Of a stretch of 64,000 nt of DNA, positions 1 to 64,000 are shown in pieces. Position numbers and translations under genes: made by a program. The stretch comes from Rhodamnia argentea. Lineage: Eukaryota; Streptophyta; Magnoliopsida; Myrtales; Myrtaceae. The DNA is taken from NCBI RefSeq assembly GCF_020921035.1, contig NC_063157.1:9894001-9958000 (forward strand), written 5' to 3'. Positions within the stretch are counted from its first letter, which is position 1. Each line of letters starts with the position of its first letter. The notes under the pieces were generated by a model. That model made no database searches, was not told the DNA's origin, and worked only from the letters and a program-made list of their open reading frames with translations.

Positions 1-225
1 TTTTCAGGAAAATGTTTTTCCCTTCTCTAGTTAGAGAATTGATTTTTCAGGAAAATTGTTTCCCCTTTTCTGGTTACAGAATTCAATTTCCTAATTTTAA
101 GCATGTATATTTTATTTGACCGTGAATGGTAATCGTCCACTGATCATTGTCAGCAAATCAAATACATGAAAATCTAGCAAACTAATTCGTGAAAAATTCT
201 TTTGCTCAAACAAACACGCCGTATG
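1..225. repeat. Truncated dispersed repeat (copy 1)
   Basis: AT-rich segment cut by the window edge, with repeated GGAAAAT-type motifs. Its second half reads like the reverse complement of 18474-18645: the motifs TAAGCATG, the CTAG-AAACTAA stretch, AATTCTTT and CAAACAAAC occur in the same order. It carries no coding potential. It is probably the end of a non-autonomous DNA transposon, class unknown. Confidence 0.6.
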
Positions 226-1601
226 TTATGCATAAAAAGTTGCATATTTTAGAAACTTTATGATACTTTCATCTGTTCAATTTCTCGTTGGACACAAATG
301 CATAATTTCGTATGAAGAAAATAGATACAAAGATCGGACCATCCTTTCCATGTTGCCCGAATGTTCTTAAAATGCTAATATAACCAAGTTCCATTGTGAT
401 TCCACTTTTATTCTTTGTTGGAAGCGACCAGTAAATTGAATGTGAACTTGAATTCCATTACAAGATTTGTAAATGGTTATGTTGGAATGCATCAAGTGCT
501 AAACAAGAAACATATATGATTATATGTTCTATCATTTCTGATAACAAAAAAGACAATCTAATTTTCCTACATGTGACAATAATATGTAGTCATTGCGTTC
601 ATATGAAACGTGGTCGTTCTCTGAAACATTCTTTCCACCGGTTTCGGCTAAAGCTGTCCTCCATTTATAAATGAACATCTGAACTCATACAGGCACACAT
701 GACCTCTAGACAGACGTTTCAGGTTACCCTTTTGTTCTTCTGAATGATTTTAGAAAGTGAGGAATATCACTACAACTGTTAGAGATACCTAAATTCGCGC
801 CCGTCATTTGTGTATGCATTATTCTCTAGCAAACATAAGAAGTTCATGGGCTCAAAATTCGACTATGTCCGGTCGATCGACTGTACAACTCACTGATGCA
901 TGCAAGGGATAGACGGTACAGGATATGCAACATCAAAGTGTTATCAGGTTGCATAATGTAGACTATGATCCTTCTGTTTCTGCTATTGTTGCAGCAGATT
1001 TTGACTGAGTAGTTTGTGGTGGAAATTAGTTTCCAGGAAGCATATTATGTCTCTTGTAATTGTACTAGTGAGCATTTCATAGGATTTCTATCTATGAATT
1101 CCAAAGTCGTAATAGCATGACTACCTTTTTGAAGTTTGATTTGGTTTACTGAAGGTCTCCACCTTAATTTCTCCTGTCGTTTGTACTTCTAACTGTATGT
1201 GTAGCTTGTGTTCTTAGAAAGGATGCCTGTCGACATAAGAAACAGCCAAAAAAACAAAAAACAAAAAACAAAAACGAGATTATAGTTTAATTTAGGGAGT
1301 CAAATAAGACAAGGGAGAGCATTAGTTTACACACACATATGTTCTGCCAAAGACAAGGTCTGGTGTTCTTGTAGCTGATATTTTTCATGGGCACCAAGAC
1401 ATAAAGGAGGCAAAGAGGGAAAAAGATGAGAGGCAAACTCAGGTTCCATATCAGGAGACAGCAGCAGAGAACCTAAACATACCCGGGATTCAGGGAAAAA
1501 GAACCTAAACGCAGATCCGAGATGAAGAGGGGAATTTGGTTTTACATAGAATACCACCTCATTGCAATACAACTAGATGAATCTGCGAGACGTTGAGATT
1601 T
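226..1601. other. Non-coding flank downstream of the WRKY gene
   Basis: No credible gene is seen on either strand. An A-rich stretch at 1245-1275 is the only low-complexity feature. The part nearest 1601 should hold the 3' UTR of the minus-strand WRKY gene. The short open frames here show no family similarity. Confidence 0.5.
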
Positions 1602-2959
1602 TTAATCATTAGAGCGCTTGGAATCAGAAGGCGGGTTGTCTCCAAACATTTGATTGAGTAAGTTATATTGGTTGGAACGCGTGCTGGATGCACCGGATTG
1701 CGATGAACCGGACTGATCTTGCGAGGAGGAGCCGTGATTGTGGACCCCTTCGTACACAACTCGCAAATCTCCCGGCTCCGTCTCCGACCATTCGGCCCTC
1801 TTCTTCGCATCGCATCCGGCCCTTTGGCACTTGAAGTAGCTCCTAATCAATGAAAATCAATGGAGAATCCATTACAATTCTTTTCTTACACCTCCCACAA
1901 GTACTCACTCAACTCGAAAAACCTCAGATTCAGTTATCCAGAAAAGATAAACTTCCTTAATGATGTGCCTTTGAGAGGCTGTTTTTTACGAGTAAAAGGT
2001 CAAGTTCTCCATGGATTATTGGCATGTAATTGATTATTACCTAAATTTGCCAATGTTCTTGATGAATTTTTGGCCGTATTTCCTCCATTCATAACCGTCT
2101 TGAGGTAATTCCAATCTGTTACCGGCTTCTCGGTCCATGTCTTTCTTGGCCGATTTACTTCTACTCAGCTTCCCCTATGAATGAACAAGTACAAGAGAGA
2201 GGATGGAGCATTAATACCTGCTTCTTTGTCTATCTTGAAGCACCTATACTCATAAAAATCACACATCTTCGATCTGTTCACATGCTTGAGAGAGAGAGAG
2301 AGAGAGAGTCCAGGCAATCTTTTACCATATTGGTATCAAAGACACCAATTAAGTGGACAAGTTAACAGGCAAGCTGAAGTATACCTTACCCAGAAAAGAG
2401 GTACCAAATGGGTTCAATCTTGATTACATTTTCAAGAAAAGAGCTGTGTTTGTTGATTTTAGGGCTTGAGATGGGGGAAAAGCTGAAAGAAAGAAAGAAA
2501 GAAAGAACTGAGCAGGCGGTGAATCAGAACCACTACCAAGCTCGTCTGGATCTATGAATTTGTGAAAGCACTTCAAAAAAGATAGAGATCTAAGAGAATA
2601 AAAAAAACAGTTTGCATAGACAGAGATCCATTCACGAAAGGCATAGACTTTAAATCTGCATCATACAAAAACCGACCTCTTTGCTAGGTTTTCCGGCAAC
2701 AGTAGCTGCAGAAAAAAAGAACCCAGATGCAATAATCTTAACACGAGAGTGAGGGGAACTTAGTCGTCCACTACAAGAAGCAATTGCCAACGAAGGCGTA
2801 TAAATACCACAAAATTGTCACCAAAGATCAGGAAAGCAGGCAACATCTCAATCAAAGTAACATCTGAGAAGCAGCATCAAGACATCGACCCAACCTGCGA
2901 GGGCTTTTCTGGCTTTGGGGTTCTGAGAAAGTACATGGCAAGGATGTGGAAGACGCCAT
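1602..2959 (-). CDS. Small single-domain WRKY transcription factor
   Basis: DNA-binding regulator expected in the nucleus at W-boxes. The two last exons are clear: 1602-1842 and one ending at 2041. Together they encode WRKYGQKFIKN, then the zinc finger C-X4-C-X23-H-X-H (CQRAGC ... HNH), a spacing typical of group IIc and group I C-terminal domains. The intron (1843-2040) splits the Arg codon just before SYFKC, the conserved R-type position and phase. The C-terminal tail is Ser/Gln-rich. The N-terminus is inferred. One model uses exons 2895-2959 (start MASSTSLPC), 2390-2482 and 2041-2163, giving 173 residues in one phase. Another ends exon 2 at 2428 and starts exon 3 at 2174, giving 164 residues. 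The acceptor at 2482 has a strong pyrimidine tract. I could not assign a WRKY number; FIKN and RSYFKC differ from the usual PRSYYRC type. Confidence 0.85.
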
Positions 2960-5391
2960 GAAAGCAACGCGCCCGCACGCACGCACTCACCCTCTCATGT
3001 GTTTTTTTCCACATATCCTGCAAATGGAGGGGTTACATCACCCCTTTTCCAAGCTCGCGCGCGAATTTTCCAAGAGGAAAACCAACAGAAGTTACGGTGG
3101 GAAGAAGTGAGGAAAGAGAAACCAAAGGTAGTCACCATAAGGGTACAGACCTGGCGGCTGCTGCTGCTGCTGCGAGCGGGGGAAGCTTCTGTGATGATAA
3201 TCTGCCTGTTCCCCGCAAAGGGCCAAAAAAAAAAAAAAACTGCTTAAGGTTCTGAACAAGTGGGAGAAAACCTGAAAGTGAAGTGAGAGGAAGACCCGAC
3301 CACTCCAACCAGCCACAGCCGTAATGGATAGGCATTTGCCGGATTTATGGAACTCGAATGGACGCTTGACCCGGATTTAAACGTCCGAAGAGTCGGAAAA
3401 GAAATTTCGAAACGATATTGTCTGAAAGGAGGGGTGGGTGGGGGTGTCCGAGGATAAATTGGCATAAGATGGAATAAGAGTAAGCGATCATCCAAGTGCA
3501 CGTTGTTATACGTGTCTTCGTATACTAACACGTGAAAGAGAGGTCTTAATGAAACGGTTGATATCCGATAATCTGTGATCGGGGTGGTTCTCAATTGCCG
3601 ACAGCAATTTATGATGAGATGGCTTTCGATTCCTAAAAGATCGGTTCCTTGAAGATGATACAAATCACCCTTCTCCCACCCCTTTTTACTTTTGCCTATC
3701 CCAGTATCCGACACCGGCCGTATTTCTTACCTCGACAATATTGGAATACAGAGCACCGTCAGGAAATGAAATGAATTAGTCCGATTTGGATGCAAAATAA
3801 GACTTCATGACATCATTTCGAAAGATGGTTTTTATTCCCTTAGCTTCATTCTCCTCGTTGTCGACTAGACCATTCTTTTAGACAAATTAGAACGGGAAAT
3901 CTCAACCCATAGCAATAAAAAGATAGAAAAGAAGAAGAAGAAGAAGAAGATCTTGTTAACAAGTGTATTTCGGATACTCGTTAAGACCGCGCTAAAAACA
4001 GTTAACGCGCATCTTAGAGCATCTTTAGAAATTAAAAAAAACGAACATATCTCACATTTCTTCCGATTCAATTAAGGTTTTACTGTATGGGATAACACCG
4101 CAAGTGTGAACAAGTTTTTACGCGAGCCAGGTCCGTTGTCTTGAAAAGTATAATCGCATGCCCACTCTTTCTAATCAGGTGTCTTAACAAAATTTCCAAG
4201 AAGGGCATAGGATGGCCCGCATCATAATATTATAATGCTAAAACGAATCTTGACTCGGATTTTCATAGCGACATTTCTTCCTTCGGCGTGCTAATGCCCT
4301 TGCTCTCTCTACTCGATGATAATTGAAACCCCCACGTATCATTCTGGAAAGCTCGTCTCATTGGCTGGGAGGTCAACTTCTAACAGTTGAATGGTGAGCT
4401 AAGGAGAACGAACATTGGTGCGCGTGTCACGGCCATTAATTTCCGGGAAATTTTGTGTGCTGCCGCCAAGCCAGCCCCCGCAAGAAAATTCAGAAATTCA
4501 ACATGAAAAATCGTGAATAAAGTTCATACAAATTTATGCGTCAACACTTAAAAGGGGCGGGCATCCGGAGTAAAAAAATTTTCTCCAAAAATACTTTTGA
4601 AACTGAAATCAGTTTGGTAATGTAACTTTTGAAGCAAATATTCGTTTGATCACGCGACTTCATATTTCCATCTCTAGAACATTTTTGAAGCAATTTGAAG
4701 AAGTAAAACGAAAAATTTACTTCTTTTTTAAAAATAGAAAAATCAACTTCTGATCATAAATTAACTTTTAGGGCGGAAGTGTTGTCGTGCGTGCCTTAAG
4801 CGTGCTGTCAAGCATTTATTTAGGAGTTTGGAATTTGAAAAAAAAAAAGGGGGGGAATTCAAACGTGTGAGCCACAAGATATAAATTGGGAAAAATTAGA
4901 AAACAATCAATTCAAACAAGACAAAAATTGAAAAGGACCAAAAAAAAAAAAAAGAACAGGAAGGGGAAAAACACCGGAGCATGGACCAGGACCAGCTCAC
5001 GTAGACGGGGATGGAAATTGGGGACAGGAGCCAGACAGCTGGGAGTGACGCGATCATGATGACGTCACTCCACATCAATTCTCTCTCTCGCGGGGTTTTT
5101 TGTCGCGACTTGCGGCGGCGAGCGGCTTCGGAAGCTGGGAACAGTCCATGTGACGTCACGGTCGGGTCGGCAGCCGGACACAAACGTCAGAGGCAGACTC
5201 AGTGTCTTGAAGATGGCACCCGGCCATCCTTACCGATGGGAAAGTTGGCGTCGGCGGATTTGTCGATGCGTACAAAAATACGGTCGTGTAGTCACCCTCA
5301 CGCCCGAGAAGCTCGGAAAAATTACGTGGTCCGTTTGTTTAGCGAAATATATAACAAAAAAAAAATTTAAAAAATTTTAAATTTTTTAGAA
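2960..5391. other. Gene-poor interval with promoter-like motifs
   Basis: No gene recognised. The segment near 3000-3250 may be promoter or leader of the WRKY gene. A (GAA)n tract lies near 3930-3950. A GC-richer patch at 5040-5300 holds two palindromic TGACGTCA sites (5060-5067 and 5151-5158). The open frames here (for example 3244-3714 minus and 5011-5370 plus) resemble no known family. Confidence 0.4.
5060..5158. promoter_or_regulatory. Pair of TGACGTCA palindromes
   Basis: Two identical 8-bp palindromes, the classical bZIP (C-box/as-1-like) core, lie 91 bp apart in an otherwise gene-free GC-richer patch. Two perfect copies this close may mean a regulatory island, but no transcript start is evident. 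Confidence 0.3.
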
Positions 5392-6112
5392 AAATAATAA
5401 TGTTTTTTGGTGTTTGCCTGAAACATAAAGAAGACTTGAAAAATGTTTTCTATTATTTGGTATGAAAAATCGAATTTGTCCATGCACCTTTTTCAACAAT
5501 TTTTTTTGTTTTTTATTTTCAATTTGTTCATTTTTTTAAATCGAATTGTTATATTATTCATCTTTTTCTTTTTTTCTCTTTTCTTTTTTTACTTTTTTAT
5601 TTTCTTCTTTTCCTTTTGATTTCGCTCGGTCGTCGGCCACGTCGGGAGCTTGAGATCGCTAGGACCGACCGAGCCTCGAGTTCGCCAACCTTGGGCTCAC
5701 CGGCCTCTGCCATGGCCGATCATCGAGCTGCCGGTCATTGGTCGGCAAAGGAAGGAGGAAGGGCGAGCTCCTTGGCCCGTGCCATGGCTAATCGTTGGGT
5801 TGCCAACTGTTTGCCGAGGTCCGCCGTTGGCGGAGGAAGAAAGAGGAAGGGGCTGCGAGTGGAGGAAGGAGGAAGAAAGAAGAAAACAAAAACAAAAAAT
5901 GGTATAAAAGAAAATGAATGTAAAGGAATTGAGGAAGCAAAGATGAGAGAAAATATTTTCTTCCTCTCAAAAAGAGGAAAATATTTTTCTCACTTTCGAA
6001 GTATTTTTTTCTTCACAGGTAAGAAATATTTTCCTAAACTAGCTCATTTTCAAAGAAACAACTGCCGAAAAGTCCGAAAAACATTTTCCCGAAAATGATT
6101 TTCCTAAACTAG
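5392..6112 (-). mobile_element. Non-autonomous foldback DNA transposon, copy C
   Basis: An AT-rich arm, a pyrimidine-rich tract (about 5500-5620), a GC-rich core (5625-5850), a purine-rich tract and a second arm ending in repeated GGAAAATATTTTCC-like motifs near 6110. Read on the minus strand, the right arm matches the left arms of the elements at 17586 and 18668, including a CTTTTTGAGA motif next to GAAAATATTTT. It encodes no transposase. Exact ends and target duplication could not be fixed. Confidence 0.6.
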
Positions 6113-9100
6113 CCTAAAAATGTTACAACTTTCGTGCGTTCGTCGGATCACTTACGTGTCAAATGGAGAAAGAACGATTGCTTGAGTGCTTCCGGCGACA
6201 AATTCCGGCCAAAGTCCAATGTGACTCGTTTAATTAAATGACTATTCATACGTAGCCTTTTATATTATTAATAAAATAAATAAGTCCAATGTGAACTATG
6301 ATGTGGCAGACTCGTATGAGCCGATTTTGAACGTTCTTCGTTATTCTTGTTCTGGTCAAGCCACGAATCCGAGTTTGAAGATTCCGCGATGGATGAAGAT
6401 GGCGGATGCGAACGTCCTTAGCCAAATGAAAGAACGATTTTTCTTCCACCGCAGTTCAGATTTTCTTCATGGAGTTTCAATAAACGTTAAATATGACTTC
6501 GAATCCTTCTTGATTTGTCTTCTGTTCTCTTGTTATCTGCCAAAAACCATTACCATTGGTTGCGTTGGTGAGGGGGGAATCGAGTTTGCAAGGAAGCTCC
6601 GGTCGAACCGCCGCCGCCGTGGCTGCAATCTGGAGATAGACTAACAATGTGTTCCTCCTGACATGGAGATGGAGCTCTTCATGGTCGTGGAGTCGAGAAT
6701 CCATGGGGTGAAATTGGTGATGAGCGCGATCCTGGAGGCTGTCGAGCCCGTATCCGGCTTCGACTGGAGCGGCGGCCTTCGTTACCTTCATCATCTTCAT
6801 CGGCAGATTCAGAACCTCAGCATATTTCACCTTTTCTTCTTCTTTGATTGTTCGCAGATACCCCAATTTGGCCTAATTTTGTCTGCAGACAAAAATTATG
6901 GTTTATATCGGGGGCAGAAAAATATAGATGACGCGATTTGTGGCTATTATTGATGACAGGGCAAACCAACAAGCCATGTCGGTCGGAGAAATCAATAAAA
7001 TATTATCGCGCCGGATTTTCGACAATTCAAATCGGGGTTCGTACTTAAATGAACATTTTTTTATTTTAATTGATCCGGTAGAAAATTTTGACACTAAAGT
7101 AAGTGTTGCATGTAAATTACGGCACCTTCTATTGTCCTTTAACCCAATAAATTCTATGTCGAATGCAGCACGTATACTAAAGATGTTCGACGGGATCCAT
7201 ACGAGACCTACAATTTCTATACGTGTTACACGTACGTTAGTATATACTTCGATTTCCAAAGTGCGTAACTTGAGAGAAATCACAAGTGCGTTTCGAGTTT
7301 TTGCTTATAGAGATGTCCGGATCGAGGCAACAAAGTGGCGATGGTTGGTGGGGAATCGAGCCCACGGGCAAATGTTTGGTAAACCTGTCCTCGCAAAGCA
7401 ATGCGGATTCAACCGATGTCCCGCCAATCTCTACAAGAAAGATTGGACTAAGGTGACAAGATACTTGTCAGCTTAGGTCCCTAATTTTGTTGCTAACCAT
7501 TCGCCGCCTCCGATTAAGGCGGTGACGAAATCTTTAGTTTTCTGTCGCCGGAAGGGACTGGAGGTGACCGGAGGCGGCGAGGAAAGACATGTTTTATCGC
7601 CCGAGGTCACGAGTCACCAATAGCGACGAATTGGACGTGCCATGTTTGATCCCCAAAATGACAAAAATGATTTTCATCTTGGATGTCAAAGGCAATGGAT
7701 GATGATGATTTTGCCTTAGGCTCTTATTGATATCTACTTATAGATTGAAGTTTGATTGCAATGAAGTTTTATAGCATAATCGGGCATGGATTGGGTATGA
7801 GTAAAATCGGGCATGGGTCACTAAATTTGCATTGTAATAAATGTGTCATAAACGAGTTAGATGAGTTTATTTGGGTAGGATCATATATGACCCAACCCAA
7901 ATCCGATCGGACCCACTCGTTTGACAGGTCTAATAACCAGTTAAAAAACATTGACATAAAAATAAGTTCATGAGATAAAACACACATAATAACTTCAATA
8001 GCACCCTTCAAACAAACAAACAAACAAAAAGGCAGAGCTTAAAAATAGAAAGAAAACTAGTCGAACCAAAACAAAAAGGTCAAATGAGAAAATGGAGAAA
8101 ATTTTGCAAAGAGCGGGAGTCGAACCCCACACCTGTTATACTAGCTTACCCACCCCCTCAATTCCTTTACCAGCACTCTGTATTTTAAATGGTTAATTAA
8201 TGCAAAGAAAGTTTGATCAGCAAAATCTCTGTAAAAGAACACATTAATTTGGGCTAATCATTTCCTTCTTATGAGTTAAGTATATCATTTCCTCTTGATT
8301 TTTTTCTTTAATCGCTAGGCTTTTTACATTAGTTTACTCTAAAAGTATACATAACGAGTAACTAATTTCTGTCATTTGACATTTCTTTGTTGTCGAAGCA
8401 TTTTCCTTTTTTATTTAACTTTTATTTACTCTATTTCTTAAAGTATCTCATTTTAGTTCTATTAAAGTAGCTGTATTTCTAAAATTTGAACAAAATTTTA
8501 TTGTTCAGTATATTTGTCTATATTTATTTTAGTAGATTTAGTTTTCTCCTATGTCCAAAATTTTCACTTTTTTAGGGTAATTAAGGGCAAAAGAGTGGAC
8601 GTGGATTGCCGGAGAGAGCGAGAGAGACGGAGAAAGAGAGGCCAAGGGGCCGGGGCAAGACCGTCGCGGCGGCAACAGTGCAAGGTTCGAATAATAAGAG
8701 ACAATGGCGGCAACTTGTAGAGGTTAATTAGCCCTTTGAGTTGGTCCTAAGACTTGTATAACATGGCCAGCGTAATACATCATGCTTCTCCAACTATAAA
8801 TCCATATAAAAAGATAGTTCTCCAAAGATTATCAAATTTTGTCATGCCTACCTTCTCCATGCTGTTCCAATCCATTGCCATGCCTTCCTAATCACAGTAG
8901 TACCACTCTTTCTGGTTGCATACAGTGGGTGAAGAAGCTCGAACTCTTCTGATATGATGAGCCGATTGATTTGGCGCGAGTCGTCGCCGGTTAGCGCGAG
9001 GACTGTACGTTGCCGATTGCTTGTTTCGTCTTCTTTCTTCTTAGAGTGAAGTGAATAGAGATGATGCTCTCCAGTTCTGAAGACACAGGACTAAAGAGGG

Positions 9101-9919
9101 TGCGACACAGATCAATCCTAGACATTACGGCCATGCATTTTGGAACAAGACCCCGAAGCAACGGCGTCTTTATTTGGTAATGGCGTTACGAACTTCCGCA
9201 TGACTTCTCAGGTCTCTCAATCCTCACAGCAATCTGTTTCTTCAAGATTGATGGTGAAGTTCTTGTCAGTACTATCCATTTCACAAACTATGTTTGAGAA
9301 GTACCATGCAGAGTCATGAGCAAACTCATTGTGCAATCAGGACTGTCAACAGCCATGAGATCCCCATCAGACCCGTGCGAGTGAGAATGGGACTCGCGGC
9401 ATCGGACAGTGCAGAGACCGCATGCTAGCGATGCATTTATTCTACCGGGAGCGAAGTGCCGAGAATGATGCAGAAGATGAAAATTTACAAAGTAGCTTCT
9501 ATTTCAAAATCAAACCCCAGTTCATCTCAACAGCTGGAAGTCATTTGGAATGTTCATCTTGCAGAAGAAAGACAACTATGCCGGCAGAAGAACCCTGTTG
9601 AGTAATGAATTCAATATTGAAGCTTACATTTAAGGAGCAAAATGCAAGATGGAATGAAAGTTTGTATCAGGCAAGCCAATCGTGTACATACATTTATGGT
9701 CAGATCGATATTTACGTGCTCAGTACAGTACACCGGTTCAACTGAAAGGTCTCCTGAGTATGCCTCTGCACTTGAAAAAACCACATCCTCCCCTCCTTCC
9801 TTTAGATACACAGAAGAAAGCTATCTAGATGAAAAGAAAAATCTCCCTTTTTTCTGTTGCAGATGGAAATCACTGAGAGTGGAAAAGACCCCAAGAAAAT
9901 TCGCAAACTGAACGCAATT
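6113..9919. other. Gene-poor interval, relics only
   Basis: No intact gene recognised. A 129-codon minus-strand frame at 6477-6866 and a 182-codon plus-strand frame at 6928-7476 show no recognisable domain. A tRNA-like T-arm motif lies near 8104. A segment at 7770-7960 with repeated GGGCATGG and GACCCA motifs looks like repeat debris. Roughly 9600-9919 should contain the 3' UTR of the kinase gene. Confidence 0.4.
8095..8160 (-). repeat. tRNA-like relic, possible SINE head
   Basis: On the minus strand the segment reads GTGGGTAAGCTAGTATAACA followed by GGGGTTCGACTCCC, resembling a B-box/T-arm (GGTTCGACTCC) behind a degenerate D-arm-like region. A full cloverleaf with paired acceptor stem was not found, so it is not called as a tRNA gene. 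A tRNA-derived SINE fragment is the likeliest reading. Confidence 0.3.
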
Positions 9920-12900
9920 CTATTGTAAATCTTCCTTTCGTTTTGTATCAGCGTTGGGAACTTCGTTACTAATCGCAGTCACAGTAGTCTCAGTCGAACC
10001 CTCATCGGTTACGAGAAGAGGCTCCAGGGAATCTACTATGTCTCTCATAAGAGGCCTAGCTTTGGGGTTCCGGTTCAAGCAATGGTAGGCGAGCATCGCC
10101 GCTTTGTGCATTCCTTTGACGGGATAATCGCCATCCAGCCTTGGGTCCACAATGTTGAATATCTTCTTTTTCTCTTTGAGCAAAGGGAGCGCCCAATCCG
10201 TGAGGTTTTGCTCCCGTGCAGGCCTAGACTTATCTAACGATTTTCTCCCTGTAAGAAGTTCTAGAAGGACTACGCCAAAACTGTATACGTCACTCCGAGG
10301 AGTCAAATGCCCTGCAAGGAGATGGATTCTTGTGATGAAAACAAAATGCATAAAGAGATGACTTATCACAAGAGAGCAGACATATAAACTCAAGTCTTCC
10401 TGTTCATTAGAAAAAGCTCTTTTAGGAAATAAATTTGTTCAAATGCTAGTACAGACACAAACAAGATTCCATCATAAGTTAAAAGTGCAGGATATAGAAT
10501 TATGACCTGTCATTATATATTCCGGCGCAGCATATCCATATGTTCCCATTATGCGAGTGGAAACATGTGATTTGTCTCCAACAGGTCCATCTTTTGCAAG
10601 ACCGAAGTCAGAGAGCTTGGCATTGTACTCCTGTTTGGTTAAACTAGAATTGTGAGCTAAAGACACCCAAATAGGAAGCAACTATTTTTGCGTGTCTACT
10701 GAACTACCATTTTTTCTAGTCTAAGACTAAGTCTGGGATCCAAAATTCTGACTTTTAACCATGACCCAAACATTCAGTAATTCACTAGATAAAGTGGTAC
10801 AACCGAAGGATGAATTTGAGCTTTTACACGTAATTTGGTGATTTTGTAGTCCAGATGGGCATAATCTGTTGTTTGCTCTCTATCACAAACTTACAAGACA
10901 TGTTTAAAGAAAACTGAATCCTGTGAAATTTCTTCCTCCATTCAAAGTAGAGAAATTATAAAGCATTTGATCCACTGACCTGATCTAAGAGAATATTAGA
11001 CGTCTTGAAATCACGGTAGATGACAGGCTTCTCTGCTTCATGGAGGAAGGCAAGACCTTTGGCAGCACCGAATGCAATTTTCATTCTAATAGACCATGGA
11101 AGAGGAAGCAATACTCCTAACAAAAACAGAAAACAAGAAAATCAGAGAGTGCACATATATTAGGCTTCAAAGAACAATAATCAATGCCTCAACAATAATT
11201 CCTGAGAACAAAATTTTTCAAACGAACGAGCTAGAGTCTGACACTGGGGATACATAGCAGAAATCATCAAGGGGAAGAATAACCGAAAAGAATATGAGCC
11301 CTCCTTTGCCAAACAAGGCATTAATTTGAAGGGTTTCCTTTGAACGAAAGCAACCGTGAAAGAAAGATGTATATTATCCCAATATAGCGTGGCTTTTCAA
11401 GGATACCGATTATCAGAGGGCTATTGACACATTCTTTTTATTAGTTCTTCCCGAGGAACTTACATTTCAATTATATTTTACCATGAACTGACTTCTTAAG
11501 TTTCAGAAGTTGAACCTGTCCTGCACAACAATTGCTCAAGATCGAGATCTAATATTCATTTAAGTTAATTACAAGGAGAAAGATTGATCATCGAGCTGAA
11601 TCTTGAAGCTTCATAAGAAAGAGCTAACAGTAAATGAGGCATGAATAAGATTGAGGAACAAACTAAAACCTCTTTTTCCTAGTGCATCTAACATATTTCT
11701 TCCTTAGTTGGCTAAAAAAAGAAAAAAAATGCATATCTTCCTAAAATCACTTCCCTGTGTCTTATAAGAGAGAGCTAACAAAAAATGAGGCGATAATAAC
11801 ATTGAGCAATAATTGCTCTTATTCTAATGCATCCGACACATTTTCCTAAAATCACTTCTCCATGTTTTCCATAATTTGTAGAAGTATTACAAGGGACTAC
11901 TTACTTGAAAATAAGTTATGTTCCACACTTCCCCGAGCCATGTACTCGTATATCAACACTCGATGTTCATCTTCACAGCAGTACCCGATCAATTTCACCA
12001 AATTTGGATGAGAAAGCTGCCCCAGGAATATGACTTCTGCCTAAAATTCCAGAAAAGCATTAATCAAACCGACTTGAAACAGCAGGATACACTGTCATAT
12101 CCATCGAAAAGAGGTTACGGCAATTTAAATCACTTCTTAAATAAGCTAGGGAAAGGGCAAAACTTCTCACCAGCCACTCACGGTGGCCTTGATAACTGTT
12201 ATCGCCATCATGAACCTTAACAGCAACTTGGAGAGGCTCCAGCCCCTCCCGCAAATCCTCCGAGATAAACCCTTTGTACACGCTTCCAAATCCACCGCCA
12301 CCCAACACCCGATCTTGCCTGAAATTTGCAGTGATGATCCTCAGCTCACTATAGGTGAATGCAATCAGCGGATTGGAAGCTGCATCACGGCGCAGATCTT
12401 CCACTTCCTCAGGGTTTGATGGTAATTTACTTTCATCTATTTTATGTTTCACCAACGGGCTCTCGTTCTTGGGGGATTCTGAAAACAGAGCCTAACACAG
12501 TAAGCCAATACTCTGCCATGACAAAGAGAAACAGAACCAACAAATCCAAACAACTATGTGCCATATTCATCTGGGAAGAACAAGGTAAAAGTGGACGGTA
12601 AAGGATCTCACAAATCCAAACCAATATTTTGTTAATGGTGAAGGATCCTAAACTAATTATATGGAGGGGAATAACAGCAAAATTGACTGCAAAATCACCT
12701 CATGCATGCGACAAGACTCTAAAGCTTCATATGCATGCATCAAATTGAACGAAGGTGCAAAACCAACCTTCTATCTTTATACAAGCAAAAATCTCACAAG
12801 GAACATGAAATTACGATTCTAAAATGGGCAAAGAAGACAGAAAGAAAAGGTAGATTCTGTCAAGCAATGCGCAGGCTAAATATAAGATTCCACAAAGCTC

Positions 12901-13367
12901 TAAGAAGATTCACAGAGTTTGAAAAAGGCAGATCTTGCACAATTCCAATTCTGATTCCAAAAAGGACCGCCAACTTTCTAAAGGACGACGGCCAAAAATA
13001 TGGCAAATTTTAACAAATCACACGTTGCTTTATAAACTAAAGGAATAAATAAAGAAAAATGGGATAGAAAAGGATCTAATAAGACAGACATCAAAGAGAA
13101 AAACCTCAAATGAAAATGGCAAAAAAAGACTACCCGAAATGGAAAAAAATGAGGTAGGAACAAAAAAGGGACAAACAGAGTATACACCCACCAGCATCAA
13201 AGTTTATTCTCAGCTTCTATGATCAAACATTAACAGAACCCATTTGCTGCTAAAAGATTCACTTTACTTCACGAGGGAGAGAGAGAGAGATTTGAATACC
13301 AACCTGACTTAGCATTAGAGGAGACTCTGTAAATCGAAGGCTCCCATCTACACCAGCAATTTCCCAT
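9920..13367 (-). CDS. PBL16: Receptor-like cytoplasmic kinase VII, PBL16-type
   Basis: Serine/threonine kinase of the PBS1-like family, expected to be tethered to the plasma membrane and to relay receptor-kinase signals. Exons from the start: 13304-13367, 12171-12478, 11905-12040, 10980-11116, 10507-10630, 9920-10311. They sum to 387 codons (386 residues). The N-terminus MGNCWC has Gly2 for myristoylation and Cys4/Cys6 for palmitoylation. Kinase landmarks: Gly loop [12 protein letters not shown] (about 80-91), Lys109 in VAVKV, catalytic YRDFK with Asp205, SDFGLAK with Asp223, then [10 protein letters not shown]. The sequence follows Arabidopsis PBL16 (At5g56460) nearly word for word, including CWCR at the start and VKVHDGDNS. 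The tail after SLEPL is diverged, as usual in this family. A GA-repeat lies just inside intron 1. The specific receptor partner is unknown. Confidence 0.95.
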
Positions 13368-13929
13368 CACACCAAGACCCGAAGATAGTCCAGACCCAAC
13401 TCTTTTCACTGGCTGCCCATCGTCAAAATCGAAGCTTTTTTTCTCGTTCGCTCTCTCGGCTAAAACCTCGGCACCGCCATAACCGCAAGAACACCAGACA
13501 AATTGGGAAGACGCGAACTTTTTTCCTTTTGTGGGATCGTGGGGAATGAGAGGAGGAGTTGGGTGCGAGCGCTGGTGGAGAGGGAGAGAGATTCTGGGTG
13601 GCAATGATGGTGTTTTAGTGAGTGTTGAGGTGGGTGCTGAGCCTTGGCTATGGCGGAAACGGACCCCACACACGGCAACAGCAGCAGTTTCCTTTCGCGT
13701 TTCGAATTTTTCTCGCCTGTTTTTTAAGCTTCAAAGAGATTGTTTTTGTGGTTTTTTTCTTGGTTTTGTGGGCTGTCGAGATGAGTGCGCTTATAGGGCG
13801 CGTTTCAATTCCGGAGGCGACCAATCTCTTTCATCACTATCTACAAAATTTCCTTTTGTTTAGGTTGTTGGAATGGTGACCGGGTGATCATATATTTGTT
13901 AGGAAGACATATCATTAAATGATGAGTGA
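13368..13929 (-). other. PBL16: Leader and promoter region of the PBL16 gene
   Basis: Non-coding DNA upstream of the kinase start, with purine-rich stretches near 13575 on the plus strand (a pyrimidine patch on the coding strand). No TATA box was fixed. Overlapping open frames on both strands at 13269-13879 have no family similarity. Confidence 0.35.
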
Positions 13930-14480
13930 AAACCTAAAATCTTATCGTGAAGCACAGTAATTGAGTTTTGAAATTTTTAAAAAAAGGCAATCAAATCTTA
14001 AAATTAGTCGGATTGATTCAATCAAGTTCCTTTTTAACTCCATCCAAAATGCTAATATTTTTTTTATTACTGTAATAATACACGTGGCGATGATGTGGTG
14101 CCCATCAAGCATGACGTCAAAAAAATATTTAAAATTTACAAAAATTCAACCTAAATTAGGTTAAAAAAGTAAACGTGCAAACGCCGGCGAGGGTTTCTTC
14201 CTTCTTTTATAGCTGATTTGATTTTCTGAAAAAAAAAAATTATCCTTTTTAATTTATTTGATCTAATTTAAGTAAAAATTGAGAACGAAAATGATTTAAA
14301 AAAAAAACACCATGTAGGAGATAGAAAGCAACAAAAGAATATCACGTCAGCATTTTTCGTTTGTCAAGTCGGACGGGGTTAAGGAAAGGACTTTTGACAA
14401 GTTTTAAGCTTTGATTGTCATTATTAAAAATTTTAGAACTTAATCGCACTTTCGTGATACGGGATTTTCAATACATTAAT
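13930..14480. repeat. Diverged palindromic repeat, 31-bp module family
   Basis: The left half contains degenerate CTAAAATCTTATCGTGAA and AATCAAGTTC motifs. The right half carries the reverse form, TTTTAGAACTTAATCGCACT with TTTCGTGAT. This matches the inverted arrangement at 46195-46505 and 21075-21310. No coding potential. Confidence 0.5.
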
Positions 14481-14569
14481 CTATATAATTAATATCATTC
14501 CCGAATATTGATCATGATTTACATTTCATCTGCCAAAAAACATGGGGTCAACTGCCATCAAGTCTCGGA

Positions 14570-14835
14570 CCCATTTGTTTGTGATTATTAGAGATAATTA
14601 AGAATTATTTAGGATAATTTTCTATGTTAGAGATATTTGATTATTTAGTTGATTCTATGTATCTCTCAAAATTAGGTGTATATCTCATTTGATTGTGCCT
14701 ATCTTGATTGATACACATTACCTCTTATGGTGATCTCATAAATAAAGCCTATAAATAGGCCATTGTAAACTTATTTATGATATGTCGAAATACAAATTCC
14801 ATAACTTCATTTTCTACATTTTTCTGAAATGTGTT
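14570..14835 (+). mobile_element. Fossil LTR-like segment (probably Ty1/copia kin)
   Basis: The segment has the look of a plant LTR promoter and leader: AT-rich, with repeated TTAGAGAT and GATTATTTAG words, a TATA-like CTATAAATAGGCC followed by ATTGTAA, and a downstream TTCATTTTCTACA. No internal domains lie beside it, so it would be a lone, old LTR remnant. Ends and target duplication are not certain. Confidence 0.4.
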
Positions 14836-15534
14836 TTTAAAAAGTAAGATAAACAGCTTCTTTTCTTATTCAGTCAAAAATTCGAAATATCATTTACGTT
14901 TTCGAAAACATGAAGAAATTAGAAACGACATTACACGTTAAGGTTTGAATTTTTATGTGTGAAAGTTTTAGGTGATTCGGATTTGAACAAAAGGCGTCCA
15001 CCGCGAGATTTAGATTAGCAAAGAAAAAAAAAGAAAAGAAAAAGTCTATCCAAACACTCTATTAGATAGTGCAATTGACAATTTTTGTATCATCATCTTT
15101 ACTTTCATCAATTGCGCGACAGATATGGCATCGATGGCACGGCACAAATTGCAAAAACTATGACGGCATAAAAACACCAATATAGGATGAAATTGCAAAA
15201 AATTATGACATGGTTGTAGGATGAAATTGCAAAAAAATGTTATGACTTGGAGGACAATTCAGCACCTAGATCGACAAAACATTTTCTATTCCTCAAGCCT
15301 CCATATTTATGCCTTTTTCCCTTCCCCCGTTCGCACGCCAGCACTAGGAACTTCGCAACCACCATTGCCCACCACTTCTTCTTAATTATTGGCATTTTGG
15401 TGAGTAGATAAATTGTTAATGATGCTTCCACAGTTGCTATTCATAAATACATTCAGGCGTGACATGAATTGTCGTCCTCATTGATTCTGTTTCTTTAGTG
15501 CAGATGTTATGTCATGCATGCCTGGGCCGGGCAA

Positions 15535-16240
15535 ATTAGCCGGGAAAATCTAAAAATTATTACGCTTTTATCGGTTCAGTCCTAAATTTTTTAATTGTAT
15601 CGATTGAGTCATAAATAGTCGCTAGAAAATACTGATGTGGATGCCGAACATCCTACTTGAAACGGTCGATATTGACATGGAAAATTTTCAATAATATTTT
15701 GATTTTTTTCTTCTAATTTTTTAATAATTTCTTATTTTTATTTTCTTTTTCCTTTTTTTTAACCTTTTCTTCAGTTTCCCTTTTTTCCTCCCCATGCCTC
15801 AGGACGCTCGCCAAATCAGGCCAGTGTGACCCTCGCTAGGGGCCAATGAGAGTCGTCCAATTGTCGGATCGAGCGAGGGCAGCCCTCACTATGCCCGACG
15901 CCCTTGCCCTTGCTAGTGAGACCCTTGCTGGCCACAATAAAAAAAAAAAAAAGAGGAGAAAAATAGAAGAAAAGAAAAAAAATAAAATCAAAACTTTATT
16001 GGAAAATTTAAGAAATTGTCTACGTCATCGCTAGCCGTGCCACGTGGGATGGCAGATATCCACATCAATAATTACTGGCCAAAAGTGGCTAGTGGGTTCA
16101 ATTGACAAAACTTGAAAAGGTTTAGGATTCAATTAATAAAACATGAAAAGATTTATAGCTTAATTGACACAATTAAAAGGTTTATGATTTAATTGGCAAA
16201 AGTATAATAGGTTTATGATTTTTGGGACAATTTTCCATGC
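15535..16240. mobile_element. Foldback-type non-autonomous transposon
   Basis: The left end starts GGGAAAATCTAAAAATTA; the right end, reversed, starts GGAAAATTGTCCCAAAAATC. Both arms hold iterated TCATAAACC/AATTGAGTC motifs in opposite orientation and a DNA block with GATGTGGAT near the inner edge. Between them lie a pyrimidine tract (about 15700-15790), a GC-rich core (15790-15945) and a purine tract (15945-15990). No transposase frame. CATGCCTG before and CATGCTTG after could be remnants of a target duplication, but they are not abutting. Confidence 0.55.
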
Positions 16241-17533
16241 TTGAACAGAAGGAATGTCGGACCAAAGAAGATGCAAATGGCCTTCGTGCTATCAGGCGCA
16301 GGCCCCATTCATCTCAACCTCCATGATCTGCTCATCCTCGACATATGATGTTCGTCGATGGGACGATGAAGACCTGGCGATTCCAATCGCTTCTTCATAC
16401 TCGTGTTGTCGCCCAAATGGTGCGACGCGATCACTAAGCGATTCGCTTCATCGATGACAACGAGAAACGCCTTGCTTCGAGTTGGTTCAATAACGGCGGC
16501 GTGTTCAAATTTCTCTTGATATGTTCCCATCGCACCCGAACCGTATTGTCGTTTTCGTCCCCGAATAACGAAATTGATAGCACATGCTACAAGGGCTCTC
16601 GCGAGGTTAACATGGACCAACCCATTAGTCTTGATCCTGTACCCATTAATACCGCAACCCTAGATCTTTGAATAGAGATGATAGAAAGCTACAAGAAGTG
16701 TGACGAGTGATGAAAACTGGTTTCACTCGGTCTCGTCAAAGGAAATGAGTTTTTTTGCCACTTTTGAGCTGGGAAAGTTAATGCTGAGGGTTGAGTACGA
16801 ACTGGGGCACAGGTGGGTTGGTTTTGTCGATTTTCATGCACAAGTCAAGATTGTTACGTCTTCACTTAGTAGGTGGTGTTATTCATCTTCCAGGGTTTCA
16901 GGATCAGCATGTTTGTCACCGTAACGTCAAGCTTGACAGTCTTCCTATCCCGAAGAAGATTCAAACCATGTCGGCAGATGGACTTTCGTAATACTTTAAA
17001 CCCTATTTTTGCACTTCTTTACCAGCTGGGCAGCATACACTTTTACAACGAAAAGTTTCTGATGCTGAGGTACAGGAATCTTGAAGATGAAGTGAATTTG
17101 CAAATGTTTTTGTTTCTGTTAGTTTATTCTATGCTACCCCAAAAGAGGGAGCGAGAGAGAGAGTTATGCAAACCAAGTTGGAAAGGCTAAGGTGGAGTAG
17201 CGTCCCACTCCCATGATCTCGACTTGAATTATTTGAATCTTCTTCTTCTTGTTTTATCTTTTGGTTTCGAAGCTTTCGACTTGTTGGAGAGCTTAAGAAA
17301 CTCTTGGCATTGGGGAGATGGATTGCAGAGCAAGTGATGTGGGTCGTGGTGGTGGTGGTGGTCAGTCTCATCATCCATGGAAGCTCTCCTCTCTCTCTCT
17401 CTCTCTCTCTCTGATGCTGGAAGTGGAACAGAAGAACCTGGAGTTGGACCAACAGCGGTGACAGTGATGGAAGAACCAGAAAGCATCACTATCCACTGTG
17501 AGCCCCACACTTGGGGTTTGGCATGCGCACGAG

Positions 17534-17565
<32 letters not shown>

Positions 17566-17585
17566 ACACAATTTCAAAGGATACT
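16241..17585. other. Unassigned interval with (CT)n microsatellites
   Basis: No gene recognised. Two CT/TC microsatellites lie at about 17386-17412 and 17533-17563. A minus-strand frame spanning 17229-17510 encodes a short His-rich peptide starting MDDETDHHHHH in-frame, but neither splice sites nor a family could be matched to it. A minus frame at 16309-16620 is likewise unidentified. Confidence 0.3.
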
Positions 17586-18462
17586 GAGGTTCCATTCATT
17601 CGCAAAAATAAATGATCGAAAAAATGTTTTTAGTATTCACTAAATATCGAAACATAAAATGTCGTCGATAGTGAAAATATCTTTAATTAACTAATTGCTT
17701 CAGAAGATGAAAGCGATCATCCTGATTTTTAAGAAAATATTTTTCAAATCATTTATTTTCTTCCGGTCACAACTTTCAAGAAAATATTTTTCGGATTTTC
17801 CAGCGTTTAGGTTAAAAAAAAAAATGAGCAAAGGAAATGTTTTCCACTCATGAAAAAAAAGCACATTCAAAAGTGGGGAAAATGATTTTTTCTTTTTGAG
17901 AAAAGAAAAGTATTTTGTCCCATCTTTTCTTCATCTTCCTCTACTATTTTTCTTTTCTTTTCCTTCTTCTTTCTTCTTCATTCGGCCTCGAGCCTCGGTG
18001 ATCAGCTAGCTTGATATAGGTGAGCTCGGCCAAGGCCGAGGCAGGCGAGCCTCTTCCCTTGTCAACCCGTGACAAGGCTCTCACCGAGGAGGCTCAAGCT
18101 CGCCGGCCTCGGCCAAGCCCTTGGACGAGCTCGACCTCGCCTAGATCAACCAAGTCTCGAGCTCGCCGGTAGCCGGGCTGCCGGTTGTTGCTGAGGCTTG
18201 AAGCCAATAGAGGAAGAAGGAGAAAGGAAAAAAATAAAAAATAAAATTAAGAAAATAAAAATTTTGAATTTTTAAAAAATAAAAATTATTAAAAGGAGTG
18301 CATGACTGAGAATCAAATTCAATTTTCCATACCCAATGTCGGAAAATATTTTTCAATTTATTTTCAAATTTCAGCCGAACACCAAAAAATATTGTCATTT
18401 TTCTTAAAATGACTTTACGTGAAATATTCTCCAGAAATGACTCATTTTTCATGAAAGGAACA
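17586..18462 (+). mobile_element. Non-autonomous foldback DNA transposon, copy A
   Basis: The left arm (about 17586-17930) and right arm (about 18290-18462) are inverted and diverged. The outer ends compare as GGTTCCATTCATTCGC against TGTTCCTTTCATG. A pyrimidine tract leads into a GC-rich core (17985-18200) rich in GAGCTCG and CGGCC words, followed by a purine tract. It belongs to the same family as 18668-19628 and 5392-6112. No protein-coding capacity. Confidence 0.6.
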
Positions 18463-18473
18463 GAGCTTTAGAG

Positions 18474-18645
18474 TATGTTTGTTTGAATGAAAGAATTTTT
18501 TTGCGAGTTAGTTTTCTAGACTTTCGCGTGTTTAGTTAGCCGAAAATGACCAATCAACGGAAAATCATTTATGTTGAAAAAATATGCATGCTTTAAGTTA
18601 GAAAAATGAATTTTCTGAAAAGCATTTTCCTATATATGAAGCTTT
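18474..18645. repeat. Dispersed repeat, second copy of the 1-225 family
   Basis: A short AT-rich segment wedged between two foldback elements. Reversed, it matches the window's first 225 bases over several ordered motifs (TAAAGCATGCATATTT, CTAGAAAACTAACTCG, AATTCTTTCATTCAAACAAA). It appears to be a terminal fragment of a separate repeat family. Confidence 0.55.
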
Positions 18646-18667
18646 TTTTTTTAAACAAATGGAGAGT

Positions 18668-19628
18668 TAGGCTCCATGTGTTTCACGGAAAATATTTTCC
18701 TGAAAATATTTTCCTCAATTTCTAGTGTTTGGGGGGTGAAAAATGAGCAATCAACGCAAAATATTTTCCAACCAACAAAAAAACCTTCTAAAACCGAGAA
18801 AAATGATTTCTTCATTTTGAGAAGAGGAAAACATTTTCCACCGTTTTTATTCCTCCTCTCTCTCAACTATTTTTTGTTTTAATTATTTTTTTGCTTTCTT
18901 TTCGTTTTTATTTATTTTTTCAAAATTCAAAAAAATTTATATTTTATTTTTCTGATGAATTTTATTTTTTAATTACATTCTTTTATTTTTTTCCTTTTTT
19001 CGTCTTTTTTTATTTTCTTTTTTTTAGTATTCCTTCTTCGCCGGTCACCAGCCATGGTTGCAGCCGGTGGCTGGCCAGGTGAGGCCTAATGTCACCGGCC
19101 TTGATCGAGGCGGCCTTAAGCGAGGCCCGGCTAGGCGTCGCCGGCCTTGATCAAGGCCAGGCCTCTCCAGATTTGGCGAGGCCAAGCGAACCGTCCCCGG
19201 CCTCATGCAAGCTCGGGCCAACGATCTCCGATCTTGCTTGAGGCCAAGCGTTGCCTGTGGCCGGTCGTCGGCCGTCGTCGAGGCCGACTCACCGCAGAAA
19301 ACCGTAATTGAAAAAATAGAAAAACATTAAAAAAAAAGAAGAAAAGAGGAAGGAGAAAAAAGGAAAAAAAAGATAAATAATTAAAAATATTAAAATTCAA
19401 TTTTAAGAAATAAAAAATGAAAAAAATTGAAAAAAAATAAATTATTAAATGAAGTGCATGGAGGAAAATTAAATCTAATTTCCCATCCCAAACAACAGAA
19501 AATATTTTCTTGATCTTTTTCATTTTTCAACCAAACACCGGAACATATAGTCATTTTCTTGAAAATTGACTTCCTAAAAAATATTTTCCAAAAACGACTT
19601 ATTTTCCACGTAACAAATGAAGTTTGAT
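18668..19628 (+). mobile_element. Non-autonomous foldback DNA transposon, copy B
   Basis: Long imperfect inverted arms. The left arm starts GGCTCCATGTGTTTCACGG, followed by two GGAAAATATTTTCC-like words and GTGTTTGG-GAAAAATGA. Reversed, the right arm gives ACTTCATTTGTTACGTGG, then GGAAAATATTTT and GTGTTTGGTTGAAAAATGA. A pyrimidine tract, a GC-rich core (19040-19295) and a purine tract lie between. No transposase. Best-preserved copy of this family in the window. Confidence 0.65.
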
Positions 19629-20474
19629 TCTTTTCTTTCTTATTTTTCTCATCTTTCCCCCCTTCCTCACTGTTCACCTTCTCGGAAAGGCTAATGGGGG
19701 AAACCGAAAGACCCATAAAAAACAAGTTTGATTCTCGATTCTAATGAAAATAGGTCTTGTCTTTTGTTCCAATTATTTGGAACCGATACTGTGCAGGTAA
19801 GTTCCAGGTTTTGGATGATGAACCTATCAAACCACCCAAGAACTGATTATAACGAATTGGGATAGGAGATTTGTCCCGATTGCTTTATATTTCTATTTGT
19901 TTTATATCGACATTTTACCTTGAATCGTTTTATTGCTCATACTATTTTACTATAACTACTATTTGACTTTGTTTTTTTGTATAAAATAAAGCAAAAAGAA
20001 ACCACTTCTCGGGGAAGGCCCTGGAGTAACGCCGGGCAAACAGGGCGGGTTCCGGCACAAACACGATAGGTTTTGGATTTCAAAAATCGAGAACCAATTC
20101 TAACATGATAAGTTTTAGGTTACAAGCATGGAATCTACCCACCTTGGAACCCATCATCCTTACAACCTAGTAACCAAGATCTTTTGTGAGAATTGGGAGG
20201 TGATGGAACGCTGCATGAATTAAGACGGTATGCTACTCCGATCTTTGTGTTTGCTTGCCATGTTCGAATACATCCTAACGCCTCATTTCGAGCTTGTCGA
20301 GGTAATGACGGGCCGCTCGTGCGAGGAATTTTCTTTATCTAACCGGCGCAAGAAAAAAAATGACGCGAATTCCTCTCACGGTTATAAAGGATGAGAAAAA
20401 TTAAAGAACATCTTTTCACCAAGAAATAAAAAATTATCGATCAAGAAATTGCCCAAAAATGATTTTGCAGTAAA
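19629..20474. repeat. GGTTCCAGGTT-type repeat debris
   Basis: From 19730 to 20160 the DNA repeats words such as GGAACC, AAGTTCCAGGTTTTGGA, GAACCTATC and CCACCTTGGAACCC. The same vocabulary recurs at 63500-63860. It looks like remains of one dispersed repeat family. No gene recognised in the rest of the interval. Confidence 0.4.
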
Positions 20475-20891
20475 TAAGGCTGCGTATGGTAACGTTTCTG
20501 TTCTTGAGAACATATTTGGAACAGAAATATTTTTTTGTGTTTCTATTCCCGATTACGATTTTCGAAAACAGAAGCGTATTTGACAAATGTAAAAAAATAC
20601 ACTTTTTCACCAAAATGAAAGATCCGCAAATGGCGGTCAGCGGTGGGCGGCGGCGGCCGCTTCAGCTCCTCGGCGATGATAGTGCACGATGGTGGCTTGC
20701 ACGAGCTCGTTTTCGAGTTGTTTTTAAAAAATATTCAAAAACTCGGAAACAAGTTTTTTTTTTTGTTTCTTTTTTTGGCTTTAAAAGTATTCCGAATATT
20801 TTTCAACCATACACGTTTATGTTGCGAAAGTATTTCGGGAGCACTTTCAAAATAGAAACACTTTTCAGGGAGTATTACTATACATGCCCTA
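20475..20891. mobile_element. Small terminal-inverted-repeat element (MITE-like)
   Basis: The left end reads TAAGGCTGCGTATGGTAA; the right end, reversed, reads TAGGGCATGTATAGTAA. The arms contain GGAACAGAAA/TTTCTATTTTG words and a GC-rich core (20625-20710). The length and TAGGG-like ends suggest a hAT-type MITE, but the flanks GCAGTAAA and AAAGAATA do not match as an 8-bp duplication. The overlapping 139-codon frame is not a real gene. Confidence 0.45.
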
Positions 20892-22787
20892 AAAGAATAC
20901 GGTGACTCGATTGCCTAAACGAAAAGGAAAATCCAAAGAAATAAACTAATATGAGGAAATGGAGAGGTCCACCGATCACTGCCGTCCAATGATTGATGCG
21001 GATTGATGGGTCAAGATTCGACTGCTCCCATCAAAGGACGTGAGTCTAATTACGGAGTTTCAAATCGCTGAAAGCGAGGTTAGTTAATTATTAAATAAAA
21101 TAAAAATGTAATTGAGTTTTAAAAAATTTAAAAAATATAATTAAGTCTTAAAATTTATCGAAAACGTGGAATCGAATTCTAAAACTTTCAACAAGTACAA
21201 TCCTTCCGTAAATTATATATTTTTTTTTTTGTAAGTTCTAGAATTAGATTGCACTTTTGTGATAAGTTTTAGAACTCGATTGTACTTTTGTGATAAATTT
21301 TAGGACTTTTTATACATTTATCTCATATTAAATTAAAAATGAAATTATTGGATTCCAATCATGACGTGTATCTTTCCGTCGGCCACGATTTCCTGACATG
21401 TATTTAGGAAACCTCTCTTTGAAAATCCTACTATGAAGAGGGAGGACACGTAATCCACTAGTATTATATCCAAAAACGGTGGACTCATTTTTCTAATTTT
21501 CGCCCTTACGTTCAATCAAAAGATTATACGAGTATAAATTTCAATAACTCGAAAAAATTAATTAAAATTTTACCTAACCTTCTTAGAAAATTACCTTTTA
21601 CTCTTTTCATTATCTACTACAGAATCCAAAAAAGTTGCAATCAATAATTTCACGACATGCTAATCCAAGCTATCTCTTCGGTACCGACAGTAGTGTTAAA
21701 TGTGAATCTCTCTTTCTTGTTCCTTAAAAAGGTTTATCATGAAGAATGATTGTTGTTCTAAACAAGCCCCGTGTTTTTAGTATTGATAAAAGAAGTTACA
21801 CCATAGGCTTGTTAGTTCCATGACAACTAATCCTCAGGCGGATTACCATTCCAAGGATTTTCATTTTCCTTTCAATTTGTTCGGACTGCAAAAGATTTTA
21901 GCCTCCCGAGAAAGATCTCTTCTTGCCGCCGTCGCCGACAACATAAACTTGCAGTCAAAACGGCAATGGCAACCGAAGACAGTGACCGGCGGTGGTAGCT
22001 GCAGTAATTATTGAGTTGGTTCTTTGATAGTTCGTGCTCTTAAGAATTTGGAATTGGATTCTCAATGCTAACTACTACTCACCGATTCAATTCCGCACTT
22101 TTTTCAGGAATCTCATTCCATGCGGAATCCAATCACAAAATTCGATTTTTGTTCGGACATGGCAATTATAAGAATCGAAATCCCATTTTTCACGGGAATC
22201 GTATTTCGCGTCGAACCAAACGAGGCTTACTACGAGTACCATTCAAAGCGACCGGCTTAGCAAATAAGGTTAGAGATCCGCTTATTCTTCGGCGTTCTTG
22301 AGTTAGAACTTCCTCGAAGTAGCAAAATTGAGTGTGTCCAATACCGACGCAACATCATTGAAAAGGGCAATCTTATCAGGTCTGCGGCGACATGCTCATC
22401 TATTTCGGGATCTATTTTCCGTTTGAGCTATATTCTCGTGGCAGTAATTATGATTGGAATCGAACATTTCTTGGATCTTAAGTGTGAATTTTGACATTAA
22501 AGAGCAGTTTTCTGTTAGAAAGACCAATACAGAATATATTGTTTATGGCAAAAATAGAGCAAAGATGAGCTACGTGAACCTACCACTAATGTTCCGACCA
22601 AAAAAATAAAATAAAAATAAAAACCATTTCTTTTTTTTTTTTTTTAAATTTTTCCCTGATTTGAAAATGATGACTAGACGTGCTGACTCGCTGACTCTAT
22701 CGAGTCTATCCTCCCCCGAACTCAGCTCTGCGTCTGCGCTTGCTTGCGGAAATCGCACTGAAGCTCTCCACTCCACCTGATGCGACA
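20892..22787. other. Repeat-containing upstream region of the BCKDH gene
   Basis: Contains the palindromic repeat at 21075-21310 and a further AT-rich relic at about 22030-22230 with inverted GAATC/GATTC words. The last 200 bases before 22788 should carry the promoter and leader of the BCKDH gene; no TATA box could be fixed. A T-run lies at 22630-22645. Confidence 0.35.
21075..21310. repeat. Palindromic repeat, 31-bp module family
   Basis: The left half reads AATTAAGTCTTAAAATTTAT and similar words. The right half holds two runs of TTGCACTTTTGTGATAAG followed by TTTTAGAACTCGATTG and the like. The halves are imperfect reverse complements around about 21200, so single strands could fold into a long hairpin. 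Confidence 0.6.
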
Positions 22788-25700
22788 ATGGCGACCACCT
22801 CTACGCAGCGATTCGGCAGACGGCTCGCCTCTTCGGTTTCTCGCCGGCGGCTCTCGTCCTCCGCCGGCGAGATCGCCGTTCAGCGGAGCCAGAACCCGTC
22901 GCTGAACCTCTGCTCCGCGATCAATCAAGCTCTCCACATCGCCCTCGACACCGACCCTCGGTGACGACTCCTCGCTCTCTGGGGCTTCGAATTCTCGTGT
23001 CGGGGCTTTTCGTTTTTGGTGTTGAATTTGAGTCGCCGGTTCTTGTTCGCTTCATTTTGGACGAGTTTCAGTGTTTTTGTATTTTTTTTTTCTATTAGTT
23101 TGATCATACAGTGATGGAGTTGAGTTTCTTCCATAAATTTCAACATGAAGAAAGTAAGGAAAAAGATTTTTTGTATGCGCAGGTCTTACCAGTCTCTGGT
23201 CCATGCAGGATGATGTTGTTCGGTCAAATGATGCGCTTTGTTTTTGTTTCTTTACCTCTGTAAAATGCTCGCAATAGGTCATCAGTCAGCTCCGGAAAAG
23301 AAATTTATGCTTAATTATGATCCCTCGGTCCCGTAGGCAGCATCAGAATTTGGATATCTAGTTAACTATAATTTCATGCGGTGAAGTCAAATTTCAGATG
23401 TGAAATAGTCTATGAATTGTGTCTCTGTTGTTAATATACGTCTGTGACACTTGTCCTTTATATGTAATTTGTCCGGATAAAGTCGAGTTAACTGCTGCTT
23501 TATTGATATTTGGGTATCCTTAAAGTCAAGCTTGCTATACTTATTCACTTCCAAGGACATTCTTGGCGTTTGATAGTGAAACTCATTGTTTGCATTTCCT
23601 ATTCAGTTCTTATGTATTTGGAGAGGATGTGAGCTTTGGCGGGGTCTTCCGTTGTACGGTGGGGTTAGCTGATCGATTTGGAAAAAGCAGGGTTTTTAAT
23701 ACCCCTCTCTGTGAGCAGGTATTCTTTGTTCAAGTGCTGTCCATGAATTATTGATTATCCTGACTTGTCAGAAGAGAAAAAGAAGTCATCCCAAGATTCT
23801 CAGCAGAAAAAAGTTGCGTCCTTAGTGGCCTGGTTGACGATGTGACTGTTTTCCGCAAAAAGGTGTCTGCTTTTGGTGATCAATAGAAAAGTATGATGTA
23901 TCTTGTCATTCTTTGTCTACCACTCTTTCTTGATCTCCTTTATAAATGAGAAATACTTCACAGATAATGTCTGGTTTGTGGCTTCTTTATCTACTACGTT
24001 TGACTGAGCATTAGCTAATTTCTGTTTATCTTACAATGTTACCAACATTGGAAACAAATTTGTAATTCTAAAACAATTCGCATGCAGGGAATTGTCGGAT
24101 TTGGTATTGGTCTAGCGGCAATGGTCAGTACTTAATCTTTTTTCCCTTATGCAATTCAGCATCGTCAAATCACAATTGTTTTTCAAAATTCCTCATTGGA
24201 TGTTTTTCTATTCATACCACATTTAGGGAAATAGGGCAATCGCGGAAATTCAGTTTGCAGATTACATTTATCCTGCTTTTGATCAGGTATTCATTCCATC
24301 TGGCAAATGTTGTATTGCCGCACGTTTAGATTTTCAGTAACAGATGCTCTTGTTTATGTAGATTGTCAATGAAGCTGCTAAGTTCAGATATCGTAGTGGG
24401 AACCAGTTTAACTGTGGAGGTATAGCATCATCAGTATTTGATGGTCAAATGAGATATTCTTTTACCAGCTGTCGCTGCTGAGGTTTGATGTGATATTCTC
24501 AGGCTTAACAATAAGAGCTCCTTATGGAGCAGTAGGACATGGGGGACATTATCATTCTCAATCCCCAGAAGCATTCTTCTGTCATGTCCCTGGTATCAAA
24601 GTATGGTTTGTGTTCCCAGAATCTGGATTGCTCCTTTCAGATTCCCTTTTTGCTGTCAAATCTTTCCATTTCTTCTGGGAGTCTGAAGGAAGAGACATTT
24701 ATTTTGCGAGTATTGACCATTACATGAAGAACATGCACGTACCATTTCATTGTTTGGTCATAATTGCTTCTTATGGTTTCTCCCGAATGACTGTATGTGA
24801 GGCAGAAAAGGATACAAGAAACCTAAGAAGTGTAGTCTGTTTCCCTGATTGAAAAATTCTTTATATGAGCAGGTCTAGTTCTGGAGACTGATTAATTGAA
24901 TGACGTGCAACCTATCTAGATGTTTTTCTAATATTAATAACTGAGGCAAATCTTAAGTTCTTAAAAAGCACCAGTGTTCTACTTTAAAATCTCACTAAGG
25001 GAGCATCTTTCGACTTCAATGGTTGAGGAATTTGGTGTGTATGATGATTTCCTTTTTAAGTGCATCGGAGCTATTTATGTGATTGGTTTTTCAAAGATAA
25101 GAGCTGATCAAATTTGCATCTCTTGAGGACAGATTATGGTTAGTTAAATTGTCCATGGTTTGGCCATAAAAGTTATTCGAGATGTTCACTGAAATTCAGA
25201 AAAAAACCTCAATGGAACTTATACTCTTTTATTACTCCATTATGTTGTGGTTTAGACACCGCCCGGCACCTTTCTTAACGATTCTTCTTGTAGGTGGTCA
25301 TCCCTCGAAGCCCGAGTCAAGCAAAAGGACTATTAATCTCCTGCATACGTGATCCAAATCCTATTGTCTTTTTCGAACCTAAGGTATTCTGTTTTTTACT
25401 CTAAGCTCGATGACTCGATAACTCTGTCTAACTTTAAGAACTTATTTTTCGGTGGATCCAGTGGCTGTATCGTTTGGCTGTTGAAGAGGTTCCTGAACAT
25501 GATTATATGTTGCCGTTGTCAGAGGCTGAGGTACTCTTCTTTAAGCCTATGCAGTCAAAGACTTTAGATTCTAACAAAGTTCCAATGTGGTAGGTGATTC
25601 GTGAAGGCACTGATATAACATTGGTTGGATGGGGAGCTCAGCTTTCGATCATGGAAGAAGCCTGCCTTGATGCTGAAAACGTAAGTTTATTCCAGATTAT

Positions 25701-26720
25701 TAAATACTGATCTATCTTCCTGCTGCTGCGGGCCATCTTGAATGTAATTTCAAAGTGCAGAAAGTCTGGAGCTGAACATAATTTTTTTTTTGTTCAGCAT
25801 TGAAAGTGATGATTCCGACTCCACTTTTCCAACGTCTCGTTTCTTGGAGTTTTCTGGAAAGATGAATGGCATTCTTGTGACCGATTTCCAAATATATTTG
25901 TTTGTCACAATGAATGCTGATAGATATCATGCCATTACATTTTCTACAGCTTGAGCAGTACTTGTGGTGTGTAATGTATGTGTCATCTACATATTGATGT
26001 TGTCAAACCCCTAGGTGTCCAGACTCCAGATACTGCCACACTTTAGTGACTATCATCTGTTAAAGGGCCTCAAGATAGGTTGATTGTTCTTAGTCATCTA
26101 ATGTCCTCAAACTCATATTATCAAGAAACTTTTTAGGATGGGATCTCTTGTGAACTGATAGACCTCAAAACTCTAATACCCTGGGATAAGGAGACAGTGG
26201 AGGCATCTGTCAGGAAAACTGGAAGACTTCTGGTACATTCTGCTTTCCGCTTTCCCTCTGATAACTCATGAGATTATTGAAGTAAGTCAAATCCCTATTT
26301 GCAGATTAGTCATGAAGCTCCTGTAACTGGAGGTTTTGGTGCTGAAATCTCTGCTTCAATTGTTGAAAGATGCTTCTTAAGAGTGAGCATGAAGATATTT
26401 GTCTTTTTCCCATTCTTATTTCTATGGCAATACTGGTTCAAGGATATTCTCTTTCTTCTTATGGCTAAATGAGAAGTCTTCTAGTCCCTAAAAGCTGTAT
26501 TTGTTTTGCAGCTAGAAGCCCCAGTTGCCAGAATCTGTGGTCTGGACACACCCTTTCCCCTTGTTTTCGAACCATTCTATTTGCCCACCAAAAATAAGGT
26601 GATCAGATTTTGTCTTGTAGCGTTGCCTTCACATGAGGATAATGAAGTATTTGCTGATTTTGTGACCTTTTGTTCTGGATGCAGATACTGGATGCCATAA
26701 AATCAACTGTAAATTACTAA
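22788..26720 (+). CDS. BCDHB: Branched-chain 2-oxoacid dehydrogenase E1 beta subunit
   Basis: Beta subunit of the thiamine-dependent E1 component, which decarboxylates the oxoacids of Leu, Ile and Val in mitochondria. Thirteen exons: 22788-22960, 23607-23718, 24088-24123, 24227-24286, 24362-24419, 24503-24600, 25294-25383, 25462-25530, 25594-25680, 26137-26232, 26305-26382, 26512-26598, 26685-26720. They total 360 codons including stop (359 residues), close to Arabidopsis BCDHB1/DIN4. The N-terminus is Arg/Ser-rich and free of acidic residues for about 25 positions, as in a mitochondrial presequence. Family blocks seen: [79 protein letters not shown] and the C-terminal [11 protein letters not shown]. 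The first donor (CG|GTGACG) is weak but keeps the frame. In Arabidopsis the gene lies next to TBP, as it does here. Confidence 0.96.
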
Positions 26721-29221
26721 TGGGTACTTGACTCTCATTGTTTACTCCAGTCATGCCTTGATATGATGTGCATAACAAATTGTGACTCGCAAAATTTCAG
26801 AAACAAGTTGTTCGATACTTCATGCCTGAAGATTTAACTGTATCAACCCCTGCTATATGTGAGAGTCCATGGAGGATTTTTTGGGGTAGTACATGGCTGG
26901 GATAAGGAGTTTGTCTTTCCTCGCCTAGGGTGTAATAGACCCGTCAAACTTGACAAGTTGGATGGAGTTTACGAAAGGACTCGATTGCATCAACTTAACA
27001 AGTTTTAGAATTAAATGCACTTTTTAAAAAATCTTACGACTCATTTGCACTTTCGTGATTCGTTTCATTTTCTTCCATGGGACAGTAATATCATTGTCAG
27101 CCTAGAATGGACGAGGATTATCATTAGATTATGTCAAAAGGGCCCGTAAGAGACCCACTTCAGTACTCTTGAACCAAGTTGAAACTCAGACCCAAAAAAA
27201 AAAAAAAAAAAAAACTAAGTTGAAACAGTGAGAAGAGAATCCTGAGGATTAGTAACCAAGTGAAGGAGCTCGCTCAAGTGCAAAATCCAGGCTTGCAAAA
27301 TTTTCAATCAATTTGGTCACATTACTATTGCCTACACAAATTACGTAGCTTCCAAGTTCGCACTAAGATAATTTTCCACATTTTGCTACTACAAATAAGT
27401 GTTGTTTTCTACCTGCAGTGGATAGATTCCGAGCCGGCATGATTACCTCAGTCCTAGGGAGTCAATTCTGCCGTCCTCTTTCATGAGAGCTTCCGACAGC
27501 GGGCGATTCTTGTTGGAGTAGTTGCCATCGAAATAATTATCGTGATTGGTGAGTGAAAAAGTACGTTATGTATGGACGATACGGCCAACGCGATATAACC
27601 GTCCAACCATATTACCCGTGCCGTATGTGTCGCAATCAACTTCTCAAATCTCCATTTGAATCTCGAAGCTCCTCTTTCCAACGACTGCTTTCCTCACATG
27701 CCAACCTAGCGTTGGGCTACCACCGAATAAGACACTACCTAGGACGAGGGGTGAGATTAGATTCGGTTGGAGACGGCTACATTCAGAACCTGAACTGAAT
27801 CTTTTTTCACCCGCGCTTGTCTGCTTCAGCCTACTTACTCGATCTTACTTCTATAAACAGAACTTTTCTACTCCAACCTACTCTGAATTTGGACGCAATT
27901 CACAAGATCAAGTTCCGGCGTACTCAGCGCATTTCTTTCTCTTGAAATCATAATCTTTTGCCTTCCCAAGACCTAAGAAGCACTTCGACTGCTTGATACG
28001 GCAACATTACGCAGTCAAAATCAAATTCGGGCGATAATGCAAAATTATCCTTATACCACCACCATTGAGACTCGAGAGTGATCCTTACCCATAATGTTTC
28101 TTGAAATGAATACACACTTATAAAATACCAAAGCTATTCGACCAAAAAAAAAGAAAATACCAAAACTAGGAGAAGAATATAGCCAGAGAGCAAACTCACT
28201 TTGCTGTTCTTTTAAGCAGTGACAGTCAAGAAAGTCAACTCTGACACCATTAATCTTTTTTAGTATTTCTCATTGGTGACATTAAGAGGAAGCTGTAATT
28301 TTGCACACTGGATGCAAGCAAACAAAACGATACTATTTTCTTCCAAGATACATGCACATAAACAACTAGCCTTTCTTGCTCTCCCTTAATTTATCTTCAA
28401 TTGGAAAGGGCCTCGACAGCAATATCCTCCATTATTTACAACTCAACCCAGTCTCCGCCCTCGATGCCAACCTTTCCCACCCCCCACGACTGCTTGAATC
28501 ATGTCAATATGATCTCGACATCAGATATCTGTCACCAAATAAAAATCAACAGAGCTCAGATGCTAAAAGCATAAAACCGCAAGAGCCATAGAACATAAGC
28601 TTCATGATCTTTCTCTATGTCATACTCCTTTGTTGGATACTTCAGACATGTCCTCAAGTTTACAAAGATCCATAACAAGTACAAGCAGCAACGAGAAAGG
28701 AACTTCAAAAATCAATCTACAATGGGATATCACATACTACAATTTGGAGCCAGAAACAGACTCTTTGATTAATATTACCAAAATCACCACATCCCATACG
28801 AATAGAGAAAAGAAGTAAAATTGTTCAATACAACCTCCACAAATTCTGAAACTTGAGACTACTCACAAATTGAAGATCTTCAATACCCTATATACATACG
28901 TGTGTTTGTTCATATGCATCCGTTCACTTCCGTATGAATATGTGCATGCATGTTCATGTGGAAAGTATATCATTGTGCACGAATGCATGCATGTGTTCTT
29001 GACTTCAGATATCATATCCTTATGTTTGCAGCTGCTGCATATATAGCTGCAAAACATAGGCAAGGCTAAGGGGCAAACTTCATCTACTACCAGATAAAGC
29101 CCGGAGATGCAAATGACACATGACCCTTTAGTTATGCCAAAAGCCACACATTTACAGAGCAAATGAAAACTGGAAATGAAGAACAAAGAATGCGGCAGCA
29201 TCAAAAGAATAAGAGCTGTAC
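26721..29221. other. Tail-to-tail interval between BCKDH and TBP genes
   Basis: Holds the 3' UTRs of both convergent genes. A half copy of the 31-bp module repeat lies at 26985-27065 and an A-run at 27193-27215. Several short open frames (for example 28376-28591 and 28630-28818 plus) have no family match. No third gene was recognised. Confidence 0.4.
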
Positions 29222-32200
29222 CATTGCTGGATTTTCCTGAACTCGGTGAGCACAGGATATATGTTCTCAAAGGCAGTGTATGTCTCTTCTCGCACCTGGA
29301 TAATCAAATAGCATGAGCGAGGCTAATATGACTCCAGAAAAACCCGCAGAACCAAAGATATCTACATAATCACCTTTGCCCCAGTGAGGACAATTTTTCC
29401 TGACACAAAGATTAGCAGCACGATTTTTGGTTGTTTCATTCGATATATCAAGCCAGGGAACAGCTCTGGTTCATACTGCCACATAAAAAATAAAAAAAAG
29501 ACGCATCAACCAACAGTTCCAAGAAATGACTTGTGACAAATTGCAGATTATCTTCCAGTGACAACAACTTTAATATAGAAAACCAGCAATTCTAAGGCCA
29601 AAAAAGAGCAGAGGGCTCCTGACATCATAAGCGGTGAGATGTGCAGCTGCAACTTACACTTGAGAAGGCACCATGTGAATATGCAAGACCTTCAAGCCTG
29701 ATAGGGAATTTCACATCACAAGAACCCACGATATTTTGAATTTTGAAATCCTGGCAAAGAGAAGCACCATAAATTAACTCAGTAACTATAGGCAGTCAAC
29801 CACGATATTCTGTCACAGAAATAGGGAGAGACATATGTACCTTAAATTTAGCCGGGAATCCGAGTTTCTGAATGATTCGAGCATACTGGCAGGAAGAATA
29901 AAAAGTTAGCCTACAAATGATCATTGTCTTGAATTGCATTGTTGTTTCACTCCAAAACAAGATACAAGTTGCAGCATCGACTGAACTTATGGCTTCATGA
30001 ATATATTGGTAATTTGTTCTCTTATTCATTTACAAAGGAATAATGCTTGTAACAAATCCAAAGACTAACTACTTCTTATGACACCACCACATCTAATTTT
30101 TCCATTCCCATTTATTTACAGCTACAAAGATATTGCAGTTCTATAGAAAACCAATTAATTGTGAACCGAACCAATTAATTGTGAACCGAGACTTTGTACG
30201 ATGGTGCTATTGGTCAGAGGCCATACACCATTCCACTTGTCAAGTTACCTTTCGTGCTGCTAACTTCGATTGTTGTTCACTCTTGGCTCCAGTACAAACC
30301 TGAAAAGCATAGTGCACTCAGTAAGCAAAGATAACAACCCTAAAGAGAAGCAATAAGTAGACCTAAGCTATCCTCAAGATGTCAAGGAGAAAGTGCACAC
30401 ATCTTTCAAATAGAGATGACGACGATTAAATGTCGATACAAAGCTTCTCATGATTATGAGATGTGTTGTTGGCCTCGTAATTATCTGCCCGTTTGCATTT
30501 CCTGTGTCTTCTAATGATAATGAAGTGCAGACTGCTATCCATAGAGACAGATAGTGGCTATACGTAGTAGGTGGCGGAAGGACGAAGAGATATATAGAGG
30601 TGATTGCTTGCTATCTTTTCAATCGGGGAATACTCAAAATTAAATGACTAAATCAATTTAGAAAAATTAACTCCGGCATACAAAATCAAGTTGATATATT
30701 TCTATGAATTCAAAAATGACATGGAGATAATTTTCAGCTGCCAACAGAAACAACTCAGGAGTCTTGTCTAACATGACTTACCATTTTCCCTGAAGCAAAT
30801 ATCAATGCTGTTGTTTTTGGCTCCCTTATTCTCATAATTACAGCAGCAAAACGCTGCAAAAGATACACATTTGGAAATGTTAATCCACAGAAGTACAAGA
30901 AAGTTTATTTATTGTGTCACCTAAATAATTAACAATATTAGATCTTAAGGAACTAGGTCAGAAACAATTAACAGAGAGAAAGATGCCTAGGTTAAATACC
31001 TTAGGATTATACTCAGCATTTCGAGCTTGCAAAGCAATTGCCTTAAGATCCAATTTGCAGTCCAAATTCACTGTAGAGACTATGTTCCTGGATAAGAAAC
31101 ACAACACTACTTATTCTCTTTGGACTGTGTGTTAAGAATAAGCATTGTTCTGATTACTCTCATAGAACAAAGTAAAGCATCTAAATCATCTCGTGAAGGG
31201 TAGATCATAGTTTCCCAGGCAAGACAATATCACCCACTCATTGCCATGAGACAATCATGTCCCCATGTTTATGCCAAACAAGCAGGCAAACAATGCAAAG
31301 GGAAAAATATAGGGCCACGTTACACCTTCCATTAGCATTATATGGGAAAAGGCAAGGTTTGGACATATATCCACTTTTTCAAAAGAATAGATCTTAGAGC
31401 TACTCACACCTATCGATGCATACATGAATTGTTACTAGTTTAAAACCATGACAGCGCCACCCAAACTACTCATGCATGCAAGCATGCACATATTTGGTGA
31501 ATTTACTCAAGCAATAAAAGTGGCCTCCCCTTTGTGCATGAGATAATTGACAAGTCATTCTTCAGTTGTCGTTGGTTACCAGCAGACATGCTTTCCTACG
31601 ACCTCTACTTAGTGTAGCCCTTGCATAATCTCGAGAATCCAGCCAATATGACAAATAATGTATGACACAACTATGAAAGATCTGAGGAAGGGCGAATTAA
31701 AGTTTGGGAAATGGAGCTGCTCCATTCATCTATCTAAATACTCTAGGGCACAAAATAAGCATTTATAAACCCAGTTTGTATCTGAGAAAAAATACTTTCG
31801 TGAAGCTGCTTCAGCTTCCAAAGAGCTACATCAGGTTCAAAAGAATGTACCACAAGCATTCAAAAGTACAAAATACCATAGGTGGAAGATCTGCAGTGAT
31901 TCAAAACTTAGTTTTCAAGAACTAACCAAGGGTATTTTGCAGCTCCGATTTTCCAACTTTTATGGGTTTCTCTCAACTCTATCGGTCTTGAAATACCAAA
32001 ACATCTTGAAGAAATTCTACTTTCATCCTTGAAAATTAATCTTATAAAGTAGATCAAAGTGTTAAGCTCATTCACTTCCTTAATCATTCTATCACATTAA
32101 AACATCACTTCCCAATCCATACAAGATGACGTATAACGATCCAACACCGACAGCTACAGCAACGTCAAACAAACGGGCTCTCAGTAAACCAGAGAATGAG

Positions 32201-32306
32201 AAATCGCAGGCGCGAGATGCGAGACTCACTGAAGAGTAGGAACGATTCCTGAAGGATGCTTGGACAGATCGACCGGTTGGCTTCCCTCCAAGCCCTGATC
32301 CGCCAT
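29222..32306 (-). CDS. TBP: TATA-box-binding protein
   Basis: General transcription factor that binds TATA elements within TFIID and serves RNA polymerases I, II and III. Exons from the start: 32230-32306, 31000-31087, 30782-30853, 30249-30299, 29841-29885, 29658-29750, 29374-29475, then 29222-29295. They give the two pseudo-repeats of the saddle core, one starting [14 protein letters not shown] and the other [14 protein letters not shown], and the signatures [29 protein letters not shown] and [18 protein letters not shown]. The N-terminal tail is short ([20 protein letters not shown]), as in other plant TBPs. The protein is about 200 residues. The last exon reaches RKIQQ plus two bases at a GT (29221-29220). 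Plant TBPs often end QQW, but the terminal exon was not found. Reading on without splicing adds about 18 residues and stops at 29152. A leader intron is likely, with an acceptor near 32360. Confidence 0.95.
30149..30188. repeat. Perfect 20-bp tandem duplication in TBP intron
   Basis: The unit AACCAATTAATTGTGAACCG occurs twice back to back with no mismatch, in the intron between TBP exons 4 and 5. It is likely a recent slippage event or a footprint of a transposon. Confidence 0.85.
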
Positions 32307-32804
32307 GACTCGTCCCTCCAAATCTCCGCACAATCCGACTCAGGAACCCTGTCCGCCTACAGAGTTTCACGAATGCATAACAAGATTAAGCCACCCTTGC
32401 GTTACATCATCTCCAAAAAAATTAAAAAAAAAAAAAAAAACCCTAATATCTCTCTCAGATCCCACAACAGGAGAAGCTAATTCATATTCAGTCAATAGAG
32501 CTAAACAAGATCAACCCGTCTCTTTTCTAAGCCCTAATCACATCCTTGACCCAACATCCCCCCGAGAGTTCCAATTTCTTAGCCAAGTTCACAAGTTTAA
32601 GAACACAGGTTTCCATTAACGACCCAGTTTTTCCAAGATCTGAAGCTGAAAGACAACAGACCCAGATTCTAACACGAGAAAAGATCGGACCTTTTCCTCG
32701 GATTCTAGGGTTTGACCGTTGGGATCGGCTCAGGGGACAGATCTGAGCGGAATCTAGGGGGGAAAACCGACGGGGTAGAGCGCCAAAAGTTCGAAAAGGA
32801 GGTT

Positions 32805-32824
32805 CTTTTATAGGCTTTATAGAT
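32805..32824 (-). promoter_or_regulatory. TBP: TATA boxes of the TBP gene
   Basis: On the minus strand the sequence reads ATCTATAAAG directly followed by CCTATAAAAG. A CT-rich Y-patch-like block lies upstream (32875-32925), and a plausible start region with a CCCTAG-rich leader lies about 30-50 bp downstream. Two overlapping TATA-like sites make this the likeliest core promoter for TBP. Transcript evidence is lacking. Confidence 0.5.
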
Positions 32825-33897
32825 GAAAGATTTGTATTGGGAGGCTTAAAAATGAGAGAGAGTTTTGAGAGCAGAAGAGAGGGAGGGAGGGAGAGAGAGA
32901 GAGAGAAAGAAAGAGGAGACGAGAGATTTGTGAGAGGAGGGGGAGGAGGCTGTGGTGGTCGCTTATGGAGGCGAGGCAGGTTGCGTAGGTTCTTTGGACA
33001 GCTCCTGCTTATATTTGGATTCCCAAAGTGCCCTCGTGGGCCCGGCTCCAGGTCGGCCTGTTCCGAGGGGTGTTTTGGGGAATCGCATTGTGGGGAGTGC
33101 TGGAGGTACAGGCAACGTCTTGTGACAGTCCAGTGGCTACCCGCCACGTCAGAACGAAAACGCGTCTCGTCGTTTTTGTTGTATCCTGTACAAAACAGCA
33201 ATTTTGTTTTTTTCTGGATTTTTGTTGTTGTTAAAAGATGCTTCTTTTTTTAAATTAATTTACTCGATTACCATTCAATTCAAATATTCCTAATCAACAT
33301 CGCCCCATCTCTCAAGCAAGTTAATCTCATCATGTCTTTTTTTTGGCACCATATTTTGTTCTAATCTTTCTCAATAAAAAAAACTATTCCTTTGTATGAG
33401 TGAAAATCAAAATAAAAAACCTTCATTTTATAAGTAAAATTATGTTTCATTTTCCTTTTCGCCATCACGAATTCAATAATTTGTTAAAAGATGTAATGTT
33501 GCTAATTTTACTTGTTAGAAAATCACTCGACTGTTCTTTTCGTCTAAGTTTTAAACATCTTGATAGAAGTACGTTGGAGTTTATACATAGAAAATATTTC
33601 GAGAATAAGGTTCGTAAACGTTCGAGAACGTATCGTTGACTTTGTTCACGGCTGAACGATAAAAGAAAGTTTAACCTTGATCTTTTGCTTTCCTTTCTCA
33701 TATCTTTTTTCTGGTCCTTATATTTAAGAATCGTGGGAAAAAAAACACAACTAAGAAGACCAACTATTTCTTTTTTTGGGCATTTCCGCTGGTTATTTAT
33801 TTAAATTTTTTTTTTTTTTTTTTTTGGGGCGGCGGGGGAAGGGGGCGTGGTGTTTCGAAACCGCTGGTTTTTGTTGAAATCCTGATGTCATGTCTAA

Positions 33898-33911
33898 AAA
33901 CGACGTCGTTT
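33898..33911. promoter_or_regulatory. Palindrome AAACGACGTCGTTT upstream of PSL4
   Basis: A perfect 14-bp palindrome with an ACGT core, 180 bp before the PSL4 start codon. GCGCCGTCGTTT, a half-site look-alike, lies 63 bp upstream of the MTP12 start codon (57103-57114). ACGT cores are bZIP contacts. The role is inferred only. Confidence 0.4.
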
Positions 33912-34090
33912 CTGGCGGGAGCGCCTTCCTCGGGGTCCTGCTCCTTCGGCACTAGCCATTCCCTCCCTCCTGCTCTCTCTGTCTCTGCTTGCAGTGAATT
34001 TCCGAGATCACAGTCGAGCACGGGACGAGCGCAACACCTTCTCGAACAAATCATTTCTGGGTTTCAACTTTTCGACCACTTCCTCCAGTC

Positions 34091-37000
34091 ATGAACTTGC
34101 CAATCGCTTTCGTCTCCATCATCGCTTTGGTCCTGCTGTCCAGCGATTCTCTCCGCGGATCATCCTCGACTTCACTACCCAAAGACCCACTTCTTGGGGT
34201 TGCTCCTGAAGGTTCGAGTTCATCGCTTTCTTTTGGTGTCTTGTTGGTGAATTTTCTTTTTCCTTTTTTAATTGGACGAAGCTCGCTAGTGTGTGGAGTT
34301 GACTTTTGGATGATTGATGAGAATCTGCGTGATACCCAGATGTGAAATATTACAGTTCATCGCACAGGATCAAATGCAAGGATGGATCGAGGGAATTTAC
34401 CAGAGCCCAGCTAAATGACGATTTCTGTGACTGCCCTGATGGCACAGATGAGCCAGGTCCTTTTTAAGCCATTTTTGAGTAATTAGTTTGCTACTGTCCT
34501 TAATCTATTGGTTGTTCTCCCATCTTGCATTGTGTTTAGATGGGTGAGTGGATGCCACGGAAGGGAAACAAAGACAAAGATCATGAATAGTATAAACATT
34601 TAACAATGGAATTAGCAAAGTCAACATTTCTTTTTTGGGCCATAGAACTTCCCCTGGTGCAAAACTGGGAGGAAATAGAAGTAAATTCATGAGTCATTGT
34701 CACCCTTCTTTTCATTGATTTCTGTCTTGTTACACTGATGAGATGCATATGACATACTCCCGGTTCTCTTCTTTGCTGAACAAAGCAGACAAATTGTTAC
34801 CTTAAGCAATTTTACCAGATATTACAAACTTGGGGAGATATTACGAGGACTTAATCTTTTCCTTGGTAATTGTCATGAACAATCAGTTTTCCACCATGGA
34901 TCAGCAAAACTGCGGATTGCTCTATTTGATGTGAATGCTTTTGAAGAGCAATGATGCGTATTCAGTTTATATGGGATGGTCCGGCCAACTTTCATAAACT
35001 GGTATTGTTGAGTGATGCTCTCTATTGATATCTTAGTGATGATGGTTCATCGAGAAGCTCAGCCAGCCTCATGTTAGCTCTGTTGTATTGTGCTTGTCAC
35101 AAACCATGGATTTTTCTTTTGTTGGGCTTGTAGCATGAGTTAACCATTCTGGTTTTAGATAGTCTATGAAATAATTACTTATACAAAAAGGACTGTTACT
35201 TCTCCTAGGCTTTATCTCTTCTTTTAGAACAGAGTATTTGTTCAAACACCTAGTAGTGTCCATATGTGGACCTGCTTTGATGTTTAGAGTATTCTAAATG
35301 ACACTGTTACTTTTACCAGGCTTTGCCTCTTTCTTTAGAACATCGCATGTATGTTTGCAAATTCCTTGTAGTGTCTGCCACTAGATCTACGTGCTTTTCT
35401 AAGTGTAACTTCACTTCCTCTGACTCGACAATGCAGGAACATCAGCATGCCAAAATGGAAAATTTTATTGTTGGAATGCAGGACATGTTCCTGTCATTCA
35501 ATTTTCTTCGAGAGTAAATGATGGTATTTGTGGTAAGTAGTTCATTGGAACTTTTTCTCCATGGTCTTGGCCTTTCCAAGCATTCATTTTCCTGTGTAGA
35601 TTGCAGACCTCATTCTCCCTTCTAACCATCTGTACGTAACACATGCATGTAAGTTCATGTAAGGCCAAAACAAGATCTTGCTGCCTTTGAAATGCCCAAC
35701 AAGGTTGCAATCCTTCTTAGACATGGAAATATAAACTATGATATCACATATGGCCAATGCCAGAAGTCCTCTTTACAGATTTTGATTGTGTCAATGCCAA
35801 GGATCTCTCTAATCTTCACTGCAATGAGATGTTCCGTGCTTTAGCGTCGTGAGGTGCTGATTTATCATATTTTGTGCAATAACAGATCTATTTACCTGCT
35901 TTAGCAACTTCATGTCCCGGATTCTCTTCCTCACCAAACAAAAATCACTGCTAAAATTTTACATTAGAGACTAATTGATGAACCCTAATACCATGAAGAC
36001 GAGTGAACAAGGTGAAATTTCCAGTGATGAACAGATTTGAGACTACTTGCTAGGAACTCTCCAACTATTGAGGACAAGGACACTAATTGTGAGATATGCA
36101 TTTGGGAAATGAATGGAAACTTTTTTTTGGCGTTACATCTTAAGGATCATTTCAAAAGCCAGACAAGAGCTGGGATTGATCTTTTCCTTAACGCTCATCA
36201 AAGAACAGTGTTTCTGAGAATACAAGAAAAAATTACAGGAAAGGGGAAAGGTTGGAGAGAAAACAAAAGGTGCATGTTTAAATAAAATTTAAATGCTTAC
36301 TGTTATATGCAGTGAACTGCAGTGTGATCAATTGTAAGTACAATGGATGGTAAATGTGTAGATTAATTAACATCATAACACTGTAATAAGATACAAACTG
36401 ATGCTTGGACTAATTTTCCCTTTTCATTGTTTAGGATATTTGTCGATTGGACAATTACTAAATGCTAAGGTCTTACACAAAATTTAGAGGCTGACATCAT
36501 CCGACCTCGATAGGTTGACGGAATTGCTAATATCGTTCTGGTTCTTGTAACACTGATTTTAGCATCCGCTGGACATAGGGGTAACTAGCAGGTCGTCATT
36601 CTTTTTCTGCTCCCTCTTAATGCATCCTCCTAATGTATGTTCTTTGCCTGGTCCATGATGTATTTAGACTGCTGTGATGGGAGTGACGAGTACGACAATA
36701 AAGTGAAGTGCCTGAATACATGTCGGGAAGCTGGAAAAGCAGCAGCAGTTGAGTTGAAAAAAAAGATCGCTGTGTACCAGGAGGGTGTTGCCATACGTAG
36801 ACAGGAAATGGAAAAGGCAAAAGCAGCTGTTGCAAAAGACAAGGAAGAATTGTCAAAGCTGAAAAGTGAGGAGAAAGTGCTGAAATTGCAGTTTGAACAG
36901 CTTAAAGGTTTGATTTTTCCTAATTTAGTGGTATCTTGGCAAAATAACTTGAATTTAGTCATCATGATCTCATTAAATCTGAGTTCACCTTTGCTACGTA

Positions 37001-40000
37001 GTTGCTGGCTACTGCACATATATTTCATCTTTGTTGATACCGCATCTATTGCTAAAGTTTCAGTGATAGCAGCATAATATGGTCTATGGAATTGGGAAAA
37101 CTAAAACTCTGATGATGACAAAATCATTATAGAGATTCTACTTGATATAGCTTACAAATAGATATTTTACATTACTAGCTGTTTGATAATTGTACCAAAC
37201 AACAAAGCATTTTCTGAATGAGTGTGGACGTTGTGATTATTAGACATCGATATGCCAGATGTATTCAAGCCTTGCAGGTAAAAGAATGGAAGACTTGGGA
37301 ATCATTTGGTTAACTCACCAAAAAAATTACTTAATCCTTCTAAATGAGTATCTAGTAGAGTTATGATGTTTGGAAGATTAGGCTATGCTTGGGAAAAGAT
37401 AGAAATGAGGGGATAGGTGGAAAGTTGGGAGAAGTTTGAAATTCTGTGAGAGAGAAATAGAGGGAAGTTTCGAATTTTTTGATACTTTCTCTCCAAATTC
37501 TGTCCACTTGGTGCTCCCAAAATAGCCTTATTGTCATCGTCACTATTTGCTATTTCTGTTGTTCTACATGTGCTTAGACTACCCTTCTTCCATGTTTGGG
37601 CACTTTATGATGCTTAGGTTAATATTTCTTTTACATGCGGTCTTTTTTGTGTTACTATCAATTGCTTTTGTGCTGCTTCATCTCTCAATACAGAGTGCAA
37701 AGAACAAATAGAGAGAGCAGAGGAGAAAGAACGCATGAGAAAAGAAAAAGAAGAGAGACAAAAAAGAGAAGTTGAGGAGAAAGTTGGCAGAGAGAAAAGC
37801 AAAACAGCCGAGGAAATCAACCAAGAGACAATTGGAAAGGGGAGAGGAGGTGAAAGTGATACATCAACTACAGAGAGTATGCGTGATGAAAGGATTGGAC
37901 TTGTGGATGATTATCCATCTGACCAGGTTCAATAGAATTTCTTTATCCTATTAACTTTTTGTCAAGTAGTAGGTCAATGGGTTGTAGAAAATTGTTTTTT
38001 TAAATTTTGAAAGTTTCGGCATGGGATCTATATTGCTTGCTGCAAGTTCTGCAGTGTTAGAATACGATCTGCATAGACAATGTCTTATTGACCTACTTTT
38101 GTTTGGTCAAAATAAAATTACCTAGGACTGATTGAATTATGACATCATAGATATTGTGCCTCTGCATATAGATGTTGATTCGATACCTTTCTTTTTTTCT
38201 TTTTTTCATAGTAAGGCATGCTTACAAAGTTTTGGATGCATATAAGTATGTTAATTTCCTATGCGATAAATTTCTCCCAGTTCTTTAAATATGTGCGCTT
38301 TCGATAGGATTTGGAAGAAGATTTGTCAGGGGAACATGATCATCTACTGACCGGATTCCATGATAAGCAAATTACTGTGAGTCGTCCAAAGTATAATCAT
38401 GCAGCACAGGCAATTTATTTTCTATAGTCAATGTAATTCCAACAATTTGGACATTTGTTGTTCTGTATAGCATGCTGTCGAAAAGAAAGATGAGTTGGTA
38501 ACACCGGCAAGCGAGGAAGAGTCGATTGTTTCATCTGAACCTATTGTCGACGCCGAAAGCAAGGTGGTTAATGGTTATATAACTGCAGAAGTATTTTTTT
38601 TCCAACTCTTTTGGTTTTATTACTTTAAGGTGACTGCAAACCCTTAGATTTCTCTGGTAAAATTTGGTGCAATCATAAGCAAGTACTCTATCATAGATGC
38701 TATTCGCGTACCACTAATACTGCCTATGCAATTCTGCGATGTGCATGAAATTTATGCTCTCATGCCAAAGTTTGATTTCAGTCGATCATTGCAGAGAATG
38801 TTATGGCTTGGCGGAAGTGAATGTCTGACAGAAAATCATGTCGCCATAGTTATTAGAGTCATCCTTACCACCTTTATTAGTGGACTCCTCTTATCTCATG
38901 TTTTTGTGTAATATGTTCACATTCAATGTTTGGGGTATCTCTGCTTTCTCTTACTGCATTCCTTGCAGATGAATTGATCAAGCCTCCTCCTTTACTCCCA
39001 TTGGCAGTGTAAACATAGCTCGCATGTCATGGAAAATCCTGTTAGGTTTAACTCATTGTGAAGAAATATATTCTGATTACTCATTTGAGTCTGTAGCTCT
39101 AATAGAAGATGCAGCTGTTCCTCAAAATTTGGCAACAGCAATTTTATTTCTGTGTAATTTCCATCAAGTAGATATCATGGGTTTGAGAAATAATATCTTT
39201 ACTTGAGGTGTCTACATGACTGCATGTTACTCTTCCGCTTGTTCCATGCAGAGTGTTTTATTTTTATGGAGTTCCTGAAGTTCTTGTGGTTTTGAATTTG
39301 ACATGATCTCAGATATCTCACTTTAGCTGGCTTTTCCAGAACCAGTGAATGATTCTTTTATTACTTGTAGGGAGATGACACATCTGAGAATGCCGAGGAA
39401 CTGTCAAAGGAACAGTTGGGTCAACTTGTTGCTTCTCGGTGGACAGGGGAGAAGACAGAGAAGGAAAGTGGGAAAGACTTTGCCAGAGATAACAATCATG
39501 CGGAACAAAGTAGCGAGATCCCAAAAGACATGCGTGATGGTATTGATGATATACATGCGTTAGAAACTGCTCACAGCGAAAAGAATGAGTATGATAATGT
39601 GGAAGATGGGTTTGATGAAGATTCTGCAGCGAAGGATCATTATGATTTCACTTCTCATTACACAGACGAATCAGATAGTGACTCAGACGAATCAGATAGT
39701 GACTCAGACGATGAATTAGACTTAGAAGGTTCACTTTACGGCTTCCTGTGAATTTGAATATCTTGTTCTAAAAGATCACTGGAATTTTGGTTACCTAATG
39801 TGTCATATTACGTGGAATAATATCAACTTGTAGATCTAGCAATCCAGATGTTCGTTTCTTGGGTAGAGAAGATGAAGAAAATGTTGCGGGGAATTCTTCA
39901 GGCCATCAATATATTCCAGACTCCTGTTGACATATCTGGTGGGTGGTAACCTTACAGTTCAACTTCTAATCTTAAGATCGAATGGTACCGAAACACGTCG

Positions 40001-41922
40001 TTTATGTTTTCGTTTTTCTTCAGAGGCTGCTCAGGTACGCAAAGAATATGAAGAATTGAGAACCAAATTATCTAAGATCCAGTCAAGAATATCAAGCTTG
40101 TCACAAAAGCGGAAACAGGATTTCGGTGAGAAGATACGGCTATACTGGTGAGAATATCTTGGACAATGGTGCTCTTGTGAATTAAAACTCAGAACTAAAT
40201 GTTACAGGCCCAGGAAAGGAGTTCTATTCATACTATGGTCGCTGTTTTGAGAGCAAACAGAATAAGTTACTACTACTCTTTTCTGTGATGTTCTTTCCAA
40301 TCGTTTATGTTTTTCAAGTTGAGTCAAGGACCAATTTGCAAAGATCAAGCTTTCTCAGCAGTCCATGTCCTAATTTGATATCTCTTGATCTAGGTACATT
40401 TACAAAGTGTGCCCCTTTAAAGAAGCTTCCCAGCATGAAGGGCACTCTACAACACGCTTGGGGTATGTTATTGTTGTTTGTCATGGATTTTTCATCTATG
40501 CAATTGCTATTCTTATGTTAAAGTTGCTAGTTCATTTGAGTGTTGTGCTGAGAATTACTTTCCTTACATCATTTTTATAGAGGCACCAATTTTCTTCTTC
40601 AACTTAATAGAGAGATTGCCGAGAAATCTTAATGATGTTCAGTTTAATTGCAAATAGAAAAAATGGCTCGGGGCTATTTCATATTGGCAGATGCCAAATG
40701 CCTGCTCGTATGAATTAGCACGATTCATGTAGCACCTATAACTTTTGGTCCCTGAGATATTTAGAATGATATTACTTCACCATGATTAGATGACCGAACC
40801 AGACCGTAGATGTACAATTTTTTAGGCATTTGAATTGCAAATTATTGTTATCTACTTCTTAATAAGACATAATGTTGGCACCAGATGATTCCTTATTCGT
40901 ATCTGTCATCTTTAGAGGGAAAATGTTTGGGTCCATGCAATTAATTTGTGGTCTCATTGACCGTTAGAATTACCATGAAGATATTCTTTACTGTTTTTCA
41001 GCGGATTGATGTTGCACATGTTTGCGAACAGATTTCAGACCCTGCATCTCGGATATTAATTTTATCACCCTAGTTTTCTTTTTTCGCCCATGACAGTCTC
41101 CATTGCACTACTCTGTCTTGGGATTTTAGTTTTGTCAACTGTATGACGGTTATCATGCGCGGTTACCAGGAAGTGGGACAAATTTGATGACAGTTACGGA
41201 GTCATGATCTTCTCAGCTGGTGACAAGTGCTGGAATGGTCCTGACAGAAGTATGAAGGTACTTTATTTGATTTAGAGTTTAGTTTGTCATAAATAGACAT
41301 GGTTGAAAGTTTTTTTTCCCTCTGAGACGCAATTTATTTGGTGCCAATGTGGACTTTCAGCTTTGTGATTCTCTTAGAAGGATAAACCATGGCACACTGC
41401 TAAATAAAGGGATCGAATAGCTTGTATTTTGGCTGTTTTGCAAGGCTTGCTCGATTTCCTTAATTTTTAAATCTTGCCGATTTCAATTGATCATCACATA
41501 TCAAGAACTGCCAGCCTCTAAGTGGGATAGGTGGTGGTATGTATTGCTGTTATTATGTCTGTTATTGCACTTTTACAGGTGAAGCTGAGATGTGGGTTGG
41601 AAAATGAGGTTGCCGATGTAGATGAACCAAGTCGTTATGAGTAAATTTCTTCCCTATTACTGCCTATGTGTAATTGTACGTCCCTTGTGTAAAATCTGGT
41701 TTTCTGTGACAGATATGAAGTGCTGCTATCCACTCCAGCTCTTTGTAAAGAAGATGAACTGAAGGTACTTGTTCTGCCGTGTCTCCACTGTTTCAAAATC
41801 ACCTCTTAATTCAAGTAGTCTCTCATGGATGCCTTAATCTCTGGAATAACGTGCTACAGGAACTTCAAGATAAGCTAGACACGATGAGCAGAGAACTGAT
41901 GGAAGGCCACGACGAACTATAA
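34091..41922 (+). CDS. PSL4: Glucosidase II beta subunit (PSL4-type)
   Basis: Regulatory subunit of ER glucosidase II, which trims glucose from N-glycans during glycoprotein folding control. In Arabidopsis PSL4 is needed for EFR receptor maturation. Sixteen exons: 34091-34211, 34340-34456, 35437-35532, 36668-36907, 37694-37926, 38308-38376, 38471-38563, 39371-39728, 39834-39938, 40024-40125, 40208-40265, 40394-40462, 41170-41257, 41579-41640, 41713-41764, 41860-41922. They give 642 codons (641 residues), close to Arabidopsis (about 647). Parts in order: signal peptide (1 to about 26), Cys-rich LDL-receptor-A-like modules (about 50-125, [11 protein letters not shown] and [11 protein letters not shown]), a coiled coil (about 130-230), a charged region with an acidic Asp/Ser repeat (about 420-442), a second coiled coil (about 478-511), a mannose-6-phosphate receptor homology domain (about 515-615, [11 protein letters not shown] ... 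WNGPDR) and C-terminal HDEL. Arabidopsis At5g56360 sits beside the pyruvate kinase gene, as here. Confidence 0.96.
35191..35380. repeat. Diverged direct duplication in PSL4 intron 2
   Basis: Two copies of a segment of about 70 bp at 35191-35262 and 35303-35378 share CTGTTACTT, AGGCTTT-CCTCTT, TTTAGAACA and TAGTGTC in the same order, offset by about 112 bp. The copies differ at many sites, so the duplication is old. Confidence 0.6.
39665..39706 (+). repeat. PSL4: In-frame 21-bp repeat in the PSL4 acidic region
   Basis: Two identical 21-bp units encode DESDSDS twice and are followed by DDELD, inside exon 8. The length is a multiple of three, so it lengthens the acidic stretch without shifting the frame. 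Copy number may vary between alleles. Confidence 0.85.
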
Positions 41923-42938
41923 TAGATTGCGGAATATCGAGCTTGAACGACCCGCTTTGTTCGTAAGAGGCTTACAAGTAACATTTCTCAAGTAAAGGAG
42001 CGACCTGTGCAGGCCTTTGTCAGTTGAGCTTCTTCGTGGTTACTAGGCTGGAAAAGTTTAGCATTCTTGGGAGCACGTTGATTACCAGAGCTGTCGAATG
42101 GGTAAATGGCAGGATCAGGATGGGAAGCTCTCGACATGACTGCGGCGTGAGAAGGATTTTCACGTTACTGACCGACATGTTGTAGGCTTGTGGCATCTTA
42201 TTGTATTTAGTGTTTCTAAATAGCTGTAATGTCGATAGTTTTGTGTATGCCCGGAACATGGTGATTCTTCTGACTATATTATACAGCTCTTTTGTAGATC
42301 AACATCGAGCAGTCCAGATGCCGAACCGCGATTAACTTAGTTTGAAGGTTAGAGGGTGCATAAGACACAATAGGTAATTCACAGCAGGTGAAAATGGCGA
42401 CAGCTTTTGCCATTCATTCGTTGCCTGTCGCATATAGTTTCGTCGAAATGAACCAACCAATGTGTACGCGTTGAGCAGGAACCGGCATCCAAGGGTAGGT
42501 CTGGCCAAGGGTAACCAGCGCAGCTATGAACTGGCGATTCTTCTTCCTTACTTTCAGCTTCATATTTTTCTTGTTGCCATCTCTCTTTTCACTTCTGAGA
42601 TTGGAATGCAGAAGTTCACTCTCCGTATCGAAAATCCAACCTATCGGAACACCCATCGGTCTAAACTTTTACCGGGTCACAACAAGTCCTCTTGTCTCTC
42701 CGTGCAACTGAGTCGAGCTCGATGGTGCTTGTCGACCGAATCTTTAACCAATTCGATAGTTCCTCACAACTCCATCGACCTTACTACCAGTAGTTGTGGG
42801 CTATGGTACGGCTAAGAACGTTGGAACAGCCCACCGTGCGAGCAGTTTTCTTGACAAACTTAAATGCATCATGCACGAGAAACGGTCAACTGATGTAGAC
42901 GTTGACCAGGAAGAGAGAGTGAGAGTACCAAGTGGTAA
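41923..42938. other. PSL4 3' flank
   Basis: The first few hundred bases should be the 3' UTR of PSL4. No gene is recognised up to the target-site duplication of the Mutator-like element at 42939. The open frames at 42414-42815 are unidentified. Confidence 0.4.
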
Positions 42939-42947
42939 TAACAACGA
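42939..42947. repeat. Target-site duplication, left copy
   Basis: TAACAACGA, identical to 45216-45224. The 9-bp length is the hallmark of Mutator-superfamily insertion. Confidence 0.88.
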
Positions 42948-43970
42948 GGGAAAAATTCAATTAAGGGCCGTAAGGCCCTTCACTTTCTCAATTAAGGGCC
43001 CGAAGTAGATCTTGTTTCAAATAAGGGCTTGAAGTGCCCTTTTTATTTCAAAGAAGGGCATGACCAAAGGGTGTTTTCGTTTTTTACTTTTTTTTTTTTT
43101 TTGCAATTTCTTCCTTTTTTTTGCTTTCCTTTTCTTTTTTCTTTTTCTTTCTCCTCTCTCCTCTCCTCTCCTCTCCTCCCGTTCCCCCAGCCATCGAAAG
43201 AAAGAAGAAATTGAGCAAGCAGAATTTCTGCTTGATGTCCACGGAAATCGACTTCTCTTTTCAAAAGAAAGATCAGCAGTATTTGACGAATAGAACCATC
43301 GTGTGCGTCTTTTCCTTTCTTTACGTTCCTAGACTCAACTTTTGCAAAGCAGGTTAAAAACATATGCAGAGAAGAAATGAAACAAGAAATTGAGAACAAA
43401 AAGTCAGCGCAAATGGTGAATGAGAGTTAGGGAAGATGATGATCCTAGGGCAGCTCAAGATGTTAACAGTTCCAAGTAAAAGAGCCAAAATGGTTCAAGG
43501 TCTCGCCATTGAAGTTTTTTTTTTTTAAAGGAAGTATATTATATCTTTTAGGAGTACATCTGCAGAGGCAGGTGAGACCCCATTCAATGCTTTGGCTGGA
43601 TTTTCATGGCCCAAAGACAGAGACTCCTGAAACTTGAGAGGCCACCGAGACTCCTGAAACTTGGAAAAAGTAATGGAATGTAGTAACAATGTGATCGGAC
43701 TTTGAGGCGTGTAATCACTCTCTTTTAGGATCAATTTGCCCTACAAAGTTGCTATAGGTTTCTGGCAAATTCCCTTCAGGATACAACAAAGTCCCATTGA
43801 GATTACTGGATTCCAAAAACTCTCTACGAAACAATGAAGATTGGCTGTCTCTCTTTTGAAAGAAAACAAAAGAATAAAAGTTGTCCACGGAAATTGAACA
43901 GAATTGTCATTTATATAATACTAATGGAACACACCTCTTGGTGTCCAAACCGCCCATGTACGAACGCACC

Positions 43971-44067
43971 TATTCATGTCCGAAACATCGCATTTATTCA
44001 TGTCCGTAACATTACACCAATTCATGTCCGAAACATTACCATTCGGACATGACTGTTCATGTCCGAA
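43971..44067. repeat. Tandem TTCATGTCCG block with a hairpin
   Basis: Three direct copies of ATTCATGTCCGAAACATT-like units spaced about 24 bp apart. An inverted copy, TTCGGACATGA (44042-44052), and TCATGTCCGAA (44057-44067) follow with a 4-base gap and could form a perfect 11-bp stem. Located inside the Mutator-like element. Confidence 0.8.
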
Positions 44068-44562
44068 CAGTCATGATTAATAATATAGAATATAAATATA
44101 AAAAAAATTGATTTCGAAAAATAAAAAATAATAATTAAGGTTTATTTCCGTCCGCGGCGTGCAAAGTGGTCAAAATCGCGCACCCGCACGCGGGTATAGT
44201 GGGGTCTAGCCCACTTGCCTATTTCTTTATTCGAAAGACTATTGTGGCCTTTATAATTAATAAAGAGACTTTGCACCCTTCTTTCTATCCTATGTGGAAT
44301 TGAAAAGGCAGCTTTTGTTTTAACAAACAAACTTCAACACCTTCCTCGGTGACCCTTGACTTCTCCGCAAAGACATTGATGTTGCTGTTGCTGTGCCTCA
44401 ACCCATCACAACGCCTGTCAGGGCATGCGCGGGCGAGGTGTGGCAAGAAGAGCTGTTCATGAGCCACTTCTCTGCGTCGTCCCACTTTGAAGGGAAGTCC
44501 CTTCTGGACAAGTTTTTTCCCACGCTGAAGCTGAAAAAAGGCCTACCAGGGGTTGAAGGAGC

Positions 44563-44967
44563 CTAAAGCAGAGTCGCGGTGGTCTCTGTCCTCCTGCTCG
44601 TGACCGAGCTCGCTTCGTCTCTCCTCCTCTGCCTTGAAACCTCAAGAACGCCACCACCCTCTGTCGGGTTGCTGTTGCTGGTGTTGTCATAGCTAATGGT
44701 TCCCACAACAGGGAATGACTTGACGAACTCAGACGTCTCTCTGAGGTTGGTGGAGCTGCCCAGTGGAGTCATCTCTGTGCCTGCATCTCTGTGGTGGACC
44801 TCTGTGCCTGCATCTTTCATTGTTTCAATAGCTGAGGTCCTGAACAAGAAGCCTTCTCCGTAGGGTAGCCCTCGCCAGACCAGGGCCCGACGCCGACCCA
44901 GGCGAGGGGTCGGCTGAGGGTCGCCCGCCAGACGACGGCGAGGGCGGCCGCTGCCTGAGGCCAGCAA
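44563..44967 (-). pseudogene. Possible captured gene fragment inside the MULE
   Basis: A minus-strand open stretch of 134 codons contains AGTEVHHRDAGTEMTPLGSS, which recalls the (R/K)D-x-GTEMTP motif of plant remorin-related and similar unnamed proteins. The segment is GC-richer than its surroundings. No complete gene structure is visible. It may be a host exon picked up by the element, as in Pack-MULEs, or chance. The similarity is from memory and was not searched. Confidence 0.35.
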
Positions 44968-45215
44968 TGGCTGGGGGAGGGGAGGAGTGGGGAGGAGAGG
45001 AGAGGGAAAGGAAAAGAAAAAAGAAAAGGAAAAGCAAAACAGAACAAGAAAAAAAGGGAGAAAATTGCAAAAAGAGTAAATGACGGAAATGCCCTTCGGT
45101 TAGGTCCTTCTTTGAAATAAATGGGGCACTTCAGGCCCTTATTTAAAATAAGATCCACTTCGGATCCTTAAATGAAAAAACGAGAACACTTGAAGCACTT
45201 AATTAAAATTTTCCC

Positions 45216-45224
45216 TAACAACGA
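45216..45224. repeat. Target-site duplication, right copy
   Basis: TAACAACGA, identical to the left copy and abutting the AATTTTCCC end of the element. Confidence 0.88.
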
Positions 45225-46194
45225 CGACATTTCTCCAGTTGAGCAATGGACGTCGTCGTTGTCCATCCTGTAGATTCCATGAAAGGAGAGAAGATCAATG
45301 AATGAATGACTAGAAAAATTTGCAGAATATACTCTTAACACCAGCGACAATTAAAAAAACGGATTTGTCTCCGTAACCTGGATTAGGTATTCTAAGTACT
45401 TTCTCATATGTTGATAGAGTCCTCACATGTCTTTTCATGTAATATATAAATTCGAGGGATACGTGTGACAGAGCAAGGGTTTTCAATCTTACCGACGGCA
45501 CGAAAGAGATTATAGACCAATTGATGGACTAGTTTAAGGAAAAAAAGGATTCTACCATGCACTGCTTGCTTCGAAATCGAAAGAAAAAGTGATCATATTC
45601 CTCACTGCTCACGAAATATAGGATTCGAGACCGAGAGCGAGGCGGAGACCGGAATGAAGCACGGATTGGACGATGATACCAATCGGGACTAAAGGATTAC
45701 TGTATCGTATAAGGTATACCGTTGACCGACCCGGCGATGCCCTAACAATACTCTTGAAGACCGCTAAAAATAGTAATAACACATACTAAACCCGTTTTAG
45801 ACTTGGTGTGCTTACATCTCGAGTAAATCAGATACGAAGTTCAAGTAAATCCGTTTGATGTTTGAAATGGTTCGTGACTCCCGACATTTATTGATTCATA
45901 ACACAATTACCAACTGTTTAAAAAAAAAAAAAAACTGAGTGACTTCCACCGTTGCGCACCAAAATTTAGATCCTTGAATTTCGATTTTCACTTCATTAGA
46001 TACGACTTTGACTTAAACTTTGATTTATTATTCATCGATGGACATTAAATGGATGCCTTAGTCGTTCTCTTTGAAGAACAATTAATTGGTCAGCTCAGGA
46101 AGCTATGCGGCGTGACGTGGATACGAGGGAGGACCGCACCATGCTTTCCTAGGGTATGCGAGAATCAATCCCATCCATAATTTTGAGGGATATT
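45225..46194. other. Intergenic, nothing recognised
   Basis: Between the Mutator-like element and the palindromic repeat I see no gene, RNA or structured repeat beyond a short A-run near 45920. Confidence 0.4.
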
Positions 46195-46505
46195 GTAAGT
46201 ATATTAAAAATTTGAAAATTTGCCATGAAAATAAAATCGACTTAAATCCTAAAATTTATCGAAAAATACAATCGAGTACAAAAACTTTCAAAAAGTGCAA
46301 TCAAGTTCTAAAATTTGTCGAATTGATAAAACCAAGTCTCTTTTTGTTGGTTGCCATTTTCGAAAATTTTGCGACTCGATTATACTTTCGTGATAAGTTT
46401 TAGGATTCAATTATTAAAAATTTTAGGACTCGATTGCAGTATCGTGATAAGTTTTAGGACTTCATTATAATTTTTTTCAAATTTTAAGAACTCTTTCAAT
46501 ATATT
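46195..46505. repeat. Palindromic repeat, 31-bp module family (best copy)
   Basis: The left half has three modules such as AAATCCTAAAATTTATCG and AAAGTGCAATCAAGTTCTAA. The right half has the inverse: CTTTCGTGATAAGTTTTAGG (46385-46404) and GTATCGTGATAAGTTTTAGG. The outer edges TATATTAAAAATTTG and CAATATATTTA are also inverted. The whole is an imperfect palindrome of about 310 bp and ends some 50 bp before the pyruvate kinase TATA-like box. Confidence 0.65.
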
Positions 46506-46559
46506 TATCCCTCTGAGCTCTGATCAAAATATAAATATAAACATATATATATCTCAATT

Positions 46560-46568
46560 TATAAATAG
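46560..46568 (+). promoter_or_regulatory. TATA-like box of the pyruvate kinase gene
   Basis: TATAAATAG lies 230 bp before the start codon. A CTCTCTCT pyrimidine patch follows at about 46741-46755 in the presumed leader. Distances suit a leader of about 190-200 nt. Not verified. Confidence 0.35.
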
Positions 46569-46789
46569 TAAAAAAGAAATAAACAAGAAAAAAAGGGAAA
46601 TTCTTAATTTTTCTATTTGGTTTGTCGGCCAAGAAAAGTTGTCCCCTTTATGGCCCGTCGACTGTAGCGTGAATTCAACAAACACCCGGTCTGAAAAACC
46701 TACGGAAGACCACACTTCTCTTCTCCACAGTCAGTCAAACCACTCTCTCTCTCTTCTTTTGGTCGGAAAAGCGCCGTTCGAGGGCGGAG

Positions 46790-49700
46790 ATGGACCAGGT
46801 CAACGGCTTCGTCGGAGGATTAGGGGGAGAGGCGGGGGCAGAGAGGAGGCCGAAGACGAAGATCGTCTGCACCCTCGGCCCCGCGTCCAGGTCCGTGCCC
46901 ATGGTCGAGAAGCTCCTGCGGGCCGGCATGAACGTCGCTCGCTTCAACTTCTCCCACGGCTCCCACGAGTACCACCAGGAGACGCTCGACAACCTCCGCC
47001 AGGCCATGGACAACACCGGTATCCTCTGCGCCGTCATGCTCGATACCAAGGTAACGCTTGGATCTCGGGCTTTTCGCGTTTTTGTGTTGGATTTGGTTCC
47101 TGATTTGCGACTGCGGGAGGCTGTTCTTGGGACGGTAACCCAGCGGTTTGCAGATGATTTATCGACTTGATATGCATATGGGTTTGGATTGGACGGGTTG
47201 AGGATTTGCTGGATTATGCATGTGATTCGGTGTGTTGATTGATTGTGTTGCGTTTTGTGCTGCTGCTTGTCATGTTCAGGCAGCAACTCCAATCCTCCTT
47301 TGTGTGATAGTTCTGTGATTTCGCTGGCGAAGATCCAAGTTAAAAAATTTGGTTTGACTTGTATATGTACAGTTACAGTGGGAAAATCTAGACGAAGACT
47401 GTTGTATTGATGGCCCCATGATCTTCGAGAGTAGGTTTGCATTATGAGCTGCTCTGCAAGTTGATAGTTATTTTTTCTACTTTTTCTTGTGTACAGTTTT
47501 TCAACTTAGTACCTTGTGCCTTGAGGTGATAGTCGCAATGGTTGAAGATAGGAAAGTCCTTCTCTTTGTTTCTGTTTTAACAAAGTGTTCCTTTTAAAGG
47601 TGGGAAATCCTTGAATTGCACTAGTAAAATTCTTTGGAAAGAATTTAATTAGGAGCCATTCCAGGTGAAAATCTCTTCACTGCAATATTTGATGCTCTGA
47701 CATTTACATTATACACTTTTGTGTTGTAATAAATTCAATTTCAAGTCCACTTATTCTTTTATTAGGTAAATGAAGCAAGCAATCTCTCCACAAACCACAG
47801 TAGTGCTTGTTTTTTCTGCTCTTGTGGCTTATTTGAGAAGTTTCCTAATGATTCATCTGACGTGTGTGGTGTCCACACACTCAGAATAAATGATTTTTTT
47901 TTTTTTTGGGAGAGTGAGAGAACGATCTCCCTTTTTGTTAATGTTGCTGACATAGAGCTTACTTGGTGTCAGACAAGTATCATATGTGAGCCAAACAAAA
48001 TGTCATGCGAATGGGCAAAAAGCTTTTTCTCACTCAAAGTACAAGTGACCTAGATGTTATTTAGCCAACAAACCCACAGTTCGACTTTTGGAAGTTCTGC
48101 AAAACTTGCTTACTTTCAGAAGCTTTAGAAGAAATTGCTAATTGTAAGAACGGAATTTACTTGGTGTAACAGTTGAATGACACAGGATTAACATCTGTGA
48201 ACTTCTCATTGTCCACAGTAAGTAAAACTGAACTTTGATGTTTGAAAATAGGAAAATGCATCTTGCTGGGATTCATAGATGCGCTTTCTTCAGGATGCAA
48301 CTTCTTGTATGAAATACAGTCTTGTTGAAATCTCCTTTTAGCTGGAAATTTATGTCGACCTCAGTAAACCAATCTCACTTGTAGCATCTATTTATGCCCA
48401 ATTAGAAGCCCAAGATACATTTTGCTTTCGGTAAACTATTCGTTTCGATGTGTTCCATTGTCTCTTGCTTAAAGCTTCACAAACAATCCCATTGTCAAGA
48501 TTATCCATAATCCTCCTTTCTGTCGATTTCTGTTGACGTGAGATGTTGGCGTGTTTATCTCTCCCATTAGGATTTTCTTTGCGTATGCTAATGTCACCAC
48601 TATCGTCTAAATGCATAACTCTCTGTTAAGACAAACATGAATGAAATTCTGATTGCTAACGTTCAATGCTGTAGGGGCCAGAGATTCGAACTGGATTTCT
48701 GAAGGATGGCAAGCCCATACAATTGAAGCAGGGTCATGAGATCATGATATCTACTGACTATAGTATGAAGGGGGATGAGAATATGATTTGCATGAGCTAC
48801 AAAAAGTTGGCTGAGGATCTAAAGCCCGGAAGTGTCATTCTTTGCGCTGATGGGACAATCTCATTTACTGTATTGTCCTGTGACAAAGAACAGGGTTTAG
48901 TTCATTGTCGCTGTGAGAACTCTGCAGTTCTCGGTGAGAGAAAGAATGTGAATCTTCCTGGTGTTATCGTGGACCTTCCAACATTGACCGAGAAAGACAA
49001 AGAAGATATCTTGCAATGGGGTGTTCCCAATAACATTGACATGATTGCTCTTTCCTTCGTTAGGAAAGGTTCAGACCTTGTGGAGGTACGGAAGTTGCTT
49101 GGAAAGCACTCGAAGAGCATTCTTCTTATGTCAAAGGTATGATGAATCTGTGCCTTAATCTGGATCAATGACTTCTGTTGTCAATGCTGCTGCTAACATG
49201 CATTTATCCTGAAGCAATTTATAAAGTTGTTTTCTCCTATCTAAACCGACAAGTGACAGCTAGGAAAATAGGTACTTATTTGGGCTAGTATGAATGCTGT
49301 ATTAAGTGATTCAAATTTTAAATGACGAATACATGGATAGGAAAATGCATTTCTGAAGATTTGAATTTTTTCAAATGTATAAGTACAGCAGTATTAGATC
49401 TTCTTTGGGTTTGGGGTATCCTAGCAGCCAATGAGTTGCAATTTATAAGATTAGTCAAGGTTTCCATTCTGAACATTGGTTGGTCCCTTTTTGTGAATGA
49501 CATTTGGTAGGTCGAGAATCAAGAAGGTGTTGCAAATTTCGATGACATTCTTGCAAATTCTGATGCATTTATGGTGGCTCGTGGTGACCTTGGCATGGAA
49601 ATCCCAATTGAGAAGATATTCCTTGCGCAAAAAGTGATGATCTACAAGTGCAACATTCAAGGTAAGCCGGTGGTCACAGCCACACAGATGCTTGAATCCA

Positions 49701-50326
49701 TGATAAAATCACCCCGGCCGACGAGAGCGGAAGCTACTGATGTTGCTAATGCCGTCCTTGATGGCAGCGACTGTGTGATGCTAAGTGGTGAAACGGCTGC
49801 AGGAGCTTATCCAGATCTTGCAGTTCGCACTATGGCAAAAATTTGCTTAGAAGCAGAGAGCACTATTAACTATGGAGATGTTTTTAAACGGATAATGGAA
49901 CACTCACCAGTTCCCATGAGCCCATTGGAGAGCCTGGCTTCTTCTGCTGTTAGAACTGCCAACTCTGCTAGAGCAGCTCTTATACTGGTTCTTACTAGAG
50001 GAGGAAGTACTGCAAAACTGGTGGCTAAGTACAGGCCAGGCATGCCCATATTGTCAGTTGTTGTCCCTGAGATCATCACAACAGATTCATTCGACTGGTT
50101 GTGCAGTGACGAGGCTCCAGCAAGGCATAGCCTTATATTCAGGGGGTTGGTGCCTGTTTTATGTGCAGGATCTTCCAGGGCTTCTTCTGCAGAAACTACA
50201 GAAGAAGCCATTGAGTTTGCACTTCAGCTCGCCAAGGCTAAAGGACTGTGCAAGAATGGAGATTCCGTGGTGGCTCTGCATCGTGTTGGAAATGCTTCAG
50301 TGATCAAGATCTTGACTGTGAAATAG
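46790..50326 (+). CDS. Pyruvate kinase, cytosolic isozyme
   Basis: Catalyses phosphoenolpyruvate + ADP to pyruvate + ATP, the last step of glycolysis. Three exons: 46790-47050, 48675-49136 and 49511-50326, giving 513 codons (512 residues). This is the usual cytosolic length, and there is no plastid transit peptide: the start MDQVNGFVGG leads directly to KTKIVCTLGPASRS. Visible landmarks are the NFSHGSH metal/substrate region (53-59), DTKGPEIRTG at the first junction, the active-site signature with SKVENQEG around Lys241/Glu243 (a codon-boundary intron falls between SK and VENQEG), MVARGDLGMEIP (262 onward), VTATQMLESM and the SGETAAG loop. The C-terminal domain ends KILTVK. The closest recalled relative is Arabidopsis At5g56350, next to PSL4 and the RING gene. 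Intron 1 is long (1.6 kb). Confidence 0.96.
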
Positions 50327-51005
50327 TGGGTGGCACGGCAATGTTCAATTTTGCATTTTCTTGCGATTTTTGAGAAAGGATCTTTACTCTGGAATATCTA
50401 GAGATAGTAGTCGATACTGCTTTGTGTGATTCCTTATTGGAGTATCATAATCTCAAAATGTTATGGTGAAACACAAGATGCTCAGACTTGTGAATGAATT
50501 ATTTTTGGAGACTTTCTGCTATATTTCAGATGGGGTCCATCTGTTTGATGAAGAACATGGGATCCTATTGTTTGTCAACTGTTCTCTTTTTATTGTAGTA
50601 GGATTCCACTAGCGTCAGTTTACTTTGGTTCTTGTGTTACTGTTTCTTATGCTTTATTATGCTGTGATATAATATGGTTATGCCTATAGTATTTGCGGTG
50701 TCAGGGGAGTGTAGTATAGTGTTCCTAGCCGTGTATGCTGCAGGCCATGGCGAATTATGTAATTTTAATGAAACAAAGTCTTCGCATTAGTAGTAGATTG
50801 ATTCCTTTGGAGTGAAGATAAATTTTGTTAAATTGATATGGTGGTTTTAGATTGAATCAAAAAGTTAAAATGATGAGGGAAACTTGAAATGTGAACCGCA
50901 AGATCTCCTTTATAGCCTGCGTGTGTAAAGAGAGAAAATATGTGGAGCTTTTACTACTGATCCACCGTCTTGAAACAGAAGAAAAGGAACGATATCTGGC
51001 TCTTT

Positions 51006-51068
51006 AATTGTTCAAACCGTAGGAAACTTTGCCACTTCAATTGTTCAAACCGTAGGAAACTTTGCCAC
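51006..51068. repeat. 33-bp tandem duplication
   Basis: The unit beginning AATTGTTCAAACCGTAGG at 51006 recurs at 51039. The second copy is identical over its 30 bp. Confidence 0.85.
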
Positions 51069-52304
51069 AAAGCTCGGCATCGGTCTTAGACCTCAAGTTT
51101 GTCCATGCGATCTTCATTGTCACCCGGAATTGAATATATCTCACCTTGAACTTTGCAATGGTCGACCCATCAAGCAGATCTAGAGAGGGACCAGCAATCA
51201 ACGACGCGGTTCGTGGTGTGCATCGATGTCTCAGTCAAGACCGGGCGTAGGCGAACTCCTTCCCAAATAATTTAGAAAGCAATCAACGACGCATGATGTG
51301 TTTGCGTTTGGTGATAAAGCCTCAAAGTCCACATCAATTTTGATACTCTCCAATGAAGAAACGACGATGAGGCAGTTGAGATTGTCAACTTCTGACTGTC
51401 ATCCACGACAAGCCTAAAAAAGAGAAAAACGACTCGTGGATCTCATTAAGATTCGACGCCTTCTCTTCTGTGAATTACATGGGAAAGAGTCAGATACCAC
51501 ATGGGGAGCAGTTTCTGAAACCGTTCCGTCTTAGTTCTGGTTTTTGGTCCACCTCATATGATGTTGGCTCCACTCCTCCCAGCTCAAACCAATTCAGACA
51601 AGCATAACATCCAAAACCCCCATGAACACTGTAAAGGATTCCCCGCGAAAGCCGGCCGGGGATTGCGATGCGATGGTCGAGTAAGGAGAACCAAAAGTGT
51701 CGAGAATCGGCTGAAACTGCATTAACCTTGCCTTAAAGTGACCAGAGCTAGAATCTGTGTTTCATGATGGACGTACCCAATTTAATGCAAGCGTACTACT
51801 GCGCTTCGCATGAGCAGGCTCTGACACAAAGTGTACTACGAATGTTCATTTTCTAGAATAGATACAATCATGCTAGCTGACACCTTTTCAAGTCCCGGCT
51901 TAACGAAAAAACCCACTAAAGAGCTCTTCTGCATCTTATTAAAACTTTTGACACAAGATTACTTTGGCTTGGCTTTAGGCCAAACAAGAGTACTCCAATG
52001 GTTACAACTGAAGTCGAGCCTCGACGTACTCATTACAGACTCTTTACCTAGTCCGGGTGGAAACTTGGAACATAACTCCTTCAGACCTTGGGGAGCTGAC
52101 AATCAAAAACCTATCTTTACTAATGCCTTCATAAGCAGAAGGTCCGGCTCATACAAGCAGGAACTCTGGCCAAATTCCCTGTCAATACAACGTTCACACT
52201 TCACAACCGAGAGTGTGCTTCGATCTAGGAAGTAAGACAAGCTTCGGAACAGTTGCAATCAAAAGAGACACATTGAGGTGAAAAGATCCTGCTTCTGCAC
52301 AAAC

Positions 52305-52505
52305 CTTGCAACAGAGATCAGAAATTGACCCACCTTAAATGTGTTGCATGCATCCTGTTATTCCTGCCATGCTCTCCTCTTTTACCTTCTATTACAACAT
52401 TCAAATCTTGTCTGCAACAGAGATTTAGAAATTGACCCACCTTAGATGCATTACGGGCATCCCGTTATACCTACTATGCTCACTGCCTTCGCCTTCTGTA
52501 AGATC
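52305..52505. repeat. Diverged tandem duplication, about 107-bp unit
   Basis: Two copies begin GCAACAGAGAT and AGAAATTGACCCACCTTA. They continue with matching words (ATGC-T, GCATCC-GTTAT-CCT, ATGCTC and CCTTCT), the second copy starting near 52416. Many substitutions separate them. Confidence 0.65.
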
Positions 52506-53030
52506 AAGGTACATTAACCTGTTTTTTAACCTCCATCTCCGTCACGGGGTCTCCTCTTCTTCATTGGAGCACTGAAGGGTGAAAGCTGGCATCCCCACAT
52601 ATCAGAACCACTTCAATGAGCTTTTCTCGTCTTATGATCAGTGGCCTGTACCAAGTTCTCCCCGAACTTCCCCTACATAGTTTCAGTTTCTACTTTCTAT
52701 CATTGGAGAGGTTAACAGGGACCCCCTCCCTCGAAGCATCATAAATTTGAAAATGAAAAAAGGTAACAGATTGACAGCAATGCCAATCACAGTCGCAGTA
52801 GCTGTTTTATCATCACACGAGGATGTGCAAATCCTTCTCGTTTCTGTTTTAAGAAGCACAAGAGAAAACTACAGATCTCCAACAAATGGGAAAAAAATAG
52901 CAATATCTTCTTGGAAAATCCGACATAAGCAAGTACAACACTATGTACAGACGAAATGCAAGACTGCCCCAACAAGAAGCCAAGGAAGATACACCAGAAC
53001 TAGTAAGAATTGTTCACAATTCTCACCGGT

Positions 53031-54134
53031 TTAAAATGAAGCATCTTCACGTTCGTTCGATGATGAACCTGATGGTGACGAGGTAGAATTTCCTCCCCCA
53101 GAATGTGATCCAGAGTTGGAAGAAAACAAACCACTGAAAGGCCATAGGAATGAAAACCTCCTGCCATTTTCATTTCTCTGGTTCCCTTCTCCTTCTTCAC
53201 CGCTACCTTGAGCGCTCTCACTCTCACTCTCCCTCTCACCTGTGTCATTTCCGTTCCTTGACACATCAGCATCAGTCTTTGATTCATCAATAGGCAACTG
53301 AAACCGGCAAACCGGGCAAGAACTATGGAGCTCAAGCCAAGGCAAGATACAGCCAGTATGAAACCTATGCTTACATGGCATCTCTTTAGCTTCCGCTCCA
53401 ATCTGGAGATCATCCAAGCATACTGAACACTGCACATTCTCCGTCATCTTCACAGTTGGCATAGCTTCAATGGCCTCCTTTCTGGCGGGTGGTGTACCAT
53501 GTCCATTGGGATCGTTTTCCGCCAAATGTTGCAACAGCAAATCCAAACCGGGGCCGACGAAATAATCACCCAGCGAGCCAATTAGATTTGAGTTCTGGCT
53601 TGAATAATCCGATGAACCCTGAAGGACTATAGTTTGATTAAATGGATTTATCAAAATGACACGCTCTCTTTCCCTATGCCCGTCCCTATCTCCATCTCTG
53701 TCTCTAGCAGTACCTGCATTTTCTGATTCAGATGCAATCCCAGCTCTAGCGTCTCGCAACAATCGCAAGATAGTGGCTGAGCTTCTCCTCCTCCTACGAA
53801 TTATGGATTCAATTTCCCGATCCAACTCAGTGTCACCGCCGTGACGTGACTCACCCTCGTCGGTATCATCATCTTCATCTTCAAACCCCAAGCGTCTGAA
53901 CCTACGTCTTCGACGGGTATTGCCCATCATGCCAAGCAAAATCGGCGCCCAAAGAGAGAGGGCACGGTCTGACCCAAAGTCACCATCAGAGTCCTGTGTA
54001 TCCCTCGCGGTGGAGCTCATCTCTTCAATGAAACCGCTTTCACAGTACGGGCACTTGATCTCTTCTTCCAGAATGGGATTCACCATTCGGGAGCACATGT
54101 GGCACCAATATCTTGCTGCCATCGCTTCCTCCAT
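53031..54134 (-). CDS. RING-H2 E3 ubiquitin ligase with N-terminal zinc ribbon
   Basis: Predicted ubiquitin ligase that would pair an E2 with unknown targets. One coding exon, 368 codons (367 residues). Start chosen at the Met of MEEAMAARYWCHMC, because the family begins this way; the frame stays open 30 codons upstream, but that part reads like leader. The N-terminal ribbon has CHMC (Cys11, Cys14) and CPYC (Cys28, Cys31). A basic/acidic low-complexity middle (RRRRRFRR, EDEDDD, RDRDGDRDGHRERER) is followed by a conserved NPFNQTIVLQGS block and DYFVGPGLDLLLQHLAENDP. The RING-H2 (236-276) has Cys236/Cys239, CKHRFH and CPVC in C3H2C3 order. The tail is Ser/Gly-rich. This matches the plant RING1/CIP8-like group; Arabidopsis At5g56340 (annotated ATCRT1) is the positional match. 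A leader intron with an acceptor near 54165 is plausible. Confidence 0.93.
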   Translation of the reverse strand: MEEAMAARYWCHMCSRMVNPILEEEIKCPYCESGFIEEMSSTARDTQDSDGDFGSDRALSLWAPILLGMMGNTRRRRRFRRLGFEDEDDDTDEGESRHGGDTELDREIESIIRRRRRSSATILRLLRDARAGIASESENAGTARDRDGDRDGHRERERVILINPFNQTIVLQGSSDYSSQNSNLIGSLGDYFVGPGLDLLLQHLAENDPNGHGTPPARKEAIEAMPTVKMTENVQCSVCLDDLQIGAEAKEMPCKHRFHTGCILPWLELHSSCPVCRFQLPIDESKTDADVSRNGNDTGERESESESAQGSGEEGEGNQRNENGRRFSFLWPFSGLFSSNSGSHSGGGNSTSSPSGSSSNEREDASF

Positions 54135-55335
54135 CTTGTCTCCCTCTTCCCCCTTCAATTCTGTCTTGCCCAAAGCAGTAAAATTAACAACCATCATAAG
54201 TAGACTAGTCAATTTGCAACCCAAGTCTCCGACCCCAAAAACGAAAAAATATGCAACCCAAGTCTACACTCTATAGGAGAGACTCCACGTTTTCCAAAAT
54301 CACAACAGATCTTGCTTATTAACAATGATTTTGTGACATCCAAACATCAAAATGTCCTCTAAACATGCACAAACAAGGGAAAAAAAGCTCCAAGCTCCGA
54401 TAGTTCTGAAATCATCCAGCTACCCAATCAATTACCTTCCGAACTCCAATTGGGTCCATCTTCAACTTTAAAGCTCGAAGGAAATGGGAAAAATCACGAA
54501 GTTCACAAGTACAGTAGGGGGTAAAAAATCATCCTTCAACTGGAGAGAAGGTTAATCTCAAACACGTTCTTCAACAAAAGATGAAGGACCAAAGTCAACG
54601 TTTTGCTCTCAATCTACTTGTCACCCCCAAAAGAAAAAGCTCTTTCTTTCAGTTTCAAAAAGCAAGATGCATATCACATGAAGCTCGCCAAAGTTCAGAC
54701 ACACAATCAGAGGAAGGATCCCAAACGACATTAACCCAGCTTCAACCTAAGCTCCCCAATCCCCGCATCACATCGAAAATGGAGAAAGAATTGACAAATC
54801 ACACAAAGCGGGCTTTGCTCTGGAAAAACAACTGCGCTTCATAATGGGGAACAATAATAAATCCCAGAAAAGAACACAGAAACACAAGGATCTGGAAAAA
54901 GAGAATCACAAGCACGGAGTCGCCGCACAACTTAGACGCAGACCAACGCGTGAACAAGAAGGGCCGATGCCATGAACGAGTCAAAAGAGGAGAAGCAGAG
55001 CGCAGACCCACATGTTCGTATAGCTCAGAGACAGGCGCCGATCAACATTGAGACGAACCCAGATGAGAGAAAGATCAAACACACGCTCGAGGAAAGATCG
55101 GGGGGAAGAGGAGGAGAAAGATACCGACCCAACAAAAACAGCTGCAGCCTCGGACTCGTTGCCGATGTTGTCGTTTTTCTTGCTCGACAGGAATTCCAGA
55201 GGCAAAAGGGGCGAGAGAGAGAGAAGGCGAGGAGAGAGAGAGAGAGAAGGAAAGCGGAGGTGGAAGAAAAGGAAAAGGAGAGACAGGGAGGTATGCAATG
55301 GTTGAAGATTCTTTGCAAAAGGACTATCTAACCGC

Positions 55336-55336
<1 letters not shown>

Positions 55337-55369
<33 letters not shown>
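55337..55369. repeat. (TC)n microsatellite
   Basis: About 16 dinucleotide units. On the RING gene's strand it is a GA run, the type bound by plant BBR/BPC GAGA factors. Likely length-polymorphic. Confidence 0.8.
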
Positions 55370-55370
<1 letters not shown>

Positions 55371-55487
55371 TTCACATGCCTGTCCTTTTCTCCTTTTTAT
55401 TATTATTTTTTTCAACCCTTGTTTCGTTTTCTTGCCTTCAATTTTCCCGTTTCCAAAAAATTTAGAAATTACGGCGAGCAAATTAAA

Positions 55488-55690
55488 GGTCCAGAGACAA
55501 TATTATACATTGAAATAAAATGTATATATCGCATCACACATTAAATTAAAGTTTAAGGATTACATTGAATAAATTAAAAGTTAATATACACATTACACAT
55601 TTAACTGAAGCGTGAGGACTATATTGAAAAAAATTGAAAGTTTGGAGATCATACTACACATAAAGTTAAAATTTAGAGACCAATTATGCC
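55488..55690. repeat. Diverged minisatellite, about 62-bp unit, three copies
   Basis: Three successive blocks each contain AGG(A)-TA(C/T)ATTGAA, AATTAAAAG/AATTGAAAGTT, a CACATTAAATTAA- or ACATAAAGTTAAA-like word and a closing GTTT/ATTT. The last ends in AGAGACC. Non-coding. Confidence 0.6.
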
Positions 55691-55864
55691 ATCGTAACCC
55701 TTTTTAAATCAAGCCATTTCAATTTGTCTAACATAAGTGGTTATTGGGCAGGCTTGGGTCAAACCGAACATTACGATTGAGCCTAAACTTTTATCCGAGC
55801 CGACTCGGATTTTTTATATATGATCTTCGATTGGGTTAGACTTTCTCATAAAATATCCGTATAA

Positions 55865-55985
55865 GTGCATTAGAAATCCTAAAACTTATTGCGAAAATAT
55901 AATTAAGTCATAAAACTTTCAAAAAGTGCAATCACATCCCGTAACTTATTAAATTAGTATAATTGAGTCCTTCCGTTAGCACCAT
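55865..55985. repeat. 31-bp module repeat, half copy
   Basis: Contains TCCTAAAACTTATTGCGAA, AATTAAGTCATAAAACTTTC and AAAAAGTGCAATCAC in direct order, matching the left arms of the palindromic family. The inverted partner is missing. Confidence 0.6.
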
Positions 55986-57176
55986 CGATTTGTCTAATGA
56001 AAAATACTGATGTGATATTTTTAAATTACTTTACCTATCCTACACGGTATTTTCTCTTATTTTCTTTGCAATTCTCAGAAAAAAACTAAAAAAAAATCTA
56101 AAATATTAAATTTAAAATGCTCAACAGAAAGAAGAAAAAAAATAAGAATTGAAAAGAAAATAATCGGTGTTAACCAAATGACACAATTACATCAATTTCC
56201 GCTGTCCGTGCCGAGGAATCTCGTTGCCCGATGAAAGTCCAAGAGACGAGAAAAAAGCTTTTTCTCACATCAGGCCTTGTCGGATTCGACCAACAAGCAG
56301 CTCCATTGTACACAGTTTAAAAGTTGATGGACATGATGAAGCAAAAGGATCCATAAATTCAGGAGATTGAGAGGAGGAAAAAAAAAACTTTTAACTTGCT
56401 TCATTTTACGCTCGATTGAACCGTATCATGATCTAATATTTACTATTCTTTTGTTTACATTTATTAGCAATTATATATATAATTCAGATATAATATTCAT
56501 ACCGAAAGATCAAACGTGATTCTTTAAATAACAAGAGTGATAACATCTAATTTCACCGTTCAAAATGTGATGCTTAAAAAATCAAAATTCGAACTGAACG
56601 TGGGTATCTATCCTAAAAATTTCGAAAAAATGCAAATATAATTTGTCAAATAAGTCAAATCTATAATTTTTTGTGATTATATATTTACACGGCCCTTGTC
56701 ATTTCAGTAATTGGCGGATTACTAATAAAAAAAAAAAAAAAGGACGTGGCTTATGTTAGGTCCATCGTTGTTATGAAAAGTAAGTTGTGTACGCCATTGA
56801 CTGATTGAATTGGGTTTAAACAAAATTGATTTCAAATGGACACGTCACTCATCGCATTTTCTTTTACCCCCGGCGGCGGATCTAACTATGATTCGTAAAG
56901 TTTAAGCCGTCTACAAATAAATGTTAATTTGACCCACAACAAAAGGAAAATAAAATGGAGTCAAGGTCTTCATTTTGTGCCTTTTTTTATTTTATTTATG
57001 AAAATGGTTTTATTTAAATTATTATTATTTTTTTTTTTTTGGTCAAAAGTTCTCTCCTTACTTGACTGAGCTGAAGGACGTCGCGTTGCAAATGCAAGTT
57101 CAGCGCCGTCGTTTCATCGCCCAGCTGTTTCACACACCCAACCGCCGCGGCTCCTCCGACGCCGGCGTTCATCACC

Positions 57177-59807
57177 ATGGAAGACCGCCGCACCCACCGC
57201 CCTCACCGGATCTCCGTCCCGCCTCGCACCGCCGTGACCACCTCGAGGCATTACCCTCTCTACTCCTTTCCTCCGTCGACCCCGACCCCAACGCCGTCGA
57301 AGTCGCGCGGTTTCTCTCTCCTCACCCCCTCCTCTCGGCCCTCCACCACCACCGGCAGATCTTCTCTCTCCTTCCTCTTCCTACTCCTCTTCTCCCTCCG
57401 ATCCCTCTACTCTCTCCTCCCCTTCCTCCGCTCCTCCCCTCCCTCTTTCTCTCTCTTCCCCTTCTCCTTCCTCGTCTCTCTCCTCTCCTTCCTCCTCTCT
57501 CTGCCCTTCTCTCTCTTCTCCCCTCCCTCGTCCTTCAAATCCCACCTGCAGTCCAAGCTTCAGAACCAGCCCCTCCTCGTCCTAACCTCCCTCTCCCCCT
57601 CGCAGAACAAAGTCCTCGCCCTCAAATCGGTCCTCTTGGCTGTCGTCTTCCTCCTCCGATTCCAGGCTCTCAAGTACTGCGGCGCCGCTGCGATGATCCT
57701 CGCCGAACTGTCCGGCAACGTCGCCGCGCGGTTCCTTGCGGAGGGGAGAATGAGGGATGTCGTCTATCTGGGTAAGAATCGATCCTCTAGGGTTCGCGGG
57801 TTTATTGCATTGTCTCTAGGATTGTTTCTTTTGGCTCTGAGTTGGGACCGGAACACGTGTTTCCCTTTTTCTGGATCATCGTCTTCTGTTGATAAATGGA
57901 GGCTCTCAATATTGCCTAGAGAGAATTGTGTCAGGGTATGGCCGATGCTGTTGCCGTTCTTGTCCGGATTTTTGGGGTGTTACGAGCGTGTGTCGATGAA
58001 TCGGGGAGTGCTTCAAGAGCTGGGACAAAAACGTGTTAGGTTGATTTCGCTGCTCTATACATCTATTGTGCTCTTTGTTCCTGCTGTTATTAGCATTCTT
58101 GTCTTTGAACACGAAGGAGATAGTATTTCAGTCACTAGTTTAGGTTGGCCTCTAGCTAATACTGTTGTTTTTGGAGTGCTGTTAAGTGAGAATTGCAGTG
58201 ATGAGAAGTTCGTGAGCTCTAAAGATTTTCAGAGGGAATTTTTGGTTACGTTCGCTTGCACGGTGGTTTTGGAGTTGTTTTACTTCCCCGAGCTCTCGCT
58301 CTGGGGATTATTGCTTTGTGGGATACTTCTTTATGTTGCTGTTGCGGAGCTGGATCCTGTTTACTCGAGTTACGCTGAGTTGGGTTTGGAATCGTCGGAG
58401 CCATTTACTACCTCGATCATAAAGCCCATCCGTCACATTTTGAATGAGAGGAAGTCTCGCAAGATTGCGCTTTTCCTCTTGATCAACACTGGCTACATGG
58501 TTGTTGAGTTCGTAGTTGGGTTCATGAGCAACAGTCTTGGCTTGATATCAGACGCATGTCACATGTTGTTTGACTGTGCTGCTTTGGCTATAGGCCTTTA
58601 TGCTTCGTATATATCACGCTTGCCTGCTAATGGTCAGTTCAATTATGGTCGTGGGAGATTTGAGGTTCTCTCTGGGTATGTCAATGCAGTTTTTCTGGTG
58701 TTGGTTGGAGCACTTATTGTGTTAGAGTCTATCGAGAGAATTTTGGATCCGCAGGAGATCTCGACCGACAGTTTGTTAATCGTGTCCGTTGGTGGGCTTC
58801 TTGTCAATGTGATTGGGTTGATATTCTTCCATGAAGAGCATCATCATGCGCATGGTGGAACCTGCTCTCACTCGGATTCTCACTCCAGTTCCCATTCCCA
58901 TTCCCATTCCGAACACCAACATGACCATGACTGCCACATTGAGGATCAGAAATGGACTTCAATTGACCATGATTGCCACGAAAAATCTTGTTCTGGTCAT
59001 CATAATCAGCATGGTCACCATCATTCTGATCACCGCAGCAATGACAACGCTAAAAGTTCTTATCCTACTTTGGGGAGCTCTAGTTGTCATGGTCATGACC
59101 ATGCTGACAATCATAGTGAAGGTTCTCATGGGTGTAATCATGCTCATCACAATGACCATGGTCATGGTCATGGTCATGGCCATCATCATCATGACTCAGT
59201 CTTTGCACCTCGTTGCTCCACTGAAGGTCATGCCGACGGATGTCTGCCTACCCAGACAGCAGCTCCACACACCCATGGGCACTGTTCGTCCATTAGTCAG
59301 ATCCACCAGAGAAATCTACCATCAAGTGAAGGGGAAGCTAAAAAGCACAGTCATCATCACATTGACCACAACATGGAAGGGATATTCTTGCACGTTCTTG
59401 CAGATACAATGGGAAGTGTTGGAGTTGTCGTGTCGACTCTGTTGATAAAGTACAAGGGATGGCTTGTTGCTGATCCTGCCAGCTCCATATTTATTTCCAT
59501 TTTAATTGTGTCCTCAGTCATCCCGTTGCTCAGGAACTCGGCAGAGATTTTGCTCCAAAGGGTGCCTAGAGCTCGCGAACAGGATCTATTTAATGCTCTA
59601 AACAATGTCACAAAGATAAAGCAGGTGAGAGGCATTCCACATTTCCATGCGTGGAGCTTTACGAACGCAGAGGTAGTGGGAACAATCCATCTTCATGTTG
59701 AGACGGAATCTGACAAGGCTTCTGCAAAAACACAAGTTTCCCGCCTGCTGCATGATGTGGGGATTAATGATCTTACGCTGCAGGTGGAGTGTGTCAAGCA
59801 TACTTAA
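57177..59807 (+). CDS. MTP12: Metal tolerance protein 12, ZnT5-type zinc transporter
   Basis: Cation diffusion facilitator that moves zinc into the early secretory pathway. Plant MTP12 works as a heteromer with MTP5 at the Golgi. A single exon of 877 codons (876 residues) with start MEDRRTHRPHR. The long N-terminal half is a run of hydrophobic helices, the ZnT5-specific extension. The CDF core starts near residue 425 (SRKIALFLLINTGYMVVE). Zinc-site motifs: SDACHMLFD (His462, Asp466) and LHVLADTMGS (His739, Asp743), both HxxxD, so the transport site looks complete, unlike the MTP5/ZnT6 partner type. Between them (about 551-735) lies an unusually long His-rich loop with HEEHHHAHGG, HSHSHSEHQHDHDCH and HGHGHGHHHH. 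The C-terminal domain ends VECVKHT. Intronless, as expected for the recalled Arabidopsis match At2g04620. Confidence 0.95.
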   Translation: MEDRRTHRPHRISVPPRTAVTTSRHYPLYSFPPSTPTPTPSKSRGFSLLTPSSRPSTTTGRSSLSFLFLLLFSLRSLYSLLPFLRSSPPSFSLFPFSFLVSLLSFLLSLPFSLFSPPSSFKSHLQSKLQNQPLLVLTSLSPSQNKVLALKSVLLAVVFLLRFQALKYCGAAAMILAELSGNVAARFLAEGRMRDVVYLGKNRSSRVRGFIALSLGLFLLALSWDRNTCFPFSGSSSSVDKWRLSILPRENCVRVWPMLLPFLSGFLGCYERVSMNRGVLQELGQKRVRLISLLYTSIVLFVPAVISILVFEHEGDSISVTSLGWPLANTVVFGVLLSENCSDEKFVSSKDFQREFLVTFACTVVLELFYFPELSLWGLLLCGILLYVAVAELDPVYSSYAELGLESSEPFTTSIIKPIRHILNERKSRKIALFLLINTGYMVVEFVVGFMSNSLGLISDACHMLFDCAALAIGLYASYISRLPANGQFNYGRGRFEVLSGYVNAVFLVLVGALIVLESIERILDPQEISTDSLLIVSVGGLLVNVIGLIFFHEEHHHAHGGTCSHSDSHSSSHSHSHSEHQHDHDCHIEDQKWTSIDHDCHEKSCSGHHNQHGHHHSDHRSNDNAKSSYPTLGSSSCHGHDHADNHSEGSHGCNHAHHNDHGHGHGHGHHHHDSVFAPRCSTEGHADGCLPTQTAAPHTHGHCSSISQIHQRNLPSSEGEAKKHSHHHIDHNMEGIFLHVLADTMGSVGVVVSTLLIKYKGWLVADPASSIFISILIVSSVIPLLRNSAEILLQRVPRAREQDLFNALNNVTKIKQVRGIPHFHAWSFTNAEVVGTIHLHVETESDKASAKTQVSRLLHDVGINDLTLQVECVKHT

Positions 59808-62800
59808 TACTGATCTTGAACTAATGTTGAGTTTCACCATTTTCGGGATTCCTTCAAGAAAAGAGAAACCCCCCAATATGGGGACGGATTAAAATTCTCA
59901 ACTAAAACTGTCAATGAAGCTCCTGTTGCTGCTGTTCTGGGTTTCATCTCAGTTACTCCATGTAGTTCTCAAAAATTCATAATGAATGAGAAGATGCAAG
60001 ACACCCATCAATCAACTGCTGGAATGCTCGTCTTTTTTATGGTAAGATTGCATGGCGGAGGCTGTTGCCTCAATGTCATCGTGGTCCCCTTTTTTTATTA
60101 TTGGTCCATATATATTAATTTGCGTCGATGTAAATAACTAGCTTAGTACCTGTGCAATGTGCATGCACGGAAACTCCTTTCTCTCAGCAATATAATGCCC
60201 ACAGGTTTTTCTGTCCTGGTTTTGTTTGTGTAGTTGTAACTTGTGCTGTGGATCAGAACTTGGTCGATTGAATGCTGAAGCTTAAAAAGTCTTAGATAAC
60301 ATTATATCTTGGAATTGGAGAAACTTGTGTTAAGCTCGGATTTGCCGTATGAAGTGTACTTGCAGGATTGCGATATGGGTGAATCGTGGGGAATATTAGA
60401 GAACAGGGAATGTGCATTGGATTTACAGGCTACTTAGAACTTTCAGCTGCATGGCAATGCCTGGTTTTGTTTGTCTCATGAAACGACTCGAATAGGATAT
60501 GATTGTATTGAATGACAAATTAGATACATGACAGGGATGATGGGAATCTTTTCTCATTAGTGCAATCTGGTGTGTGGAACTTCGTTTGTTCTTTCTTTTT
60601 GAAATTGGGTACCTCAATTTTCACGAATTGACTTCATGTGGTCCTCGCCATGCCTCTATTTATTATGACTTGAGCCGGTAGGTCTTTTTTTTTCTTCTTG
60701 GCAGCAGGCAGAAAACCATGTTTTCCTTTTCCTTGTTCCTCCTCTTCTTTTTCTTCCTTGCTCTGCACGGCCGTCGTTACTACTCGTGTTGACCTGTTGC
60801 GGCTTGCTGCCGTCACCATTATAGTCGCTGCCCTAGCTCTCTCTCTCTCTCTCTCTGAGCGAGTGCTGGCCTTGTGGTGGTCATTGCTCGAACGTACTGT
60901 GGCAATGAGTATTAGAATTTCTATTGCGCATGTCGATTATTATCGTGCCGCATGCTATCTTGCATCAGGAAAAAGCTATGAATTTTTCAATTTGTTCACA
61001 TTTTTCGGCTTAGAAGACCAAACGAACGTAGTCTTTCTTGCAGCAGCTGGCACCTGAAATCATTTCCCGCATAGGAAAAGAATTCCTAATTTGTGGATGG
61101 AGACATAATATTAGAAACTCCATTAGAAATTTCCCGATACCCTCGTTAAACAATTGAAATGGAAAATATTTTAGTTTTGATAAATCGGTTGTCTCCATTA
61201 TACGAACGTTTAGAATTTTTTGAAAAGCGCACGTTCCTCATTGTACACATTTAGAAAGTGTTGTCCGAGCGTCCATGACAAGACCTCAGAAACTCGTACA
61301 GAACGAGAGGAGCTCAAGCTTGAGCGGCGGGGCATCCTCGAGGACAGAAGACTGACAGCCTTGCCTCCACCACCATTCCTAAGATAATGCTAACACAGTA
61401 CTAAACTCAAAATAAATTAGAGGGTTTTGAAGATTCCCACACACATCAAGAGCGGTTGTAGCGGAGCGAAAAAAAAAACCCAATATTAAACTGATTAATT
61501 TAATCGTCATGAACTTCGATAATTCATTCATTTTTCACAAAATAAACGCGTCTTGGAACATATTATGTTAAATTATCGAAACCCTCTGACTTGATGTGGT
61601 CATACAATACCAGCCTACGTAAGCCGTATGTCATAGCAAAATTTTCTAGCCTTGTCTTGCACCATTGATATAATGTGATCGAGGGCAAATACTTGTCCGG
61701 ATCCGGATCCCATGAATCTGAGCCTATCACGGTCACTGATCACGTGGGTCCCACGTCATTAACGTGGTTATGACTATTTTCGTACCACGAGCCTGCCGAG
61801 TCTGGACAAGACCTCGCGGTTGAGAGGCAGGATTCTTTATGGTCAAGAGATGATAATGCGGTGGTGCTGGTAGATAGCATACGAGATTGAGATTATTAGG
61901 TAAGAAGAGCTTGTTGACTTGCAGGTTGATGATGGTCGAGTCACGTGACTTTTGACAGGTCGGACAAAGGTCAACGTCAATAGTCTTCCCCTTCATCAGT
62001 GAAAGGTGGAAAGAAAAGTTCCACTCTGCTGCTGCCTAGTGCCTAGTGTCCCACTTCATGTTAAAGTCAAGAAAAGCAAGCGCGAAAGCAAAAGTTCCCC
62101 AGCTCCCCAAATGCTATTTGCCAGATCTTCCTTTTAAGTTGCATGGGATCGTTTCCATGATGTCCCTTTTCAAACTAGGGCCTTAGAAAAATTGAGAAGT
62201 GGAAGGTAGCATCAACATAAAAAAGGACCACGCAATGGAAGGAACATGTTAGCCCTACTTTAGGTGGGATGTTCTTTGAACACACAATGATGTCAAGGGG
62301 AAATTTCCAAGATACAACGTTGTAACGTACAATTATCGCACTTTAAAAAATTCGATTGCGACAAACCGTGAAACACCTTAAATCACTTTCCCCAACACGT
62401 GACTCATGCTGCTGTATCCAAAAGGCATTGCGAAAATGCTCCAGCTAAAACGCAACTGAGCAGCTGGCATCATGGATGCATAATGGCCTCTCTTTTTTTC
62501 GCTTTTGTCATGGTAGGAGTTTGTTTTAATTCAAGGCATGCCAAGAAAAAACCAGTTATCAGGTTCTAATATTCTGAAGACATCGGCAAAACATGGCTCG
62601 AGAGAGAGAGATAGATAGAGATGAAGGGCGCTCGGCATGCCAAACCAAAATACGTTCTAACACTCTTAAGAAATCAGAAGAACATAAATTGAGATCAGAA
62701 CTAGACAAATAGGCCATCTACTCAACAAAGGACCACATCAATGTCTCAAGTAATGCAGTTGGTTTCGAAAAGAGAAGGGCGAGAAATCTGTGCATAATCA

Positions 62801-63126
62801 CGGCCATGCACGAACAATTCCGACCATCGCCAAGAGAAGTCTGACATGACATTCTATGCAGAAGTGGCATCCAGATGTAGCTAAACCAAACATTTTCCAT
62901 TGAAGTTCTCTCTCAAAAAGTTAATGAATACAATATCATTCAATGAGCCGTGAGTATGATCCTTCTAATTTACAGTCAGCATCCTCTTCATGCAAAAAGA
63001 ATGGCAAAAATAGGAAAATGTACAAAGCCATCCCAATATAACAACTAGCAAAGTTGAACGATCAAATCTCAGAATATATGGATGCAGTAGATCCTGAGAA
63101 AGACATGTCTCTCATATTTCTTTTAC
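59808..63126. other. MTP12 3' flank and gene-poor interval
   Basis: The start is the MTP12 3' UTR. A (CT)n run lies at about 60838-60857. No gene was recognised: frames at 60698-61057 and 61733-61996 have no family match. ACGT-core and W-box motifs cluster at 61740-61985. A short GA/GATA repeat lies at about 62600-62620. Confidence 0.4.
61740..61985. promoter_or_regulatory. Cluster of G-boxes and W-boxes
   Basis: CACGTGGGTCCCACGTCATT at 61741-61760, with AACGTGG just after, gives three ACGT cores in about 27 bp. CACGTG recurs at about 61942. TTGAC/GTCAA cores follow (TTTTGACAGG and AAGGTCAACGTCAA, about 61948-61981). This looks like an ABA/stress promoter module, but no transcription unit was identified for it. 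Confidence 0.35.
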
Positions 63127-63186
63127 CTATACACTCTGAGGCTTATTTGCAATCTCATGCTGAGATAAGGTCCTTGAACTCTTGAC
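63127..63186 (-). CDS. Possible last exon of a minus-strand gene
   Basis: On the minus strand a good acceptor (TCTTTGCAG) is followed by 20 codons, VKSSRTLSQHEIANKPQSV then TAG, in one phase. The frame and acceptor look genuine, and 62700-63120 could be the 3' UTR. No upstream exon was found in the remaining 800 bp, so the gene would extend past the right edge. Family not recognised; it may be chance. Confidence 0.3.
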   Translation of the reverse strand, partial: VKSSRTLSQHEIANKPQSV

Positions 63187-64000
63187 CTGCAAAGACGCAT
63201 TGAAATTACAGACGACAAAAGGAGAATCTTGTACCGTAGTCCTAAAACTGTGTGCTCATCTTACAACAAATTCACGACAACTCCTGTACCTTTATGGGGC
63301 CACTATAAATTTTTCTAGCAGGTTTTTGCTTTTACAAATATATGTCCTTCTGTAGGAGAAGCCGGGGATATCTATATTTGAAGTTACATGGACAACTAAC
63401 AAAAGATATGTTCATGCTGCTTAGAGACTCTCTTGTATTGGCGGAGATGGATTGGCTGTCCTTAACTCATATAGCTTGTTTAGGGTCCTGAGTAAGGAGA
63501 CTGATTTCAGGGTGGGTAGGTTCCAAACCAAGAACCAGAAACCTAGAACCCACCCTGTCAGACTAGGACCGGTCGTCCGGTTCCAGGGTCAACTTGGAAC
63601 CAGGCCTGATCTTAACTGTTAATACTATTATTCTAGGAAAACATATCTCCAACAACATCTATCACTTTTTTCAACTCAAGTACAAAAACAAAAAGTTAAT
63701 AACCAATTTAAAAAACCTGTTCAACCTGATAATTATTGTTCAAGGTATAAACCCAACAACCGAACCAATCAAGGCAAGTTTCCCAATTTTTATGTAAAAT
63801 CTACCAGATCCCATGTGAACCGGCTTAGAACCGGTCAGGTGAGGCTGGTTTAGTTCACTCTCACATTCAATCGGCCTAGTTACTCACACCTGTCTTGAGA
63901 ACGTCATGTTTCATGAGCAAATAGACTAAAGATCAATCTTGCAAGTTCCCCGCCTTCCCTTTTTTTCAATCAGTTCATCAAGTGAACCAAAAACTGTATT
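63187..64000. repeat. GGTTCCAGG-type repeat relic and AT-rich DNA
   Basis: Between 63485 and 63860 the words GGTTCCA, GAACCAG, CCTAGAACCCACCC, GGTTCCAGGG and GAACCGG recur in both orientations, sharing vocabulary with 19730-20160. If 63127-63186 is real, this would lie inside the next intron. Confidence 0.4.

Follow-up and report, generated by a model that had tools for sequence, protein, structure and literature searches.

The stretch of DNA analysed here, a window of 64,000 nucleotides from Rhodamnia argentea located on C8, carries six protein-coding genes between positions 9920 and 54134. Pfam and PDB searches found all of them in the order given by the original prediction, namely PBL16, BCKDH-beta, TBP, PSL4, pyruvate kinase (PK) and RING. 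Exon-joined models served as Pfam input for five genes, while RING was represented by one open frame.

The first gene (9920–13367, minus strand; exons located by tblastn) encodes a PBL16-like receptor-like cytoplasmic kinase (Pfam kinase domain, 4.4e-45) whose first exon starts with MGNCWCRW. Among the 128 of 2145 first-look kinase candidates scored in the plant's own genome, the matches with 88% and 94% identity both fell within the window, and the remaining ones reached at most 72%. The second gene encodes the BCKDH E1-beta subunit (22788–26720, plus strand; Pfam transketolase domains, 6.5e-35 and 9.3e-33), with the branched-chain (2-oxoisovalerate) dehydrogenase beta subunit as top match in the PDB sequence search (2j9f/1dtw, 5.6e-144) and identities of 38–47% to matches elsewhere in the genome (16 of 16 candidates scored). 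It is followed by the gene for the TATA-binding protein (29152–32306, minus strand; PF00352, 1.4e-58), whose model returned 1qn3 as top PDB match (TFIID-1/TATA-box-binding protein, 2.8e-108), presumably Arabidopsis TBP1. As predicted, the two genes lie tail to tail: they are convergent (plus and minus strand), and their open frames end ~2.4 kb apart, with the position of the TBP end being approximate.

Downstream lies a PSL4-like gene for the glucosidase II beta subunit (34091 to ~41922, plus strand; PF12999, 3.5e-34; PF13015, 1.1e-18), to which the final open frame, ending in HDEL, probably belongs. The block is completed by a cytosolic-type pyruvate kinase (46790–50326, plus strand; PF00224, 1.3e-115) and a BTL4/CRT1-like RING-H2 protein in a single open frame (53031–54134, minus strand; PF13639, 8.5e-14; zinc ribbon PF14369, 2.8e-13). 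Between PSL4 and PK, an element with imperfect inverted-repeat arms of 233 nt (71% complementary) occupies 42947–45216, and one of its arms gave five short matches in the C7 stretch used for comparison.

A related segment on C6

PSL4(+), PK(+) and RING(-) occur a second time on C6 (C6:23666-23681 kb), in the same order and on the same strands as in the window. The C-terminal exon of the C6 PK is 87% identical to that of the window PK, and the RING copy adjoining it is 71% identical to its window counterpart. Upstream of the C6 PSL4 we found two tandem YTH/ECT genes at a distance of 6–7 kb and a plastid-type Cpn60-beta gene at ~37 kb. Searches for remnants of BCKDH, TBP and PBL16 in C6:23640001-23690000 gave no match (best E 1.5), and neither did searches for ECT and Cpn60-beta remnants in the 64-kb window (best E 0.15). 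When the two segments are compared, retention is thus reciprocal, with PBL16, BCKDH and TBP on C8 only and Cpn60-beta and the ECT pair on C6 only. A kinase match with 72% identity lies 430 kb away on C6 (C6:24111072) and is possibly a relocated PBL16 copy; similar matches exist at several other places. ECT genes also occur elsewhere, including a further, more distant one on C8 at 0.12 Mb (51–70% identity).

The NG86 dS values of the C8/C6 pairs of PSL4, PK and RING were 1.11, 1.17 and 1.51; their bootstrap intervals overlap, and the concatenated value was 1.22 (1.04–1.46). YN00/ML estimates were 0.98/1.10 for PSL4, 1.13/1.00 for PK and 1.06/1.24 for RING; the alignments behind all these values may include some intronic codons where exons end. 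The C8/C6 dS is near the Myrtaceae Ks peak of ~1.25 given in a published analysis (PMC10022486).

The missing BCKDH and TBP on C6 are what one would expect if C8 had gained both genes after the duplication, that is, if a lineage-specific translocation had inserted them between PBL16 and PSL4 and the six-gene order were secondary. Against this, the ECT and Cpn60-beta genes of C6 sit on that same side of PSL4, and ECT2 adjoins BCKDH in Arabidopsis. The insertion would moreover have to have landed between anchors that flank the same genes in Arabidopsis, and this history needs one event more.

Arabidopsis counterparts and a joint gene order

Arabidopsis has the six genes in two sets, with PBL16, PSL4, PK and RING on chromosome 5 and BCKDH-beta and TBP on chromosomes 1 and 3. 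We took the Arabidopsis gene order from locus numbers, some of them printed and the others presumed. The identifiers At5g56360, At5g56350, At5g56340, At5g56460, At1g55510 and At3g13445/At3g13450/At3g13460 were found in print, as was ATCRT1 as a name for AT5G56340; we take At1g55520 to be TBP2. By locus number, Cpn60-beta genes (At1g55490, At3g13470 and At5g56500) lie near all three Arabidopsis segments, on chromosomes 1, 3 and 5, and RING-family identifiers are found at the opposite end. Because these flanking genes are common to both Arabidopsis sets, a point missed by the original prediction, the sets resemble copies of one neighbourhood. The predicted adjacency of BCKDH-beta and TBP on chromosome 3 agrees with the printed order: At3g13430 (zinc finger), At3g13440 (methyltransferase), At3g13445 (TATA-binding protein), At3g13450 (alpha-keto acid DH E1) and At3g13460 (ECT2) (PMC3914955, Table 1).

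This resemblance also bears on a fusion of the two sets in an early ancestor, after its divergence from Arabidopsis and before the C6/C8 duplication. C8 and C6 would both descend from such an ancestor, and a dS of 1.22 alone does not put their duplication before the Arabidopsis split. We nevertheless regard an early fusion as very unlikely. Judged by locus numbers, the Arabidopsis segments of chromosome 5 and of chromosomes 1/3 are bounded alike, by Cpn60-beta on one side and by RING-family genes on the opposite one. They therefore resemble duplicates of a single segment, and there is no need to postulate a fusion between matching anchors.

All five segments (C8, C6, At5, At1 and At3) fit a single order, CPN60b-{PBL16,ECT}-BCKDH-TBP-PSL4-PK-RING, and the two linear orders compatible with them differ only in the arrangement of PBL16 and ECT. 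When the orders of four segments were shuffled, 24 of 100,000 shuffles fitted jointly; At3 was left out, its content being the same as that of At1, the ECT pair was counted once, and the markers had been picked because they are shared, leaving out WRKY and MTP genes as well as non-shared Arabidopsis genes. In pairwise shuffles, 6601 of 20,000 fitted for C8 versus C6, 6671 of 20,000 for C8 versus At1 and 1652 of 20,000 for C8 versus At5, so that the first two comparisons, taken alone, are uninformative by order. The roles of the block genes are unrelated. That they lie together by chance or as a functionally held cluster is barely credible, considering the joint shuffles and the repetition of PSL4-PK-RING on C6 in the same order and on the same strands.

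ECT, Cpn60 and WRKY genes had been searched for as neighbours predicted from Arabidopsis, and the ECT prediction was recorded before searching. None of the three was found at its predicted place on C8. No WRKY gene lay near RING on C6 or C8 among the 150 of 188 candidates scored; within this set, the closest one on C6 was ~566 kb from RING, and the sole one nearby on C8 falls within the window, on the opposite side of RING. We therefore dropped WRKY2/WRKY10, presumed to be a further common neighbour.

We likewise considered whether C7 might hold a third copy of the block, older than the other two. It carries a second TBP copy that is more diverged from the window TBP (NG86 dS 2.73, lower bound 1.35; an ML dS of 0.21 was disregarded as implausible) and, 40 kb from it, a Cpn60-family match. 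By its sequence, this fragment is probably CCT-theta, and C7:9260001-9460000 gave no match to BCKDH, PBL16, PSL4, PK, RING, ECT or Cpn60-beta. With TBP as the only marker, C7 was rejected.

A probable ancestral order with complementary gene loss

Three-gene collinearity, reciprocal retention, similar dS values and mutual order consistency characterize the C8/C6 pair. ECT alone is diagnostic on C6, because none of the three Arabidopsis segments is without a Cpn60-beta gene nearby. With ECT near PSL4-PK-RING on C6 and ECT2 beside BCKDH in Arabidopsis, C6 combines the 'chromosome 5' set with a gene from 'chromosome 1/3', and the window is thus not the only place where the two sets meet, as judged by this one diagnostic gene family. 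Because of this proximity, the sequences indicate that both sets were most likely joined before the C6/C8 duplication. The C6 link, together with the one order fitting five segments, makes a translocation specific to the window unlikely.

We consider it about 87% probable that the window represents one of the homoeologs descended from an ancient collinear block, which was duplicated in each lineage and whose copies were thinned differently. The ancient block would have read Cpn60b-{PBL16, ECT}-BCKDHb-TBP-PSL4-PK-RING. Its duplication in the lineage of this plant would have produced the C8 window and C6, and a further duplication in the Arabidopsis lineage the segments on chromosome 5 and chromosomes 1/3, after which every copy would have shed a different subset of genes. 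The original prediction of an ancestral order with complementary loss is supported accordingly by a homoeolog that lacks BCKDH, TBP and PBL16 and has an ECT pair close to PSL4. Judging from the local block, which is what we examined, the C8/C6 duplication was probably a whole-genome event; the duplications of the two lineages were presumably separate, and the block order was probably already present in their common ancestor.

In 5 of 5 segments, BCKDH and TBP occur either together or not at all, and so do PSL4 and PK (At3 by the printed order, At1 and At5 by their presumed content). Genes may thus have been kept or lost as runs, through deletions spanning several genes or because the convergent BCKDH-TBP pair is under constraint, not gene by gene, in an order predating the core-eudicot triplication; we find this extension doubtful.

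Relation to known cases

Looking for the block as a unit in the literature, we found no paper with at least three of the six identifiers and none with at least four of the six names, and a literature search by identifier for the poplar RING gene Potri.013G060500 identified no neighbouring gene. The accessible part of a comparison between Prunus and pseudo-ancestral Arabidopsis synteny (PMC1479338) does not mention the block, and reconstructions of rosid and eudicot gene order and fractionation (PMC5322550, PMC9194900), as far as their accessible parts go, describe the same process genome-wide. Our case is well-known fractionation after genome duplication and no new phenomenon. As the principle has been established for more than two decades, the gain is confined to a worked example and to orthology anchors for TBP, BCKDH-beta, ECT and PSL4, with a local ancestral gene order recovered that Arabidopsis by itself conceals. 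For tomato and Arabidopsis, Ku et al. 2000 reportedly described a synteny network arising from large-scale duplication and selective gene loss. Here, in contrast, a second, independently thinned homoeolog in one non-Arabidopsis genome provides a test of the ancestral order as well, and such a within-genome homoeolog can replace an outgroup for telling fractionation from translocation.

Gene content of the window

The window carries, in order, a PBL16-like kinase (−), BCKDH E1-beta (+), TBP (−), glucosidase II beta/PSL4 (+; HDEL end probable), pyruvate kinase (PK, +), and a RING-H2 protein with a zinc ribbon (−). Exons were read and the resulting models then checked against Pfam and, for BCKDH and TBP, also against PDB sequences. 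The six-gene order and placement originally predicted were borne out, as was the tail-to-tail arrangement of BCKDH and TBP, whose genes converge.

Several further features lie in the window. Between PSL4 and PK (42947–45216) lies a 2.3 kb element whose 233-nt arms form an imperfect inverted repeat (71%); five places in the stretch examined of contig C7, which carries a second TBP copy, match one of these arms. An AT-rich repeat of ~76 nt is dispersed in four copies (13953, 21103, 46263, and 55894), the other three being 64–71% identical to the reference copy. The single open frame at 57177–59807 (+) is a cation-efflux gene, presumably MTP12-like; the plant's own genome has no other full-length match of high identity, and no match of any kind lies beside the RING gene on contig C6.

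Arabidopsis neighbourhoods

Arabidopsis locus numbers run in chromosome order. The prediction had grouped PBL16, PSL4, PK, and RING on chromosome 5, and BCKDH with TBP on chromosomes 1 and 3; printed identifiers confirm the chromosome 5 genes and the chromosome 3 pair, and the chromosome 1 TBP identifier is taken to be At1g55520 (TBP2). We likewise assume that the At5g56460 kinase is PBL16 and that the closest relatives of At5g56340 are At1g55530 and At3g13430.

Excerpts of published work give At5g56460 as a putative protein kinase (PMC6791687), At5g56360 as GCSII beta/psl4 (PMC5045529), At5g56350 as cPK2 (the same identifier is printed for cPK3; PMC7154858), and At5g56340 as BTL4 (PMC3738576). 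Part of a chromosome 3 table runs from the zinc-finger genes At3g13420 and At3g13430 through three unknown-protein genes to At3g13440 (methyltransferase), At3g13445 (TATA-binding protein), At3g13450 (alpha-keto acid dehydrogenase E1), and At3g13460 (ECT2) (PMC3914955). Further excerpts list At1g55510 and At3g13450 as branched-chain E1 (PMC4010797), At3g13460 as ECT2 and At1g55500 as ECT4 (PMC8796052), At1g55530 and At3g13430 as RING/U-box (PMC5440562), and At1g55490, At3g13470, and At5g56500 as Cpn60-beta (numbered two ways; PMC5780408). By these identifiers, Cpn60-beta flanks each set, that of chromosome 5 and that of chromosomes 1/3, on one side and RING on the other, so the two resemble copies of a single neighbourhood rather than unrelated ones.

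The homoeologous segment on C6

We searched the plant's own genome (346.66 Mb, 74 contigs); the RING, kinase, and WRKY matches listed all fell on contigs C1–C11. The best second copies of RING (71% identity) and PK (87%) lie ~2 kb apart on C6, where the 50 kb examined keep PSL4(+)-PK(+)-RING(−) in the order and strands of the window, with ~1.7 kb between PSL4 and PK. NG86 dS between C6 and C8, the contig of the window (C8:9894001-9958000), was 1.11 for PSL4 (494 codons), 1.17 for PK (517), and 1.51 for RING (366), with overlapping intervals and a concatenated value of 1.22 (1.04–1.46). This is near the Myrtaceae Ks peak of ~1.25 that a study with an 11-pseudochromosome assembly obtained by that method for Rhodomyrtus and its relatives (PMC10022486), and only suggests that the pair dates from the event behind that peak.

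The 50-kb stretch yielded no sign of BCKDH, TBP, or PBL16 (best E 1.5). Among the genome-wide matches listed, none for BCKDH or TBP lay on C6, and the nearest C6 kinase (72% identical) was 430 kb off. The unassigned open frames at C6:23664295-23665327 (−), which occupy the place expected of BCKDH and TBP between an ECT pair and PSL4, matched neither gene.

The C7 TBP copy, with a dS lower bound of 1.35, is older or faster-evolving, and the surrounding 200 kb carry no other block marker. A whole-length-matching TBP gene and a partial copy lie ~36 kb apart (C7:9334595-9335412 and C7:9370389-9373529). A Cpn60-family fragment spread over several frames (C7:9410500-9411700), which reads as chaperonin CCT-theta, is probably a broken duplicate.

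ECT, Cpn60-beta, and WRKY2/WRKY10 were chosen as search targets from Arabidopsis neighbours, ECT being predicted ahead of its search. Of 11 YTH matches (about six loci), a tandem ECT pair has its YTH exons at C6:23652518-23659582, ~6–7 kb from PSL4; the copies (C6:23651300-23660200) are 63%, 73%, and 92% identical over three compared stretches. Among at least 77 Cpn60 matches (87 of 107 candidates scored), the gene at C6:23626329-23628975, ~37 kb from PSL4, has Chaperonin 60B1 as its best PDB match (2.3e-149) and is thus taken, from sequence, as plastid beta type; its next best genome locus is on C5 (63–73% identical). No WRKY gene was found at the predicted place among the best 150 of 188 candidates scored. 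Positions 1605–2174 (−), at the window's left end, hold a WRKY gene of at least two exons (DGYEWRKYGQK and a zinc-finger part), opposite the side predicted. C6 thus had two of the three neighbours where predicted and C8 none, with no detectable ECT or Cpn60-beta remnant in the window; the ECT gene that C8 does carry, at 0.12 Mb, is only distantly related (51–70%).

History of the block

Retention is reciprocal: C8 kept PBL16, BCKDH, and TBP, whereas C6 kept Cpn60-beta and ECT, and both share PSL4, PK, and RING. C8, C6, and the three Arabidopsis segments all fit CPN60b-{PBL16,ECT}-BCKDH-TBP-PSL4-PK-RING, in which PBL16 and ECT may stand either way round. With the markers shuffled within C8, C6, At5, and At1, the four segments agreed on an order in 24 of 100,000 draws, a measure of fit rather than a strict probability, since the order markers were chosen after the fact. 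Segment pairs are weak on order (C8 and C6 alone, 6601 of 20,000).

Together with ECT beside PSL4-PK-RING, reciprocal retention and the joint fit support the predicted ancestral order with complementary loss. On C6, PSL4-PK-RING is joined to ECT, a gene with an Arabidopsis relative that adjoins BCKDH, which speaks against a translocation into the window alone. A fusion of the two sets before the C6/C8 duplication but after the split from Arabidopsis is, strictly speaking, still conceivable. On the simplest history, one ancestral block would have been copied in each lineage, and the copies would then have lost genes.

Searches by gene identifiers and by names found no literature on the block as a unit. 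Ku et al. (2000) reportedly described a network of synteny through duplication and complementary gene loss. Complementary-loss synteny has also been used to compare Prunus with a pseudo-ancestral Arabidopsis genome (PMC1479338). The window block is a good, ordinary example of complementary loss after duplication.
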